64,000 bases of DNA, taken from the NCBI GenBank assembly GCA_030062745.1, contig CP099839.1:32780904-32844903 (forward strand). Reading direction: 5' to 3'. This stretch comes from Capitulum mitella. Lineage: Eukaryota; Arthropoda; Thecostraca; Pollicipedomorpha; Pollicipedidae. The notes below the pieces were generated by a model. That model did no database searches. It worked only from the letters and a program-made list of their open reading frames with translations, and was not told the origin of the DNA. A program made the position numbers and the translations under genes. Numbering within the stretch: position 1 is the stretch's first letter; each line of letters begins with the position of its first letter. Positions 1 through 64,000 of this stretch are shown here, one piece after another.

Positions 1-78
1 CTTTTCATTGGCTTGCATGAACATTGTTAGTAATGTGCTGCATACTGTGTGGATTGAGGATGTATCTCCATTTTGCAG

Positions 79-140
79 ACATGGGCTACATATTATTGTT
101 TTTTGTAATGAGGCCTGGATTCTACAAACGGAAATGTTGA
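79..140 (+). CDS. possible terminal exon of an upstream gene (weak)
   Basis: A pyrimidine-containing stretch ends in TTTTGCAG at 71-78. The following bases read, in one frame, as a short hydrophobic tail (MGYILLFFVMRPGFYKRKC, starting at 81) with a stop at 138-140. The surrounding 300 bases are CpG-poor, as in other intronic parts of this window. It could be the last exon of a membrane protein lying to the left, but 19 codons are too few to assign a family and chance is a real alternative. Confidence 0.2.
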
Positions 141-1631
141 ATCTTATGTTATTTTTAGTCTGGAAAGTAGTCGGTGCTAAGGATTTATCAGTGCTATTTA
201 CTTGAATGTGTACCATGTTCTGTATTCTGATCCAGATCTCATCCTGTTCATGGCATTCTTGTGTCATCATGCTACACACAGTGGCTAATATGGGGCGGCC
301 CAGATTTACGTTTTGGCGGACAAGTTGACCTGTATATTATGTTTTTATCTGATAGATAAAAACAGCATTGTGCGTCACGGCGCCTCAAAACATGGCATTG
401 GATTTAAGGCGTTCCTAGCGTCATTAGCCACATTGTTTGCCATGTAGCTACAGCGTTAACATCGTTTGCAGTTTGAAATGAAGACGCTCCATGACCGACA
501 AGCGGAACAGAAACTTAATGAACTGAACCATAGATCCCATCGATCTGCCTAAATGGTACATTTATTATTGATATCCGCATCGTCTGAGTTTTTGTGAATT
601 CGGGAGCAGGACGGGATACGATGGTCACGGAACTTGCAACAGAGGATAATAAAGTATGGGTGACAGGCGACGGGGAAGATGTGGCGCCGGCTGTCCCAGT
701 GTTCTTAAATAAACATCACATCAGTTATAGTAACAGGAGCTCATTGAGAGGAAGAATAGTGAAACATCTGACGGAACTCCTTTTATGTAAGTCATAAGAT
801 AGTTCAAATCAGTGGCGGCTCAAGGGTTCGACAGCGTGTGAGGCAACATCATACCTGAAATGTTTCCCCACGGGGAAGAAATAATGGCTGACCAGCCTGA
901 AACAGTTCTTATCCGAACTTCGCCCAACTTAATGACATCGTAGGAGTTTACTTTCGCTTTTTTGTTGTTTTATGGTCGTCATCAGAAAAGAGCAAAATCA
1001 TACGGCAGGCTCATTTTACGTCTAGCATGGCCCAGCACCTCGGCACTTATTCAACAACATGCATCAACTGTGCCAAACACTTACATATATTTGTCTGGCT
1101 CGCAACGCCTTGTAGGCTCAGTTCTTGATATGACCCATTTGCAGGAAGCTGACCACCATTCCCACTTGGCAGATTACGTGGTTTACGAATGTTCCCGTAC
1201 CTTGCCTATGTCCGCCGCCCTCGAATAACAGTGTCGTGTTATTCATTTTAATTTTGTACCACACGTTTCAGTGCAGTCCCGGAGCATTGGCCCTGTTACT
1301 TTGGAGGGGACTTTGACCTTTACTGTTGTCGGTGATGTGTGCACATTTTATTAAAGTCTTTCTCCGAAAGTGTCATTTCAGTTATTTCTTGGGCAGACAT
1401 CACTTCCAAAGAATTGGGACCCCAATGGGATACCCCTTTCGCCTGTGTTTGCCGGGCTGTGCATGCGTTGGACGCCAATCAGAAACAAAAACAGTCTCAT
1501 CCGGTTATAAAACATTTGTCATGCATAGCAAGAGGGCACAGCATGGCCTCAATTCGCATGTTGCCCATCTTGAACATTGCCAAGCCTTTTTATTTTAACT
1601 CTGACGCCCGCTTACCAAGATCCTAGCTACC
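141..1631. other. no gene recognised
   Basis: Unique-looking DNA with short chance open frames only. I see no conserved protein, RNA gene or clear tandem repeat before the TTAA MITE begins. Confidence 0.5.
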
Positions 1632-1635
1632 TTAA

Positions 1636-2833
1636 CCCTATTCCCGGCAGGGGGGTTGAATTCGCCCCCTTGGGTTTTTTGCTCGCCAATTCCAGCGTTT
1701 TTGCCGCAGCTCCAAGAAACGTGGTGATTTTTCCCAGCTATTCTTTCTACGTACTGGGACAAATTTTAGAAATTCTGTTTTGCTCAGGGGCGGAGCCAGG
1801 CAACGTTTTTGCGAGGCATCTCAGGCCATTTTTGGCCCTGTGCAAGGTAAAAGGAAAGTGACTGCCAAAAATAGCGTTTTTAAGATAGAACTTAAAACTT
1901 GATATGGCTGTGTAGCAAAATAGTTTGGCAACGTACAAACACAATTTTGTTCATCTGAGGTCACTACAACGTCAGGTCAAGGTCAAAAGTCAAAATTTAG
2001 TTTTGTGGCAAATATATTGCCGCTGTTTTTTTTTTTAAATGCCAAACCCGGAATATATCTGACGTAGAACGGTGTTCTCTACTTGTGTATCAAGTTTCAG
2101 CTTGATATCAGATCGGGTCATGGAGCTATGACCTAGAACGTCAGTGGGCGTACCCTATATCACAACAGCCGTAAAATGGAATTTTTGAAATAGGGCAAAT
2201 TAAAATGATTGCAAATGTTTACAGATAGTATTAAATACACACAAGATTATTTCAAATGACTCCAAGATCACTGGGGGTCATTTAAAGTCAAAGTTGATCT
2301 GAAGAGCATGTGACCATGACAGTTCCCCCTTTTTCACGTCCCTGGAACTGCCTATGCTAATATTATACTAGCACTGCAATACGATTCGTACTCCTTTAGC
2401 ATAACATGACTAGCAGAAACCAAAAAAGCGCTTTTCCTTCTTTTGTTCATTCATGTGTTGAAAAACTAATCCCCCATTTTCGAAACTCTGTGAACGCCTA
2501 TGATTTTCCTAAAATTTCAGATGTGTGTACCACTGGTAAAAGCGTCATCCATAATCTCTCGATTCATGCCAATTTCATCGACATCGGTCCATAAACAACG
2601 GAGTTATAAGAAGTCCAAAAGTACTCCCATTTTGACATTTTTGCCCGCCTGTATCCACCCCTTTCAAAATTTTGGAAAGTTCTTTTTTAATCCTAGTTGA
2701 CGTCATGGCAAATCGGTTGCCGTTTGTTGCCATGAAATCGGATGAGTAGTTCTCGAGATTTCGTTGGGGGGCCGAATCCGCCCCCCCCCCCGTCCGGGAA
2801 TCGGCCATACCGTTTAGCCCTCCGGAAATAGGG
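1636..2833 (+). mobile_element. TTAA-flanked MITE, copy 1 (full length)
   Basis: A 1198-bp non-coding element flanked on both sides by TTAA (1632-1635 and 2834-2837). It starts CCCTATTCCCGG and ends CCGGAAATAGGG, so the ends are inverted repeats beginning with CCC. TTAA target duplication plus CCC termini is the hallmark of piggyBac-type elements; assignment to that superfamily is inference because no transposase is present. Further copies lie at 7791-8449, 19064-19377, 38008-39206 (inverted), about 52690-53460 (inverted) and 53924-55143. The middle holds TCAAGGTCA at about 1976-1984, a site type bound by FTZ-F1/ERR receptors. Confidence 0.8.
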
Positions 2834-3519
2834 TTAATGGGCACAACCATGCTATGTATGTCTGGGAACCATGATATCCTTGATCCATGACCACAGCTAG
2901 CTTAATCATAGCTCTCACATACTCCAGGTCTCATTCTCAGGTCGGTTGAAGCGCTATTACTACCACTGCTACTGCAGGCAAAAAAATGACACTTAACACT
3001 ATCTGTAACAGTTCCACGGTTCGAATCCACCTGGAACAGACAAGTTGACACCGAACGCAGACACTTTCATTAACGTGCAGTCATGCGCGGAAACGGCGCT
3101 CAATGATCAATTTGCCAGACGCGCCAAAATCAGTATCAAACAGCGCGCTGCGAATTTTATATGGCAGCCGTGTGAGGGACTCCTTATCGAGAGTTTTCCC
3201 CAATGGCCTTCGAATGAGAATTAATGGTCTTCGTCAAAGGGATGTGCCTTAATTTTCTCAAAATAATGAACAGGTTGAGCCGCCATCGATGTTCTGCTTT
3301 TTTAAGAATTGTGATCTATCATCTTGATAAAAAATTGATAGGAATAATCAGACGCAAACAATATTGGTACAACTCAGCACTACAGGTGAGGCAGTTCCTC
3401 TTCTGCCTCAATGGGAGAACCGACACTGGTTCATGTATTTTTTTTTTTTTTACTTCCGAGAGAAATATTCGCCTCCGCCTCCGCTTCAGCCAAAAGTAAA
3501 ATCAAGCCCGGACCATGCG

Positions 3520-3532
3520 AGGTCAATGACCT
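3520..3532. promoter_or_regulatory. perfect IR1 nuclear-receptor palindrome
   Basis: AGGTCAATGACCT is a perfect inverted repeat of AGGTCA with a 1-bp spacer. This is the consensus site for the ecdysone receptor heterodimer EcR/USP in arthropods and is also used by some other receptors. The sequence match is exact; function in vivo is not shown. Confidence 0.4.
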
Positions 3533-3689
3533 GGGACGTCGCTTCCGGCCGTCTGCGAAGGCCAGTTTTGTCGGAAATGTCGGGACATCACCATTTTGCG
3601 AAAATATATGACACTCACGAGGCAATTTGGGGTCATACTACGTGGGAACAGACCACACTTATGAGTTCCGCTAAATTCGTATCCGTTTG

Positions 3690-3712
3690 AGGTCACCCGA
3701 GGTCAGTGACCT
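3690..3712. promoter_or_regulatory. composite DR4 + IR1 nuclear-receptor site
   Basis: AGGTCA, four bases, AGGTCA (DR4), and the second AGGTCA is also the left half of a perfect IR1, AGGTCAGTGACCT at 3700-3712. Three receptor half-sites therefore overlap in 23 bases, 168 bp from the IR1 at 3520. The pattern is clear; binding is inferred. Confidence 0.4.
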
Positions 3713-5322
3713 CTGAAGACCATTTTGACCTCCGGTCGACTAGGGTATTTTGATGCGCTGATTTAGACATCGTTATTTTGAACCAATCTCACTCATTCAT
3801 GTTCATTTTATGGCCGCCAAACGCTTGAGATTCTATATCGTTCCAAACGGCCACAGCATTTGGCCTGACCTAGCCTGTGTCACTGAATGGAAGAAGTCAT
3901 GAAAGGTGCCATTAGATTTACAACGTTGTAATGAGTCCTTGCTTCTTTTCCTGTGTCTTCAAGTGTAAAGCGTTTTGTTTTGTAGCCCTCAGAACAGTAC
4001 GCTTCGCGATTTTCACCAGTCTCGGATCATTGCCCTGACCTCGGAGGTCGCTGGTTGACCTAAAACATAACAAACGAATACCATTACATTCGTCTTATGA
4101 CGAGCAACACGACTTTGTGTTCCGCGGCTCTAGCTCAATTAGGGGCCAGTCGCTACGGCGCGCGTTACCCTCATGCACCATCGAAGTTGTAGAAATGCTG
4201 TGCATTGGCGAAGGACAAAACATATCAAAATGACCCAAAGGTGGATATTGATGTTATGCATGTATTCCATGTGACAATGTTTTCATATGATACGCAGATT
4301 TCGTATATCTTGGAATAAATCGGGGTTAGTAAGCATACAGATGAAATCAGGTTGATAAATGATCTCCGTTGTTCCATCGAGTTGTCATTACAAAGTGGTC
4401 ATTGTGTTATCAACAATATTACATATTTTTGTGTGAATTTAAAAGAAATCGAAACAGGTAAAACCAGTTGACGCTGGCTAAAAAATATTCATGGTCAGTG
4501 GGAAATTTGACCTGAAAAGGTCAACTTTTGCGGAAACACATTCCTTGTTTTCTTTGAAAGAGGAAACACATTCCTCCTCTTTCTTATGATCTGTAGTTTT
4601 GTCCTAACATTTTTGATCATAGTTACAATGGCATACGTAGTTGGCTGTCGGTCTTGAACTTAGGTTTTCAATGACTTGTATCTCATGACCTAACCTCACG
4701 AGTTTATGAATCCGAGAATCGAAATCAGGGTCCAGAACAACTCCTGTCATCAGTTTTGAGCGAAACGTGAGAGGGTATGATGAAGTTGTCTTGGTGATAT
4801 GTCCCTTCGGTGACGTCCAAATGCCAAAATGAGTGAAAAGGACTATGTTCTGAGCCATGGGAAGGCCATTTGGACACTCGCACCATCAGATATTGTTTTG
4901 GTTATGGACAGACAACATACCAAGCGTATTATCCGTGGAATAAAAATTTAAGAACGGAAATCATGGTGAGGTGACACGGCGACCTATGTCTCAGGTCACG
5001 AGGCCATTCTTTTCCGAATTGACAGGCGGATTTTCTTTTCGTGTTTGTATTGCTGGAATCTTTGCGATCTCGAAAATGTATAAGTTGAAAATATTTTCAG
5101 TATTTTTCTTGGTGCTACCGCGCTCAGAACGTGCCAGTGTTACACCAAGATCCTAAAAACGTTTCGTTGCATACCTCGTGACCCGTAGACAAGAGAGAGC
5201 TAATATTGTGCCAGGCGGACTCGACGTACCAGATAACCCCGGAACAAATTCTCAGCGCAACCTGAAACATGGAGAGTGTAGGTCGTGCTGCGCTCGGTGG
5301 GGGGGGGGGGTACTTGGGTTAA

Positions 5323-5690
5323 AATGGCAAACGCAAAAATGGCGAATGCCTTTTTGGCGAATTTCTTCTTCGCCAATGCTGGATGGCGAATACTAAACGG
5401 CGACATGTAAAATGGCGACATGCTAAAATGACGAACTGCAAAATGGCGAATGCCCAAATGGCGACGTGTAAAAATGGTGACATGCCAAAATAGCGAACGG
5501 CTTAATGGCGAACGGTTACATGGCGACGTGTCAAAAAGGCGACATGTCAAAATGGTGAACGGCTAAATGGCGACGTGTAAAAAAGGCGACATACCAAAAT
5601 GGCGAACGGTTAATTGGCGAACGGCCGAATGGCAACGTGTAAAAAGTCAACACGTAAAAATGCTGAACGGATATATGGCGAAACGGCCGA
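5323..5690. repeat. foldback element, left arm (TGGCGA minisatellite)
   Basis: About 25 degenerate units built on AAATGGCGACATG and AAATGGCGAACGG, roughly 13-15 bp each. The array is the reverse complement in kind of the array at 6316-6742. The outermost units of the two arms align best, including a shared GGCGAATGCC and GCCAATGCTG block, so the two arms form one large inverted repeat. Such tandem-repeat arms are typical of foldback (FB/Galileo-like) transposons. Confidence 0.7.
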
Positions 5691-6315
5691 TAAATGCATA
5701 AATGAACACGGCCGCCCTGCGCCAGGACAGCCCCGTGGTGAGTTGCTAGCTGCTCACTTTATGATAATGAGCCTCCTCCGGGACTCGAAGCCGGTGCCAC
5801 GGGACCTGAGTGATCTTATCCCCAGGACTTCAGGTAGTTAGTTTGAAGTTGCATACGACGTCCTCCACCTGTTTTCTCAGCACCCAGCATTGCGGCCGGA
5901 ATCAAATTCGAATGGCAATCGATAGCCCTCGTCACTACCAATCCCCTCCCCCAAAACAGCATCATGGATTTTGGCCTGTGTCACGTGACAGATTAGCAGC
6001 GAGGCGTGGAAGAGTCGTCAAAATTGTCCGCCCACCCCACCCCTTTCTCTCTTGTTCGTCACGTCAGGGGTCCACGGAGCTAAGACACTGTCCGGCCCGG
6101 ACTGTGGAGACTGCTTCAGTGCAGCCTTGCGCATAGTCAGTAGCAATCCGGTACTAGTGCTAGCAGTCCCATCAGGCTGCCGTAGCTACGAGGACCATCA
6201 GTCAGTGAGTTGCACAACTGGAGGATGGGTTTCAGACACAGGCAGCAAGGTCCGCTTGACATTAATCTGAGCCCACGCCTATTTACCTAATCAGTTCGGG
6301 TCTGATTTACATTAA
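5691..6315. mobile_element. centre of foldback-type element
   Basis: About 625 bp between the two inverted arms. No transposase or other conserved protein is visible; the open frames are short. A tRNA-like GACTCGAAGCCGG motif occurs near 5784. I treat the whole span 5323-6742 as one non-autonomous foldback-like element. Confidence 0.5.
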
Positions 6316-6742
6316 GAAATGCCGTCATTTTGTCATTCGCATTTTTCCCTTCGCCATTTTTGCATGTCGCCATTTTGCATGGTGTCATTTTGCCGTTTGC
6401 CGTTCAACCATTTGTCATCTTATCCGCCAGCTTGGCATGTCGCCTTTTTCACGTGCCATATTTTTACCGTTCGCCATTTTGGCATTTTGCCTTTTTTACA
6501 TGCCGCCATTGGGCCGTTCGCCATTTTAACATGTCGCCATTTAAACCTGTCGCCATTTCGACGTTCGCCATTTCGTCAGTCGCCATTTTAGCGTGCCGTC
6601 ATTTTTACATGTCGTCATTTTGCCGCCCTTCTCTTGGCCAGACGCCATTTTAACGTGTCGTCTTTTTCCGTGTCGTTATTCAGCATTGGCCACGCGGCAT
6701 TCGCCGACAAGGTATTCGCCAGTTTTACATTTCGCCATTTTG
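6316..6742. repeat. foldback element, right arm (TCGCCATTT minisatellite)
   Basis: Degenerate tandem units of the type TCGCCATTTTACATG and CGTTCGCCATTTT, the opposite strand of the left arm. The arm ends 118 bp upstream of the DCAKD start codon and 97 bp upstream of its 5' UTR acceptor, so it sits in the promoter or a 5' UTR intron of that gene. Translations of this stretch give repeated CRHF/VRHF-like peptides, which are artefacts of the repeat. Confidence 0.7.
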
Positions 6743-6859
6743 TTCGGACACCGAATGGGAGACACCATCATGTGTGGAAATCAAAGATCGGAGGTATTCC
6801 ATCCAGGCATACGTAATCCCTGCTGTATGTGTCTTGCAGGTTACAATACGTGTACAGCA

Positions 6860-6971
6860 ATGTTTTTGGTTGGCTTGACTGGTGGCATTGCAACAGGGAA
6901 GAGCACAGTGTCCATGATGATACAAGAACAAGGGATTCCAGTCGTGGATGCCGACGTCATAGCACGGAGAG
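6860..6971 (+). CDS. DCAKD: DCAKD coding exon 1
   Basis: Carries the start ATG and the whole P-loop (Walker A). Ends after GCACGGAGAG with donor GTGTGT at 6972, phase 1. An acceptor TCTTGCAG ending at 6839 gives a 20-base 5' UTR in this exon. Confidence 0.92.
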
Positions 6972-9900
6972 GTGTGTCCGCCGTCCTCCATCGAATGACA
7001 TATTTGCTTGTGCAAATGTGTTGCAAATGTGTTTGTGCAAGTGAGGTTTTGTCTGGTATTCAGGCCACGACAATTGGTAAAAAGTCACCCAGAGACTGTG
7101 GAACTGGCCAAAACCAATTTTTTGATATGTTCCGAAAGCAACATTTATCGTTTCGCGCAATCTGCGATTACCTCGCACCGATATTGCTTCTCAGCACTCG
7201 TAATTGATTTGATTATTTGTACCTGCGCCCATAACAGCAGTGTTGTTGGTAAAGCAAAGTGAGCATGTGTTCTGAGAAGGCCCGCTCTTGAGGGGCCCAG
7301 CTTGAGAGGGCGTTATTGGACCAACAGGCGTTCCAGTTCCCAGAACTGTGAGTGAAGGAGCCAGGGGTACGGGAAGGAAATGCCCCCCCCACACACACAC
7401 ACACACTCGGCCGCCAGGCTGCTGAGCTTGATGTGTTCACAGTCTGCTGTCGCCGCCGATCAGCTCGCAACTCGAAAGATTATCCGCTGAGCACAGTTTG
7501 CTGTCATTGCTGACGAGGTGGCAACTCAAAAAATGACTCGCTGGAGCTAACGATGTTATCGATGCTATCGGTCTCACTTAATGGCGAAAAGGAGCTGGAA
7601 TACAGACGATAAATCTGTGCTGGCAGCACGATTCGGGAGTAATGGGAAATATTGGTAAACATTTGGCCGTCGTAGGTCAACGAAGGCCATTTGGAGAAAG
7701 CGAATGATACGTGACGATTCAGGCCAGTGTCCTCTTTGATCGCAGGTATACAGCTAAAATTTGGTATTTGATCAGACACACTCCCTTTAACCCTTTTCCC
7801 CGCAGGGGGCTGAATCCTCCCCCCTTGGGTTTTTGCTTCCCAATTCCAGGCTTTTAAACGCAGCTTCACGGAACTTGGTGACTTTTCCTGTCGATTCTTT
7901 CTACGTACTGCGACAAAATTTCAAAATTCCGTTTTGCTCAGAGGCGGAGGCAGGCAACGTTTTTGGGAGGCACCTCAGACCATTTTTGCCTTGTTGAGCG
8001 TAAAAGGAAAATGGCTGCCAAAATTAGCGTTTTTTGAGATAGAACTTAAAAGTTTATATGGCTGTAAAGGTTAATAGTGGGGCCACGTGCAAATATAATT
8101 TTTATTCAAGTATAATTTTGTTCATGTGAGGTCACTTAACAAGGTCAGGTCAAGGTCGGAAGTCAAAATTTGGTTTTATGGTAATAATTTCGGTGCTATT
8201 TTTTGAAATGCCAAACCCGGAACGAATATGACGTAGGAGGATACCCTCCATTTCTGTATCAACTGTCAGCTTGATATCAGGTCGTGTAACGGAGTTATGA
8301 CCTAAAATGTCAGTGCGCTTACCCTATATCACAATAGCCGTAAAATGGAATTTTTGAAATAGAGTAAATTTAAATGATTGAAAACTTTGGTGCTTATTCC
8401 GTGTATTTACGAGTTCCTCAGCCGCTTTGGCCTTTCTGCTTCCAGAGGGTTAAGAGTCATCCATGACCCTGGACCGACCAGTTCAGTTAGCTGTCTGCAT
8501 TTCATTACAGTCACTGCTTCTGGTTTATCAGGTGGTTCACAGCCGAGACTGGGAATGAATGACACTGCGGTCGGGCCATATCTTGCCTTTTTATGCTGGA
8601 GAGTTTGTCATTTCAGATCGCGGACTATTCGGCGAATGACTCCTGGCAGTACATTAGTCGCCCAAACGACTTCAACCACATCTTGAAACACTGCCAGCTC
8701 TCGTCGTTACGACACTGTGTATCTGGAAAGGCTAAATCACCTTCTGGAGCAGAAGCAGCGCGAAATGACCTGAAGAAGTCTTTTGCTGATGTCAGTGCAG
8801 CCAGCGTCAAATCTGTGGCTGTCATCAGGGACTAAAAAGAAGCTTAACATTATGTTTTTTTGTCTCGATGGAGAAGTCCCTGGTGGTTTCACATTTTGCA
8901 GACCAGGGGCGATGAACTTAGCTTGTTTTATGGCTGACGCTCTGTGCATTCTGAAGCTAAGGCTGTTATAATTTTCAGTCAATCCCGCCTTGGATAAAAA
9001 ATGCAGATAGTAGTTTTCTAGCGTTGTCCAATAGACCCAATGGGAAATAGGCAGTGCTAAGCCTAAGGTCATCTCAGCTACCGAAGAAACCAACTCGGGG
9101 ATAATCAAAGACTAAGAGAACTGGGAATGCTTTTAACCGTGTCTGTGTTTAAATTTTACATGTGTCGAAGCCAACTGAGCGGCATACATGTTTCCTGGAG
9201 TCAGCCAGCGATGAGTTCGCGCTGGTTAATGAGGAACTCTGTGGCATAAAAAAGTAGGACATGGCCCGACTGCAGGGCCCAGGCTTCTGTCAGCCTGATA
9301 AAACAGAAGCAGTGACTGGTCTGAAATGCAGATACCTAAAGTGCACGAGTCTGTGCAAGGTCGTAGATTCTGACCTTCTGGAAGCAGAAAAGTCGGAGAG
9401 GCTGCTGTCATTCGCGGAGAGATGAATAAGCTCCTAGGTTTCCAAACACTGCGGGACCTCGTGCACGACCTGGCAGATATAAATGGTGGACAAAAGCAAG
9501 GCGTGGCGTTGTCGCAGGAGCCCACTGAGAGAATACACGAGGAAAGAAAACTCCAGAATTGACTCCAGAATTGGGCGCAAGTGGTGGAATAATGTCATAA
9601 ATTCTACTGTCTTAACAAATCTGACTACACTAGACAGCTCGTGGTGCTGTCATGATGACGTGAACAGGATAAAAGCCGAGGGTATCTTTGTAGTGTATAG
9701 TCGATGCTGTATTTGGGTGTGGAAAGTAACATTGAAGTAAACTAAATCTTTATTCATGTAGTGTGGAAATAGTTCGTAAATGAGGAGCCAACAGCCTTTT
9801 AATCATTTGATTTCTAATACATACCTAGGCAATTTCGCCCGTGGTGACTGCAATGCGCTAAACATGCGTGGCACCAAATACCTTTCAAACTTTGGACGGT

Positions 9901-12900
9901 AGGCGCAAAATGATTTTATCGGCCGCAAATTCTTAAAATCAGTTTCCATTCTAGCTTCTCGTGGTAGAAAGGGATGCAAGTGGCGCAAACATTTCAGCGA
10001 AACTTTCGTAAGACGAACACCCTAGTATTGACCTCTTCCGATCCTGATCTGCCCTCGCTGGCCTGTCATCACGCTGTGATGATGCGGCCTGAACACGCTA
10101 AATCCTAAATTACCATCACCAGACGGCCCTCACGGACACCGCTGTACACAGACTAGGCCCCCGGTACAGACTTTAAAATGACGTCAGACTTTTTAGATGG
10201 AACGTAACGTCGTTGCAGGATACGTTCGATACGTCCAAGGAGTACATGCAAAAAAGTATCGCTTCTCATCATGTTCTCTAGCACCGCCCCTGTTCGTGCA
10301 TTTGTATGCGTAGGAGGTTATGTTTTGCGTAACTCGTGGCTTGGCATTTTCTGTAGAAAAATATTTGAAAAGATTGTCGACCACCTGGACCACCCGGGAA
10401 TAGATCATTGTAGGATGTACTGCACAGTCACGATCTGAACCGGTCTACCACACACTGATAGCACTGAGTCTTGCGATTCAGAAAATACTTTGTTAGTACT
10501 GGTCATGTGACGGATGACGCCACAGGTCACATGAAACGCATAACACGACGTTGGAAAAAATTGACATTGGTTCGTACATCATGCCATCGGCAGTGCCGGT
10601 CTTAGAACCTTCAGCTAAGTATCAAACAAAAGGTTACAAGCTCCTGCATCAGAAGCATGCCGAAATGCCTAAAAAAATGTCGGGTGACGGTCAGCCTAGG
10701 TCAGGTGAAATGTTGGTCTTACTTTACATGCCAAAGATCGATACTTGCTCGCAGCCGTTCTAATCCGCGTGAGAAAAAGGACGGGAGTGAAGCCTGATGA
10801 TCAGTTTTGTATTGCCTGCTTTTTATTGAGTCATTGTCAGTCTACGTCAGATCAGATAAAGCTGTATTACTCTTCCTGACAAAGAGCAATAATTACTCGC
10901 TGTGATTCTTAACTGTGTCAGGTACAGAACTGAAATGACATCTCGCGACAATTAAATCGGCTCCGTCTGCTCTTTATCGGGTCAAGGACCCGGGCCCGGT
11001 CAGGGCAGATGGTCGCTTTTCTTGTTCCGGCTAGGAGCAATAATTGCTCGATACTGTTATTGAACGATTTTCCATAGACTATGTTGTATTTCTTTTTGTT
11101 TTGATGTACCTATGACGTGACCTGATTTGACCTCACTTTGCCTATGGTGAACCTTGCTAAGGAGCGCATATATATTTGCTTGTCTGGCTTGAACAACGGG
11201 GAAGGTCAGCCGCAACCAGTTCTGTCACCCACAATGCAAACCAGTCGAATCATATGCATATGAATAAGCATGACCTGTAATGTTGATTTGTCACGGCTGT
11301 TTTTTTTGACGGGGGGGGGGCGTTTCCTGTGTGAGCCAAATAATCCATGCATTACATTCGCGAATATTATTGAAAAAAATCGAAGTATGATCGCGCCACC
11401 GCCCGAAGAGACGAACACATGCATGCGTGGGTTCACTTATGATGTTATGTCTCCATGATCTGACCTAGCATGGCAATGGTTTTGATGTCAAAATGTGTAA
11501 AATTGACTGATGAACAGGTACTGGAAGTTGGGTTGGGCTGTGACGGTTCCGAAGCTGCTCCCGAAAAACCGAGGGGGCGCCCAATTTGACACCCCCCGGG
11601 CGGTGCCGAGTTAAACACTAACTTACGAAGAAAATATTAGTATGTTAACAAGAGTGACAAGAAGCAGACATTCAGAAAACCAGGAGTCCCTTAACAGTGA
11701 AAAAGCGGACGCTGGAGACGCCGCCTCTAGCGCAGATCATAACTCGGGACTGACGGCCACGCCACCGCAGAGGATGTCTGCTACGGCGACCCAGGACACG
11801 CGTCTGTTGGTGAAGATGATGCAGGCACAGTAGCAGGTGCTGCTGTCGGTTCTGCAAGAGCAACAGAAGATGCAGGTTGAAATGCAGAAGAAGAGCCGGC
11901 AGCTCGGCAACAAGTGATATTGGTGAGCCAGAGTCCGGCGAGTCTTCAGTCACGTCAACGACCAATGATTAACCCTGCTAAGATTCTGACATCATCGCTG
12001 CCGGACAAAGCGCAATGCGACATGTGCACGTAGCAGCAGCGAATCTGGCGGTGAGATATCTTGCAGTTCGCCCAGATGTCTGATTGGGATGTGGTGAGCA
12101 CTGTCGCCAGTATTCGATTGCAGTGTGGCGAGAAAATGAAGCGGGTTATAGAGGCGCAGTATGGCTTCCAAGCAGGGAAGGGAAGGGAGTAAGGGAAGGC
12201 CTTGCGGTGATCGAGACGTTATATGCCGTGAAGGACATCGTCAGAACCTCCAACTCTGCTTGAAAGAAATCTAAATTCCACCAACTGGAGCAACGCGCAG
12301 GCGAGGCTAGAAAGGATTTTGTGCATCGCTGTGAACAACAGGCCCTCGAGTGCGACTTCCGCTGTCCACACTCCCAAAGTGACCTTAGTGAGGAGCAAAT
12401 CAAGGGCCGGGTGCTGGTTGGCTTGAACAGTGAACTGCTGAAGCTGAATCTCTACCAGAACTTCGACAAGTACATGTCGCTGGAGGAATTTATCAGTCAT
12501 ATTGAGGCATTCGAGTCTGCTGCAGCCTCAGCACTGAACAAGGTCCGAGACCTGGAGGTGAGATGCATGGAAGCCGACAGCTTGCCCTCTGCACTGGAAG
12601 AGGCTGCTGATGGAGATACGGCCATGCTAGCCGCACTGCAGGTTACCGACAGAAAGACCAGGGCAGAAAGCAGAAATCTGTGTTCCGCAGCGACATAAGT
12701 CGTGGTCGTAACAAACCCCGTGAAAGCGGTACGGAAAAAGGTACGGGGAGTCACCAAACGAAATTGCGTGCTTTCCGGACGGCGAGGCCATAGCAGAGTC
12801 CATTGTCGTCAGCGGGTGAACGCCATGGCCACCAGGATGATACCTGACTTTGCTGATGAGGAGGGTGATAACCGCGTTCGCTGGTCGGTCAACAGATTGA

Positions 12901-15315
12901 CTGAAGCGTGCCGGTGTTGCACTTGCCATTTGGAAGAACTTCTGATATCCGTTACTCATTCCGACAACCAGACCTGCAGTTGTCGGGCTGTGGCTGACAC
13001 GGGGGCGGAAAGCTGCCTGGCGGGACCTGGTTGCGAGGCCCACATCTGACCTCTAACTCTAACCTCTAACTGACCTCTAACTAACACATCTGACCACTAA
13101 CCTCCTCCACTCTGGCGGTGGAGCGCTAAAGGTTCTGGGATCAAAGATATACTATTGAAGGATACCCACTTATGGGTCAGGCCCAGGGACAGAGTGGTCC
13201 TGGGCAAATCCCTGGACAACTTAATCGGATTTGATCGTAGCGCCGTGAAACTTAGGTAACTTAAATAACGCTGGGCATATAATTCACCTCTGCAGTTTTC
13301 AGAGTCTGAGATGCGGGATACACGGGCGAATAAAAAGGAGACGGTTAGAACCTTTGCACAACGCGGGCCAGAAGCCATGCACATGGAATCCACATATATT
13401 TAGCACCGTCTGACACACTCGTTCTTAATGACACTGAAATATAAGCATCAAGTACCCCTGGTGTTCTAGCCATGGAGGCACCCGTAGTTCTCAAGGGCCC
13501 CCAGGGGCGCAGCCAGCCAAAACCTGCGGGGTCCTCGCCCAGCAGTGGGCCCTCTCACTTTATGTAGGCCTTCTGTACAAAACTATTAACCTAACGTTTT
13601 ACAGGGGCTTGCAGCAGAGACTTAGCCAGCCCAAAATTTCGCCGGGTGCATGTCCAAGGGTAAGCCTCTATCCTATGAGTAGGCCCCCTGAATAAAAGCA
13701 GCGAATGAAAATTTCAAGACGATGATGGCACCGAGAACAAGGTTTTATCGGGGACCTCCTCAGCTCTCAGTGGCTCCCATGCGGGCTAGGAGCCCCTCCA
13801 CAGGCCGTGAGGAAGCTTTTCCACAGGCCGGCAGGAGGCCCTACAGGCGGCGGTAAGGGCCCCTGCATGTTAGCAGGAGGACACTTCATTCCGACAGGGG
13901 GCCAGCTAGAGGCAGCAAAAAGCCCCCTCCGACCGACAAAGGGCCCCTACTGGCCGGCAGGCCTCCATAGAACAGCAGTAGGTCCTTCCACGGGCCAGCA
14001 GGGGCCCTCCGAAGGCTTACAGGGGCCCACAGGCCGACAGTGGGCCCTACAGACCGGCAGGTAGTCCTTGCAGACCAGAAGGAGACCTAAAAGGGCGGCA
14101 GGGGGCCCCCTACAAGCCAGCTAGGGGCCTTAAAGACCGGCAGAGGGTCATATAGGTCGGCAGGAGCCCCTTACAAGCCGGCAGGGGCCCCTTACAGGCT
14201 GGCAGAGGGCCCTCACAGTCTAGAAGGAACCCCTAGGACGTCAGGAAGCCCCGTACAGGCCGTAAGGGGTCTGTATGAGCTTTGATATTGCACCCTTTGT
14301 CTTCTTTTGTCTACCGCTCTTGAAGCATTTTGGCGATAGCTTCTGTTTTTATCAGAGTAATTTTCTGACATCGGTGGGCCCCTTCGAACATTTCACCGTA
14401 GGACCCTCCTGGTTGCGCCACTAAGGCCCTCCCCGCTTTCCGAAATCCCCCCCCCCCCAAGAAAATAGTAACCCAGACTATGCCACGGACTTGAACCGTT
14501 TTCACTGATGTTCAAAAGGCCTTTTTGGAAGCCTGTTTTTTTGTCGGAGTATTTGCGTTGTGTCCTCTACATGCATGCGAGCCCGATAATGTCACTTGAA
14601 ACGTTCACTTGCATACTGCAGTCCCGGTCCTTCCAGCGAATTGAGACAGATTAAGTGTGGGCGCAAATGACAGGAAATTGGGGGGAAACGCGGTTTATAT
14701 TGTTTAGGCAGCACGTTCCGCGCCCATGGCGCGCCAGACCAAACCATCTCCAACAAACGTGGCCACGTATCTGCGTTCGTCTGGTTTATTCGCAAAGCAT
14801 GTAGTTAATAGATAAGACCTCTTTACAAACCAAAAACACTGTCGGAGGACAGTGGTGATCCTTTGATCATCGCCGTAATTTCCTCACATTTATATCTTGT
14901 GTGTGGTCTGGACCTAAAAAAGTGACCGAAATCCGAAGGGAAATCGGAATTTATGAGTACTAAGGGTTTCACCGAATGAGGTGGCTAGATCCGCGAAGTT
15001 AGCTTCCCCCGCCCTTGCGCGGTATAAAGTGCCTGACTCATTATGCGAGATGTCTAGGTGTTCTCTCCGTCTGTCTCTCTCGCTATAACCGTATGAATTC
15101 GCAATAATCCGATTCCTGAAGATGACTCATGGAGTTTGTACACCTACTATCACCTTAATGCGATGTTTCTTGTCTTCATGGTTAGTTTTTTATGTCACGA
15201 CCGAACAGTGAAAAGTCGACAGAAAACTTGAAAATGCTCACAAAAAAGATACATTCCGAAAATGCTATCGTGTTTAACGGTATCTGCACGGGAGAAAACG
15301 TGCCGCCAAAAGACT

Positions 15316-15361
<46 letters not shown>

Positions 15362-18300
15362 GTCCTTATTCATGGTCACAAGTCGTTCAGGGTCCTTCGA
15401 AATGTTTTGTAGATCATGTCCTTGATGATCCAATGGCAGCCACAAGCCAGTGACATGGTCTCCTTTGAAGTTCGGTGTAAGGGTCATTGTGAGACAAGGG
15501 GCCAACGAGGTATCACCTTGTAACCAAATGACCCAGGTTGTTCCAACGTCTGGTGATATGATTTCAGTTGTGGAGCCGGGGACGAGAGCATGGTGTCAGA
15601 TCCGGGAAGCGTTCGGCCCGGGAGTGTTCCTGGACAGTGGAGAGCTGGATCGGGCTGCCCTAGGCAGGCTCATCTTCAGTGACCAAGAGAAACGCCGCCA
15701 GCTCAATCGCATTACACATGGAAAAATACAGCTTTTCATGATCATTGAAACACTCAAACTCTTCCTGCGAGGTATGTGGAGGACAGTATATATTTATGTA
15801 TATATATATAGGTATGTATGTATGTATGTGCTGCTACAAGCCATTCTGGACTAGGCTTAAATCATTTGGCACATTTTTCAAGTGGTCTAACTGTCCCTTT
15901 TTAGCAAGGGCTTAGATGGGAAGTTACATTTGGCTATTCCACGTCAAATCGCACAACAAATGACCCGATCTCTTTCCAGCTTGATGAAATGTGTTGCGCT
16001 CGTAATACCTATTGCAAATTGTCTAGCCATAAAGTTTTAGCCCCGGGTGACCTATGAGATTAGTATGTGTTAAATGGGTGCGTATACAAACCATGAAAGG
16101 TCGCCTGTTTTTTGAGGACATTGCATAATTCAAATACCCATTGCTCGCAGATAGATTGCCGCAGAAAGATGCGATTAGCAGCATTCGAAAGACAAATGCC
16201 CCACTTCTCATAAATGAACACCTTTTTGCTGGTGACCTTGGGATGACCCTTAACATGACTAGTCACAAGAAACATTTTCGCTTTTAATCATGTTTGCCCG
16301 CCGTGATTATCGTGAAAATGTAGCACAATATGTACCCCAACTATCCGCAATAAGCGTGGGAGAACGTAACATTCCTGGGCACATCGAAACTTTTTCAGAT
16401 ATTTTGACTGTGGTATTACCAAGTGGCGCTTGAGAAACATGCCCTGAAGATATATGACATATATTGATTGATTCCGTGCTTTTTGTCTATCCGATTGTTC
16501 AGCAGTTTGGTGTGCGTAATACGCTGCGTGTCTGCTACATATCAGCGCAGTTTTAAGTTGTTGGACGCGAAAAGTCAGTGGTCATGACACCCCGCCACCA
16601 ATCCACCCCTGCCATCCAGACCTGACGTATCCGTTCTTCATATTTGCACGGTAGTGAGTCTCGGGTGTTTGGGTGTTCCCAGATTTTTAGGCCAGCTGAA
16701 GCGATCATAATCGGGCATTGGGGATTTTTGAAGGTCAACTGGGGTCGCTGACCTCGATTGGCCTTGGAAAACCTGTTGGCCTCGGAGCATTGATAGCTTT
16801 TTATGGGCGCTGATTCCGAATTTCGCATGTATGGAAGTTTATTTTGTGACCCACTCTGTATGTTTTCTGACTTGATGTTTCTTTTGTATGGCAGTGCCAC
16901 ACAGGCATTGTCAAACCGCAAGCCTGTTTATGCCCTTGGCATCCTTTAACATAGCTTCCGATGCATTGAGCAGACCAAATAAGGTCAAAACACGTAACAG
17001 AACTGAAGTAACATGTAAGCCAAAGACCTCTGGCGAGCATCGAAATCAGCGTCCCCAAAAATTTACAATGATCCCAAGTCAAAATGGGCCATCCAAAGTC
17101 AGCCCACTCCCCGATGCACGACTGTGATTAGCACAGTTGGTTTTTGGGTCTAAGAACATCGGATAGATCTGCTGTCGTGGAAATGTGAAGAATGAATATG
17201 TCAGACTTGGTTGGCAGGGTGTTGGGGTGTCATGACCTTTCACCTTCCTGATCAAGCAGTTTGAAATTAAACTTGTGTAAAAGACACGCAGGGCAAAAGA
17301 CGTGCACACCAAAATGTGGAACAATCGAACGAACGAAAAATCTGGAATAAGTATTCGTCAGATGGCATCAGGGCATATTTCTCAAGCGCCACTTGCCAGC
17401 ACTAAAATCAAGACATCTGAAAAAGTTTCGATTTGCCCAGAAAGGTTTTGGCTACGCTTATTTTAGATAACGGGTGAGTCCGAAAGGATATCTTACCTTC
17501 TTTTTCTGATAACAGGACGAATGGCATGGACCGTGCCCATGTACGAATGGCATGGACCGTGCCCATGTATATGTGTATGATATCATGAGAATCCGCAACT
17601 CACGGAGAAACAATAAAATCAGCTGCCATATACGTCGAAGCATTTGCAAGTTTCGTCTGCTTGTAATACCACATGTTTCAGGTGGCAGCCCTTTCGCTTG
17701 TCGCACTGAGCCGCGCGCTTCTTCACCTCCTCCATCAACCGGGCCGACCTGTGTGCCGAGATCCTCTTGACCTCGTGCTGCACTGCCTGCCTGAGTTCTT
17801 CGAGACTCTTGGGACACCCCTGGTGCACTTTGTTCTTGAGGTAGCCCCACGGGAAGAAGTCCAGAGGTATTAAGGCGCATCAGACAGTAACGTTTACGGA
17901 GTGCAGGGACGTTTCCCTTACTGTGTGTGAGATGATGTGGGCCCAGATTCCGCAGTTTTGGGTGCTCACACCCCCATCCAGCAGAAAATAGGCCTCGTCA
18001 CTAATCCAAATGTTGTTAATGAAGTCGGTGTCAGCAGTCCACTTGTTACAGAACCAGCGTGCAAAAGTAACTCTGAGTCTTGTCGTCTTCAGACAACGTT
18101 GGATGGACCGATAGTTTGTATGGCGCTAGTCCAAGACCTTTTTTGAGAATTTTTCGCGCCTTGCTGCAACTGGCGTCAATTTGGGTGGCAGTTTTCTTGA
18201 TTGACCTCGTGGGGTTTCGAGGACGATGGCTGCGACCTTTCCATTGTCTTCCGCAGTGCGTTTTGCACGTTTTTACCCACTGCGCCATTGGCTGAGGTTC

Positions 18301-21300
18301 TCAACGCTGCCTTCAGCTAAAAATTGTTCAGAAAGTCTTCTGACAGCCCTGGGATGGGGTGCGTAGCGGACGTTGAAGGTGGACCGGAAAGGAAAGGCAT
18401 AGAAAGAGTTGCTCTTATTGGTCCTGTTTTAAAGTAAAGTTGTACGACTTAAGCTTTTCTTCCTTGCTCAGCGAGTGCATTATGAGGAATGAGCAACACC
18501 GTACCATTCAGTTTTCCATTGCATGTGCATTCCAAAAGTATTCATTCCATGCTGAACTGATTTTTGGTCTTACAGTGCCCAAATAAAAGTAGGGAATCAT
18601 TTCGGACACCCTGTAATTGGGACAAATTTTGGTACATTTTCGCGTAGATCACGGTGGGCAAAGATGACTCGAAACAAAAGACTCCTTGTGACCTAGTTAG
18701 GTCAAAGGTCATCCCGTTGTCACCGACAAAAATGCGTTTTTTATGAAAAATGGAACATTTATTTTTCGAATGGCGCTAATCGCACTTTTCTTGGACAATC
18801 AGTCAGCAAGTTACGGGCATTTGAATTATGCAGTGTCTGTAAAAATCGGTGGCCTTTCATGACCTTTGACCTGGACCTCAGAGGCCACCCAGGGCTAGAA
18901 ATGTATGTCCGGCTATTTCCCAATATGTGCTATGAGCTTACCAAATGTCATCAAAATCAAAAGGGATCTGGTCATTTCTTGCGCGACTGGACGTGGCGCA
19001 TTCACAAAAACATTCACGTATTACATCTCAAATTATTAACGTTTCGAGGCAAAAAGTGGTAAAAGTCCCATCCATAATCCCTCGTTTCGTGCTAACTTGA
19101 TCGAAACGGGCCCATAAACAACAGAGTTATAACAAGCCCAAAAATGTCCCCTATATTTGCCTTTTCCGCCTATCCACCCCTTTCAGAATGTTCAAAAATT
19201 CGTTTCATTAAAATATAGCTTACATCATGCAAAATCGATTGCCGTTGTTGTTGTTGCGTTGTTGTGCTGGTGTTGCGATGTTCTCGGATGTTTAGGCCTC
19301 GAGATCTCAGGGGGGCCGGATCCGCCCCCCCCCCGGAATCGGCCATACCGTCCAGTCCTCCCTCTTGCCTTAACCCTATACCTAACCCTCGGGTATAGAG
19401 TTAAAGCAAGGAAAGTTTTCCTTAACTCTAGGACTTCGGGGTGGGACGGACTAAAGATGTAATGAAGTTGGAGCAACGGGTATATTGGGATCCGTGTTTG
19501 TGTTTGTCATGCTTCGAAGAGACGGAGAAATCGTTTGCGTAAATCCAGGCAGAAATCAGACCAAACGGCCCTGAAGTGTTTAAATATGCTGTATTGTGGG
19601 GTTACTGAAATGTAACTTTTCTGTCCGCGAGAATACCAGAGTTTCTTTATGCGTGCGACATGGATTTAACCCGTGCCGGACCGCGGGTCGAAGCCATGCA
19701 CGCCCGACTAGGGGGGGGGGCGATTGACCGCCCCCTCTAACTCACAAACGGATGGTTGCACGATAAAAATAAGCACACCGTTGGAAAGCTCGTGACGAGT
19801 AGAACTCAACACTGATCTCATTTTTAGTTCTGGATAATATGTAAGCCATTTACTCCCTATATACGTTTTCTCATAGCCGCCTGCATGAGACCGAGAAACG
19901 GCCTGGATCTCAATGGCAGTGACTAATAAAGTCTAGATATAGGCACCAGTGGTCAGGTAAAAGTCCGCAGATGGCGATACACGTCTAATTTCTCTGATTT
20001 GTTTAATACATACGCCGAAACGTTGAGTTAAAGACATGGCAATTTTCGCACCGTTTAAACTTCTTCAACTTCGTGGTATTTTTCGCAACTATGCGAGCCA
20101 GGTCTGCCATTTTCCACACGATCTGAGTCATTCATCGCCGATTTTGATGGCAGTGCATTTTGGCTCATAATAGTTATTTGTGAACTGACCTCGGGCCAGT
20201 GGTCGGAGGTCATTGAAACTGCCCATTGATGGCGAATGGGTGGCTGGATCTCCCGACACTCGCATTGTTGCCAAAAAATTCCGTCAATTTGCGAAAAAAA
20301 AACGAGGACGTGTTGAAAACGGGCTTGACCTTTGGTCATTGGCCCGGACTTTTCCGAAAAATCCAAGATAGCAGATTTGTTGCATTTACCAAAATATCTA
20401 ACCTTTGAAAGTTTTATTGTGAGGTCATGTTTTGTCTAAAAGTTACGGGGCGCTTAACTTTTTTGAACATAGGTCCACTTCACCTGACCTAGGTTAGACA
20501 CCTTTCTTGACCTGAGGTCGAAAACTGGATACAAGATGAAAAAATGATCAAGCAAAAGTTACACAAATGTTGGTAGCGCTGCGTTTGTTCGTTCTAGCAA
20601 ACTCGGAAAAACGTCAGGGGTGGTCAGCCGACCGCCCAGTCGGGGGCGGGTTGATTTGAACTACGAAACACAGGCAAGAAACCGTATTCCGAAATGAGTA
20701 ATGTGTCGGAAACGTTAAAAACGCTATGTTGCGAATTTAATTTTTACTTTTTTCCCCAATAATAAGTTAGGAATTATTACCACATGACCATCTTTGCCAT
20801 ACGATCTTTGCGATCTTTTGCTACACGTTTTGCGAACGATCTTTTGCCATGCGATCTTTCACCCCATGCAGTCTTTTTCTTAGGATCTTTTCCCTGCGAC
20901 CTTTTGCCATGTAATCTTTTGCTTGGTAGTCCCTGAACTTTTAAGGGCATTGCCAGCAGTGATATGTCTACATCCATAAAGAATAAAGTGTCTGACGACC
21001 TTATCACATGTCGGTGCACGCCTCAAATAGACTCCTCATGACGCATGCAGTTTTGTGTCTGAGGTGAAACCATTGTGCTTGCCGTGTCGTTCATTGCAGT
21101 TATTTGAACTCAAATTTTGGAATTGCTGATCCTGTCTGGTGTAAAATGACATCCTTGTTGAAGCTCGAAAAGCAATGTATGGACCTTCAGGTGATTATAA
21201 TATGGTTCTTGACTTTCTGGATTGACCACTTTGTTCGCACTTGGACAATGCATTGTCAGGTAATCTTTATCTGGGTTCATTGTATTATGGATGCCAGTTG

Positions 21301-23196
21301 TTGTGAAATGCACCAGGGCTCATGAACAGGTGTAAAAGCATGATATTGTTCAGAGGATGAGTACCTGGAGATTTTCCGAATTTTAGATGCTCTTGAGACC
21401 AAAGCAGGATTACAGACATCAGAATTTGGCATCGACAGGAGAGCAAAAATTTCTTGCCAGATCCCCTTAATGCACTTTGCACTTTGTTTTGAAATTTAAG
21501 AGCAGCTCTCAAAAAATAAATAAAAAATAACGCAGGATTATATATGATTAGACTTGCCTTCGGGCTGAAAGTAAATTTGGGCTGATGGTCTGTGTTGGCT
21601 TTTCTGGGTTAAGGATTTGTGTGGGACGGATGTTGGCTTTCAGATGAAGCTTGCGGGGCGGGGCGAGTGTCCAGATTTCCCAGAAGTGGTGGCTCTAAGA
21701 CAGTTGCTTCATGTACAGAGTTTGAAATGAGGTGCACCAACCAAACATATTGGTAAAAGTGGATGAGGATACATTAATGCCGACTAAGCCGAGCTTGTTG
21801 CTGGACTATGATTCCGTCACCCAAGTGTTCCCTGATGTGGAATGATTTTGTCCAAGGCACTAAACTAGATGACGCCAGAGGTTCTTTATCGCACCATGCA
21901 GCCCTGCGATGCAGACGTCCCAAATCGGCAGACCCTTTCGGTCTCTGGCCAAGTACAGATGCTCGTTCTGGAATTGGAATGCAGTGCCTGGACGCACTGG
22001 ACTGTTGTCCGGCGTAATTTCCCTTAGTGCAGTCCACGGCAGCGGCTGGTTGCCCCAGACTTAGACGGGTTTGTTTCGTAATTTCGTAGTTTGCCTCTGA
22101 ATATTACCATTCCATTGGCAGGTTCTTTTTTCAATTTCAGGATATTCCTTTGCAGTACTGGACTTGCCTTTGCTGTTCGAAAGTGGAGTGGCAGTAGATT
22201 ACATGGAAAAAATAATTGTCGTGTCCTGGTGAGTATCCGTAGGACACTGTCTTTTGCGAGCAGTTGTCCTAGTTGTTTCTCTCACTTTTTGAATATCTGT
22301 GACAATGCGTTGGCGGCATAAGATCGACTACTGAGTGATCCGTCGGATTTCTCACCGTGATCTCCAGCGCCGTTTTGTCTGTCTTCTGTCTCAGCTGTAC
22401 CCACTGCTGTTGGTGATACGTTCATATCCTAGTTTTGTAATCCACGCGCATGCGCTTTATGCACCGGATCCTGGATTCCGTTGGATCAGTTTGGGATTGG
22501 TTCTCTGCCGCCAATGACGTTGTGACTGTGATGTGACGTGACGTGACGCCGTGACCATGATATGGTCCCACCGCCAGTGACGCCGTGACCGTGATGTGAT
22601 TGCGCCGTCCTTGACGCCGCGACCGTGATGTGATCCCATTGTCCGCGACGCCGTGACCATGGTGTGATCCCACTGTCCGTGACGCCGTGACTGTGGCGTG
22701 ATCCCACTGTCCGTGACACTGTGACCGTGATGTGACCCCGCCGCCACCGACGCCGTGACCTTGGTGTGATTTCACCGTCTGTGACACTTTGACCGGTGTG
22801 ATCCCGCTGTCCGTGATACCGTGACCGTGATGCGATCGTGCTGTCCGTGATGCTGTGACCGAGATGGGTACAGACTTGCGGTGACGATGTCGGGCCGCCC
22901 GCAGTGAGGACGACGTGCAGCTGGCCCGACTGATGGCCCGCTCCGGAGAGTCAGAGACCGACTGCCGGCGCCGCATCGACGCTCAGCTGCCGCTACAGCT
23001 CAAACGCGAGCAGGCACACTTCGTGATTGAGAATAGTGGCTCGCGAGCCGAGACGGCGGAGCAGGTGCGCCGCGTGCTCTCAGTACTGGGCCAGAGCCGC
23101 GCCCACTGGCGGCTGCGCGCGTTGCTGCTTCTGGTGTTGGCCGGCTGCATGACGCTGGCCGTTTGGCTTGTATCGATGCGCCAACCCGGCTGGTGA
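6860..23196 (+). CDS. DCAKD: dephospho-CoA kinase domain-containing protein, complete gene of 4 exons
   Basis: Coding exons are 6860-6971, 15568-15771, 22141-22228 and 22905-23196; joined they give 231 codons plus stop, the same length as human DCAKD from memory. All introns are GT-AG with matching phases (1, 1, 2). The family transfers phosphate from ATP to dephospho-CoA, the last step of CoA synthesis; whether DCAKD itself is catalytic in animals is less certain. Visible features: start MFLVGLTGG, Walker [10 protein letters not shown] at residues 8-16, VVDADVIAR near 28-36, LDLPLLFES around 113-121, [10 protein letters not shown], and a C-terminal hydrophobic segment ([11 protein letters not shown] to VWLV) that would anchor it in a membrane, as in animal DCAKD. 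A pyrimidine-CAG acceptor at 6839 suggests a non-coding exon upstream. The introns are large and full of dead transposons. Confidence 0.93.
7791..8449 (+). mobile_element. TTAA-flanked MITE, copy 2 (internally deleted)
   Basis: Starts CCCTTTTCCCCGCAGGGGG after TTAA at 7787-7790 and ends AGAGGG before TTAA at 8450-8453. The left 600 bases follow copy 1 closely (GGCGGAG block, GGTCAGGTCAAGGTC, GCTTGATATCAG). Most of the right half is missing, giving 659 bp instead of about 1200. It lies in DCAKD intron 1. Confidence 0.7.
8454..11640. other. DCAKD intron 1, nothing recognised
   Basis: Intronic DNA with mixed composition. Open frames at 8378-8686, 8737-9108 and 9226-9525 show no family I recognise. 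A poly-G run is present near 11312. Confidence 0.5.
11642..13050 (+). pseudogene. decayed LTR-retroelement gag-protease fossil
   Basis: Frames broken by many stops and shifts. The segment 12321-12698 resembles a Ty3/gypsy-type capsid: [11 protein letters not shown], then [15 protein letters not shown], then [15 protein letters not shown]. Near 12765 a zinc-knuckle-like C...GH....C remains (RRGHSRVHC), and at 12987-13026 [13 protein letters not shown] matches the aspartic protease DTGA motif. The order capsid, knuckle, protease is that of a retrotransposon gag-pro. No reverse transcriptase follows and no LTRs were found by eye. Inside DCAKD intron 1, same strand. It is clearly inactive. Confidence 0.65.
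13502..14422. mobile_element. GC-rich hAT-type MITE with minisatellite core, copy A
   Basis: Starts CAGGGGCGCAGCCAG and ends with GTTGCGCCACT, whose reverse complement AGTGGCGCAAC gives matching inverted ends of hAT type. The 8 flanking bases, AGGGCCCC on the left and AAGGCCCT on the right, match at 6 of 8, as expected for an old hAT target duplication. The core is a degenerate array of 20-30 bp units such as GGCAGGGGGCCC and CTACAGGCCGGCAG. A second copy at 26014-26699 is nearly identical from 13747 on. Confidence 0.65.
14424..15567. other. DCAKD intron 1, distal part
   Basis: No gene recognised. Contains a poly-C run near 14449-14458 and the (TA)n tract at 15319-15358. The last bases form the exon 2 acceptor TGATTTCAG. 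Confidence 0.5.
15319..15358. repeat. (TA)n microsatellite
   Basis: About 20 uninterrupted TA dinucleotides inside DCAKD intron 1, about 210 bp upstream of exon 2. Confidence 0.95.
15568..15771 (+). CDS. DCAKD: DCAKD coding exon 2
   Basis: Acceptor ATTTCAG ends at 15567; donor GTATGT begins at 15772. It encodes [17 protein letters not shown] through [23 protein letters not shown] and FLRG, colinear with the middle of DCAKD. Both boundaries are phase 1. The exon lies 8.6 kb from exon 1, across an intron with three dead elements. Confidence 0.92.
15772..17467. other. DCAKD intron 2, first part; includes repeat family C copy
   Basis: A short imperfect TATG/TATA run lies at about 15788-15830. 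About 16021-16267 is a copy of a repeat shared with 18685-18900 and 24365-24545, recognised by the core GCGATTAGCAGCATTCGAAA. The rest shows no gene. Confidence 0.5.
16021..16267 (+). repeat. interspersed repeat family C, copy 1
   Basis: Shares with 24365-24545 the order GCCATAAA, GGTGACC, GACATTGCAT, GCGATTAGC, CATTCGAAA. The copy at 18685-18900 is in the opposite orientation. No coding capacity; possibly a MITE. Confidence 0.55.
17468..18615 (-). pseudogene. decayed Tc1/mariner-type transposon
   Basis: On the minus strand the element begins TACAGGGTGTCCGAAATGA at 18615 and the other end reads TAACGGGTGAGTCCGAAAGG from 17468, giving imperfect inverted ends at TA. Between them, broken frames show a helix-turn-helix region ([20 protein letters not shown], then LAPYKLSV, minus strand near 18100-18200), [12 protein letters not shown], then [15 protein letters not shown] with the first catalytic Asp, and [14 protein letters not shown] with the third catalytic Asp followed by [13 protein letters not shown]. 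Sequence between HIISHTVR and the PLDFF block is largely missing, so the second catalytic block is deleted. It is inactive and sits in DCAKD intron 2, antisense. Confidence 0.75.
18699..18711 (+). promoter_or_regulatory. perfect DR1 nuclear-receptor site
   Basis: AGGTCAAAGGTCA, two direct hexamers with a 1-bp spacer, preceded 4 bp upstream by TGACCT (18689-18694), which makes an additional everted pair. DR1 is a known binding site for HNF4 and RXR/USP dimers. Only the sequence is shown here. Confidence 0.4.
18860..18872 (-). promoter_or_regulatory. perfect DR1 nuclear-receptor site (inverted partner)
   Basis: TGACCTTTGACCT is the reverse complement of the DR1 at 18699. The two lie 148 bp apart in one repeat copy. 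Confidence 0.4.
19064..19377 (+). mobile_element. TTAA MITE, copy 3 (right end only)
   Basis: Matches the right part of copy 1: CCATCCATAATCCCTCG, ATAAACAACAGAGTTATAA, TATCCACCCCTTTCA, then the GC-rich GATCCGCC block and GGAATCGGCCATACCG. Followed within the next bases by CCTTAACCCTATACC. The left two thirds are absent. Lies in DCAKD intron 2. Confidence 0.6.
19378..20770. other. DCAKD intron 2, central part; repeat family B copy
   Basis: No gene. About 20155-20530 resembles 28735-28965 (AAATCCGAAAAATGG/TTTTCCGAAAAATCC, then GACCTGAGGTCG-type motifs), so it is a second interspersed family rich in TGACCT and AGGTCA. Confidence 0.45.
20771..20935. repeat. short GATCTTTTGCCAT tandem array
   Basis: About ten degenerate 13-18 bp units based on GATCTTTTGCCATGC. 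The style is like the foldback arms but the unit is different, and I found no inverted partner nearby. Confidence 0.6.
20936..22140. other. DCAKD intron 2, distal part
   Basis: No gene recognised. The subregion 21060-21560 is CpG-poor and AT-rich. It ends in TCAATTTCAG, the exon 3 acceptor. Confidence 0.5.
22141..22228 (+). CDS. DCAKD: DCAKD coding exon 3
   Basis: 88-bp exon between acceptor TTCAATTTCAG and donor GTGAGT at 22229. It encodes [20 protein letters not shown] then YMEKIIVVS, matching the conserved LDxPLLFE motif of dephospho-CoA kinases. It enters in phase 1 and leaves in phase 2, joining exon 4 as ...[14 protein letters not shown]. It is too short to stand out as an open frame. 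Confidence 0.9.
22514..22865. repeat. 34-bp minisatellite next to DCAKD exon 4
   Basis: About ten units of 34 bp, each starting TGACGCCGTGACCGTGATG and ending near CCACTGTCCG. It fills half of the 676-bp intron 3 and ends about 40 bp before the exon 4 acceptor. Each unit has TGACG, a CREB half-site, and TGACC. Confidence 0.9.
22905..23196 (+). CDS. DCAKD: DCAKD coding exon 4 (terminal)
   Basis: Acceptor CCGCCCGCAG ends at 22904. It encodes [38 protein letters not shown] and a C-terminal membrane segment, ending MRQPGW and TGA at 23194-23196. The polypyrimidine tract is weak: the preceding 30 bases are G/C-rich. Confidence 0.92.
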
Positions 23197-23940
23197 TGTA
23201 TCCAGGCGCCTGGGACTTTTACGTCATTTTATGGAAGAGAATGTTCCACCCTGGTCGACTTTTCATAAATATACTTGGTTTGCCCGAAAACTGTACGTGA
23301 TAAAATTTTCAGTTCTCATTCTTCTTCAGGCCAAAACTGGAGAAACGTTACATAAGTGTTGGATCGAAAACTATGTTCTGATGTCACCCACCTATAAGAC
23401 GCGGTAAGGGACGACAGGTATCCCTCATTGGCTTGCGCGTACTCCTGACGTCAAGCAACAGGGGGCAATAGGACACGGTTGAATAGGGCAGTGGACGCGC
23501 GCGAAAGTCGCTTTGAAGCTCCATACATATATAGTTTGGAAACCTAATAGATATTAGAAATCAATCTGCAAGACCACATACAACAGCTTGGTTATCTCAG
23601 ATGGAAGCACGTGCTGAAGATGGAACATTTTCTTAAACCGAGGTGCGTGAGCTCGCCTCCAGAAATCACACCTTGCCGAAGGAGGGAAATCCGCCTCCGG
23701 TAGAAGTCGGGAACCATAGTAGCTAAAAACCTGGAAATTATATGGTAGAGAACCGAAAGGCAAATTGACGTGTGCAGAAGGGTTTGATAATGAAATGGAA
23801 AATTAGACGGACGGAAACTGAACGATAGCATGCGTTATTTGAAAGCATTTTAAGTGATTTGATTTGGTCCCTTCGTCCATGATGCAGCTTTATCTTATCA
23901 TACATTGGTATCCATGAAGACTTGTAAGAGATTCACGGAA
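23197..23940. other. DCAKD 3' flank, nothing recognised
   Basis: 3' UTR and intergenic DNA. AATAAA-like signals are not convincing. No gene seen. Confidence 0.4.
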
Positions 23941-23944
23941 TTGG

Positions 23945-24222
23945 GGATCGATTTCATTCTGATTCACAAAGGTGATTCTGATTTTGCTTCACATTGGAAA
24001 ACAGATACTTCAGAATGGACTCGATTTTGGGAATGAATCGATTCGATTCATGAACCAGAATCGATTCAATTCTGATTCGAAGACTATTTTTAACTGCAAT
24101 GATTATTAGATTAGATTCGATTCGATTCAGTTCAAACAACAAAGTCGATTAGATTCACTACTCACGATTCGATTCACGTGTTCACGAATTCGATTCACGA
24201 TTCACGAAACGATTCGGTTCAA
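23945..24222. repeat. GATTCGATTC degenerate array
   Basis: Dense, imperfect repetition of GATTC and its complement GAATC (e.g. GATTCGATTCATG, GAATCGATTC), partly self-complementary. Likely the low-complexity end of a transposon. Confidence 0.6.
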
Positions 24223-24364
24223 TCCTATGCGAAATAAAAACCGTGCTTGCATTTTTTACGTTTCTCGTGATGTACTCCGTTTATTTCTTGCTTACAGTAT
24301 ACTTATGCACAATCAATACACAATGCACAATACAGATGTGATTGTGCGCTCATAACACCCATCG

Positions 24365-24545
24365 AAAAATGGCCAGCCATAAATCTTGAGTCCCAGGTGA
24401 CCCCTGAGGTCAAAGTTACAGGTCCTGAAAAGTCACCGATTTGTACGGACATTGCATGGTTCAAATGTCCTTAACCGGGTGATGGACTGTCACAGAAATA
24501 TGCGATTAGCGCCATTCGAAATGTCATGCTGTGTATGACAAACCT
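24365..24545 (+). repeat. interspersed repeat family C, copy 3
   Basis: Same orientation as 16021-16267; has AGGTGACCCCTGAGGTCA and ATGCGATTAGCGCCATTCG. No coding. Confidence 0.5.
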
Positions 24546-24700
24546 TACCACTATTCTCTCGTACTGCCCTATAATCTATAACAGACGTTAGGAGAAGACA
24601 GGACTTGTTATTGCATTAATAGAAAAAAAGAAAAAATACACGCACAAGCGAACAGGCCAGGAAAAGAATATCAGCTCTATGTACCTGAAGCACTCAGCTG

Positions 24701-25863
24701 ATGGACGCGAATCCAGTAACACAAGGGAAGTTCTACACGAATGTAGAACTTTTTATTCGTCACTATCAGTCGCTGAGAGACCAATGTGGTGATCCGTCTG
24801 CCTTTCTTCAAGAAATGCAAACAGTCGCAAACACCGCTCGAACTGAATGTGATGACAAAATTACAAAACGCGAGCTACACGCAGCTGTCTGTCCTTTTAC
24901 GAAAAACACGTCGCCCGGTCCATGCGTTTCGATAGCTGAGTTTTTGTAGCGTTTTGGAACGAGCTTGGTCCTCTGCACACTTTAGTTGTTCAGAACAGCT
25001 TTCTCCCAGAAGTCCTGCCACCTCCATTCACGGCAAGCATTGCAAAGTTAATCCTCAAAAAACAAAAGGTCAAACGCATGATCGAAAACTGAAAGCAGAT
25101 TAGTTTGCTTTCTGTACCGTACACAATATTAGCAAAGGTGTTAGCTAACCGCATAGCGAAGGTTGTAAGTTGATTAATGTACGGCGATCGGATAGGTTCC
25201 ATAAAAGGGTGTTATGTAGGCCAAAATATTAGAATTATTCTAGACTTGTTGACGCATGCAGAGAACAAAAGCATTCCTGGCCTTATCGTCCAGTTTGATT
25301 ACTACAAGACATGCGACTGTGTTGGGTGGAGATATGTGAATGGCGTGATGGAAACAGTTCGGTTCGGCCCCAATTTTCTGCAGTGGTTGTTTCGTATGCA
25401 AGGACGCATGTGTCACCCGATCATACTAAAATAGCCGTGAACAACTTTCATCAGGAAACTGTGCAACCAAACACGTCATACGCCAAAGATGCCCTCTAAA
25501 CTGACTCGTTTAGACACTTTGCATGGGGTCAGTGGCAGTCAAATTCGCAACGATACCGCTATTCGTGGCATAGTTGTTGCCCAAGAGGAGGTGAAGTTGT
25601 TAGTTTATGCTGACGATACAACCATCATTCGTGACGGGTCAGAACAATCTTTGCGGGTTACACGTTCCTTCTGTACCATATCAGGGTTAAAACTGAACAC
25701 CAGTAAAACGGCCTGTTTTTGGATAGGTACTACAAGAAACTCATCGAGCTGGCCTTGCCGTGAATATAACTTGCTTTGGACCAAGGAAGCGACAATGATT
25801 TTGCGTATTGAAATTACCACAAACCTTGTGGAAATTCCACGCCTTAATTCTGACCAAAGATGA
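24701..25863 (+). pseudogene. decayed LINE reverse transcriptase fragment
   Basis: Several frames on the plus strand together follow a non-LTR reverse transcriptase. KITKRELHAAV and KNTSPGP precede SIAKLILKKQK, then ISLLSVPYTILAKVLANRI, GCYVGQNIRIILDLL, IVQFDYYKTCDCV, and the catalytic-type box LLVYADDTTI followed by SGLKLNTSKTACFWIG. The order and the YADD-type box are characteristic; SGLKLN..KT is typical of L1/Tx1-like clades. Stops and frameshifts (for example near 24947, 25092 and 25432) show it is dead. No 5' ORF, endonuclease or poly-A tail was identified. Confidence 0.75.
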
Positions 25864-26013
25864 AATGAAATAGGTATAACCTTAACCCCTTGCCTCCAAC
25901 AAAGTCTTACCCCGTTTGGGCACTGCAATGAAAGCACTGCAATGGTGCAATGAACACAAGCATGAACAATGAACATTGGTAGTGTTTTCATTGCATTGCA
26001 GTCAACAAGTTTC

Positions 26014-26699
26014 ATCGGGGACCTCCTCAGCTCTCAGTGGCTCCCATGCGGGCTAGGAGCCCCTCCACAGGCCGTGAGGAAGCCTTTCCACAGGCCGGCA
26101 GGAGGCCCTACAGGCGGCGATAAGGGCTCCTGCATGTTAGCAGGAGGACACTTCATGCCGACAGGCGGCCAGCTAGAGGCAGCAGAAGGCCCCCTCCGAC
26201 CGACAAAGGGCCCGTTCTGGCCTGCAGGGCTCCATAGAACAGCAGTAGGTCCTTCCACGGGCCAGCAGGGGCCCTCCGAAGGCTTACAGGGGCCCACAGG
26301 CCGGACAGTGGGCCCTACAGACCGGCAGGTAGTCCTTGCAGGCCAGAAGGAGACCTAAAAGGGCGGCAGGGGGCCCCCTACAAGCCAGCTAGGGGCCTTA
26401 AAGGCCGGCAGAGGGTCATACAGGTCGGCAGGAGCCCCTTACAAGCCGGCAGGGGCCCCTACAGGCTGGCAGAGGGCCCTCACAGTCTAGAAGGAAACCC
26501 CTAGGACGTCAGGAAGCCCCGTACAGGCCGTAAGGGGTCTGTATGAGCTTTGATATTGCACCCTTCGTCTTCTTTTGTCTACCGTTCTTAAAGCATTTTG
26601 GCGATAGCTTCTGTTTTTATCAGAGTAATTTTCTGACATCGGTGGGCCCCTTCGAACATTTCACCCTAGGACCATCCTGGTTGCGCCACTAAGGCCCTA
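26014..26699. mobile_element. GC-rich hAT-type MITE, copy B (left-truncated)
   Basis: Nearly identical to 13747-14430, from ATCGGGGACCTCC to GCGCCACTAAGGCCCT, with a few substitutions and short indels. It lacks the left 245 bases of copy A, including the CAGGGGCG terminus. Confidence 0.8.
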
Positions 26700-28994
26700 T
26701 GAGCCGTTGCCACTTTTGCACCTTCCAAAAATATGCATTGGCCGAAAGGTGAAGATTACCAATTCTGCCCCTCCCCCCGCTCACCGCCCTTCCAGAGATC
26801 TCGAGATTCATTCGTCCAGTGTTGATGGGATGAATGCCATTCAATATGTTTCAACGAGATCTCCAATTCCGGACCCCAAAATTCAAAAATTGCGAAAATG
26901 GGGCATGGGGGCAAACAAACTCTAAAATTTGGGGTTTTTTGAAAGATCACTGCGGCCGTGTTTACCAACCAATTTTCATGGGAATAACACGGTTCAGCTT
27001 GGAATGTCCAAGTCTTTCATATACCGAAAGCCGAAATTTAAAGCAGAAAACTATAGGCAGTTCCAGGGAGGACAAGAAGGGTGATTTTTGAAATAAGAAA
27101 TTCCCTTTGTTTTTGTTTGTTTTGGGTGATATAAACATCAGATGTATAACTAGCAAGCCAGTTTAAGTTTATATGTAGCGCAGAGGTGGATCCAGGTAAA
27201 CAAAATTGGTAGGGCACCATAAGCATAATAGTGTGCTCCCCCATTTTTCCGGTACCTGGGTGTGCGTTCGCCTGAAAATGTGTGTGCATACGCATTGTTT
27301 AGGATGTGTATGGCTATATAAATGAGTCAGTGATCTTTATTTCTACTCAAAATGTCGCGATAGTGAACCACACAACCTTGCAGCTTCACGCACTGCACAT
27401 TACCGCCGAAAACGGGGGCTTGGAACCGCCTCTGCGGGAACGATTTTTTTTAATGTTGACAAAACACGTCTGTATCATTTCCATGAAATGCCAGAAAATC
27501 TTGTGGCGCTGCGGCAAACAGTGTGGGAGTGACAAGCAAAAAGACACGGGTAGCAGAATTTCCCCCCACCCCCCCACAGGGAATAGGGGTTAAATGAAGT
27601 GTTTAGACCCGTCTCCGGCCGGGCTCAGAATGCCCAATGCCCGGTCGGAGGGGAGGCGGATTTCCGCACCTCCCAGGATCTCGGCTCCCGTATATCGCAC
27701 GGAAAAAAGGAAAACACCGGCGGAAAGGTTTTGTCAACCGAGGCGAAAACATTCAAGAGTTTTGACCTCAGGTCAATTTTGAGGCCACCAGACGCCACAA
27801 AACGTCCTTGGAATTAGGTGAATAGACACAATGCCTTGTCCCTGAAAAGCTGAACTTAAACGACATATACTGAACCGTAAAACAATAGGGAGTTCATTGA
27901 TATCAATTTTGGCCTTTTACAGGGGTCAGGTCAGGTCACGTCATCGTTCCAATGACGTGACCTAAAATGGTCCACTTGTGAACGGCTAACATCCTCCGTT
28001 GCATCTTACTTATGACCATGTTTTTATAGCTAATTTGTCTTTTCAAGGGTGCTGAAGAGGTACTAAAGCACCGTTGAGGTACTCAAGCACCATTTTAGGT
28101 TGACCCAACGGCCAGCTAAGATCAGTTAAGGTCAAATTTTTGAATGATCAGAATAAAAAAATCCGAAGTTTTTACAGGGTCCACGTTGCTAGTAGAATGT
28201 TTTTCCGCGATCAGGAAGTCCCATTGATGGCCGAGAGAGGTCGCATGAGGTCAGCTGATGTCACTTATGTGCCTTGTATTTCGTTCGCCGCCAGTCTCCA
28301 GCTCCACCTTCGCCGACCGCCGGTAGAGATAAAAAAGTGCATGACCATCTAGTATGTGCTTTATAATCTCGATTTGCCTTTTGCATTATCTTTACGCACT
28401 ACAGCGACCAATCCAAGGCAAAAAAAATTTGGTGCACCGCTCAGGTCACAAGATGTCATTGACCTCGGATGACTGGATAATCTGCAGTGATCTCGTTTTT
28501 TCTATGGTGCTAGGTAAGTTTATTTTTGGCCGTGAATTGGCACCCAGCGTCCATTTTTACCTCAAAGATCAACAAACTGCCAATTCTGAGCAGACCGTTT
28601 GGATTTTGCAACATGTAGTCCCATATTGGGTCATGACCCCACCCAAAGTCACTGGTGCTCTGGTGTCGTGATGGCAGGACATGTTAGGAATCATGCTGCT
28701 GATAATACATGAGCAGCGAGATCCCATAAAAATCCGCTCAAATTTAGGCCAGATCCGAAAAATGGCTAAAATTGACCTAACCTCAGGTCACTGACCTCGA
28801 ATTTTCCGCAAAATCCGAAATATACAAGTTGTGCGTTCTATCATATTCTATTACTCCTGCAACCATTAGTGAGCTCGGTCTTCCCCCGAAAAAGTTACAG
28901 GGAGTTGAATTTTTGAAAAGGTTGGCCTCTTTGACCCGACCCAGGTCACTGATCTGACCTGCTGGGAACTTTAAATATCACTTTAAAAAAACAT
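26700..28994. other. no gene; repeat-derived intergenic DNA
   Basis: A hAT-type start CAGAGGTGGATCCAGG occurs at 27181, and GAATAGGGGTTAA resembling a TTAA MITE end at 27581-27593. Region 27760-28965 is rich in AGGTCA-type motifs. No protein family recognised. Confidence 0.45.
28785..28797. promoter_or_regulatory. perfect IR1 nuclear-receptor palindrome
   Basis: AGGTCACTGACCT, an exact IR1. A near copy, AGGTCACTGATCT with one mismatch, lies at 28943-28955. Both are in repeat family B just upstream of the hAT transposase gene. Confidence 0.4.
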
Positions 28995-29054
28995 GTGTGG
29001 TATGGTGCGCAGAAAACTGATCAGTGCCCTTTGATTATTTCCCACCAGTTTGAG

Positions 29055-31650
29055 ATGAGGGTCAAGGCGGGCTTCGGCCGAGGCAAACAGAGGAAGAGGC
29101 AGGAATCATCTTCCCCCAGCCGTAGCCAGTCTGCCTCACCAGCACCCAAGAGTGCTCGTCAGTGCAGCATCGGCGAGGCATTTGGCGCCGTCGCCTCTGG
29201 CGCAGGCGAACGGCAGAGTGAAGTGGACAAGAAAATCGTGGATTTCTTCGTGTGCAACATGTTGGCCCTCAAGATCGTGGACTCGCCATCTTTTACCAGT
29301 CTCGTCAAGACCCTTAACCCGACGAAGACGCTGATGTCCCGCCGCAGCTTCGGCCGAAGGATCATTTACAGCCACAAGGAACTTGAGCAGCATGTGATCA
29401 GGTGCTTACACTATCCCATTCACGTGCACAACGACTGTCACTATCACTGAAGCATTATAGTGTTTGTGATGGTGTTAATATCATGACAAGATTAAAAACT
29501 TATGAAATCCAGCTCCAGTTGAGTATTAACCCAAAAAAGACAACTCCAAAGAGAAGCACTGATGATCTGTTTGTGCACATGCTGCGATATGCTTTACATA
29601 CTGAAATTTACCGTGGTGAATTGTGGGTTGTCAAAGGGAAAAACATATCAGCCCATCTTAGCCTAGCCTAGCTTCGATATTGCTCCAAAGATGTCAATTA
29701 ACAAGAAGTAAGAAATGGAAGGAACCTCCAGCAGGCATCTCTTGGCGCAGTGGCTGTAGACAGTTTATGAATGTGTCTCTGCTTATGCCCCTTTTTGGTG
29801 GTTACTGGTTGGTGATGACACTATTTCAGTAGTTGCTATTATTGCATTATACGATCAGGCAAGACATGAATGCTTGTAAAATAATGTGTGTGCTTGTGAT
29901 GTTTCTGTCTCATCTAAACTAATAACTGACTGAATGCCTTATTCCCATGTGCTCATTGGAGTATAATCCCAATAGATAGGGAGCCTTATTGGGAAGAAAT
30001 GGCTGCACGCCCGCATCCCTCGTATATTCTCCCCGTGTTACCCGAAATACCAATGTCCGGTGCTTCCTACCTGCATGTCCATTTCAACGTGTATTTTTGT
30101 TGCAGATTTCTGGAGGACGTCACCTGGGTGGCCACCATCGCGGACTGCTGGTCGGCGCATAACAAGGCTTACCTGGGGATGACGGCGCATTGGGTGGATC
30201 CCATGACCCGCGACAGACAGCAGGCCTTCCTGGCCTTCTCTCGGCTTCGAGGTCGTCACACCTTCGACGTCCTCGCCCAGGCAATGGTGGACGTGCATGT
30301 CAAGTTCGGTGTCCAGGACAAGGTGACGAGAACAACGACGGACAATGGCAGCAACTTTGTAAAGGCGTTCGCAGAGTTTGGCTCTGAGAGCGGTGTTTTG
30401 TCAGATCTTCCTGCTGGCGACTCTGATGAGCCTGAAGACAACGGCGACGACGACGGTGACGATGGCTGCAACGTGGACGACCAGGAGACCGAGGTCCCGG
30501 CGGACGAGGAGGATCTGCAGGTCGTCTCTGTTGCTGAGACCCTCTCTCAGTCTTCATCCGATGATAGCGGCGTGTTCGATCTGCCCAAGCACACGAGGTG
30601 CGCAACCCACACGTTCAACTTGATACGGATGCTGGCAAGGCGATCAAGCCCCAGTCCACTCTCAGGTCCGCGTACAGGAGGGCCATGGGGAAGGCGCAGC
30701 GTCTGTGGAACCAGCAGAGCCGCAGCACGCTGGCGGCGGACGTCATCCAGACGGAGCTAGGGAGGAGGTTGGTGATCCCGAACGTCACGCGCTGGAACTC
30801 CATCTACGACTCCGTCAGACTTCTGAACGACCTTTTGGGCGGAGGGTAGCGAGCAGCGCTGAACAAGGTGATGACTCAGCTTAAGCTGCCGATCTTCAGC
30901 GAGGCCGACGTCTCCTTCCTTAAGGAGTACAGCCAGGTAATGGTCTACATCGCTAAGGCACTGGACGTCCTGCAGGGAGAGAGTCGTGCGTATCTCGGGT
31001 GCCTTCTCCCCACTGTGGCCATCGCCCTGAAGAAGCTGCGGGAGACGAAGATTCGAGGACTACAGTACTGCGAGCCGCTGGTGGACGCGGTGCTGGAGGG
31101 CATCGAGAGGAGGTTTGGACCCCTCTTCAAAGACCTCGACTGCCAGCTGGCCGCCGCCTTCCACCCTATGTTCCGTTTGACCTGGCTGGAGAAGCACGAC
31201 GCCAGCCAGGTTAGCCAGGTCAGGTCAGCCATGGCGACAGCCTTGGAGACGGCCCTGAGGGAAGCTGTGTCCGGCGATGCCAGTAGCGCTAGCAGCACCG
31301 GCAAGTTGGAGGACGACGAGGCGGACTTCTTCGGAGTCATGACGCACTCCCAGAAGCCCACCAGCAACCACAAGTCGACCAAATCACGAGCCCAGGCCAT
31401 GGCAAAGGCTTGGCTAGATGATATATGGAAGAGAGAAGACAGACTGACGGACATGGCGTTTCGGAAAGTACAAATACTGGTCAGTGTGTTAGTAAAGTAC
31501 AATACCGCGATTCCATCCAGCGGGTCAGTGGAACGGCTTTTCTCGACAAGGAAGGACGTTCTGAGGGCAAAGAGGTCCTCCCTCTCCGATGGCAGCCTGG
31601 AGCGCCTCATGTTCCTGATGGTAAATAATGTAACAAATTATCATATTTAG
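29055..31650 (+). pseudogene. hAT-family transposase gene, two exons, one frameshift and one stop
   Basis: Exon 1 (about 29049-29401) has a basic/serine N-terminus, then IVDFFVCNMLALKIVDSPSF typical of hAT proteins. A 704-bp AT-rich intron, CAG|GTGCTT to TTGTTGCAG (29402-30105), joins in phase to exon 2, FLEDVTWVATIADCWSAHN, where the Asp is the expected first catalytic residue; TTDNGSNFVKAF holds the second. An acidic stretch (about 30420-30520) follows, then RCATHTFNLI. One frameshift near 30610-30630 leads into DAGKAI...NQQSRSTLAADV and VTRWNSIYDS; an in-frame TAG is at 30847-30849. The C-terminus has the hAT dimerisation domain YNTAIPSSGSVERLFSTRK. Only two lesions in about 750 codons means recent death, assembly error, or readthrough. 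No BED finger seen upstream. Confidence 0.8.
29402..30105 (+). other. intron of the hAT transposase gene
   Basis: Donor GTGCTT, acceptor GTATTTTTGTTGCAG. It is AT-rich and CpG-poor, unlike the GC-rich exons on both sides. Splicing joins AG|A as Arg and restores a continuous hAT reading frame. Confidence 0.7.
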
Positions 31651-33626
31651 TTTCCTTAGTTTTTTAGACGTTACTTTGTACTGGTATTGGTTACTGTGTG
31701 CAATTGCACGAATTTTACCATATCAGTGGATCAGTGGTCATTCTCATTCACATGCCTTTTTTACATATCTCATTTACTAATTTTGCAGTGTGTACGTCGT
31801 CCATCGTCTGTCGTATCAGTGTGTCAAATGCCGTCACAACTCAATGATGGCGCCAGCCGGATTCGCGAAATTTGGCGCGCAGTTTGGCAAGCGTTAACCG
31901 ATCATTGCGTCAAAGTTCGGTGACCGTGTACTGTTTTGATACCGTCATGGCGTCACGATGTGATTTCGTCCGGTCAGTGTGAACTGAACCATTGGTGAAA
32001 TCAGCGGCCCCATACCGCCCCTCCGTGTCCGGCGTTCGATATGGGCTTCGGGGATGCGGATTTCACTAAAAGCCAGACTTAGCATGTTTCCATTGGTGCA
32101 GTGCTTTGCCGGGCAACTGCTTCACAACCTACATTACACACTCTGCCCCTCGCTCACTGCGGCTGACCCCAACGGTGACCCGAGCTACTTACTATCTCAC
32201 CTTTCGTGGGATGCAGGGGGGCGTCACCAGAACCCATACCTGGGAGAGTCAAACGAGTTCCTTACAAAGTGCGTGGGTAATAGATTAGATATTAGAATAG
32301 ATAGATCACCATTAGCTCGGGGTGGTAAGTTGGAGACAGCCATAGACAGGCTCGGTTTTACTAGAATGATGTTAGCCGTGCGGGAACAGTTTTGGCGACG
32401 CTACTGACTATCTTTACCAGGCTGGGAACGACTGGGCCTGACCCCAGCCCTCGCTCAGTAACTGCCCGGGTTCCGGGAAGTCGTCCCTCAACGCCATGTA
32501 TGCCTTAATTACAGGGCAACCGGCAGCATGCCGAAGCATAGAAGACGCCAAGGGCAAGAAGGTGTGACAATGAAGTGGAACAAGAAGCAGAAGTGAAGGG
32601 GAAAAGTGAAAGAAAAAAGAAGTAAAGAAAATGTGTAGGAAGTCAAAAAGTGAAGCGGGACGCCAGGAGGAGCAGACCGTGAAGGGACAGTGGCGGAACG
32701 TCGTTGAAGATAAGCCCATTTTATACCTTTTTTAGTCTTTTATTTCACAATAATAAAATCCATATCAAAGTCATGTTTGTTTAAGTCTTTCGTCGTTTGT
32801 TATTGAAAAAAAACGTCAGGGGTATCAGGAATCTTACCTCCACGCACGCATACGCATACAAACTAATACACACACATAATTTCACAACAAAACAAGAAGT
32901 TCGCGAGACCGAAACGAGCTCTGAACGGACACCATTATGTTCAGGGCGGATTCTTCGAGAGGCATTGTTGATCAAACCCAGTCGATAGATCTACGCTGTT
33001 TGTCGCATTTTGCATGCGTCCGCTCCAGCGCCGGTTGTTCCCGCTCCGTCGGCGCCGCGGGCAATGAACAGGAATTCGTCGGTTTGAACATTGTGGCTAA
33101 CGCAGTGGTAGAATACCCGCCGCGGCTGTTGTCCCGGCGCCGCCGACTCTACAACGGCTGGTGAGGGCAGTAGGCAGCTAGCGGAGTGTTTGGGGTAAGC
33201 GCTTTTTGTTTCTTCCCTTTGTATAGGGAATGTGTTTTACAACACAAAGCAGCATAAAAGACTTAAAACCCACGTTCGCTTGGTTTTCACTGCATTTAAA
33301 AAAGTTAAGGAATAACGGAGTAACGGTAACTTCCGTTACCTTTAAAGGCAGAGTAACGGAGTAACGAGTAACGGACTGGCTTTTTTGAGTAACGTAGTAA
33401 CGAGTAACGAAGTTGCATTTTTTAGTCACGATGCCCACCTATGACCATGGCTCACCCAACGTTACTTTGGGCCCCTCCAATGTTGGTGTGGGCCCACCCA
33501 ATATTTTCTGCTGGTTTTAAAGGGAAATAAGTGAAAATAATGAAAAGAAGAATGACCGCAAAAGATAAGGGATAGGGATAGAAAGCAAAAATAAAGTCTA
33601 AAGCAATGTACATATTAATCTTTCTA

Positions 33627-33662
<36 letters not shown>

Positions 33663-34605
33663 AAATACTTGATGACAACTACAATTTTTTACTTAATAAA
33701 TAGTAGCAGAAAAACTTTGAAATTCTCATAGGCCAAAATAAAGTGGGCTGCATCCGTTGAGAAGCTCACATTTGGGGGAAGGTTAGGTTGCCAGGCCCTT
33801 GGGTTGGCCCGCCCGATCATTTACAGAAATCGACACCCCTGCAGGTATTATGTAATTTGACACCTCTGTAGGTATTATGTAATCTGTATATGTAATCTGA
33901 CAATCCCGGTTGGATTAGCCATTTTCCTTGCTCAGCTCCCCCCTTCCTCCCCAACATATTTTGCAAAACTACGCCCCGCCCACAACAAAGAAATGAGAAG
34001 GAATCAGAATTTGTTCAAACAAGTACCCTTCATTCATTAGGCCCAAAAATTTGGCATAGCGTATCTACAGTACATTATTTTATGGAGCAAGAAAATACAT
34101 GAATGGACCAAGAAATTGGCATGAGGTCCCATACCAATAATTCCCTTTGGTATCGAAAGTTACCCTTGGTTGAGACTGCCGGTAACTGTTCGTAACCCGA
34201 GATGACTACGTGAACATGTGAACATTCTGTGGTCTTGTTTTATCTCGGGTGCGCTGTTTTTTGTGTCACGTACTGATCGTTTCCAGCCCGCTCATTGGTC
34301 GCTTTTCGTGCTCTTGCTACCGCCCCTTAGTGCTGGATTTACGCCCGTACAGCTATCGATATCGCGGATTCGAAAAAAAAAATCAAAATCATATGAGTGA
34401 ATTAACATTGTTCGAAGCCCCAGATGCGCTTTTCATTGCTGTCATAAATCATAGTTCGGGTGGAGTATCCGCTGGAAGGTGTTTTTGGAGAACAGAAAAG
34501 ATTAGACACACTCCCTTTAAACAAATCTACCAGATCGTGGCAGAGGCTTTGACATAATTTACACATGATGGGAATACCTCGTGTAAAATGTTGAGTAGAT
34601 TCTGG
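31651..34605. other. no firm gene
   Basis: An open frame at 32054-32407 (117 codons, GC-rich) has no family I recognise. A basic 3' region with AATAATAAAATCC at about 32748-32760 could be a polyadenylation site. A CpG-rich stretch at about 32985-33170 could be a promoter or exon. (TA)n lies at 33632-33660. Confidence 0.4.
33306..33425. repeat. GTAACG/AGTAACG repeat
   Basis: Imperfect tandem repetition of GAGTAACG with an internal inverted copy (AACGGTAACTTCCGTTACCT). Probably the end of a MITE; similar motifs (GTTACC, GTAACCCG) occur near 34150-34198. Confidence 0.5.
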
Positions 34606-37361
34606 CAGTGGCGTAGCCAAGGGGGGACAAAGAAGCAATGGTCCCCCCTGGAGGCCAAGCGGTGCCCCCTGGCGGCCGAGCGGGTCCTCCTGGGGCCGAA
34701 GACCCCAGTTCTTTGGATAGCGTGAGGCGCCCACAGGGCGTCTTACGCTGTCCGAAACAGACAATTAAAGCAAAATAAGAATATCTGAAGCATTAAAGAA
34801 GGCTTACGAACCTCAACAAAACGTGCTCCGAATATACAAGAAGGCTCTGTGTGCTATGAAGAGAGACCCGTGGTCTGAATGAGCGTATAGGGGCCCCTAC
34901 TAGCTTGTAGGGGAGTTCACTGCTTGTCTGGGGAGGGCCCCCTATCACCCTATGAAGGGCACCTGTCAGCCTCTGTAGAGACCTCTTTTCGGTCTGAATG
35001 CTATAAAGAAGGCCCCTATCCTGCCTTCAGAGGTCGACAGGGGCCCTTTACAGGTGGATAGTGTGCCCTCTACAGACAGGCAGTGACCCCTCTGGCCAAC
35101 AGGGGCCTCTAGACGATCATTCGGGGGCCCCTGCTTTTTCTGTAAAGATGTCCCTGCCGACCTGTAAGAGGCACCCGCAGGGTCGGCAGGAACGTCTTTA
35201 CGGGCGAGCATTGGCCCCCTTTACACTTTAGCGGGGTCTCTTTACAAACCGGCAGTAATTTAAACCACATGGGGCCCCAGTGATTACGAGGGCCAGGCGC
35301 GGATCCAAAGGGGGAGAAATCGGGGCCATCACCCCCTCCCCCATGAGGCCTCAGAAGGGGCCCCTGTCAGACTTAAAAGGAGCCCCGAAGGGCTCCTTTT
35401 ATGAGGTATGAGCTTCACGGGGTCTCTAAAAGAACATAACGGGCTCTTGATGCAGTCAGGGGGCCTCCTGGAGGGTTAGATGACCTCTGAGACGCATAGA
35501 GGGCCCCTGAAGCTCCCAAAGGCCCCATGAGACCACAACAGGGCCCCAACACAGCAGAGTGTTCCTGAGACAGCCAGATGGATTATAGGGCCCGTGGGAG
35601 AGCCAAGATGAGGACTAAGTTCCAAGGGGGCCTCTGTGAGCGGAAAGCTAAATGTCTTGTTCTTGATGTAGTCAGAGGGCCTCCGGGAGGTTTAATGAGA
35701 CCCTGATACGGTAAGATGGCCCCTAAGTTAGAAAGAAGGGTCCCTGAAACTCTTCAAGGGCTCCTGAGACCGCAAGGGGCACCAACACGGCAAAGGATCC
35801 ACGAGACCGCCAAAACTGCCAGAGTGAGAGGCACCTGAAACGCAGAGAACTTAAGGGGGCGCCTGGCACGGCATAAGGAGACCTGGCAAGCCATAGGGGC
35901 CCCCTGAACGGGGATTCGTCGGTGACTTTCTCAACTTTGAGAGCAGCCACAAATGGGCTCCACTGGCCTTTTTGAAACCTCGAGGAGTTCTTGATGCTGT
36001 CAGGGACCCCCGGGGAGGTCAGGTGGTTTCTGAGACCGCAAGATGGACCCGTACACCGCAGATGACCCCCGAGACCACCAAAAAGGTCGCAGGGCTCCTG
36101 CGAGGCAACGTCGATAACAGGGCCTCTGAGCCGATATCTTGATTTCATTATGGGGGCGCTGGACGGCCAGAGGGCCGAGTATAATCAGCGGGATCCTGGC
36201 ACGGGCAAGATCCCCCTGAGACTGCCAGTGAGGCCCCTGAAGTGCCAACAAAAGCCCCTTGTTATGGCTAGAGGGGCCCTAAATGACTGCCACATATACC
36301 TCATTTAACAGAGGAAGACCCCCTGATACAGCCATGGGGATCACCGGAGACGTTTGGAGGGTCTATGACACTGCACAGGGGCCCTGAAATTGCCAAAAGG
36401 TCGTTTGTAACTGCTAGAGAGCCCTTAGATGGCAAAAATGTTTCGCAAAGACGATAAGAGGGGTACCCAGGATCACAGGGGGTTCACTGAGACTGCTAGA
36501 ACGGGACCTTTGAGACTGCTAACTAGAAGCCTCAGCAATAGGGGCCCCTGAGACGACCAGAGGGGCCCTAAAACTACTGGACGCCCTGAGACTACTAAAC
36601 TTGAGACGTCCAAACTGTTCCTGAAACGGCCAAAGGACCTAGAGGATTGTCAGAGGCTCTTCTGTCACGGCAGAGAGAGACTTATAGAGCCTTTTTTAGT
36701 GCCTGAGTGGCTCCTTAGACGGTAGAAACGTCCTAGGGCCGACAGGAGGGAACCCGAGATGGTTTAGGCGTCCCTGAAACTGTCAGATAGGTCCCTGAGA
36801 CTGTCTGAGGTGCCCCTGAAACTGCCAAAGGAGTGCCTGAGACGTCCCGTGGGACAAGTGGAACTGTAAAAGGAACCTGAGACCACCAGAGGGTCCTGGC
36901 ACGGCAGACGGCCCGAGACCACCAAAAATGTCCCTGCAGTTGCAACAGGGAACCTAAACCAAGCCGAGAAAAGAAGATCGCCAGAAGCTACGTGGAGGGA
37001 CGGCCTCCTGGACCAGAAACAGACACATTTCAAATGGAGGGAGGGACGAAACCGTCTAAAATCTCGCTGTTCTTGTCATATTTCGGCCACTTTGCTCTGA
37101 AATAAAACGCCAAATTTTCCCAAACAATGTGACGGGTTCGAATTTTTTTCGGCTTCTTTTTATGATAAAATCGCAAAATTACACCATTTTTTCATATCTG
37201 AAGGGCAAAAAATACGGGGCCCCGTACTGACCATTCGCCTCCACCCCCCCTCCCCTTGGTGAAATCCTGCATCCGCCCTTGGCAAGGGCCCCCATTGGTT
37301 ACGAAGGCCCCCTTGATCCGATTTGCCCCCCCCCCCGGGTGGAATCCTGGCTGCGCTCCTG
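34606..37361. mobile_element. hAT-type MITE with GC-rich minisatellite core (outer)
   Basis: Left end CAGTGGCGTAGCCAAGG; right end ...CCTGGCTGCGCTCCTG, reverse complement CAGGAGCGCAGCCAGG. Flanks GATTCTGG (34598-34605) and GATTCCAG (37362-37369) agree at 6 of 8, a probable hAT 8-bp target duplication. The core (about 34870-37030) is a long degenerate array built on CCCCTGAGACNGCCAGAGGG. No transposase frame. Confidence 0.6.
35293..37281. mobile_element. possible nested hAT-type MITE (inner)
   Basis: Left CAGGCGCGGATCCAAAGGGG; right GGTGAAATCCTGCATCCGCC, reverse complement GGCGGATGCAGGATTTCACC. The flanks ACGAGGGC and GCAAGGGC agree at 6 of 8. This would be one element inserted in another of related type. 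Homologous core and right end recur at about 43890-45597. Confidence 0.45.
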
Positions 37362-37466
37362 GATTCCAGATGCCTAAAGGTTAGTGAAAGATCCACACAC
37401 ATACCTGGTCATGAAGTTCCAGAGCCCAGATTTCATCAGACTTATACCATGTACGGATGCGGATGA

Positions 37467-37469
<3 letters not shown>

Positions 37470-37534
<65 letters not shown>
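37470..37534. repeat. (TA)n microsatellite
   Basis: About 32 TA units, directly left of the inverted repeat arm at 37544. Confidence 0.95.
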
Positions 37535-37538
<4 letters not shown>

Positions 37539-37543
37539 ACCTG

Positions 37544-37591
37544 AAGAGCGTTCCAAGAGCGCTACATTGGTAACCAAATGAAGACTGCTCA

Positions 37592-37655
<64 letters not shown>

Positions 37656-37663
37656 GAAGACTG

Positions 37664-37733
<70 letters not shown>

Positions 37734-37785
37734 TGAGCAGTCTTCATTTGGTTACCAATGTAGCGTTCTTGGAACGCTTTTGAAG
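37544..37785. repeat. 50-bp inverted repeat enclosing (TA)n-(TC)n-(TA)n
   Basis: Left arm 37544-37595 and right arm 37730-37785 are reverse complements except for a few bases (both contain GCTACATTGGTAACCAAATG or its complement). Between them are (TA)n at 37594-37654, a short GAAGACTGCTC copy, (TC)n at about 37664-37691 and (TA)n at 37692-37732. It could form a very long hairpin. Confidence 0.85.
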
Positions 37786-38007
37786 CAAAACAGCACTGCG
37801 TATTCATACAATGCTACTTACCTCAAAGTCTGCTGGTGTCACCGTTGACGTCACCGCGCTGTATTTCTGGCCATTAATAACCTTCTGAACTGAGTAGGAC
37901 TGAGTAACCAGCAAGTTAATCAGTCCTGTTTCTGGCTAGTCAGTCCTCACTTGCTTTTGCCTTTTAATGGCTCCATTACCAGCCAAGTTTTATGTTCTCC
38001 TGTTTCA

Positions 38008-39206
38008 CCCTATTCCCGGAAGGCTAGACGGTATGGTCGATTCCCGGCAGGGTGGGCGGATTCGCCCCCCCCCCCCGAGATCTCCAGAACTATTCGTTCG
38101 ATTTTATCGCAACCAACGGCAATCGATTTGCCATGACGTGAACTACATTATACACAAAGAAATTTTCGAAATTTTGAAATGTGTGGATACAGGGGGCAAA
38201 AAATGTCAAAACCAGGGGTATTTTTGGACTTCTCATAACTCCGTTGTTTATTGACCGATTTCAATGAAATTGGCATGAATCGAGATATTATGGATAGGGC
38301 TTTCACCATGGGTACACAAATCTGAAATTTTGAGAAAATTCATAGGCGTTCACAAGGTTTTAAAATTAGGAGGACTAGTTTTCTAACAATTGAATGAACA
38401 AAAGCAGCAAAAACTTTTTTGGCTTCTGCTAATCGTGTTATGCTAAAGAAGTACAAATCGCATCACAATGTTTATATGTTAGCATAGGCGATGCCAGGGA
38501 CATGAAAAAGGGAAAACTGTCATGGTCACACGTTCTTCAGATCAACTTGTGACCTCTGACCTTAAATTACCTCCAGTGACCTTGGGGTCACTTGGAATGA
38601 TCTCGTGTGGATTTAATATTATCTGTAAACGTTTTCAATCATTTGAATTAACTATTTTAAAAATTTCATTTTATGGCGATTGCGATGTAGGGTACGTGCA
38701 CAGACATTTTAGGTCATAGCTCCGTGACCCGACCTGATATCAACCTGAAACTTGACACACAAGTAGAGGGGACAGTTTTACGTCATGTGTGTTCCGGGTT
38801 TGACATTTGAAAAAAACGGCGCCGAAATTATTGCAAAAAAACAAATTTTGACTTTTGACCTTGACTTGACCTTGTAAAGTGACCTCAGATGAACGAAATT
38901 ACATCTGCACATTGCCCAACTATTTAGCTATTTACCCATATAAAGTTTTAACTTCTATTTTAAAAACGCTGCTTTTGGCAGTCATTTTTCTTTTACCCTG
39001 AACATGGCCAAAAATGGCCTATGGTGCCTCCCAAAAACGTTGCCTGGCTCCGCCCCTGAGCAAAACAGAATTTTGAAATTTTGTCACGGCACGTAGAAAG
39101 AATAGCTAGGAAAAGTCACCAAGTTTCGTGAAACTGCGTTAAAAAGCCTGGAATTGGCAAGCAAAAAATCCGAGGGGCGGATTCAGCCCCCCTGTCGGGA
39201 ACAGCG
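38008..39206 (-). mobile_element. TTAA MITE, copy 4 (full length, inverted)
   Basis: 1199 bp. Plus-strand left end CCCTATTCCCGG preceded by TTCA (decayed TTAA); right end CTGTCGGGAACAGCG before TTAA at 39207-39210. The whole interior matches copy 1 in reverse, including TGACCTTGACTTGACCTTG at about 38857-38875. Confidence 0.8.
38550..38562 (-). promoter_or_regulatory. perfect DR1 in TTAA MITE copy 4
   Basis: TGACCTCTGACCT equals AGGTCAGAGGTCA on the minus strand. Same position in the element as the DR1 in copy 6 (54567-54579). Confidence 0.4.
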
Positions 39207-39339
39207 TTAATACAGGGATAGCTTGCCATACTAAATGGCTTCAGCAAAGTTGGAATGTATTTGCTTTGTGCACTCCATTGGAAAATCAACCTTCATTGTC
39301 CTGATTGCTAACTTGTTGTGCCTGGACGCTGCGCTTGAT

Positions 39340-39660
39340 TGAAAGATCCCTTCAGATCCCAGATCTCAAGCCAGTATTTCCAGAGATCCTTTCAGATCCT
39401 AGATGTCTTTAGCTATCAGATCCTAAGTCTGCGATATGTCGAAAAATCCCTTCAGACTCTGGATCCTCTGGGACCATTTTGCTGAAAGATGCCTTCAGAT
39501 CCTAGATCATTCTCAAAATCTTGCCAAACGATCCCTTCAGATCCCAGATCTTGTAGTAACATTTTGTCGAAAAACCCCTTCAAAACCCCTTCAAAACCAC
39601 TTCAAAATCCTATGGTGACATTTTGCCAAAAGACCCCTTGGGGTCCTAGATCTTCTTGTG
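39340..39660. repeat. CCCTTCAGATCC(T)AGATC tandem array
   Basis: Seven or eight degenerate units of roughly 40-50 bp, each with ATCCCTTCAGATCCTAGATC followed by a variable stretch. It lies 340-660 bp downstream of the CWF19L1 stop codon. Confidence 0.7.
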
Positions 39661-39928
39661 AGACCCAGGCACATGTCTGGTGTCCACCTGTATAAAGCAG
39701 CCCGAAACGGCGCGGGAACATCGACAGTCGGGCCGCGAGTTTTGTACCCCAAACGGCACACACCCACACCCTTGGAGACTTGCTACAACGCCGTTGACAC
39801 GCCACTTCGTCGTTTGCCGTTTCTTACTTCTTATGCCACTGTTTTCGGAGCTTTTGGCAGCATTCACTAACGTGGGGAATAAGAGGGCATTAGAAAATGT
39901 ACTGATACTCGCGAAATATGTTGATATG

Positions 39929-39934
39929 TTTATT
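39929..39934 (-). terminator. CWF19L1 polyadenylation signal
   Basis: Plus-strand TTTATT is AATAAA on the minus strand, 66 bases after the CWF19L1 stop codon, a normal distance. Confidence 0.5.
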
Positions 39935-39999
39935 TGTGCTTAGAAATGATGGGGCATGAGCAGTCGAAAGGCTTATACACCGTACGGAAAGCAAGTAAC

Positions 40000-41526
40000 C
40001 TAAGGAAACTTGCTCAGCTTGGCCTTGAACTGCTTCGCCCTGGACGCTTGTTCCTCTTTACTAACAACACACTCGCTCCACTCCACGCGTTCGGGCATGT
40101 TCAGAATGGGCGGACATGCCAGCATGGAACGCCCGATGTTTAGAGGCAACTTCTTGCTGACCCTGTGGAACAGCTTCTCGCCACCCGGTAGCTCCACGTA
40201 CAGGTAGGGTGCACCTGGCTTGGCCAGCTGTCGAACTTCGGAGAGCGGCGGTACCTCGTCCAAACTGATATCCAGGCTGTCACAGTGATCTTGCACAGTC
40301 TCTTTCAGCGCGGAAACCACGCGAGCTGGTACCGGCACGCACTGCACCTGCAGGTGTGACTGCCGGTAGTTGCGCTCGAAGAAAACCACCGCCTTCTCCT
40401 CGGCGGCGAAAAGCTTGCGAAGCCGCTCCTTGTACTCGAGGATCTCGTGCCAGACGGAGTCGGACGCTTCTGTTGAGGCGCGCGTGTGCTCCACGGGAAG
40501 AATCAGCACGTGATCAGGCACGAGGCCACCCTTGGCGAGTGCCAGGTAGCACACTTCGCCGACGTTCACCACCAGGTGTTTCTCCACCTCAGGAGAGGCC
40601 AGACAGAACCAGCACGGCGCCGCTGTCCGCTCGTCCGGCGGCCCCTTGCGACGACGTTTGGCGTCCGGCTCCTCGGATCGTTTGTCCGTGGAGTAAAAGT
40701 ACTGTACGGCGCCGCCGTTGCCGCCGGCGGCCGCCGCCGCCGTCGCCATCTCCTCAGCACTAAACGGGCACTCGGTGACGTCCGGCGGCTGCGCCACCAG
40801 CTCGACGCGCGCCAGCCGCGACATCGGCTCCAGCGCGAACGCGTACAGCCATTTGTGTCGGTCGGGGTTGAAGGCGGCCGCCAGCGAGATGAAGCGGGTC
40901 ACATGGCTCTGCTGGCCCCGCAGCACCTGGTGGTTTCGGTACGGCAGCCGCTCGTAGTGCAGCGAAAGGCCGCCAGTGAACACGTACCGCGGCCGGATGA
41001 CGTACAGCAGGCGCGCCGTCAGCAGTGAGCCGGTCTCCTCAGAATAGACGTCGGGCGGCGCGGCCGCGTACCGCGTCACGCCGCGCGGCCAGCTAGTCGT
41101 CAGCAGGATGTCCACGCCGGCGGCACCGGACACCGACACAGCCTGCTCCAGGGCGCGTACATCGGCCGCGGACGGGTGACCGCCGTCAGGTGGCGCCAGG
41201 TACGCCACGCTCGCGCCGCCGGTCGACGTGAACACGCCGCGCTCGCCCAGCGCCATCACGTCGGCGCACAGCTCGTCGGAGTCCGGAGAGGGGTGAAGCT
41301 GGCGCGACAGTCGGCCGGCCGTGCCCAGCACGTATGTCTGTAACGGCACGCGGCGCGTACCATCACGAAACGCCGTCCACTCGGAGTTATCGTTGCCGAA
41401 AAACGTGCCACAGCACAACAGGAACTCGAACGGGCCATTCTTTTTGTTAACAGTGGCCACATGATTAAACACCTGGTTGAACTTACCATCTATGTTTCCA
41501 CAAACAAGAATTTTTACTGGTGCCAT
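40000..41526 (-). CDS. CWF19L1: CWF19-like protein 1, intronless
   Basis: A single open frame of 508 codons, slightly shorter than human CWF19L1 (538 aa from memory). The family is related to yeast Cwf19/Drn1, associated with the spliceosome and lariat debranching. N-terminal metallophosphoesterase-like domain (about 1-240): ILVCGNIDGKFNQVF, LLCCGTFFG, VDILLTTSWP, HYERLPYRNH. A low-complexity linker (255-303) has an Ala/Gly run and a basic RRRKG patch. The HIT-like CwfJ domain starts CWFCLASPEVEKHLVV (305-320), then AKGGLVPDHVLILPVEHT and ERNYRQSHLQVQCVPVP; the C-terminal CwfJ part has VELPGGEKLFHRV. The start MAPVKILVCG is preceded by ACC and aligns with the family N-terminus. The GC- and CpG-rich exon contrasts with the CpG-poor upstream flank. 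No intron interrupts the frame, and no poly-A remnant marks it as a retrocopy. Confidence 0.95.
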   Translation of the reverse strand: MAPVKILVCGNIDGKFNQVFNHVATVNKKNGPFEFLLCCGTFFGNDNSEWTAFRDGTRRVPLQTYVLGTAGRLSRQLHPSPDSDELCADVMALGERGVFTSTGGASVAYLAPPDGGHPSAADVRALEQAVSVSGAAGVDILLTTSWPRGVTRYAAAPPDVYSEETGSLLTARLLYVIRPRYVFTGGLSLHYERLPYRNHQVLRGQQSHVTRFISLAAAFNPDRHKWLYAFALEPMSRLARVELVAQPPDVTECPFSAEEMATAAAAAGGNGGAVQYFYSTDKRSEEPDAKRRRKGPPDERTAAPCWFCLASPEVEKHLVVNVGEVCYLALAKGGLVPDHVLILPVEHTRASTEASDSVWHEILEYKERLRKLFAAEEKAVVFFERNYRQSHLQVQCVPVPARVVSALKETVQDHCDSLDISLDEVPPLSEVRQLAKPGAPYLYVELPGGEKLFHRVSKKLPLNIGRSMLACPPILNMPERVEWSECVVSKEEQASRAKQFKAKLSKFP

Positions 41527-42202
41527 GGTTACAATCTGGAATCAGAGGGAACAAACTGTCATACTACATTGAGCCTGAAGAGGCAACTTTGGGTGTCTTT
41601 CCAGAAACTGACTTGGTTGGACTGAGAAGAAATTATGTTGACTGCCTTTCCCACAAATGTTTTTGTAAAAGTAAATAATGCCTGTAAGAATTCATGAATG
41701 TAGTCAACTACATATTAATTATGCTGTTCTCTGCCAAGAACAATATACCCTCTGCAAATATTCCCTGGCTTGTGCCTGTTCATCATGCAACTGCTGAAAA
41801 ATGGCAAGGACTTTAGGGCAAAACAGGGGAAAATTGTGTCAAATTGGTCAGAAAGTTTTAGGAGTAAACTTCTTAACAAAATGTAGCTAATACATATATT
41901 TATTAAACTGCATGCTAGAACCTGGCTATCTGCACACAAAACATGCATCAAAGGTATTCATATTATAGTGCTACACCTATCACCAAGACATGTTAACCCC
42001 ACCTCTTGAGATTCCTATAAAAGCTGGTTCATCTGGCAGTCCAGAGAACCCTTTTGAAGCATGGGGGACTCATGAGATGAAATAATGGCATACCAGAGAC
42101 TGACGGTTTCTGAATAGAATTATCTTTAATGGTTTTTGGACTTTGAAGTGCTGTTTTATTTTCCATTTCAATATTTTTTGCCAAGCCATTTGAATATTTA
42201 TA
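41527..42202. other. CWF19L1 upstream region, CpG-poor
   Basis: AT-rich DNA with almost no CpG (about one in 600 bases). It contains the presumed CWF19L1 promoter or 5' UTR; a GT-like donor just upstream of the ATG cannot be decided. No gene seen. Confidence 0.5.
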
Positions 42203-43202
42203 TCACCATGGTTCAATTGCATACAGTTTTAGGCAGTTTGCTGTCAAGACTGTGAGACCCTCCAGGTCTTCATTTTCAGATTGTCTTTGAGCACATGGTC
42301 TTGCACTAGTTTGTTGCATGCAGCTTTGAGAACAATCCTTTTCTTCTTTCTCTTTCTGTTCCTCTGCATTTTGGTTTGCTGTTTGCTTTTCAAACAGATC
42401 GAGTGCTCTTGTTTTCGCTTTACTTATGGCCATTGCTGTCTTTAACCCATAGTGTTCTTCTTCAAACTTGAGCTCAAACTTCTTTATATCCAGCTGCTGC
42501 CTTCTCTTCTGCAGTTCAGCCTTCATCTCTTTCTGTGACATGCTTGAATGCTTTCCAGCATGACCAATATCTTCCTTCACTTCAGAGACATCTGAACAAG
42601 AATCCAGTGCAAGCTGGTTCTCCTCCATCTGTAATTCCAATCTTTGTTTCTCCAACTGGTGTCTCTCATTCAATGCTTCAGCTTTTGCTGTCAGTTCTGC
42701 TTGTCTCTGGACTTCATCAAGCCTCAACATGCCAACCTTGGTTTCCACTGAGCTTGATCCCTGACTCACTCTCAAAACAATTGCAGTTTGAGACACTTTC
42801 AAATGGTTCAACATTTGATGCTTCATCTGATTCCCTCAGTAGATCAACATACTTCTCAACAGTCATCTCAATTTCATTCAAGCTTTTCATGTGAGCTGAA
42901 TGTTTGGTCTTGTGATCCTTCAGATCTGATTCTGGTGACAGATCACTCACCTCCTTGTTCATCTGGGTGAACTCCTTGAAAATCTCCTTCCATTCTTCAA
43001 ACTTGCCCTTCATAACCTCCAAAGCATCTTCTTGAAGCATATGTGTACACAAAATACTACCCTTTCTCTGAAGAACATTCAGCAAGTGCCTGTAGTTTTT
43101 TAACTTCAAGTCTAATTGGTACTGCCTGCCCTTTTCAGTGGCATGATATGCTCTACCTCTATTAGAATGGGCTCCTACATTTTCATGACCATCTACATCC
43201 AT
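42203..43202 (-). pseudogene. gag-like coiled-coil protein fossil, one frameshift
   Basis: Two overlapping minus-strand frames. The first (43202-42717) begins MDVDGHENVGAHSN and has GRQYQLDLKLKNYRHLLNVL, then helical segments (FEEWKEIFKEFTQMNKEVSD). The second (to 42203) is a long charged coiled coil (LDEVQRQAELTAKAEALNER, QLDIKKFELKFEEEHYGLKT). A frameshift in 42720-42830 separates them. This layout resembles the N-terminal part of BEL/Pao-type gag proteins in invertebrates; that assignment is a judgement by style, not a search. No protease or reverse transcriptase follows. Confidence 0.45.
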
Positions 43203-43889
43203 CTTGAGAACCTTTTCTTAAATCAATTGCAGAAACCAAAGAAACGGAGCAACTGACATGAAGTGGCCAAGCATGTGAAATGCAAAATGAGTGGAGTATA
43301 TCCAGTTCTGCTCAAATGTTAGTGTTTGGAAAGTCAAAAATATCACAAGTACAATCAACATCTGATGTGGTTCAATGGAGTCACAAACAGGGAACAGGAC
43401 AGGGAGGTACAAAAGGAAATGACTACCCACATCATCAGGCTGCACAATGCACTGGACATCTTTCACTAAATCAATCAATACTTCAACTAATTTCTAGGCT
43501 ACACCATCTGAGGAAATGTTTCTACTGTACCGGCTTTTTGGTTAACTAAGGAGCGGTGTACGGTTCAGACAATCTTTCTATTTACGTAGAAACCTGTAAT
43601 CATGGGCAATCAATCAATCAAAAGAGAAAACAGCTGCAATAGTTAGATTTTAGTCGCAAAGAAAATCAAATAGTTACATTTTCCGGAGTGGTGCCGGCCT
43701 CCCAGTCAGGAACACAGTGACACTCAAAGACAAACGTTAGACAAGGTCGCCGCAAACGGCGCAGTTAAATCATCAACTAAACAAAGATATGATCAACGCC
43801 GACTGCGGTAACAGGCCGTCAGGGGCCCCTGGCAGCCTTCGGAGGTCCCCTGCTGTCTTGGGGCCACATGAGGTGGGGGCCCACCGCTG
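43203..43889. other. no gene; CpG-poor to CpG-rich transition
   Basis: CpG-poor until about 43545, then normal. No protein or RNA recognised. Confidence 0.4.
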
Positions 43890-45597
43890 GGCGAGGATCC
43901 CCAAATTTTTGCCTGGCTCCGCCCTTGAAGTTTCCAAAGGGCCCCTGAGACCACGACAGGACCTCAACACGGCAGATTGCTCCTGATTTTGCCAGAAGGG
44001 TCACAGGGTCCCTGAGACGGCCAAGATGACGAACGAGTCCCTTGAGTGGCATAGGGGACCCTGGAATGCCATAGCGGCCCTGACTGGGTTCCACGGACCT
44101 GCATAAAAAGCCGTAGTTCCTGATGCCATTAGAGGGCCTCCGTGAGGGTTTATGAGGCCTTGAGACGGTAAGATGGCCCCTTAGATGGATGCAAAGGCCC
44201 CTGAAATTCTCTAATGGCTCCCAGGGCTGCAAGAGGGGCCTCAGCACGACAAAGGGTTCATGAGACCGTTGAGAGTGCCAGTGAGGCCCATAAGACGGCA
44301 AGAACTTAGAGGGTGCGTAGCACGGCATAAGGAGACCCTGACCAGACAAAGGAGCCCATGAATAGGGATTCATCACTGACCTTCTCAACTTCTAGAGGGA
44401 CCCAAATGGGCTATACCGTCTTTTTTAAACCTGGGGGGTCCTTGATGCAGTCAGGGGGACTCGGAAGGTCAGGTGGGTCCTGAGACGGTGAGATGAGCCC
44501 CTACAAGGCAGATGGCCCCTGAGACCGCCAAAGAGGTCGGAAAGCCCTGTGAGACAAAGACATCTTTCCCTCCCCCTCCAGGCAAAGACCGTCTGCGAGG
44601 CAAAGACGGTAAGAGAACCTCTTAGGCGGTATGAAGTCTTTGAACGGCCAGAGAGCCCCGAGTGTGCTAGGCGGGCTCTTGGCATGGAAAAGGTCCGCCT
44701 GAGACTGCTAGTGAGACCCCGACTGCCAGATATACCCCATGTAACAAAGGAAGACCCTTGGTACTGCCATGGAAGTTACCGGAGGTGTCCAAAGGGTCCA
44801 TGACACTGCATAAAGGATCTGAAATCGCCAAAACATCTTTTGTAACTGCCAGAGGGCCCATGAGACGGAAATAATGGTTCCCAGAGACGACAAGAGGAGC
44901 ACCTAGGAGAACAGGGGGTCCACTGAGACTACTAGAGAGGGGTCTTTGGGGCCTTTGAGGCCGCTCACTAGCAGTGCTTAGCCTTGAGACGTCCAGGCAG
45001 CTCCTGAAACGGCCAAAGGACCTGAAACATTGCCAGAGGCGCCTCTGTCACGACAGAGAGAGACTTACAGAGGGTCCTGAGAGACTTCCTAGGCGGAAAA
45101 AGAATCCCAGGGACGACAGGAGGAAGCCCGAGATGGCTTAAGAGTCCCTGAAGCTACCAGATGGGTCCTGCCGGAAGCGTCTGTAAAAGAAACTTGATAC
45201 CACTTAAGGGCCCTGACACGGCAGACGACCCGAAACCACCAAGAAGCTGGCAAAAAAGTCTTCAGGAGCTACGAGGGGGCAGAGGGGCTTCTAGACAACA
45301 AAAAAGACACTTCAAGTAGAGGGAGGGACGCAGCCGCCTAAATCCCACCGTTGTTGTCATGTTTCGGCCTTTTTTTGTACGCGAACAAAACGCAACATTC
45401 TTTTTCAAATGAAGTGATGTGCTTGGATTCTGTCGCTTACTTTATAGAACAAAAAGCGCAAAGGCATATCAAATATTTCAGCCACGACCTTAGCAAATGA
45501 GCTCTTTTCATTTCTGAAGAGCAAAAAAATGTGGGCCTAGACCGGGAGGGGAACCCCGCGCTGACCATTCCCCCTCCTGGTGAAATCCTGGATCCGC
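43890..45597. mobile_element. GC-rich minisatellite MITE related to 35293-37281
   Basis: Colinear with the 34.9-37.3 kb element: matching blocks include GAGGTCAGGTGG-like near 44465, GAGGGAGGGACG at 45318-45330, the TTCGGCC block and the right end GGTGAAATCCTGGATCCGCC. The core is again CCCTGAGAC-GCCAGAGGG units. It splits the CpG-poor domain in two. The left end is uncertain. Confidence 0.55.
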
Positions 45598-46164
45598 CTT
45601 GCCCCTCCCAGATAGTCATTCCTGTGCCTGTTCGGTCCCAGTCCACCCGCCTGTTCCGTTTCATTGCCATTGTTAACCTATTTCGAGTTTTGAGACTGCT
45701 GCGTTTTAGTGAATTTTTTAGTGACGTCACATTTCACAAAGCGTTCTGAACCGTCGATGCTTTAAAGGCTGGCGTTGATCTGTCTCATGAAGATGGGTCT
45801 CATGGCGTTGATCTGTCTCATGATCTCATGTCTCTTGGTTTGGTCCCAGTCGACCCCATTTTCTGTTATAATGTCTCTTTTGGAATTTCGAGACTGCTGT
45901 TTTTGAGAGTTTTTCAGTGACGTCATATTTCACGACACATCCGAACTTCTGACCCTTGTCACTTGGCGGTGGACGGTTTCCCGCAGATGTGCCGTGCTTC
46001 GTGTTCGTGCTAGCCGCAGGGCTAGTGGGCCATTAGACCATTTGCAGAGGATGTTTTTTTGAGAAATTGCGGCATTGATAAGGCAGCAAGTGCTCTCGAT
46101 AGAGCTATTTTTCATTGCGCATCTTTTGGTAGTAATATGGCACCGCAACTACATGGATTTCTAG
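45598..46164. other. no gene recognised
   Basis: A tandem pair of similar segments (GACTGCTG..TTTTAGTGA..TTT..GTGACGTCA at 45690-45740 and 45890-45930; GATCTGTCTCATGA twice near 45776-45822). No coding. Confidence 0.4.
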
Positions 46165-46740
46165 AATTATGAGAAGTGGGAGGTCTGCTTAACCAATAGC
46201 TCTGCCCCTGCAGGAAGATGTAGAAGTCACATGGTGCTGTTGGATTGTTCTCCAAGATACAGAAAGCAGGATTGTGTTGCTGTTTCCAGGATCCAGAAGA
46301 CAGGATATACATGCCTACCCAAAGCAAATTTTTGTTGATGAGGATGGTTTCCAAGGCCGGCTCTTTAGAGCTAAACAACGGAAACACATATACGGCGCGC
46401 GAGGAAAAAAGAAACATCTCTTAAAAAAAAAAAAAAAATAATAAACTAAAACAAAAAATAAAATTTTTAAAAAATAAGTTAGGTTAGGTTATTTTTGGTT
46501 GGGTTAAAAAAAAAAAAAAATTAAAACCCCAACCCCAAAAAAAAAAATTTTTTTTTTTTTTTTAAAATTTTTTCTTTTTCCTCCCCTAGCTGCCTTGAAC
46601 TCTGGCAAACAAAAGAAATTTTGACAAATTGTTGTGTATTTTGTCTTGGATGGTGCTAGAGAGGAAGGATGTAGGAAAAATGGGATGCTGAATAATTTGC
46701 CATTAGGTGTCCTTTCTTTCAGGGTTGCCATTTTGTCTCC
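46165..46740 (+). repeat. CpG-poor interspersed repeat, copy 1, with A/T-tract insertion
   Basis: Resembles about 48560-48960: GATACAGAAAGCAGGATTG versus GATTCAAAAAGCAAGATCA, then TGTTGCTG-TTTCAG, GAAACATCT, and GGATGGTGC near the right side. In this copy an A/T-tract of about 190 bases (46415-46640) interrupts the match. Confidence 0.45.
46418..46578. repeat. A/T homopolymer complex
   Basis: Runs of A, then AAGTTAGGTTAGGTTA, another A run, AACCCCAACCCC, an A run and a T run. It contains two TTAGG telomere-like units but no array. It may be an assembly-difficult site. Confidence 0.6.
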
Positions 46741-49700
46741 ACAAAATCATTTTCTGCCTCTTGTTGGTTAAAACTGATAAAAGCAGCCTAAATGACAAAT
46801 TATTCTTGGACACTGAATGTTTCCATTGCATTATAAATAAACATTATTTTGGTTCTTACTTCAAAGTTATTCAGCACTGTGCAAAGGATTCAAGTATGTG
46901 GAGAATTTCAATGCAAAACCCACTGCATTAGACATGAACTGGCCTATAGCAAGCAATATACTTGTAAATTACTCCTTACCTGCCAGTGGATTGTTGTGCA
47001 TAGGAACAGGGAGTGGCAGGGTATAACTTTAAGAGTAAGAAACAGTATACAGATGGAAATGTGAGTTTATGCCTTAACCTTGATGTTAACCCTTTAAACT
47101 TATATCTTTCTTAACTTTTTTTGTTTTAATGTTATGGATATGTTGGAATGCAGAAGTTGCCAAGCACTGGCTACCATTGGCTAGGGCAAAGTGACCATGT
47201 CGTGAAAGTAGTCCTCAATGCTTGGCTCAGTGACTGGTGATATGACTAGCCACATTGCTGTGACTAAGGATTGCATTTGTTGGTATGGTTCTGAACAGTA
47301 TACTTTGTTGTGATTTGTGAGCAATCTGTATTGATCAGCTGCCTGAATGATAATTAAACACTATGTTAATAAAATGCAAAATATATATTATGGTTTATAT
47401 GATCTCCCTTTTTTAAATTACATGTAAATGCTTCACTACCATGTGGTCCTCAGACACCTTTTTCTATAGCTATGTTCATCAGATGAATCCAAATACATAT
47501 TTTCTAAGTGTGTTAGTTCATTGTGTAGGGAGTTACTATGTCCTTGTTTGCCTTTACAATGCATTGGAGGTTTCCGTCCATAATTAAAGGTATGCTGAGA
47601 TATTTCAGCCATTTTTTACCACACTTATTTTTAGCCAACTAGTTTTGACCTTTAAAACTGGTGGAAGAAATTGATTTCAGCTCACTGCTGCCAGCCCTAA
47701 TATCCACATATCTTTGCAAAAATTGAAATACAACAGTGAGGTGCATTAGTACAAGACACACCAAAAGTCAAAATGAAAGACATGTTTGTCTTGAAAGACA
47801 TGGAAGGGGAGAGTCATGTTAACCCCTTTTTACAACACAAGTAATATCCATGGCCCCAATGCCCCCCCCTCCCCCCACTGGACCCACTATTGGCCAGTAC
47901 CCAGATGTTTACAGATTGCTTCACAGAACTATGGCTTTGCTCTGCTATTTATTGCCCCTGGTGATGCATCAATAATTCATTTATGGTAGCCTTGTTTTAT
48001 TCTGTTTGCACACCATGTGTCATAATGTACTGACAGCATGTATCACTGAGTACAAACTCCTCTTTTTATGTGCACTTTGTTGAAGAAGGGGTTTGTCCAG
48101 GAACAGATTTATTAATCTGTTTATTACCATCCATTTCTTGTTATGAACATCCATTTGCCTGGCATGATGTGGGTGCAACAGATGACAGCATTTGCCACAT
48201 TCAGTGGATTTGTATTGTAAAATGCATAAAGGTAAAAAAATACAGGTGGCAACAAAATAGGCCTTGTGGGTCATGTGCAAGGTTGGGAAGGTGCTCTTTT
48301 TTATGTTGAAGAACACCAGAAAATATGTGCTCCGAAAACATTTTACACTGGAAAACTTTGATCTTGTGCCTCTGTCAAAAAGGTATGTTATTATGATATT
48401 GACAAATTTCTAACTCTGCAAGCAATTGACCATCTCTGATTTAGACCAAGAATGCCACCTGAAACCAGTATTACTTTCTGCAAAATGTTGCACTCCAGAC
48501 AAAAAATTATACTCCGACCCCAAGAAAAAAGGAACAGAATACCCACCATGGTCATGTGCCGACAAGGCATTTTGCGAATTATAGCTTGGTATTCATTAAG
48601 GGAGCAAAATAATCCATTACCACCATCTTATTCTTCAAAATGCAGGAAGCATGATGGTGTTGCTAGTTACACAGTGCAGGAGCCACATCATGAATTTTTT
48701 TTGAGGATTCAAAAAGCAAGATCATGTTGCTGCTTTCAGAATCCATGAACCGTGATTTTGGCTTCCAAAAAAGAAATATTTCTTCATTAGGATCATTTAC
48801 AAATGACATAGCTGCCTTTTGATGCAGATGAAACATCTTGCTTGCATAATTTAGGATGGTGCCAAAGAAGGAATATTGCAGTAAAGAAAAATGGAAGGAT
48901 GCAGAATAATTATGAAGTACTTATCCATTGCCACCTTTTTGCAATAATCATAATGCCATTGTCTTGAAAACCATAAAAGTGGTTGTTGCAAGTGATTTTA
49001 TGCCAGATGTTGTCAGTATACTTGAAAAATCACAATTACTTAAATTGGGCCCATAATTGTCATGAGTAAGGTAATTAACCATAATGACTTATACCTTACT
49101 TATGGCTCATAATTGCCATGAGGAAGTTATTAAAGTAACTAGGCTGAGTTGGTTTACTTTGACGTATTATGGCATTGAACATCTGTGGCATGCTGTTGGC
49201 CGTGCTGGACAATCAGTATGCTTATGAATACTAAGCATGCTCAGAAAACAAGCACAGAAGACCCCAGGGAAAGATCACCAAAGTGTGCAGAACCCAGGGA
49301 TGCTGAAAATTTTATGATGCTGTACTGTTTGGCTGCAGAGCTCTGTAGCAGACAGAAAGTGGTGGTTTGGTATCCCCTAGCAAGTTGTGGAGTAATTTCA
49401 GTATTGTTTTTCATTCATCACAAACTTAGGTGGGCCACAGCCAAAACATGCACTCATTTTTGCTGTCACACATAGAAGGTGTAACATGGGAGAATTACAT
49501 TCAAATCCAGATCAAATTATCCTACCATGTCATGTACCACTGGCATGCCTGTAGCATGTTCCATTACCAGCACCAGAGTGTGTCTTAACTTGCTGAACTT
49601 ACAACTCTGTTGGCATACAACATAAGTCAGCTTCAGTTATGATGGTTTTTGCTGAACATCAGGACACAAAGCCAAAAAGTGTGACAGTGCAGGAGTGTTA

Positions 49701-50612
49701 GCTGCCTGGCAGAACATCAGCTCTATGAGGTAGTGAATAATTGTTTGAAAAAATGAGCATTTCATGGCTTCATTGAGACACATTGGAACTGAAAACAAAT
49801 GCCATTTTCGAAAACCCATTCATATGGTCATGGGGTAATGGTTCCATTCACTGTTTGACAAGTACAAAATTGTAGTGGGATGCACCAAGGAGTACAAATA
49901 CTGCACACTTCATATGCATTTCTAAGCATATGCAGCTCATTTTTTGGATATGTGAGTCCTTGGAGTGTAAAAGTGCATGACAATGAGACTGTTATAGTAA
50001 AAAAATGACTGCTGATTTATTAGATTGCTGGAAAATACAAAAAAAAAACTTCATTTCCATTTGAAGAGCATGTGGAGGAATGTGATTGTTACCATGCAAC
50101 ATTGGGGAGCACATAATGTGTGGTTCCTATGGGCGTGGCTGGAGATTTCTGACAATTATTGGGTGGATGGGGAGTCAGCCTATGGTTTCAGAGTAGTCCT
50201 TTCCATGTGTTATCAGCCTGATGTGAAGTCTCCGGAAAATGGAGGGGGGGGGGGGTTGTAGACACTCCTGTCCCCCATGGGGTCACCAGGTATGCCTATA
50301 GAAAATGGGAAATGGAAATTTTATAACTTTGAGAATTGGATAATAGGATTAACATTTCTGTTAACCTGGCAAAATTTATTATGCCTTAAATACATTTCGT
50401 GCCTTTGCCTAATGCCTTTGTTCATTTCAGTGTTAGAAGTTCTTGGAAGTTCAAGGATTTTCCTTGACATGTAACGTCTGCTGCCTCTTAAAATTCAGTA
50501 TAAATGAGTAACCATTTTCATGCATTTCGTATCATTGTCATCCGCAGGTCTTTATATGGCATCGTGAGCAGGTTGGCTGATTGGCTGCTGTTACCGTTTC
50601 CCAGGGTCGGCG
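46741..50612. other. CpG-depleted domain upstream of the rhodanese gene
   Basis: AT-rich DNA with very few CpG (about two in the first kilobase from 47041), many CATG and TG/CA. No conserved protein frame. It may be the first intron or 5' region of the rhodanese gene: a candidate acceptor TCATCCGCAG ends at 50547. CpG normalises near 50550. Confidence 0.45.
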
Positions 50613-51122
50613 ATGAGTGCTTCTATGAACATTCTGCTATACACTGTGCGTAAGAAGTTCTCATCGGTACAGCACGTGTCCACGGACACGGTGTACTCGT
50701 GGCTGTACCCGCGGCCGCGGTCCGACCTGCTGCTCCTCGACACACGGACCGCCGCTGAGTTCGGCGTGAGCCGGCTGCCGCACGCCGTTCACTTGGACCC
50801 AGACAGCGACGAGCCGGAGCTGCGGAGCACGCTGGCGCGCCACCTACCGCCGGGCGTCGACAAAACTACCATCGCCTGTTATTGCTCTCTGGGGTATCGG
50901 TCCTCAACAGTGGCCGAGCGGCTGAACCAGTTGCGCGCCGCCAGCCCGGAGCTGCCCATTTACCAGGCCGTCAATATTGAAGGCTCCATCTTCAAGTGGG
51001 CCAACGAGGGCAAGCCACTTGTGGACGCCAACGGAGAGCCCACGCGCCTGGTGCACCCTTACAACTCTGTGTTCGGACGCCTGTTGAATGCCGACCTCTG
51101 GAAGTTTCCTGATCAAGCCTAG
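50613..51122 (+). CDS. rhodanese-domain protein, single exon
   Basis: 169 codons. One rhodanese domain: LLLLDTRTAAEFGVSRLPHA near residues 39-58, active-site loop CSLGYRSS with Cys91 and Arg96, then NIEGSIFKWANEGKPLV at 121-137, a stretch typical of small sulfurtransferase-like proteins. Rhodaneses move sulfane sulfur through the loop cysteine; substrate unknown here. Strong G/C at third positions. The ATG follows GGCG; M5 is an alternative start. The stop TAG is only 5 nt before the start codon of the next gene, so the two may share one transcript. Closest subfamily not named; I do not recognise a human orthologue with confidence. Confidence 0.88.
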   Translation: MSASMNILLYTVRKKFSSVQHVSTDTVYSWLYPRPRSDLLLLDTRTAAEFGVSRLPHAVHLDPDSDEPELRSTLARHLPPGVDKTTIACYCSLGYRSSTVAERLNQLRAASPELPIYQAVNIEGSIFKWANEGKPLVDANGEPTRLVHPYNSVFGRLLNADLWKFPDQA

Positions 51123-51127
51123 AAACA

Positions 51128-51154
51128 ATGATATGCGCACTCCTGGTGCTAATG
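51128..51154 (+). CDS. UPF0669 exon 1 (signal peptide start)
   Basis: 27 coding bases, MICALLVLM, donor GTGAGT at 51155. Too short to show as an open frame. Chosen because it is in phase with exon 2 and completes a hydrophobic signal sequence. Confidence 0.7.
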
Positions 51155-52470
51155 GTGAGTATGCGATTGTGACCAGGTTACCGATAATCCATTCCTTTTG
51201 GGATTAATGAAGTTTTGTCGCTACCCCGGCTCATTCAGCATCACTTTGCTCTGTTATCCCCTTGTTGTTCGTCCATAGCAAATGCCATGCAGGTGTTTGT
51301 GTTGTCACACATTTCATTTCCTTGCAATACGTGGTGCTTCTCATTTTCTCGCTGCTTCAGCCAACTCATACACTTTATTCTGTTTCAGTGCGTGTATGCC
51401 GCGTGGGGTGATTATCTTATCCAGAGCATTCATGGGGAGGTAGGGGCTGGCAACTACAGCTACTACAAACTGCAGTGGGATGGGCCGGTGACCATCGTGC
51501 TGGACACCCTGTGAGTTGATCACATTGGGAACTTGGTGCCTGCCTCACCATTATGAATGGAGTCTGGCCTGTTTGTGAAGTGACCGATCCATTGAGGTGG
51601 CCGCACTGCATGGAAACGCTCGGGAGTGGTTGGCTTGTGACGATGTGGTATCCTGACCAGACCCTGTGCCCATAGGAGTGGTGACGCTGATCTTTACGTG
51701 TCGGAGACACACTTGAAGCCCAGCTTTGATCCGGACCAGTTTGACTTCAGCTCCACGACGTGTGGCCTAGATTCAGTCGACATCCCCAGATCGTACGTGC
51801 GTTCTTCTGCTGCCGTTGTTTTTGGGTTATTATTTTTTTTAGGTCATGGTAGAGGTAGGGGGTATAGGAGGTAGTCATCCGATGCATGGTAAATAATACT
51901 GGAATCCGTATTTAAAAGGTGGTGAAACTAGGTTTGTCTTCATGTGCATCCTGTCAGCGAAAAGGACATGTGAAATAAAAATGGGCAGATAAATGAAACC
52001 AACTCCGCTGCGCCGCTGGAAACGGCGCTGCGTTTGTGGCGTTATGTCTCTATGGCACGTCGCTTCGGGTCACTGACGTCACATTTCCCCGAGGCACCTT
52101 AATAGATTGACACCTCCATCCGGTTCTCGCGAGTTTGTCGCGCGACGTAGTGGCTGTCATTTTTCTCTTGCCATCTGCCCCTGTGACTCTGTAAAGCCAT
52201 CGACGTCATATGAGGTATCTTCGGGACAGTCCTTGATGCCATCAGTTCATCAGATGTACTGTTGTGTTGTGGCATCATTATGTCTTCACCAGGTGTCCCC
52301 GTCCGCTGGGCGTTTCGGTATACGGCCACCCGTCTCGGGAGCGGTCTTTGTACGAGCTGCGGCTGGTGTATCGCCATCCAGACTACCTGGACCAGTTCAC
52401 GCTGCTGGACCAGAACGGCACCGACGACCAGCTGCTGCAAGCCCTCCAGGAGCGCTCTGGTCACCACCCG
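51128..52470 (+). CDS. UPF0669 family secreted protein, C6orf120-like, 3' end unresolved
   Basis: Coding exons: 51128-51154, 51389-51510, 51676-51792 and 52293 to at least 52470; phases 0, 2, 2, 0 all fit and give 148 codons. The joined start MICALLVLM-CVYAAWGDYL is a short signal peptide. The family pattern is clear: GEVGAGNYSYYKLQW, SGDADLYVSETHLKPSFDPD, TTCGLDSVDIPRS, RPLGVSVYGHPS, matching human C6orf120 (191 aa, secreted; a role in T-cell apoptosis has been reported). The last about 40 residues are not assigned: either the donor GTCAGT at 52471 leads to another exon, or the frame continues to TGA at 52873 through FLLLVIIPMFIYIV. Exon 1 starts 5 nt after the rhodanese stop, with A at -3. 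Confidence 0.85.
51389..51510 (+). CDS. UPF0669 exon 2
   Basis: Acceptor CTGTTTCAG, donor GTGAGT at 51511. Encodes CVYAAWGDYLIQSI, HGEVGAGNYSYYKLQW and VTIVLDT, the conserved N-terminal part of the mature protein. Confidence 0.88.
51676..51792 (+). CDS. UPF0669 exon 3
   Basis: Acceptor TGCCCATAG, donor GTACGT at 51793. Encodes SGDADLYVSETHLKPSFDPD and STTCGLDSVDIPRS, the most conserved block of the family. Confidence 0.88.
52293..52470 (+). CDS. UPF0669 exon 4
   Basis: Acceptor TCTTCACCAG; encodes CPRPLGVSVYGHPSRERSLY and LRLVYRHPDYLDQF. The candidate donor GTCAGT at 52471 is phase 0; the frame also stays open to 52875, the last part being TTAA-MITE sequence. Confidence 0.8.
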
Positions 52471-52689
52471 GTCAGTGGGTCCGCACACCACACAGTGCGA
52501 CCACTGTGGACACCACACGGTGGGATCGCTCAGGATACCAAAGAATTTCTTTTACTTGTTATAATTCCAATGTTTATTTACATTGTTTGTATTGATTTTG
52601 AAGTAGTTAGCACCCATCGAGAGCTTAATGATGGTGGTTTTCTCTTAGACCTACGTGTTGAGAATTTGGCAAAATTCACAAGCATTCAG

Positions 52690-53460
52690 AGGGTGCAAAA
52701 AATGGAAGGTATATATGCCTTTGATCAAGGTAAAGCTCCATCTTTTTCTGCTTTACTGTCCGTGTTATACTTGGGAAGAACATATCGTTTGAAACTGTAT
52801 AGGGTTGGAATAGGCGTTGCCAGGGACATGAAAAGGGACAGTGTCCCTTTCCTCAGATCACCTTATGATCTTTGATCGTAGATGATATCAGAGTGACGTA
52901 AAATAGCTGTCGGCTTATTTTACAGTGTTTGAGAACGATTCCAGTTATCTGAATTGACTACGTTTCTCAGTGTCCTGCGTACAGCAGCTGTAATACGAGG
53001 TACGCGCGCCGACATTTTATGTGAAAGCTCCGAGACCGGACGTAGTATATATATGAAGCTACAAACGCAAGTAGAGGACACTGTTCTTCGTCATGTGTCC
53101 CAGATTTCTATGTAAAAGGTAGCATAAAAATTGCGCATCAAATAAAATTTTTGCTTTTGACCTTCACCTAACTATGCAAAATTGCCACAGGTTAACCAGA
53201 ACATTATGTTATATATTTTTTTTAGCTATTTACGTTTACTGTGATATGGAACTTTAAGTTCTTTCTTCAAACTGTATTTGGGCAATCATTTTTCCTTCTG
53301 CGCTCAGTGGTGGTAAAAAGGCCGAAGACGCTTCCCAAAATTGGACCTGGTTCTGTCCTTGAGCATAGTAAAATTGGGAAAATTTGACATGGGATGTCGA
53401 AAGGAGAGTTAGAAAAAAACATCAAAGTCCGTAAAGGTGCTCCAAAAGTCCTCGAAATGA
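52690..53460 (-). mobile_element. TTAA MITE, copy 5 (partial, inverted)
   Basis: Plus strand shows AGGCGTTGCCAGGGACATGA, CCTTATGATCTTTGAT, ATTTTTGCTTTTGACCTTC, and CCTGGTTCTGTCCTTGAGCA in the same order as copy 4. Both termini are lost. It lies head to head with copy 6. Confidence 0.6.
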
Positions 53461-53919
53461 GAGCAAAGAAGAAAACTGATGAGAAGTCTAAAGCTCCCAC
53501 CATGCAGGAATGTGGTCATCTGTGCTTGCATCACGTGATGCGGTGCTTCTCATCACGGGAGACGACAGTTGATCTCGGTAGCAGTCACATCAGCTGGATC
53601 ACAGAATCAACTGAAATCGGTATAGTAAACGGACCTCCTGGCAGTTTCTGCGGACAGCGTCATGGAGTGCCTCATCACTCGAAGACATTAGTTGACATCG
53701 GAAGACGACCACTGGAGTCGGTCTGATGGACTGACCCCCTGACAGGTTTTCCGGAGTGTCGTGGGTCACCCCATCACTGTTGTAACCATGGGACATCTTA
53801 TTTTTGTAAATGACTTCGAAGACGTTTTCGGATTTCGTGTCGGTTTTTGTGCCGTCCAGCGGGGTGTATTTGACTTTTACCTCTTGTTCTGTGGTGGAGA
53901 CTTGTTACTGGCGATTAGT
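53461..53919. other. no gene recognised
   Basis: Two loosely similar segments around CATCACGTGATGCGG (about 53530) and CATCACTCGAAGACATT (about 53672), suggesting a degenerate repeat of about 150 bp. No coding. Confidence 0.4.
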
Positions 53920-53923
53920 TTAA

Positions 53924-55143
53924 CTGTATTCCGGGCAGGGGAAGGGGGCAGAATGCGCCCTCCTCGGGTCTTTTGTTTGCCAGTTCCATATTTTCGACGC
54001 GGCCTCACAAAACGTGGTCATTTTTCGTACCTATTCTTTCTACGTATTGTGCCAAAATTCCATAGTTTTATTTTGCTCAGAGCGGAGTCAGGACACGTTT
54101 TTTGGGAGGCCCCTCAGGCCATTTTTTGGCCTTTTATGGTGAAAGAAAAATGGCTGCCAAAAAGGGTTTTTAAGATATAATTTAAAATTTTACATCGGTG
54201 TGGAGCTAAATAGCTGGGCAAGCGTACACAAATAACTGGTAATATCAGGCCAGTGCATCGGGCCAGGCCAAAATCAAAAGGCAAAATTTTGGTTTTATGC
54301 TAACAATTTTGGCGTTTATTTTCCTAATGCAAAGCCCAAAATAAATGACTTAAAAGAATATTCTCTACTTGTGTGCCAAGTTTCAGGTGGATATCAGGTC
54401 CGGTCGCGGAGCTGTGACCTAAAATGTCAGTTCTCATACGCTGTATCACGACAGCCGTAAACTGGAATGTTAGAAATAGTGTTTCAAATGATTGGAAACG
54501 CTTTCAAACAATATGAAATGCACTCTAGGTCATTCCTTGTGACTTTGAGATCATTGGAGGGCACCAAGGTCAAAGGTCATAAACCGGTCTGATGAACATG
54601 TCACCGTGAGAGTTCCCCTTTTTCATGTCCTTTGCGCCGCCTATGCTAACATGCAAACGTGGTACAATTTGTATTTTTCAGTACAAGATAACTCGTAAAA
54701 GCTTATATTGTTGTGTTAATTGGGTTTTTTGAAGAAATAGTCCTCCCATTTTCAAAAGACCCGTATGAATACCCAAAAAATCTTATGAACGTCTATGAAT
54801 TTCCTCAAAATTACAAACATATGGACCAATGGAAAAAGTCCCAGCTAAATCCTCGATTCATGCCAATTGCATCAAAATCGATCGATAAACAGTGGAATTC
54901 TAATGAATGCACATGTATCCCCCATTTTGACTTTCTGTCCCCCGTATCCCCCCGTTTCAAGATTATGAAGATTTCTATTTACGAAAATGCACGTTACATC
55001 ATGGCGAATCGATTACAGCTTGTTGCGGCGAAATCGGATGCGTAGTTCTAGACATCTCGGGGGAGGGGCGAATGGGGGCCATCTCGGGGCCCCCCCCCAC
55101 CCGTTGGGAATGGTTCATACTGTTTGGCCCTCCGGGAAAAGAG
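53924..55143 (+). mobile_element. TTAA MITE, copy 6 (full length)
   Basis: About 1220 bp from CTGTATTCCGGGCAGGGG after TTAA (53920-53923) to TCCGGGAAAAGAG before TTAT. The interior matches copies 1 and 4 (AAAACGTGGTCATTTTTCG, TTCTACGTATTG, GGTGGATATCAGGTC). Perfect DR1 at 54567-54579. Confidence 0.75.
54567..54579 (+). promoter_or_regulatory. perfect DR1 in TTAA MITE copy 6
   Basis: AGGTCAAAGGTCA in the same element position as the DR1 of copy 4. About 1.8 kb upstream of the XPF start codon. Confidence 0.4.
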
Positions 55144-55147
55144 TTAT

Positions 55148-56210
55148 CTGTTTGGTTGAGTTTTCTCGGTTTCTTATCATTAGTTCAGTTTTCATTTTGG
55201 GGACGTTATCGATGACCTTGAGGTCAACAAATATAAGATGTATGAAGCCTCACGGTGATGGGTTTTCTGTTCGATACGTCGTCATTGAACCATTTTTTCT
55301 CGAGATAGATGGAGACAAAACAAGGCCCCCACCCCCTCTGAGTAACTGATGGTTGACGAAGTACAGAGCGGGGTTAACATGATGGAGTTGAAGAGTAAAG
55401 GCATCCCGCGACTAAGACCACTGTCGCAGGCAGCCGTTGGCGACCGTCGCAGAATTATGTTGTCGTGTGCATGGTGACTGATGGGCTTGGCTGGTCACGC
55501 ACTACGTAGTAAGGCCCTCTGACTCGCGGCTCGGTAGTAATTTCCTTAGCATGCATGGGGAACTGTGCTGCGTAAGTTAGTAGTTGTGGACGTTCGCCAC
55601 CAGTCTGGAACAGAGCCGCTCCTTTGTCGAGTTCCTTCCTGTTGTGAAACCGGTTAGCGCCAAAGCTGGAATTTTCAGCATTTTACCTTTTTTGGCCGAC
55701 GAACTAGCGGATCTGCGAGAGGACAAAAACTGGGTGGGAGTGCCGTACAAGAACAGTCAGTTGGAGCGCGTTTCGGCGTGCGCTGGTTTTGAGTTAGTGT
55801 CAGTTATTTTATAACCGCACGATCTTGTGTCGCTGTTTTGGTCTTGTGTGAAGCACCATTGTTATGAAGTTATGGAGAGACCAGTGGTTCTTTTGAGACA
55901 TTTCGCACATTCATGGTTGTGCTTCCCCTTTTTGCAAACCGTGTTAGTGTTTACTCTCTTTGTGCCATCTTTCAGCCACACGAAGACTCCCAGCTGCTGG
56001 ATTTGATATGGACTTTCGTGGAAGTATTTTTGGAAGTTTTGCTTATCTAGAAAGCTGGTTTGAAGAGGTGCAGCGCGACAGCGTTAGTCGCAAATGCATC
56101 TTGATCGAGGCTATTTTAGCCCGTAGAAATTAGTGCAGTGGTGCTAACATTTTGGGATTAGATTAAGCCAGGGACCTTGGCCGCCCGAACTTGCGAAGAA
56201 ATCGTGGGAA
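55148..56210. other. XPF upstream region
   Basis: Contains the presumed XPF promoter and 5' UTR, with normal CpG. No protein recognised, no clear TATA box. Confidence 0.4.
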
Positions 56211-56420
56211 ATGTCAGGAAATGTGGAAAGCGTGGCGGACAGCGCGGGCGATCGTGCCGTACCGTCGTCTGATCATGCGGCCAACAAGAGTGGAGAAGCG
56301 ACCAGTGCCGTCTGCTCTGGCCGGGCGGCGGCCGACGACCAGACAACTGAGTCGGACCGGTGCTGGCCCGTCCGCCGGCCTGGCGCACTCGCAGACAATG
56401 CTGAAGGCCGCCATGCTTGA
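56211..56420 (+). CDS. overlapping upstream ORF in the XPF leader (possible)
   Basis: A 69-codon frame beginning MSGNVESVADSAGDRAVP with G at -3, overlapping the proposed XPF start ATG (56398) in another frame and ending at 56420. If the leader includes 56211, ribosomes would meet this ATG first. It could down-regulate XPF translation. The frame may equally be chance in GC-rich DNA. Confidence 0.3.
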   Translation: MSGNVESVADSAGDRAVPSSDHAANKSGEATSAVCSGRAAADDQTTESDRCWPVRRPGALADNAEGRHA

Positions 56421-56660
56421 CTACGAGATGCAGATATTCCTCGATATGCTGCACGAGGACGGCCTGCTGGTGATGGCCAAGGGACTGGGCCTCGAGCGGC
56501 TGCTGGCCGCCTTTGTGCGAGTGTTCTGCGACCGGGGCCAGCTGGTGCTAGTGATCGGCACAGCCCGGTCCGAGGAGGACTATATCATCGGAAGGCTGGA
56601 GGAGGAGGGCTGCAGTCCGCTGCCGCGCACAGTTACTGCCGAGACCTCTGTTACCGAGAG
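56398..56660 (+). CDS. ERCC4: XPF coding exon 1
   Basis: Ends ACCGAGAG with donor GTGAGA at 56661, phase 2. If the exon were not spliced here, a TGA at 56662 would end the protein. Confidence 0.88.
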
Positions 56661-59400
56661 GTGAGAACGCGGTGCTCACCGTCATCGAGAGGTGAGAACA
56701 CGGCACTCACCGTCTTTGAGAGGTGAGGACATGGTACTCACCGTCACCAACAGGTGGGGAGACAATACGTACCATCACCGAGAGGTCAGGACACGTTGCT
56801 CATCGGCACCAAGAGGTGAGAACACTGTACTTACCGTCACCAAGAGGTGAGGACGCGGTGCTCACCATCACCAAGAGGTGAGGACGCGGTGCTCAACTCT
56901 ACCGAAAGGTCAGGACACGGTTCTCACCGTCATCGAGAGGTGAAGACGCGGTGCTGACCAAGAGTCGGGGATGCGGTACTCTCCGTCATCCAGAGATGTA
57001 CTCACTGTCATCGCCGGTACCTATAGCATGAAGAGGTGGCGTTGCACCATTGCATGGTGGAGCCGAGGAAACTGAATGGGCCGCGTAAAGTAATGGGATT
57101 CTGACGATATACTTGGTGTTATTGTTCGGGCGTTGCGCCAGCCGCCGTTGCGTTGGAAGTGTTCCCCTGCGGCCAGCTGCTTGTGTATTGGTGCGGTGAG
57201 ACTGTCTGTGCGGGCGGCAGGCAGCAGGTGTACCTGCAGGGCGGAGTGCTGTTCGTCACGTCCCGCATCCTTGTGGTGGATCTGCTGACGGAGCGGTGTC
57301 CGGCCGACCTGGTGACCGGGATGATGGTCTATCGGGCCCATGCCATCGTCGAATCTGCGCAGGAAGCCTTCATCCTCCGGCTGTATAGGCAAAAAAACAA
57401 GGCAAGGACAGTATCATGCGATTGGAACAGACCCTCCACAGATGCTGGTAGGATGGTTTCTCACACCATAAACTGAACGGTGCTTCATAAAATATCAGCC
57501 GGGACGTTTTCAGAGCTTATCTCGTGCAGGGGGGACCTCATTCACCATCTCCCCTAAAACATCTGAAATTGCTTGACACGGATTTTTGGCTCGTTCACTG
57601 TTGACGAAATACTCGTATATCTACGGATGCAAATCAGCGGCGTAGCGACTGTCCATAAAACTGAGCGTCATATATTGCCATTTGTTGATGGTTTTATACC
57701 AAGAAGTGTTGTGAACAGTCTCGAATAGTTTTTTGACAAGATGGATATTTTTAGTCCATTGATGATTCCATAAACCTGAAAAGGAAAATTCTCACGGTAA
57801 TTATTTGTACGGCGCTTTGAAATGTCTTGACCCTCGTCACCACAAGGAGTTAGTTAGCCCATCTGATATTTTTGTGCAGGTTGCCTCAGAATGATGGTTC
57901 CGATCGTTTTGACATTGTGCGTAAGTTGGTGTTGAACTTTTCGACACTACTGTGTGAAAGTTTGAAGTCAGTAGCTTGACTTTGTAAGAGTCACCGATCC
58001 ATGACCTCCTTCTCGAGTACACGTCATGGAGAAATAAAGTTACGGTGGCGGCTGGCATCGGATAACAAACGGTTTAAATATTTGCGGTACTCAGTCTTTC
58101 TGAGCCTTAAACGTGAGTATTACCCATGGTTCCAGTGGCCTTAATATTGCAGTCGTTCTTAGGTCAAAGTCGTAGGTGAAAGTTGTAAATGGAGGGCACT
58201 GACCTTTTTACTTTTTATCGACCGCGGAGGGGTCATGGTGCGACTGGAAACGCTAGTTTGTAGGTCAACAGTACTTTGAGTCCTTCATCATCAGAAATTG
58301 TTTTGAGCACCTTGACCCTCGTTGGGCCGGCGTCCTTATCCACCTTTGCTAGGTCGGGGGTCATGGTAATCTCCCCCCGCCCCAGGATCTCGAGATCCAC
58401 AAGTCGCACCGAAAAGTAAAACACCTTTGGAGAGCCCATGAGGAATCAAAAAGCAAGGACGTATATTTTCCCCAATATGATTACTATTCAGGTCAGTAGC
58501 GGCCATCTTAGCTCAGATTACCTTGTAAATACTTTGGGGTAAACGTAAGTAATCAAGGCGTGTACGTGCTACCACAGGGATCAGCAGGAAAAGATGATCT
58601 GAAATACCTGTCTGAGGCCGGAAAAGTCACTTGAAGCAGAATTTGACCATTTCAAACAAAGTTGAAAATGGGAGGAAAGAAACGTCTTTTTGTATGGGCA
58701 GGAGTCTTTTTTCCGAACGTATCAAAACGTGTTCGGACTGGACTGCTTCGCAGATGTGTTTGGCACGCATATGAAGTCTGCCTCTATCACATTCAGGTCA
58801 GACAAGTTCAACCGAGGTCAAGGTATTGACTCATTTATTTGAGGCTTTCCTGGTGTCTGCCGCATCATCTAACATATATACCATTGATCAAACAACGTAC
58901 ATGAATAATGCACGGCATGGAGGGCGATAGGGTAGAATATTGGCCGGTGTGACGTCACTATAGCCCGAATGAGCAGATTGAGCCCGAATGAGAGACTTAT
59001 TTCGGGAGGTACCGTCTGCAGATGCGGCAGGTACGGCAGGCACCTGCCGCCTAAATGTACTTCTGTACTCCTGTGATTGTACCACGTCATTAGTACGCCA
59101 CAGTTAAGCGACATCGCAGAATATTGACCGTTTCTCTCCCTTGAAAAAGCATGCCAGTCATGTAATAAAAATCCTGTAGCATCGGTTCATGTAGTATTCC
59201 TTCATCATGGAAGCCGTCCCCCAAAGCATTTTTTCACTTTAATCACGCAGACAGCGGCATGCAGGGCCGCATTGTAAAAACCTTATATTTGTTGGGATAT
59301 TATTATTTTTATTATTATTATTGTCGTTTTGTTTTTGTTGTTCTTTTCATTATTGTTATTATTATTATCACTATTATTGTTGTTATTATTATTGTTGTTG

Positions 59401-59431
<31 letters not shown>

Positions 59432-62373
59432 TATTATTATTATTATCATTATTATTATTATTTTGCAACGGCAAGGGCTTTTGTTTTGGGGACCAAAAAT
59501 AAGAGGGCTAAAATGGTACAAAGTATATAGAAAGAGGGCATGGGTGTCGTTCATGTTCATGTCCGCCGTGCTAAGTGTGTTCACATGGAAAACAAGCACA
59601 GTATTTCAAAAGGTGAAGTCACGTTAGCCCGGGTCAGATGGGATTAGTTCACCCATGGGAAGTAAGTTCATACCATATCTTCGTGCTTCCGAAGCGCAAA
59701 TGGCATCGATAAACATTCTGGGGGTGTAAACCGATGAATTATATTCGGTTGCGGGTCTGAAAATTTGGTGTAAAACGTGACCTGACTCCACGTCACAGGT
59801 CAAGATTTGCATTTACCTGTGCAAAGGTTGTGAGAAGTACCAGAACGTATAATCATGCTTCAAAACCGCTGAACCTGACACGCAGTCTCAGTATCAAACA
59901 TAAAAAAGGCCGCAAGTGCGGTTCATCGAAGGTTAATTGCGTGAACATGTCTGAGCAATGCGAGGTTGCAGAACCGTTCCATTTACCATGTTGTATCAGT
60001 ATGACAAGGCTCATAGCAAGTCATACGTTTCACAAAATGTCATGCCCTTTTAATGTTTGGGAGCATGGCCCTAGTTCAGTGGCTTGAGGTGACCCTGCAC
60101 TTAAAGGCTGACGGTGTAGAATGATGTGTGAAAAGGTACCCCAAAACTCATGTTTGTGCGCTAGTTTTTTTTTTTTGCTATCCCTAGGAAACTGGAGGGG
60201 GGGGGGGGTCCTCATGAATCTCGGCCAGGTGAAGGTTAAAAGCGCCCCGATAAATTACATGACACTGGATGTAATGAAAACCAAACTTCACGGACATGGC
60301 CGCCTTTTGGTTCGGCAATAAGGTCACTAGGTTACCAGAGGGATGGAACTGGGTATCATTGTGTCGTTAAAAGACCAAGATACTCGCTCGTCTTTCGTTT
60401 CGTCTCGATCACGTCAGGTGTTGAAATGGCGTGGGGTGGGAGGCTACATATTATGCCTGTGTCACATTGTGCCGATATGCCAAATAAAAAAATACGTCAT
60501 CAGAATCAGAGTTTTCCTTGTGCGACCTGAGATTGATGACAGCAGAATGGAAAAATGAGAAGAGAACCGAACTAATGTGCACATTTGTGTTATGTGCATA
60601 GGCCAATATTGAGAACAATGATTACAGGGTGTACAATCAGATTTATTTGTACAGTTATCACTTGAACTGAGGCTTCAGAAACACCATACAGGTACTCCAG
60701 AATAAGCAGCAGGTTGCTAATGTGTGGTAGGTCATAAAAATGATAAATACGAATTATTATGAGGGGGTTGAATGAGTGTATGGAGAAGGATGCTTTTCAT
60801 TTATTTGAGGACAAAAAACGTTGCTTCTGCCCAATTCAACCATTCTGAGGACAAAATGTCTTTCTGAAAATACTGAAAATACCCCAAAGTTCTGACCCTG
60901 TACACCAACGACTTAGGTAGGAGGCTCGTTAGTGTTCCTAATGTGTGATTACTTGCGTTACCTTTTAGCGTATTCTACAACCCCCCATTTTTGTTCCCCC
61001 CTGGACGAATCCGCCAGCTGACGTTTTACTGTGTCAAAATGGCTGCAGTGTAAGCAAGAGACTCTAACATGTTCTCGCCATCCGTCCGTGGTATTGAAGA
61101 GTTTGCGTAACGTTTTTGTAAACAGTGTGTGTAGCACTCCCCTTTGAGATTCCCAGCATCCACTCTTGGCGTAGAAAACTGTGACAAATGTCCTGAAAGG
61201 ATTGGCATTATTATTTTCTTTTTGAAGGACAATTATCTGACATCGGAGCTATGAAGACGCACACAAGGAGAGTACGGCTTCAAAGTCTCGAAAAACAGAC
61301 AAAGATGGTTTCTCAACACTTAATTGGCCACCCTGATAACAGAAAAAGCCAGTATTTCGCAATGCGTTAAGAAAAGTAGATAAAAACTATCATTTTTTAT
61401 GATTTTGGTTCAACTTTTTGGGAAGGAAGGGCAAAAAACCATTGGCGTTTTGAACCATTCTTCGCTGCTGAACGGTGCTTTGTTCGGTTACTGTATGCTG
61501 TTTGGTTGTTCGGTGTTTTGGTGTAAATCAGTTTTATCTTTTTTGTGTAGTAGTAGAAATTCGCCAGTATATTATAACATTTTGTAGACCATACAGACCA
61601 AAATCTTGTATGGTTTGTCACGTCCCAAAACAGAAACCATAATTGTGAATGCATGAAAAAAACAGTGGATTTGATATAATGGATATAACAAATATAATAT
61701 TAATGGGCAGATTTGAAGTCATCTTTAGAACTTAAAATGCGTTTCGAGAATAAATTTATTGATACATTCCGACATAAAGAATGCATTTTTTCCAACACTT
61801 GCTCTGGATGGTAGGTTTATCCCCCACCCCCACCCCGATGGCTCTAATTTGTTGTTTCTGAACCACGAGAGGTGTAGCTTTAAAATGCGTTGAGTTTTCT
61901 GGCAACCATAACACAACTGTAACAAGCAACTCGGCGTAAAATTTTCAGATTTACAGTCCAATCGGTGGGGGCTCAGGGGTTCCAATGGATGTTTGGTTTG
62001 CGGTTTTCGTTTCTTTCGTCAGATATGCACCGTACCTTGGTACATAGCTTATTCATAATGTTGATGAAGTCTGTGGCAAGTTGCCGGCAACGGCCCCGGT
62101 CAGATGTACATATGATTAAGTGTGTCAAGACTCCCAGCACTGTCTGGTTCACCTGATGTTTATTGCATATGTTATCAGTTGTGACCATCAACTGATATAT
62201 ATCAGACGTGTCTGTTTCAGACTGGCTTCATCAAAGCATTCTCCAGTTCGCCGTTGTCCTTCACGGCAGGATTCTGCCAGGTGCAGCGTGTCATGCGTAA
62301 CCTGTTCGTGCGCCACCTGTACCTGTGGCCCCGCTTCCATCTGCAGGTCAACGAGACACTGAAAAAATGCACG
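56398..62373 (+). CDS. ERCC4: DNA repair endonuclease XPF, 5' part (three exons, continues to the right)
   Basis: Exons 56398-56660, 57221-57401 and 62221-62373 join in phase to 199 codons that align with the N-terminus of human XPF. XPF pairs with ERCC1 and cuts DNA 5' of lesions in nucleotide excision repair and interstrand crosslink repair, in the nucleus. This part is the degenerate helicase-like domain: [99 protein letters not shown]. The nuclease (ERKxxxD) and HhH domains lie beyond the window. I chose [11 protein letters not shown] as start by alignment; an in-frame upstream Met at 56191 or 56275 would add a basic extension. Intron 2 uses a GC donor. Intron 1 begins with a 31-bp minisatellite. 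Confidence 0.92.
56661..57012 (+). repeat. 31-bp minisatellite that repeats the XPF exon 1 donor
   Basis: About eleven units of 31 bp (first nine exact in length), each GTGAGAACGCGGTGCTCACC then GTCATCGAGAG. The array starts exactly at the exon 1/intron 1 border, and each unit end plus next unit start recreates GAGAG|GTGAG(A/G). Confidence 0.92.
57221..57401 (+). CDS. ERCC4: XPF coding exon 2
   Basis: Acceptor CGGGCGGCAG ends at 57220. Encodes [40 protein letters not shown] and [10 protein letters not shown]. It is followed by GCAAGG, a GC splice donor; use of it joins K to TGFIKAF exactly as in XPF. Confidence 0.9.
57402..62220. other. XPF intron 2
   Basis: 4.8-kb GC-AG intron. Contains a (TTA)n tract at 59298-59464, a poly-T near 60166, and a poly-G near 60198. 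No other gene recognised; several open frames in the (TTA)n tract are low-complexity artefacts. Confidence 0.6.
59298..59464. repeat. (TTA)n microsatellite
   Basis: Imperfect TTA/TTG trinucleotide array, about 165 bp, in XPF intron 2. Confidence 0.95.
62221..62373 (+). CDS. ERCC4: XPF coding exon 3
   Basis: Acceptor TCTGTTTCAG, donor GTCAGT at 62374. Encodes 51 residues including [20 protein letters not shown] and [20 protein letters not shown]. The frame closes 9 bases into the intron. Confidence 0.9.
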
Positions 62374-64000
62374 GTCAGTGGTGACTGAAGCATTCGACGA
62401 GAAGTCGACTTCCGAAATAGAAAATAAACACGCTCATCTCGCCGATATTTATATAACTTGTCTGTGGGGATTATCTGGTACTCCACATCGGCCAGTTATA
62501 GCCCTGAACACTTTTGAGGAATCACGACATGTCGGTAATGGCCTGTATCTCCCATAACGATACAAGGGATATAATAAAGTTGTATGGCAGTAGACTGGCA
62601 TTGGCGCAAAGACTATTTTCTGTGCATTTTTACTACTTTGTGCAGATTTCGACCCCCTGACCTCATGACCTTAGATCACGTCAACTAGCCTGATGCGAGG
62701 AAGGGCAAAACCTTTTTCATGCCAGAATGAGCCGTAGGTGTGTTGCCTTTAACCTTCAGAAGTATTGGAGATATATCTTCTGTGAATCTATGAATTAAAT
62801 TTGTATTGTCACGTGGGTCAGCCCGCAAAACGTTGTTTTTATGAAGGAATCTGTGTTTTGGCGCGGCGTTCATTTGATTTCAGGTCGTGCAGCGCATGGG
62901 TGCTGTATGGAATGTGCAGCTTTATGTTATGCATTGCCCTTTATATTTTTATGACTTGTGTTTGATTACCCAGGTCAGCTCACGACGATTATTCTTGGCA
63001 CTGTGGCTGCTCATTGGGGCCGTTTCAGACGTATACTGGCGCTTTTACATATTGGTGGTATAAGTCAGCATTTGACAGTGATGAGATGTTAGTACAAGAC
63101 GTTTATAATAATTCATACCCAGGTCGTCTACAGAATGTTTGGATACTGCAAGGGGCAGATACAGATGATATCATAAACCGGTAATGGAATGTCACGTGTA
63201 AGTAGCTGCCTGGTTCTGAAACAGTGTATTGTTCGGTACGTAAACGCTTGTACATACATGCCAGTATATTGATTTGAAGGACACATTTGGAAGAGGGATC
63301 TTAATTGAGGATCAAGGACGGATCCAGGTACAGACGTTGTGCAGGCTAATACTGCCATTTACTTGGACCAATGGTTTACGTCACTAGTTTCAACCTACTA
63401 ATGATTCTTATTGAAAGCGCATGTACGGAATATGCTTAGACATAGATTGGCAGGGACAGATTCAGGAAAACACACAATGCAATAAACTGTGCTTAGCAGG
63501 GGGTCCGATCCCTAGCATTACCCTATCATACCATTCGGATCAGTCAAAACAAAAGAAAGGGTATACAGAAACAAGAAAATATGGGAAATGGTGTGGTGTA
63601 TCAGCACGCCATTGACCTCTTTGGTTCAGTAGTCACCTCAATTTTAATTTCATGGACTGGCCATAATGGCTTGTAACCTTTGTTTTCGGCAAAGGTATTG
63701 AAATGGGATCAGTCCACAAGCTTGTGTTAGTGAAGAAACTCAAAATTTTTTAGTTGCCTACCCCTCCGCCCCTCCCTGCCCGGTTCGAGATTATTAATCC
63801 ACCACTGTTCCAAAAATGCTTTCAGACATGCCCAGGGACTATCTGAAGGCGAAAAAATTAACATGTAAGTGGAAACAAGTACTTGGAGTTCTGGATGCCA
63901 GAAGACGAAAATCAGCCTTCTGCGTTTTTGCGCTGCTGAAGGCGCCAGTGGCGGTTTTTTTTAAATAACTTTTTAAACAACTTTCCGTATGTGAAGAATT
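62374..64000. other. XPF intron 3, to the window edge
   Basis: No further XPF exon found by eye. A hAT-like GACGGATCCAGG motif lies near 63309. Otherwise nothing recognised. Confidence 0.5.

Follow-up and report, generated by a model that had tools for sequence, protein, structure and literature searches.

Arrays of nuclear-receptor-type AGGTCA motifs in a 64-kb stretch of Capitulum mitella DNA, partly carried by old repeats, look mainly like decaying leftovers

Do the exact nuclear-receptor-type motifs scattered over a stretch of Capitulum mitella DNA form part of a working hormone-response network? A preliminary description of the 64,000 nucleotides in question (contig CP099839.1, positions 32,780,904 to 32,844,903; hereafter the window) had listed exact IR1, DR1 and DR4 arrangements of AGGTCA, had placed all of them in interspersed repeats, and had proposed a transposon-borne hormone-response network. 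Precedents for receptor sites carried by repeats come from the primate Alus, which are reported to contain mainly DR2 elements along with half the genome's consensus DR4s (PMC1785376). Several of these repeat-borne DR2 elements recruit RARs, and Alu DR2s are said to have arisen largely via CpG deamination of a non-consensus motif (PMC1785376). HNF4alpha has also been reported to bind Alus, and the report raises as a question whether Alus might act as a sink for this protein (PMC3252374). Among the matches listed from the titles and abstract openings of the open-licence literature, none described repeats with AGGTCA arrays from an invertebrate.

AGGTCA dimers and their excess over chance

All dimers on the original list were present, the IR1 elements as AGGTCA-N-TGACCT, and further exact dimers were found beside them:

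3520..3532: exact IR1, AGGTCA-A-TGACCT; no repeat detectable in the window
3690..3712 (+): composite DR4 + IR1, AGGTCA-cccg-AGGTCA-g-TGACCT, made up of the listed DR4 at 3690 and IR1 at 3700
11118..11133 (-): exact DR4, missing from the original list
18699..18711 (+): exact DR1, family B
18860..18872 (-): exact DR1, family B
28785..28797: exact IR1, old family G
38550..38562 (-): exact DR1, family A copy A3; ancestral position identical to that of the DR1 at 54567
54567..54579 (+): exact DR1, family A copy A4; ancestral position identical to that of the DR1 at 38550
1974, DR0; 62658, DR2; 38856, DR5; 8129 and 38867, DR7; 28943, IR6; 27763, ER1; 55213, ER2; 4508 and 18689, ER4; 28773, ER6: further exact dimers outside the original list

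The placement of all listed motifs in repeats was borne out for the DR1 elements (families A and B) and for the IR1 at 28785 (family G); the IR1 elements at 3520 and 3700 and the DR4 at 3690 lie in no repeat by self-comparison.

Counted against shuffled sequence within the window, as the preliminary description had proposed, the motifs stand far above chance. There are 115 AGGTCA/TGACCT half-sites (300 dinucleotide shuffles of the whole window gave a mean of 33.1 and a maximum of 52), three exact IR1 (0.000), four exact DR1 (0.010) and 20 close AGGTCA pairs in any of 27 arrangements with spacers of 0-8 (mean 0.19, maximum 2). Shuffling within 500-bp blocks (300 shuffles) agreed, with 32.5 half-sites and 0.18 pairs expected. 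Chance or base composition, for which we found no supporting point, is thus refuted for this window and retains next to no probability, since neither set of shuffles ever exceeded 52 half-sites or two close pairs. AGGTCA also has the most close pairs of all 433 hexamers with 40 or more occurrences (simple repeats excluded; 40 highest listed), the runner-up reaching 7.

When labelled repeats are removed, 67 half-sites remain where 24.7 are expected. The density per kb amounts to 3.6 in family A, 8.3 in family B and 20.6 in family G, and to 1.35 outside labelled repeats. Because 67 of 112 half-sites fall outside labelled repeats, a repeat origin is demonstrated for a minority only, which counts against the explanation favoured below.

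Repeat families that carry the motif

Three repeat families bear exact dimers from the original list. The members of family A are:

1632..2837 (+): copy A1, full length, with TTAA and CCCTATT-type terminal inverted repeats
7787..8388 (+): copy A2, truncated
38004..39210 (-): copy A3
53920..55146 (+): copy A4
19057..19404 (+): A5, a 3' part adjoining a family B copy
52742..53467 (-): copy A6, diverged
26784..27588 (-): further diverged relative, found by profile only in two pieces (E 2.8e-11 and 8.7e-8)

TTAA flanks copy A1 on both sides (1632, 2837), and its terminal inverted repeats, which start with CCC, read TTAACCCTATTCCCGGC at the left end and TTAACCCTATTTCCGG at the right end. An end scan found the left-end TTAA in A1, A2, A3 and A4; A3 and A4 have altered right ends. 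The window holds 10 end-like sites, compared with a mean of 2.1 and a maximum of 7 for shuffled motifs. No reading frame of at least 150 aa is present in A1. To judge from these features, family A, an old family, appears to be a non-autonomous piggyBac-type TTAA element. It shares the TTAA target, the CCC-starting inverted ends, the non-coding nature and an internal part without an assigned role with the coral CMITE, a group of piggyBac-type TTAA MITEs, from which it differs in length (~1.2 kb versus ~100 bp); the sections covered of that source report no AGGTCA array in CMITE (PMC2872659). The consensus half-sites of family A are central (positions 390-560 and 714 of 1253). The relative at 26784..27588, whose middle is unmatched by the profile, contains zero exact half-sites.

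Families B and G, in which no ends were recognised, are represented by:

18614..18996 (+): family B copy with both DR1 elements
15939..16343 (-): family B copy
24345..24521 (-): family B copy, partial
20270..20560 (+): family G copy (motif-masked leave-one-out E 7.7e-10)
28720..29010 (+): family G copy (motif-masked leave-one-out E 1.4e-5)
59860..60190 (+): family G copy, recovered by profile search (motif-masked leave-one-out E 1.3e-6), no exact half-site

One pattern scan of viral contigs and one of genome contigs yielded no outside relatives.

Spacing and arrangement of the half-sites

Exact pairs alone favour IR1 and DR1 weakly: when the homologous pair is counted once, IR1 has a nominal P of 0.015 and DR1 one of 0.085, and in random draws some IR/ER type receives 3 of 19 pairs in 25% and some DR type in 60% of cases. 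What is new here is the excess of DR4 and IR1 that appears once one mismatch is allowed, in counts restricted to one copy each of families A, B, G, C and D. DR4 (12 loci) then outnumbers all other DR spacings and IR1 (6 loci) all other IR/ER spacings. Four jitter nulls gave means of 2.1-3.2 for DR4, and 12 loci at any of 26 DR spacers were reached in none of 1500 draws under each of them; the corresponding means for IR1 are 0.8-1.0, and taking the maximum across 52 IR/ER spacers gives it P 0.007-0.012. DR1, the layout of HNF4-type elements, yields P 0.02-0.12. The DR4 peak stems from pairs of an exact and a one-mismatch half-site (10 versus a mean of 2.2), and pairs in which both halves carry a mismatch show no such peak (1 versus a mean of 3.85), so that the peak did not replicate independently, a point that counts against the explanation favoured below. 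Three of 60 sampled control hexamers (12 highest listed) reach 14 pairs at one spacing, compared with 16 for DR4; we attribute these high scores to words typical of the tandem repeats of the window.

Information in the spacer columns amounts to 0.0-0.2 bits across the 12 DR4 loci, which are hence not copies of one duplicated word; unrelated spacers would fit a dimeric receptor of the RXR type. The AGGTCA half-site and the combination of DR4 with an inverted repeat recall Drosophila, where the hsp27 DR4 and an inverted repeat (spacing unspecified) are named as EcR response elements; these belong to single genes and were studied by binding competition, whereas the sites in the window are partly repeat-borne arrays read from sequence (PMC8435907).

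DR4 together with IR1 would fit a partner of the NR1H type, such as EcR/USP, or LXR/FXR in a chordate. EcR/USP reportedly prefers IR1, followed by DR4. That EcR/USP would be the receptor concerned cannot be assumed.

Many half-sites are grouped into arrays, for instance:

3520..4061: nine half-sites in four groups ~160-190 bp apart
27763..28465: nine half-sites, including the ER1, with one-mismatch DR4 elements at 27923, 28119, 28238 and 28443
28773..28960: five half-sites, ending where a broken hAT-like reading frame (28953-31650) starts

A tendency of AGGTCA clusters to lie ~164 bp apart is suggestive. The 164-bp period has P 0.002-0.006 and its first peak P 0.005-0.025; in the 164-bp score AGGTCA ranks first of 147 hexamers (z 3.04), with GCAAAA nearly equal (z 2.99), and for pairs at 145-195 bp it ranks fourth of 385, after three G+C-rich words. 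The period and inter-cluster tests used one copy each of families A, B, C, D, E, F and G, the inter-cluster comparison and the 147-hexamer ranking also excluding tandem arrays; for the 145-195 bp count family A was reduced to copy A3 and no other family was collapsed. Segments between adjoining clusters of six arrays are not alike (0 of 36 comparisons at P < 0.05). One common module behind all arrays was rejected, as no profile, built from families A, B, E, F and G and six array regions, joined them all. With the motif unmasked, the profile of the array region 57980-58520 matches 27598-27788 (E 6.7e-7) and 19576-19803 (E 0.0084), that of 10480-10760 matches 10828-10902 (E 0.0046), and the 3520/3700 stretch is linked to family G (E 0.0034); after masking of the motif, this last comparison gave no match up to E 10.

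Decay of the sites and competing explanations

The preliminary description had named as evidence against its own reading a lack of enrichment over shuffles, which the counts above reject, and a lack of conserved motif positions among copies, which holds in good part: no dimer survives intact in more than half of the copies spanning it. The DR1 of family A is exact in two of four such copies. In family B, the homologue of the DR1 at 18699 is degenerate in 15939-16343 and its stretch is absent from 24345-24521 (exact in one of two), and that of the DR1 at 18860 is degenerate in both other copies (exact in one of three). The IR1 at 28785 is exact in one of three family G copies, being degenerate in 20270-20560 and 59860-60190.

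There is no clear sign of constraint on the half-sites of family A, for which five copies were used (A5 left out). Identity in ordered copy pairs (32 of 72, versus 14.9% for other hexamers) is uncorrected for ascertainment and largely reflects it, and constraint deduced from this number was rejected on the consensus-based count, in which 16 of 29 half-sites are kept versus 42% of other hexamers. Since retention still lies somewhat above that of other hexamers, they may be under weak constraint, which weighs against the favoured explanation. At no more than 30 bp from an exact site, hexamers one transition away from AGGTCA are raised 3.7-fold (38 of 3043 positions versus 166 of 49659 elsewhere) and those one transversion away 1.4-fold (27 versus 315 elsewhere; Fisher P 3e-4), in counts using one copy per family (A, B, G, C, D) and excluding tandem arrays. 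A higher transition ratio was found for one of 65 control hexamers (median 1.15). Raised near sites are variants outside the RGKTCA consensus, namely AGGTCG (9 versus 2.2), AGGCCA (12 versus 3.1), AAGTCA (9 versus 2.7) and AGGTTA (6 versus 2.0); inside the consensus, the transition variant GGGTCA is raised (9 versus 3.3) and the transversion variant AGTTCA is not (1 versus 2.3). The transversion variants AGGTGA and AGGTCC are raised as well, again a point against the favoured explanation.

Half-site enrichment, its partial location in repeats and a one-mismatch profile peaking at DR4 and IR1 are the parts of the network proposal that stand; a functioning network finds no support in this window. 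A living network, in which host receptors (EcR/USP, HNF4 or others) would bind many copies and regulate nearby genes, could draw on the exact IR1, DR1 and DR4 far above chance, on the DR4/IR1 layout, on a one-mismatch DR4 at 7674 some 0.7 kb from a CoaE exon, and on the Alu precedents for RARs and HNF4alpha (PMC1785376; PMC3252374). We consider it improbable, given that family A half-sites are not clearly above background, that transition-type decay reaches variants outside the consensus, and that 38900-44300, spanning a CWF19-like gene, contains no half-site and 48500-53100, spanning a rhodanese gene, only one (limits set after the distribution had been seen). It is likewise rather unlikely that DR4/IR1 arrays in groups ~164 bp (about one nucleosome) apart would have given several families platforms phased by chromatin, from which an RXR-partner receptor drove the elements under hormone control, with part of the arrays still seeding hormone-responsive chromatin.

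AGGTCA might instead be the word of another protein, such as a transposase or a host mobility factor, its receptor likeness being coincidental. Other transposons have repeated internal words bound by their transposase, and the higher densities in families A, B and G would agree with this possibility, to which we give a minor share of probability. Subterminal transposase sites were rejected: the family A half-sites lie mid-element, away from the ends, and the hAT-like frame has its array on the 5' side and three half-sites within its end, none following from 31228 to 35480, with no convincing inverted ends within 27000-32500. The use of DR4 and IR1 spacings by nuclear-receptor dimers also speaks against a word of another protein. 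An origin without any binding protein, in which short AGGTCA-bearing words would have been duplicated locally into homogeneous arrays in a few ancestral elements, which then spread and decayed, is doubtful too. A four-unit GGTCA repeat at 27924-27943, a decay pattern that requires no function, and DR4 not being raised among doubly mismatched pairs are in its favor, while the unrelated spacers of the 12 DR4 loci, the presence of both orientations and the dissimilar inter-cluster segments argue against it.

On balance, the AGGTCA sites look mainly like decaying leftovers rather than a working hormone network. At a probability of about one half, we favor source sequences that once had dimeric nuclear-receptor sites, of the RXR-partner type, and then spread and decayed. 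Dense AGGTCA arrays would once have been present, their sites perhaps used for turning on transcription of the elements; after spreading, the copies would have lost them through ordinary mutation. The sites of today would be remnants, some riding in the old interspersed families A, B and G and the others in sequence whose source the window does not reveal, and the exact IR1 and DR1 would be survivors.

As with the Alu DR2 retinoic acid response elements, receptor dimer motifs would here have been spread by non-coding repeats; unlike the Alus, the window has arrays of IR1, DR4 and DR1, some of them in three families, and their decay leads away from AGGTCA (PMC1785376). The HNF4alpha sites in Alus are likewise receptor-type sites within repeats, with the difference that their binding was measured and the sites of the window are known from their letters (PMC3252374). 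Comparing transition with consensus-permitted variants near intact sites offers a cheap test of selection versus neutral decay. Should repeat families other than primate Alus also spread receptor dimers, what is known from the Alus may be a general route by which hormone circuits can be rewired. The raw material for this, along with its decay, is what the present data show.

Half-site arrays and the arrangement of pairs

The preliminary description listed three exact IR1 (3520, 3700, 28785), four exact DR1 (18699, 18860, 38550, 54567) and one DR4 (3690) arrangement of the half-site AGGTCA (DR, IR and ER plus a number denote direct, inverted and everted pairs with that spacer), and all eight are present in the sequence at these positions. 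Across the window (46.6% G+C from base counts), we counted 115 occurrences of AGGTCA or its complement with overlapping copies and 112 without, whereas 300 whole-window dinucleotide shuffles yielded a mean of 33.1 and a maximum of 52. The window has 20 close pairs (spacer 0-8), whereas the same shuffles averaged 0.19 and never exceeded 2; shuffling within 500-bp blocks (n = 300) gave the same outcome. Of the 433 hexamers present 40 times or more, simple repeats excluded, AGGTCA ranked top for close pairs (20; runner-up 7). Because of these shuffle counts and this rank, the enrichment is far from chance, and the enriched unit is therefore the half-site array, and not IR1 and DR1 alone.

Among exact pairs alone, no arrangement is clearly preferred: nominal P values were 0.015 for IR1 and 0.085 for DR1, and in random draws some IR/ER type got to 3 of 19 in 25% and some DR type in 60%. 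When one mismatch was allowed in one half and a single copy per family was used, DR4 accounted for 16 pairs at 12 separate loci, the next DR spacings reaching 6; for IR1 there were six loci, the next IR/ER spacings reaching 3. In jitter controls that preserve local density (four settings, 1500 draws each), the DR4 mean was 2.1-3.2, and 12 was reached in 0 of 1500 draws per setting at any of 26 DR spacers; the IR1 mean was 0.8-1.0 (P 0.007-0.012 as the maximum across 52 IR/ER spacers). The preference for DR1, an arrangement emphasised previously, is weak in these controls (P 0.02-0.12). The 12 DR4 loci have spacers of unrelated sequence. Such a DR4/IR1 layout is that of a dimeric DNA-binding protein and fits an RXR-partner receptor; PMC8435907 names DR4, together with an inverted repeat, among the EcR elements of Drosophila. 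Against a dimer layout stand the pairs with one mismatch in both halves, which show no DR4 excess (1 versus a mean of 3.85), although IR1 stands at 4 versus 1.54. A further counterpoint is that 3 of 60 sampled control hexamers have as many as 14 pairs at a single spacing, a result we attribute to tandem repeats.

The distance from one half-site cluster to the next is often 145-195 bp, and a second group of distances lies at about 300-340 bp. With a single copy per family, the best period was 164 bp (P 0.002-0.006) and the scan-corrected P of the first spacing peak 0.005-0.025; AGGTCA ranked top of 147 hexamers, with GCAAAA a close second. Inter-cluster sequence, compared between intervals in six arrays, revealed no repetition. 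We regard the spacing of about 164 bp as suggestive; this period is similar to a nucleosome repeat length.

Repeat families and other elements

It had been proposed that all sites lie in interspersed repeats. This held for the DR1s (families A and B) and for IR1 28785, which lies within the diverged family G; IR1 3520, IR1 3700 and DR4 3690 are in no demonstrable repeat, and their tie to family G rests on the motif itself. The three family G copies still recover each other when the motif is masked (E 7.7e-10, 1.4e-5 and 1.3e-6), using profiles that also included the doubtful stretch 3460-3770. Outside every labelled repeat lie 67 of the 112 half-sites, versus 24.7 expected. Family A, delimited by self-comparison plus alignment, is about 1.2 kb long; its TTAA and its inverted ends starting CCC assign it to the piggyBac-type elements. 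Its copy A1 contains no listed reading frame of 150 aa or longer.

The dimers keep their positions in some of the family copies. DR1 38550 (copy A3) and DR1 54567 (copy A4) represent one ancestral position of family A; the DR1 is absent in A1 (an 8-base gap) and A6, and A2 is without this stretch; a diverged relative found by profile (26784-27588) contains no exact half-site. In family B, DR1 18699 and DR1 18860 are intact in one copy only (one of two and one of three spanning copies), and the family G IR1 is intact in one of three.

Further elements in the window
35445-37088 and 43921-45369: family C, diverged repeat, about 66% identical; four half-sites in 3093 bp
28953-31650: hAT-like transposase, its coding sequence broken across three frames, labelled from translation
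5355-5613 and 6463-6721: inverted arms of the 5336-6741 stretch, 74% complementary
2698, 10179, 23446, 37846, 45722, 45918, 52074, 58950: CRE-like palindrome TGACGTCA

The transposase, hAT-like as judged from its translation, is immediately preceded by a dense half-site array; its frame had no Pfam match, and inverted ends sought within 27000-32500 were not convincing. Stretches 57980-58520 and 27598-27788, both beside half-site arrays, share weak profile similarity (E 6.7e-7) and are perhaps another old repeat. The element-like stretch 5336-6741 has arms made of short AAATGGCGA-type tandem repeats. Two copies of a GGGCCC-rich repeat (13736-14430 and 26004-26698; 96.6% identity, 12267-12268 bp apart) are probably a young duplication or insertion. 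A near-perfect palindrome at 37544-37781, rich in TA repeats, consists of two 91-bp arms, 98% complementary, on either side of a 56-bp spacer. The CRE-like palindrome occurs eight times (16 over both strands; 1.7 expected), and ACGTCA is raised across the window, yet not close to AGGTCA clusters.

Decay or use of the sites

In family A (five copies), consensus half-sites were retained in 16 of 29 instances and other consensus hexamers in 42%, which suggests no clear constraint, although weak constraint is possible. Within 30 bp of exact half-sites, transition variants of AGGTCA were raised 3.7-fold (38 in 3043 positions versus 166 in 49659 elsewhere) and transversion variants 1.4-fold (27 versus 315), a contrast with a Fisher P of 3e-4; one of 65 control hexamers had a higher transition ratio. 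Among the raised variants, AGGTCG, AGGCCA, AAGTCA and AGGTTA fall outside the consensus RGKTCA, as given in PMC1785376; of the two variants it permits, GGGTCA was raised and AGTTCA was not. This pattern is a footprint of AGGTCA arrays decaying by mutation.

Genes of the window
6545-7204, plus strand: contains a CoaE (dephospho-CoA kinase) exon; one-mismatch DR4 at 7674, about 0.7 kb away
40003-41541, minus strand: CwfJ-domain gene, CWF19L1-like
50568-51119, plus strand: rhodanese-domain gene

Two of these genes lie in half-site-poor surroundings, with no half-site in 38900-44300 and one in 48500-53100 (limits set after viewing the distribution). The three genes together with the broken hAT-like transposase suggest an animal origin for the window.

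Collectively, the original observation is real, and more pronounced than first reported. Its layout fits an RXR-partner receptor, yet most of the evidence indicates that the AGGTCA sites are remnants. The functioning hormone-response network that had been envisaged finds no support in the window, given the decay pattern and the sparse half-sites around two genes; a living network may possibly persist at single intact sites. Receptor sites carried by repeats are a known kind of phenomenon, reported in Alus by PMC1785376 and PMC3252374.
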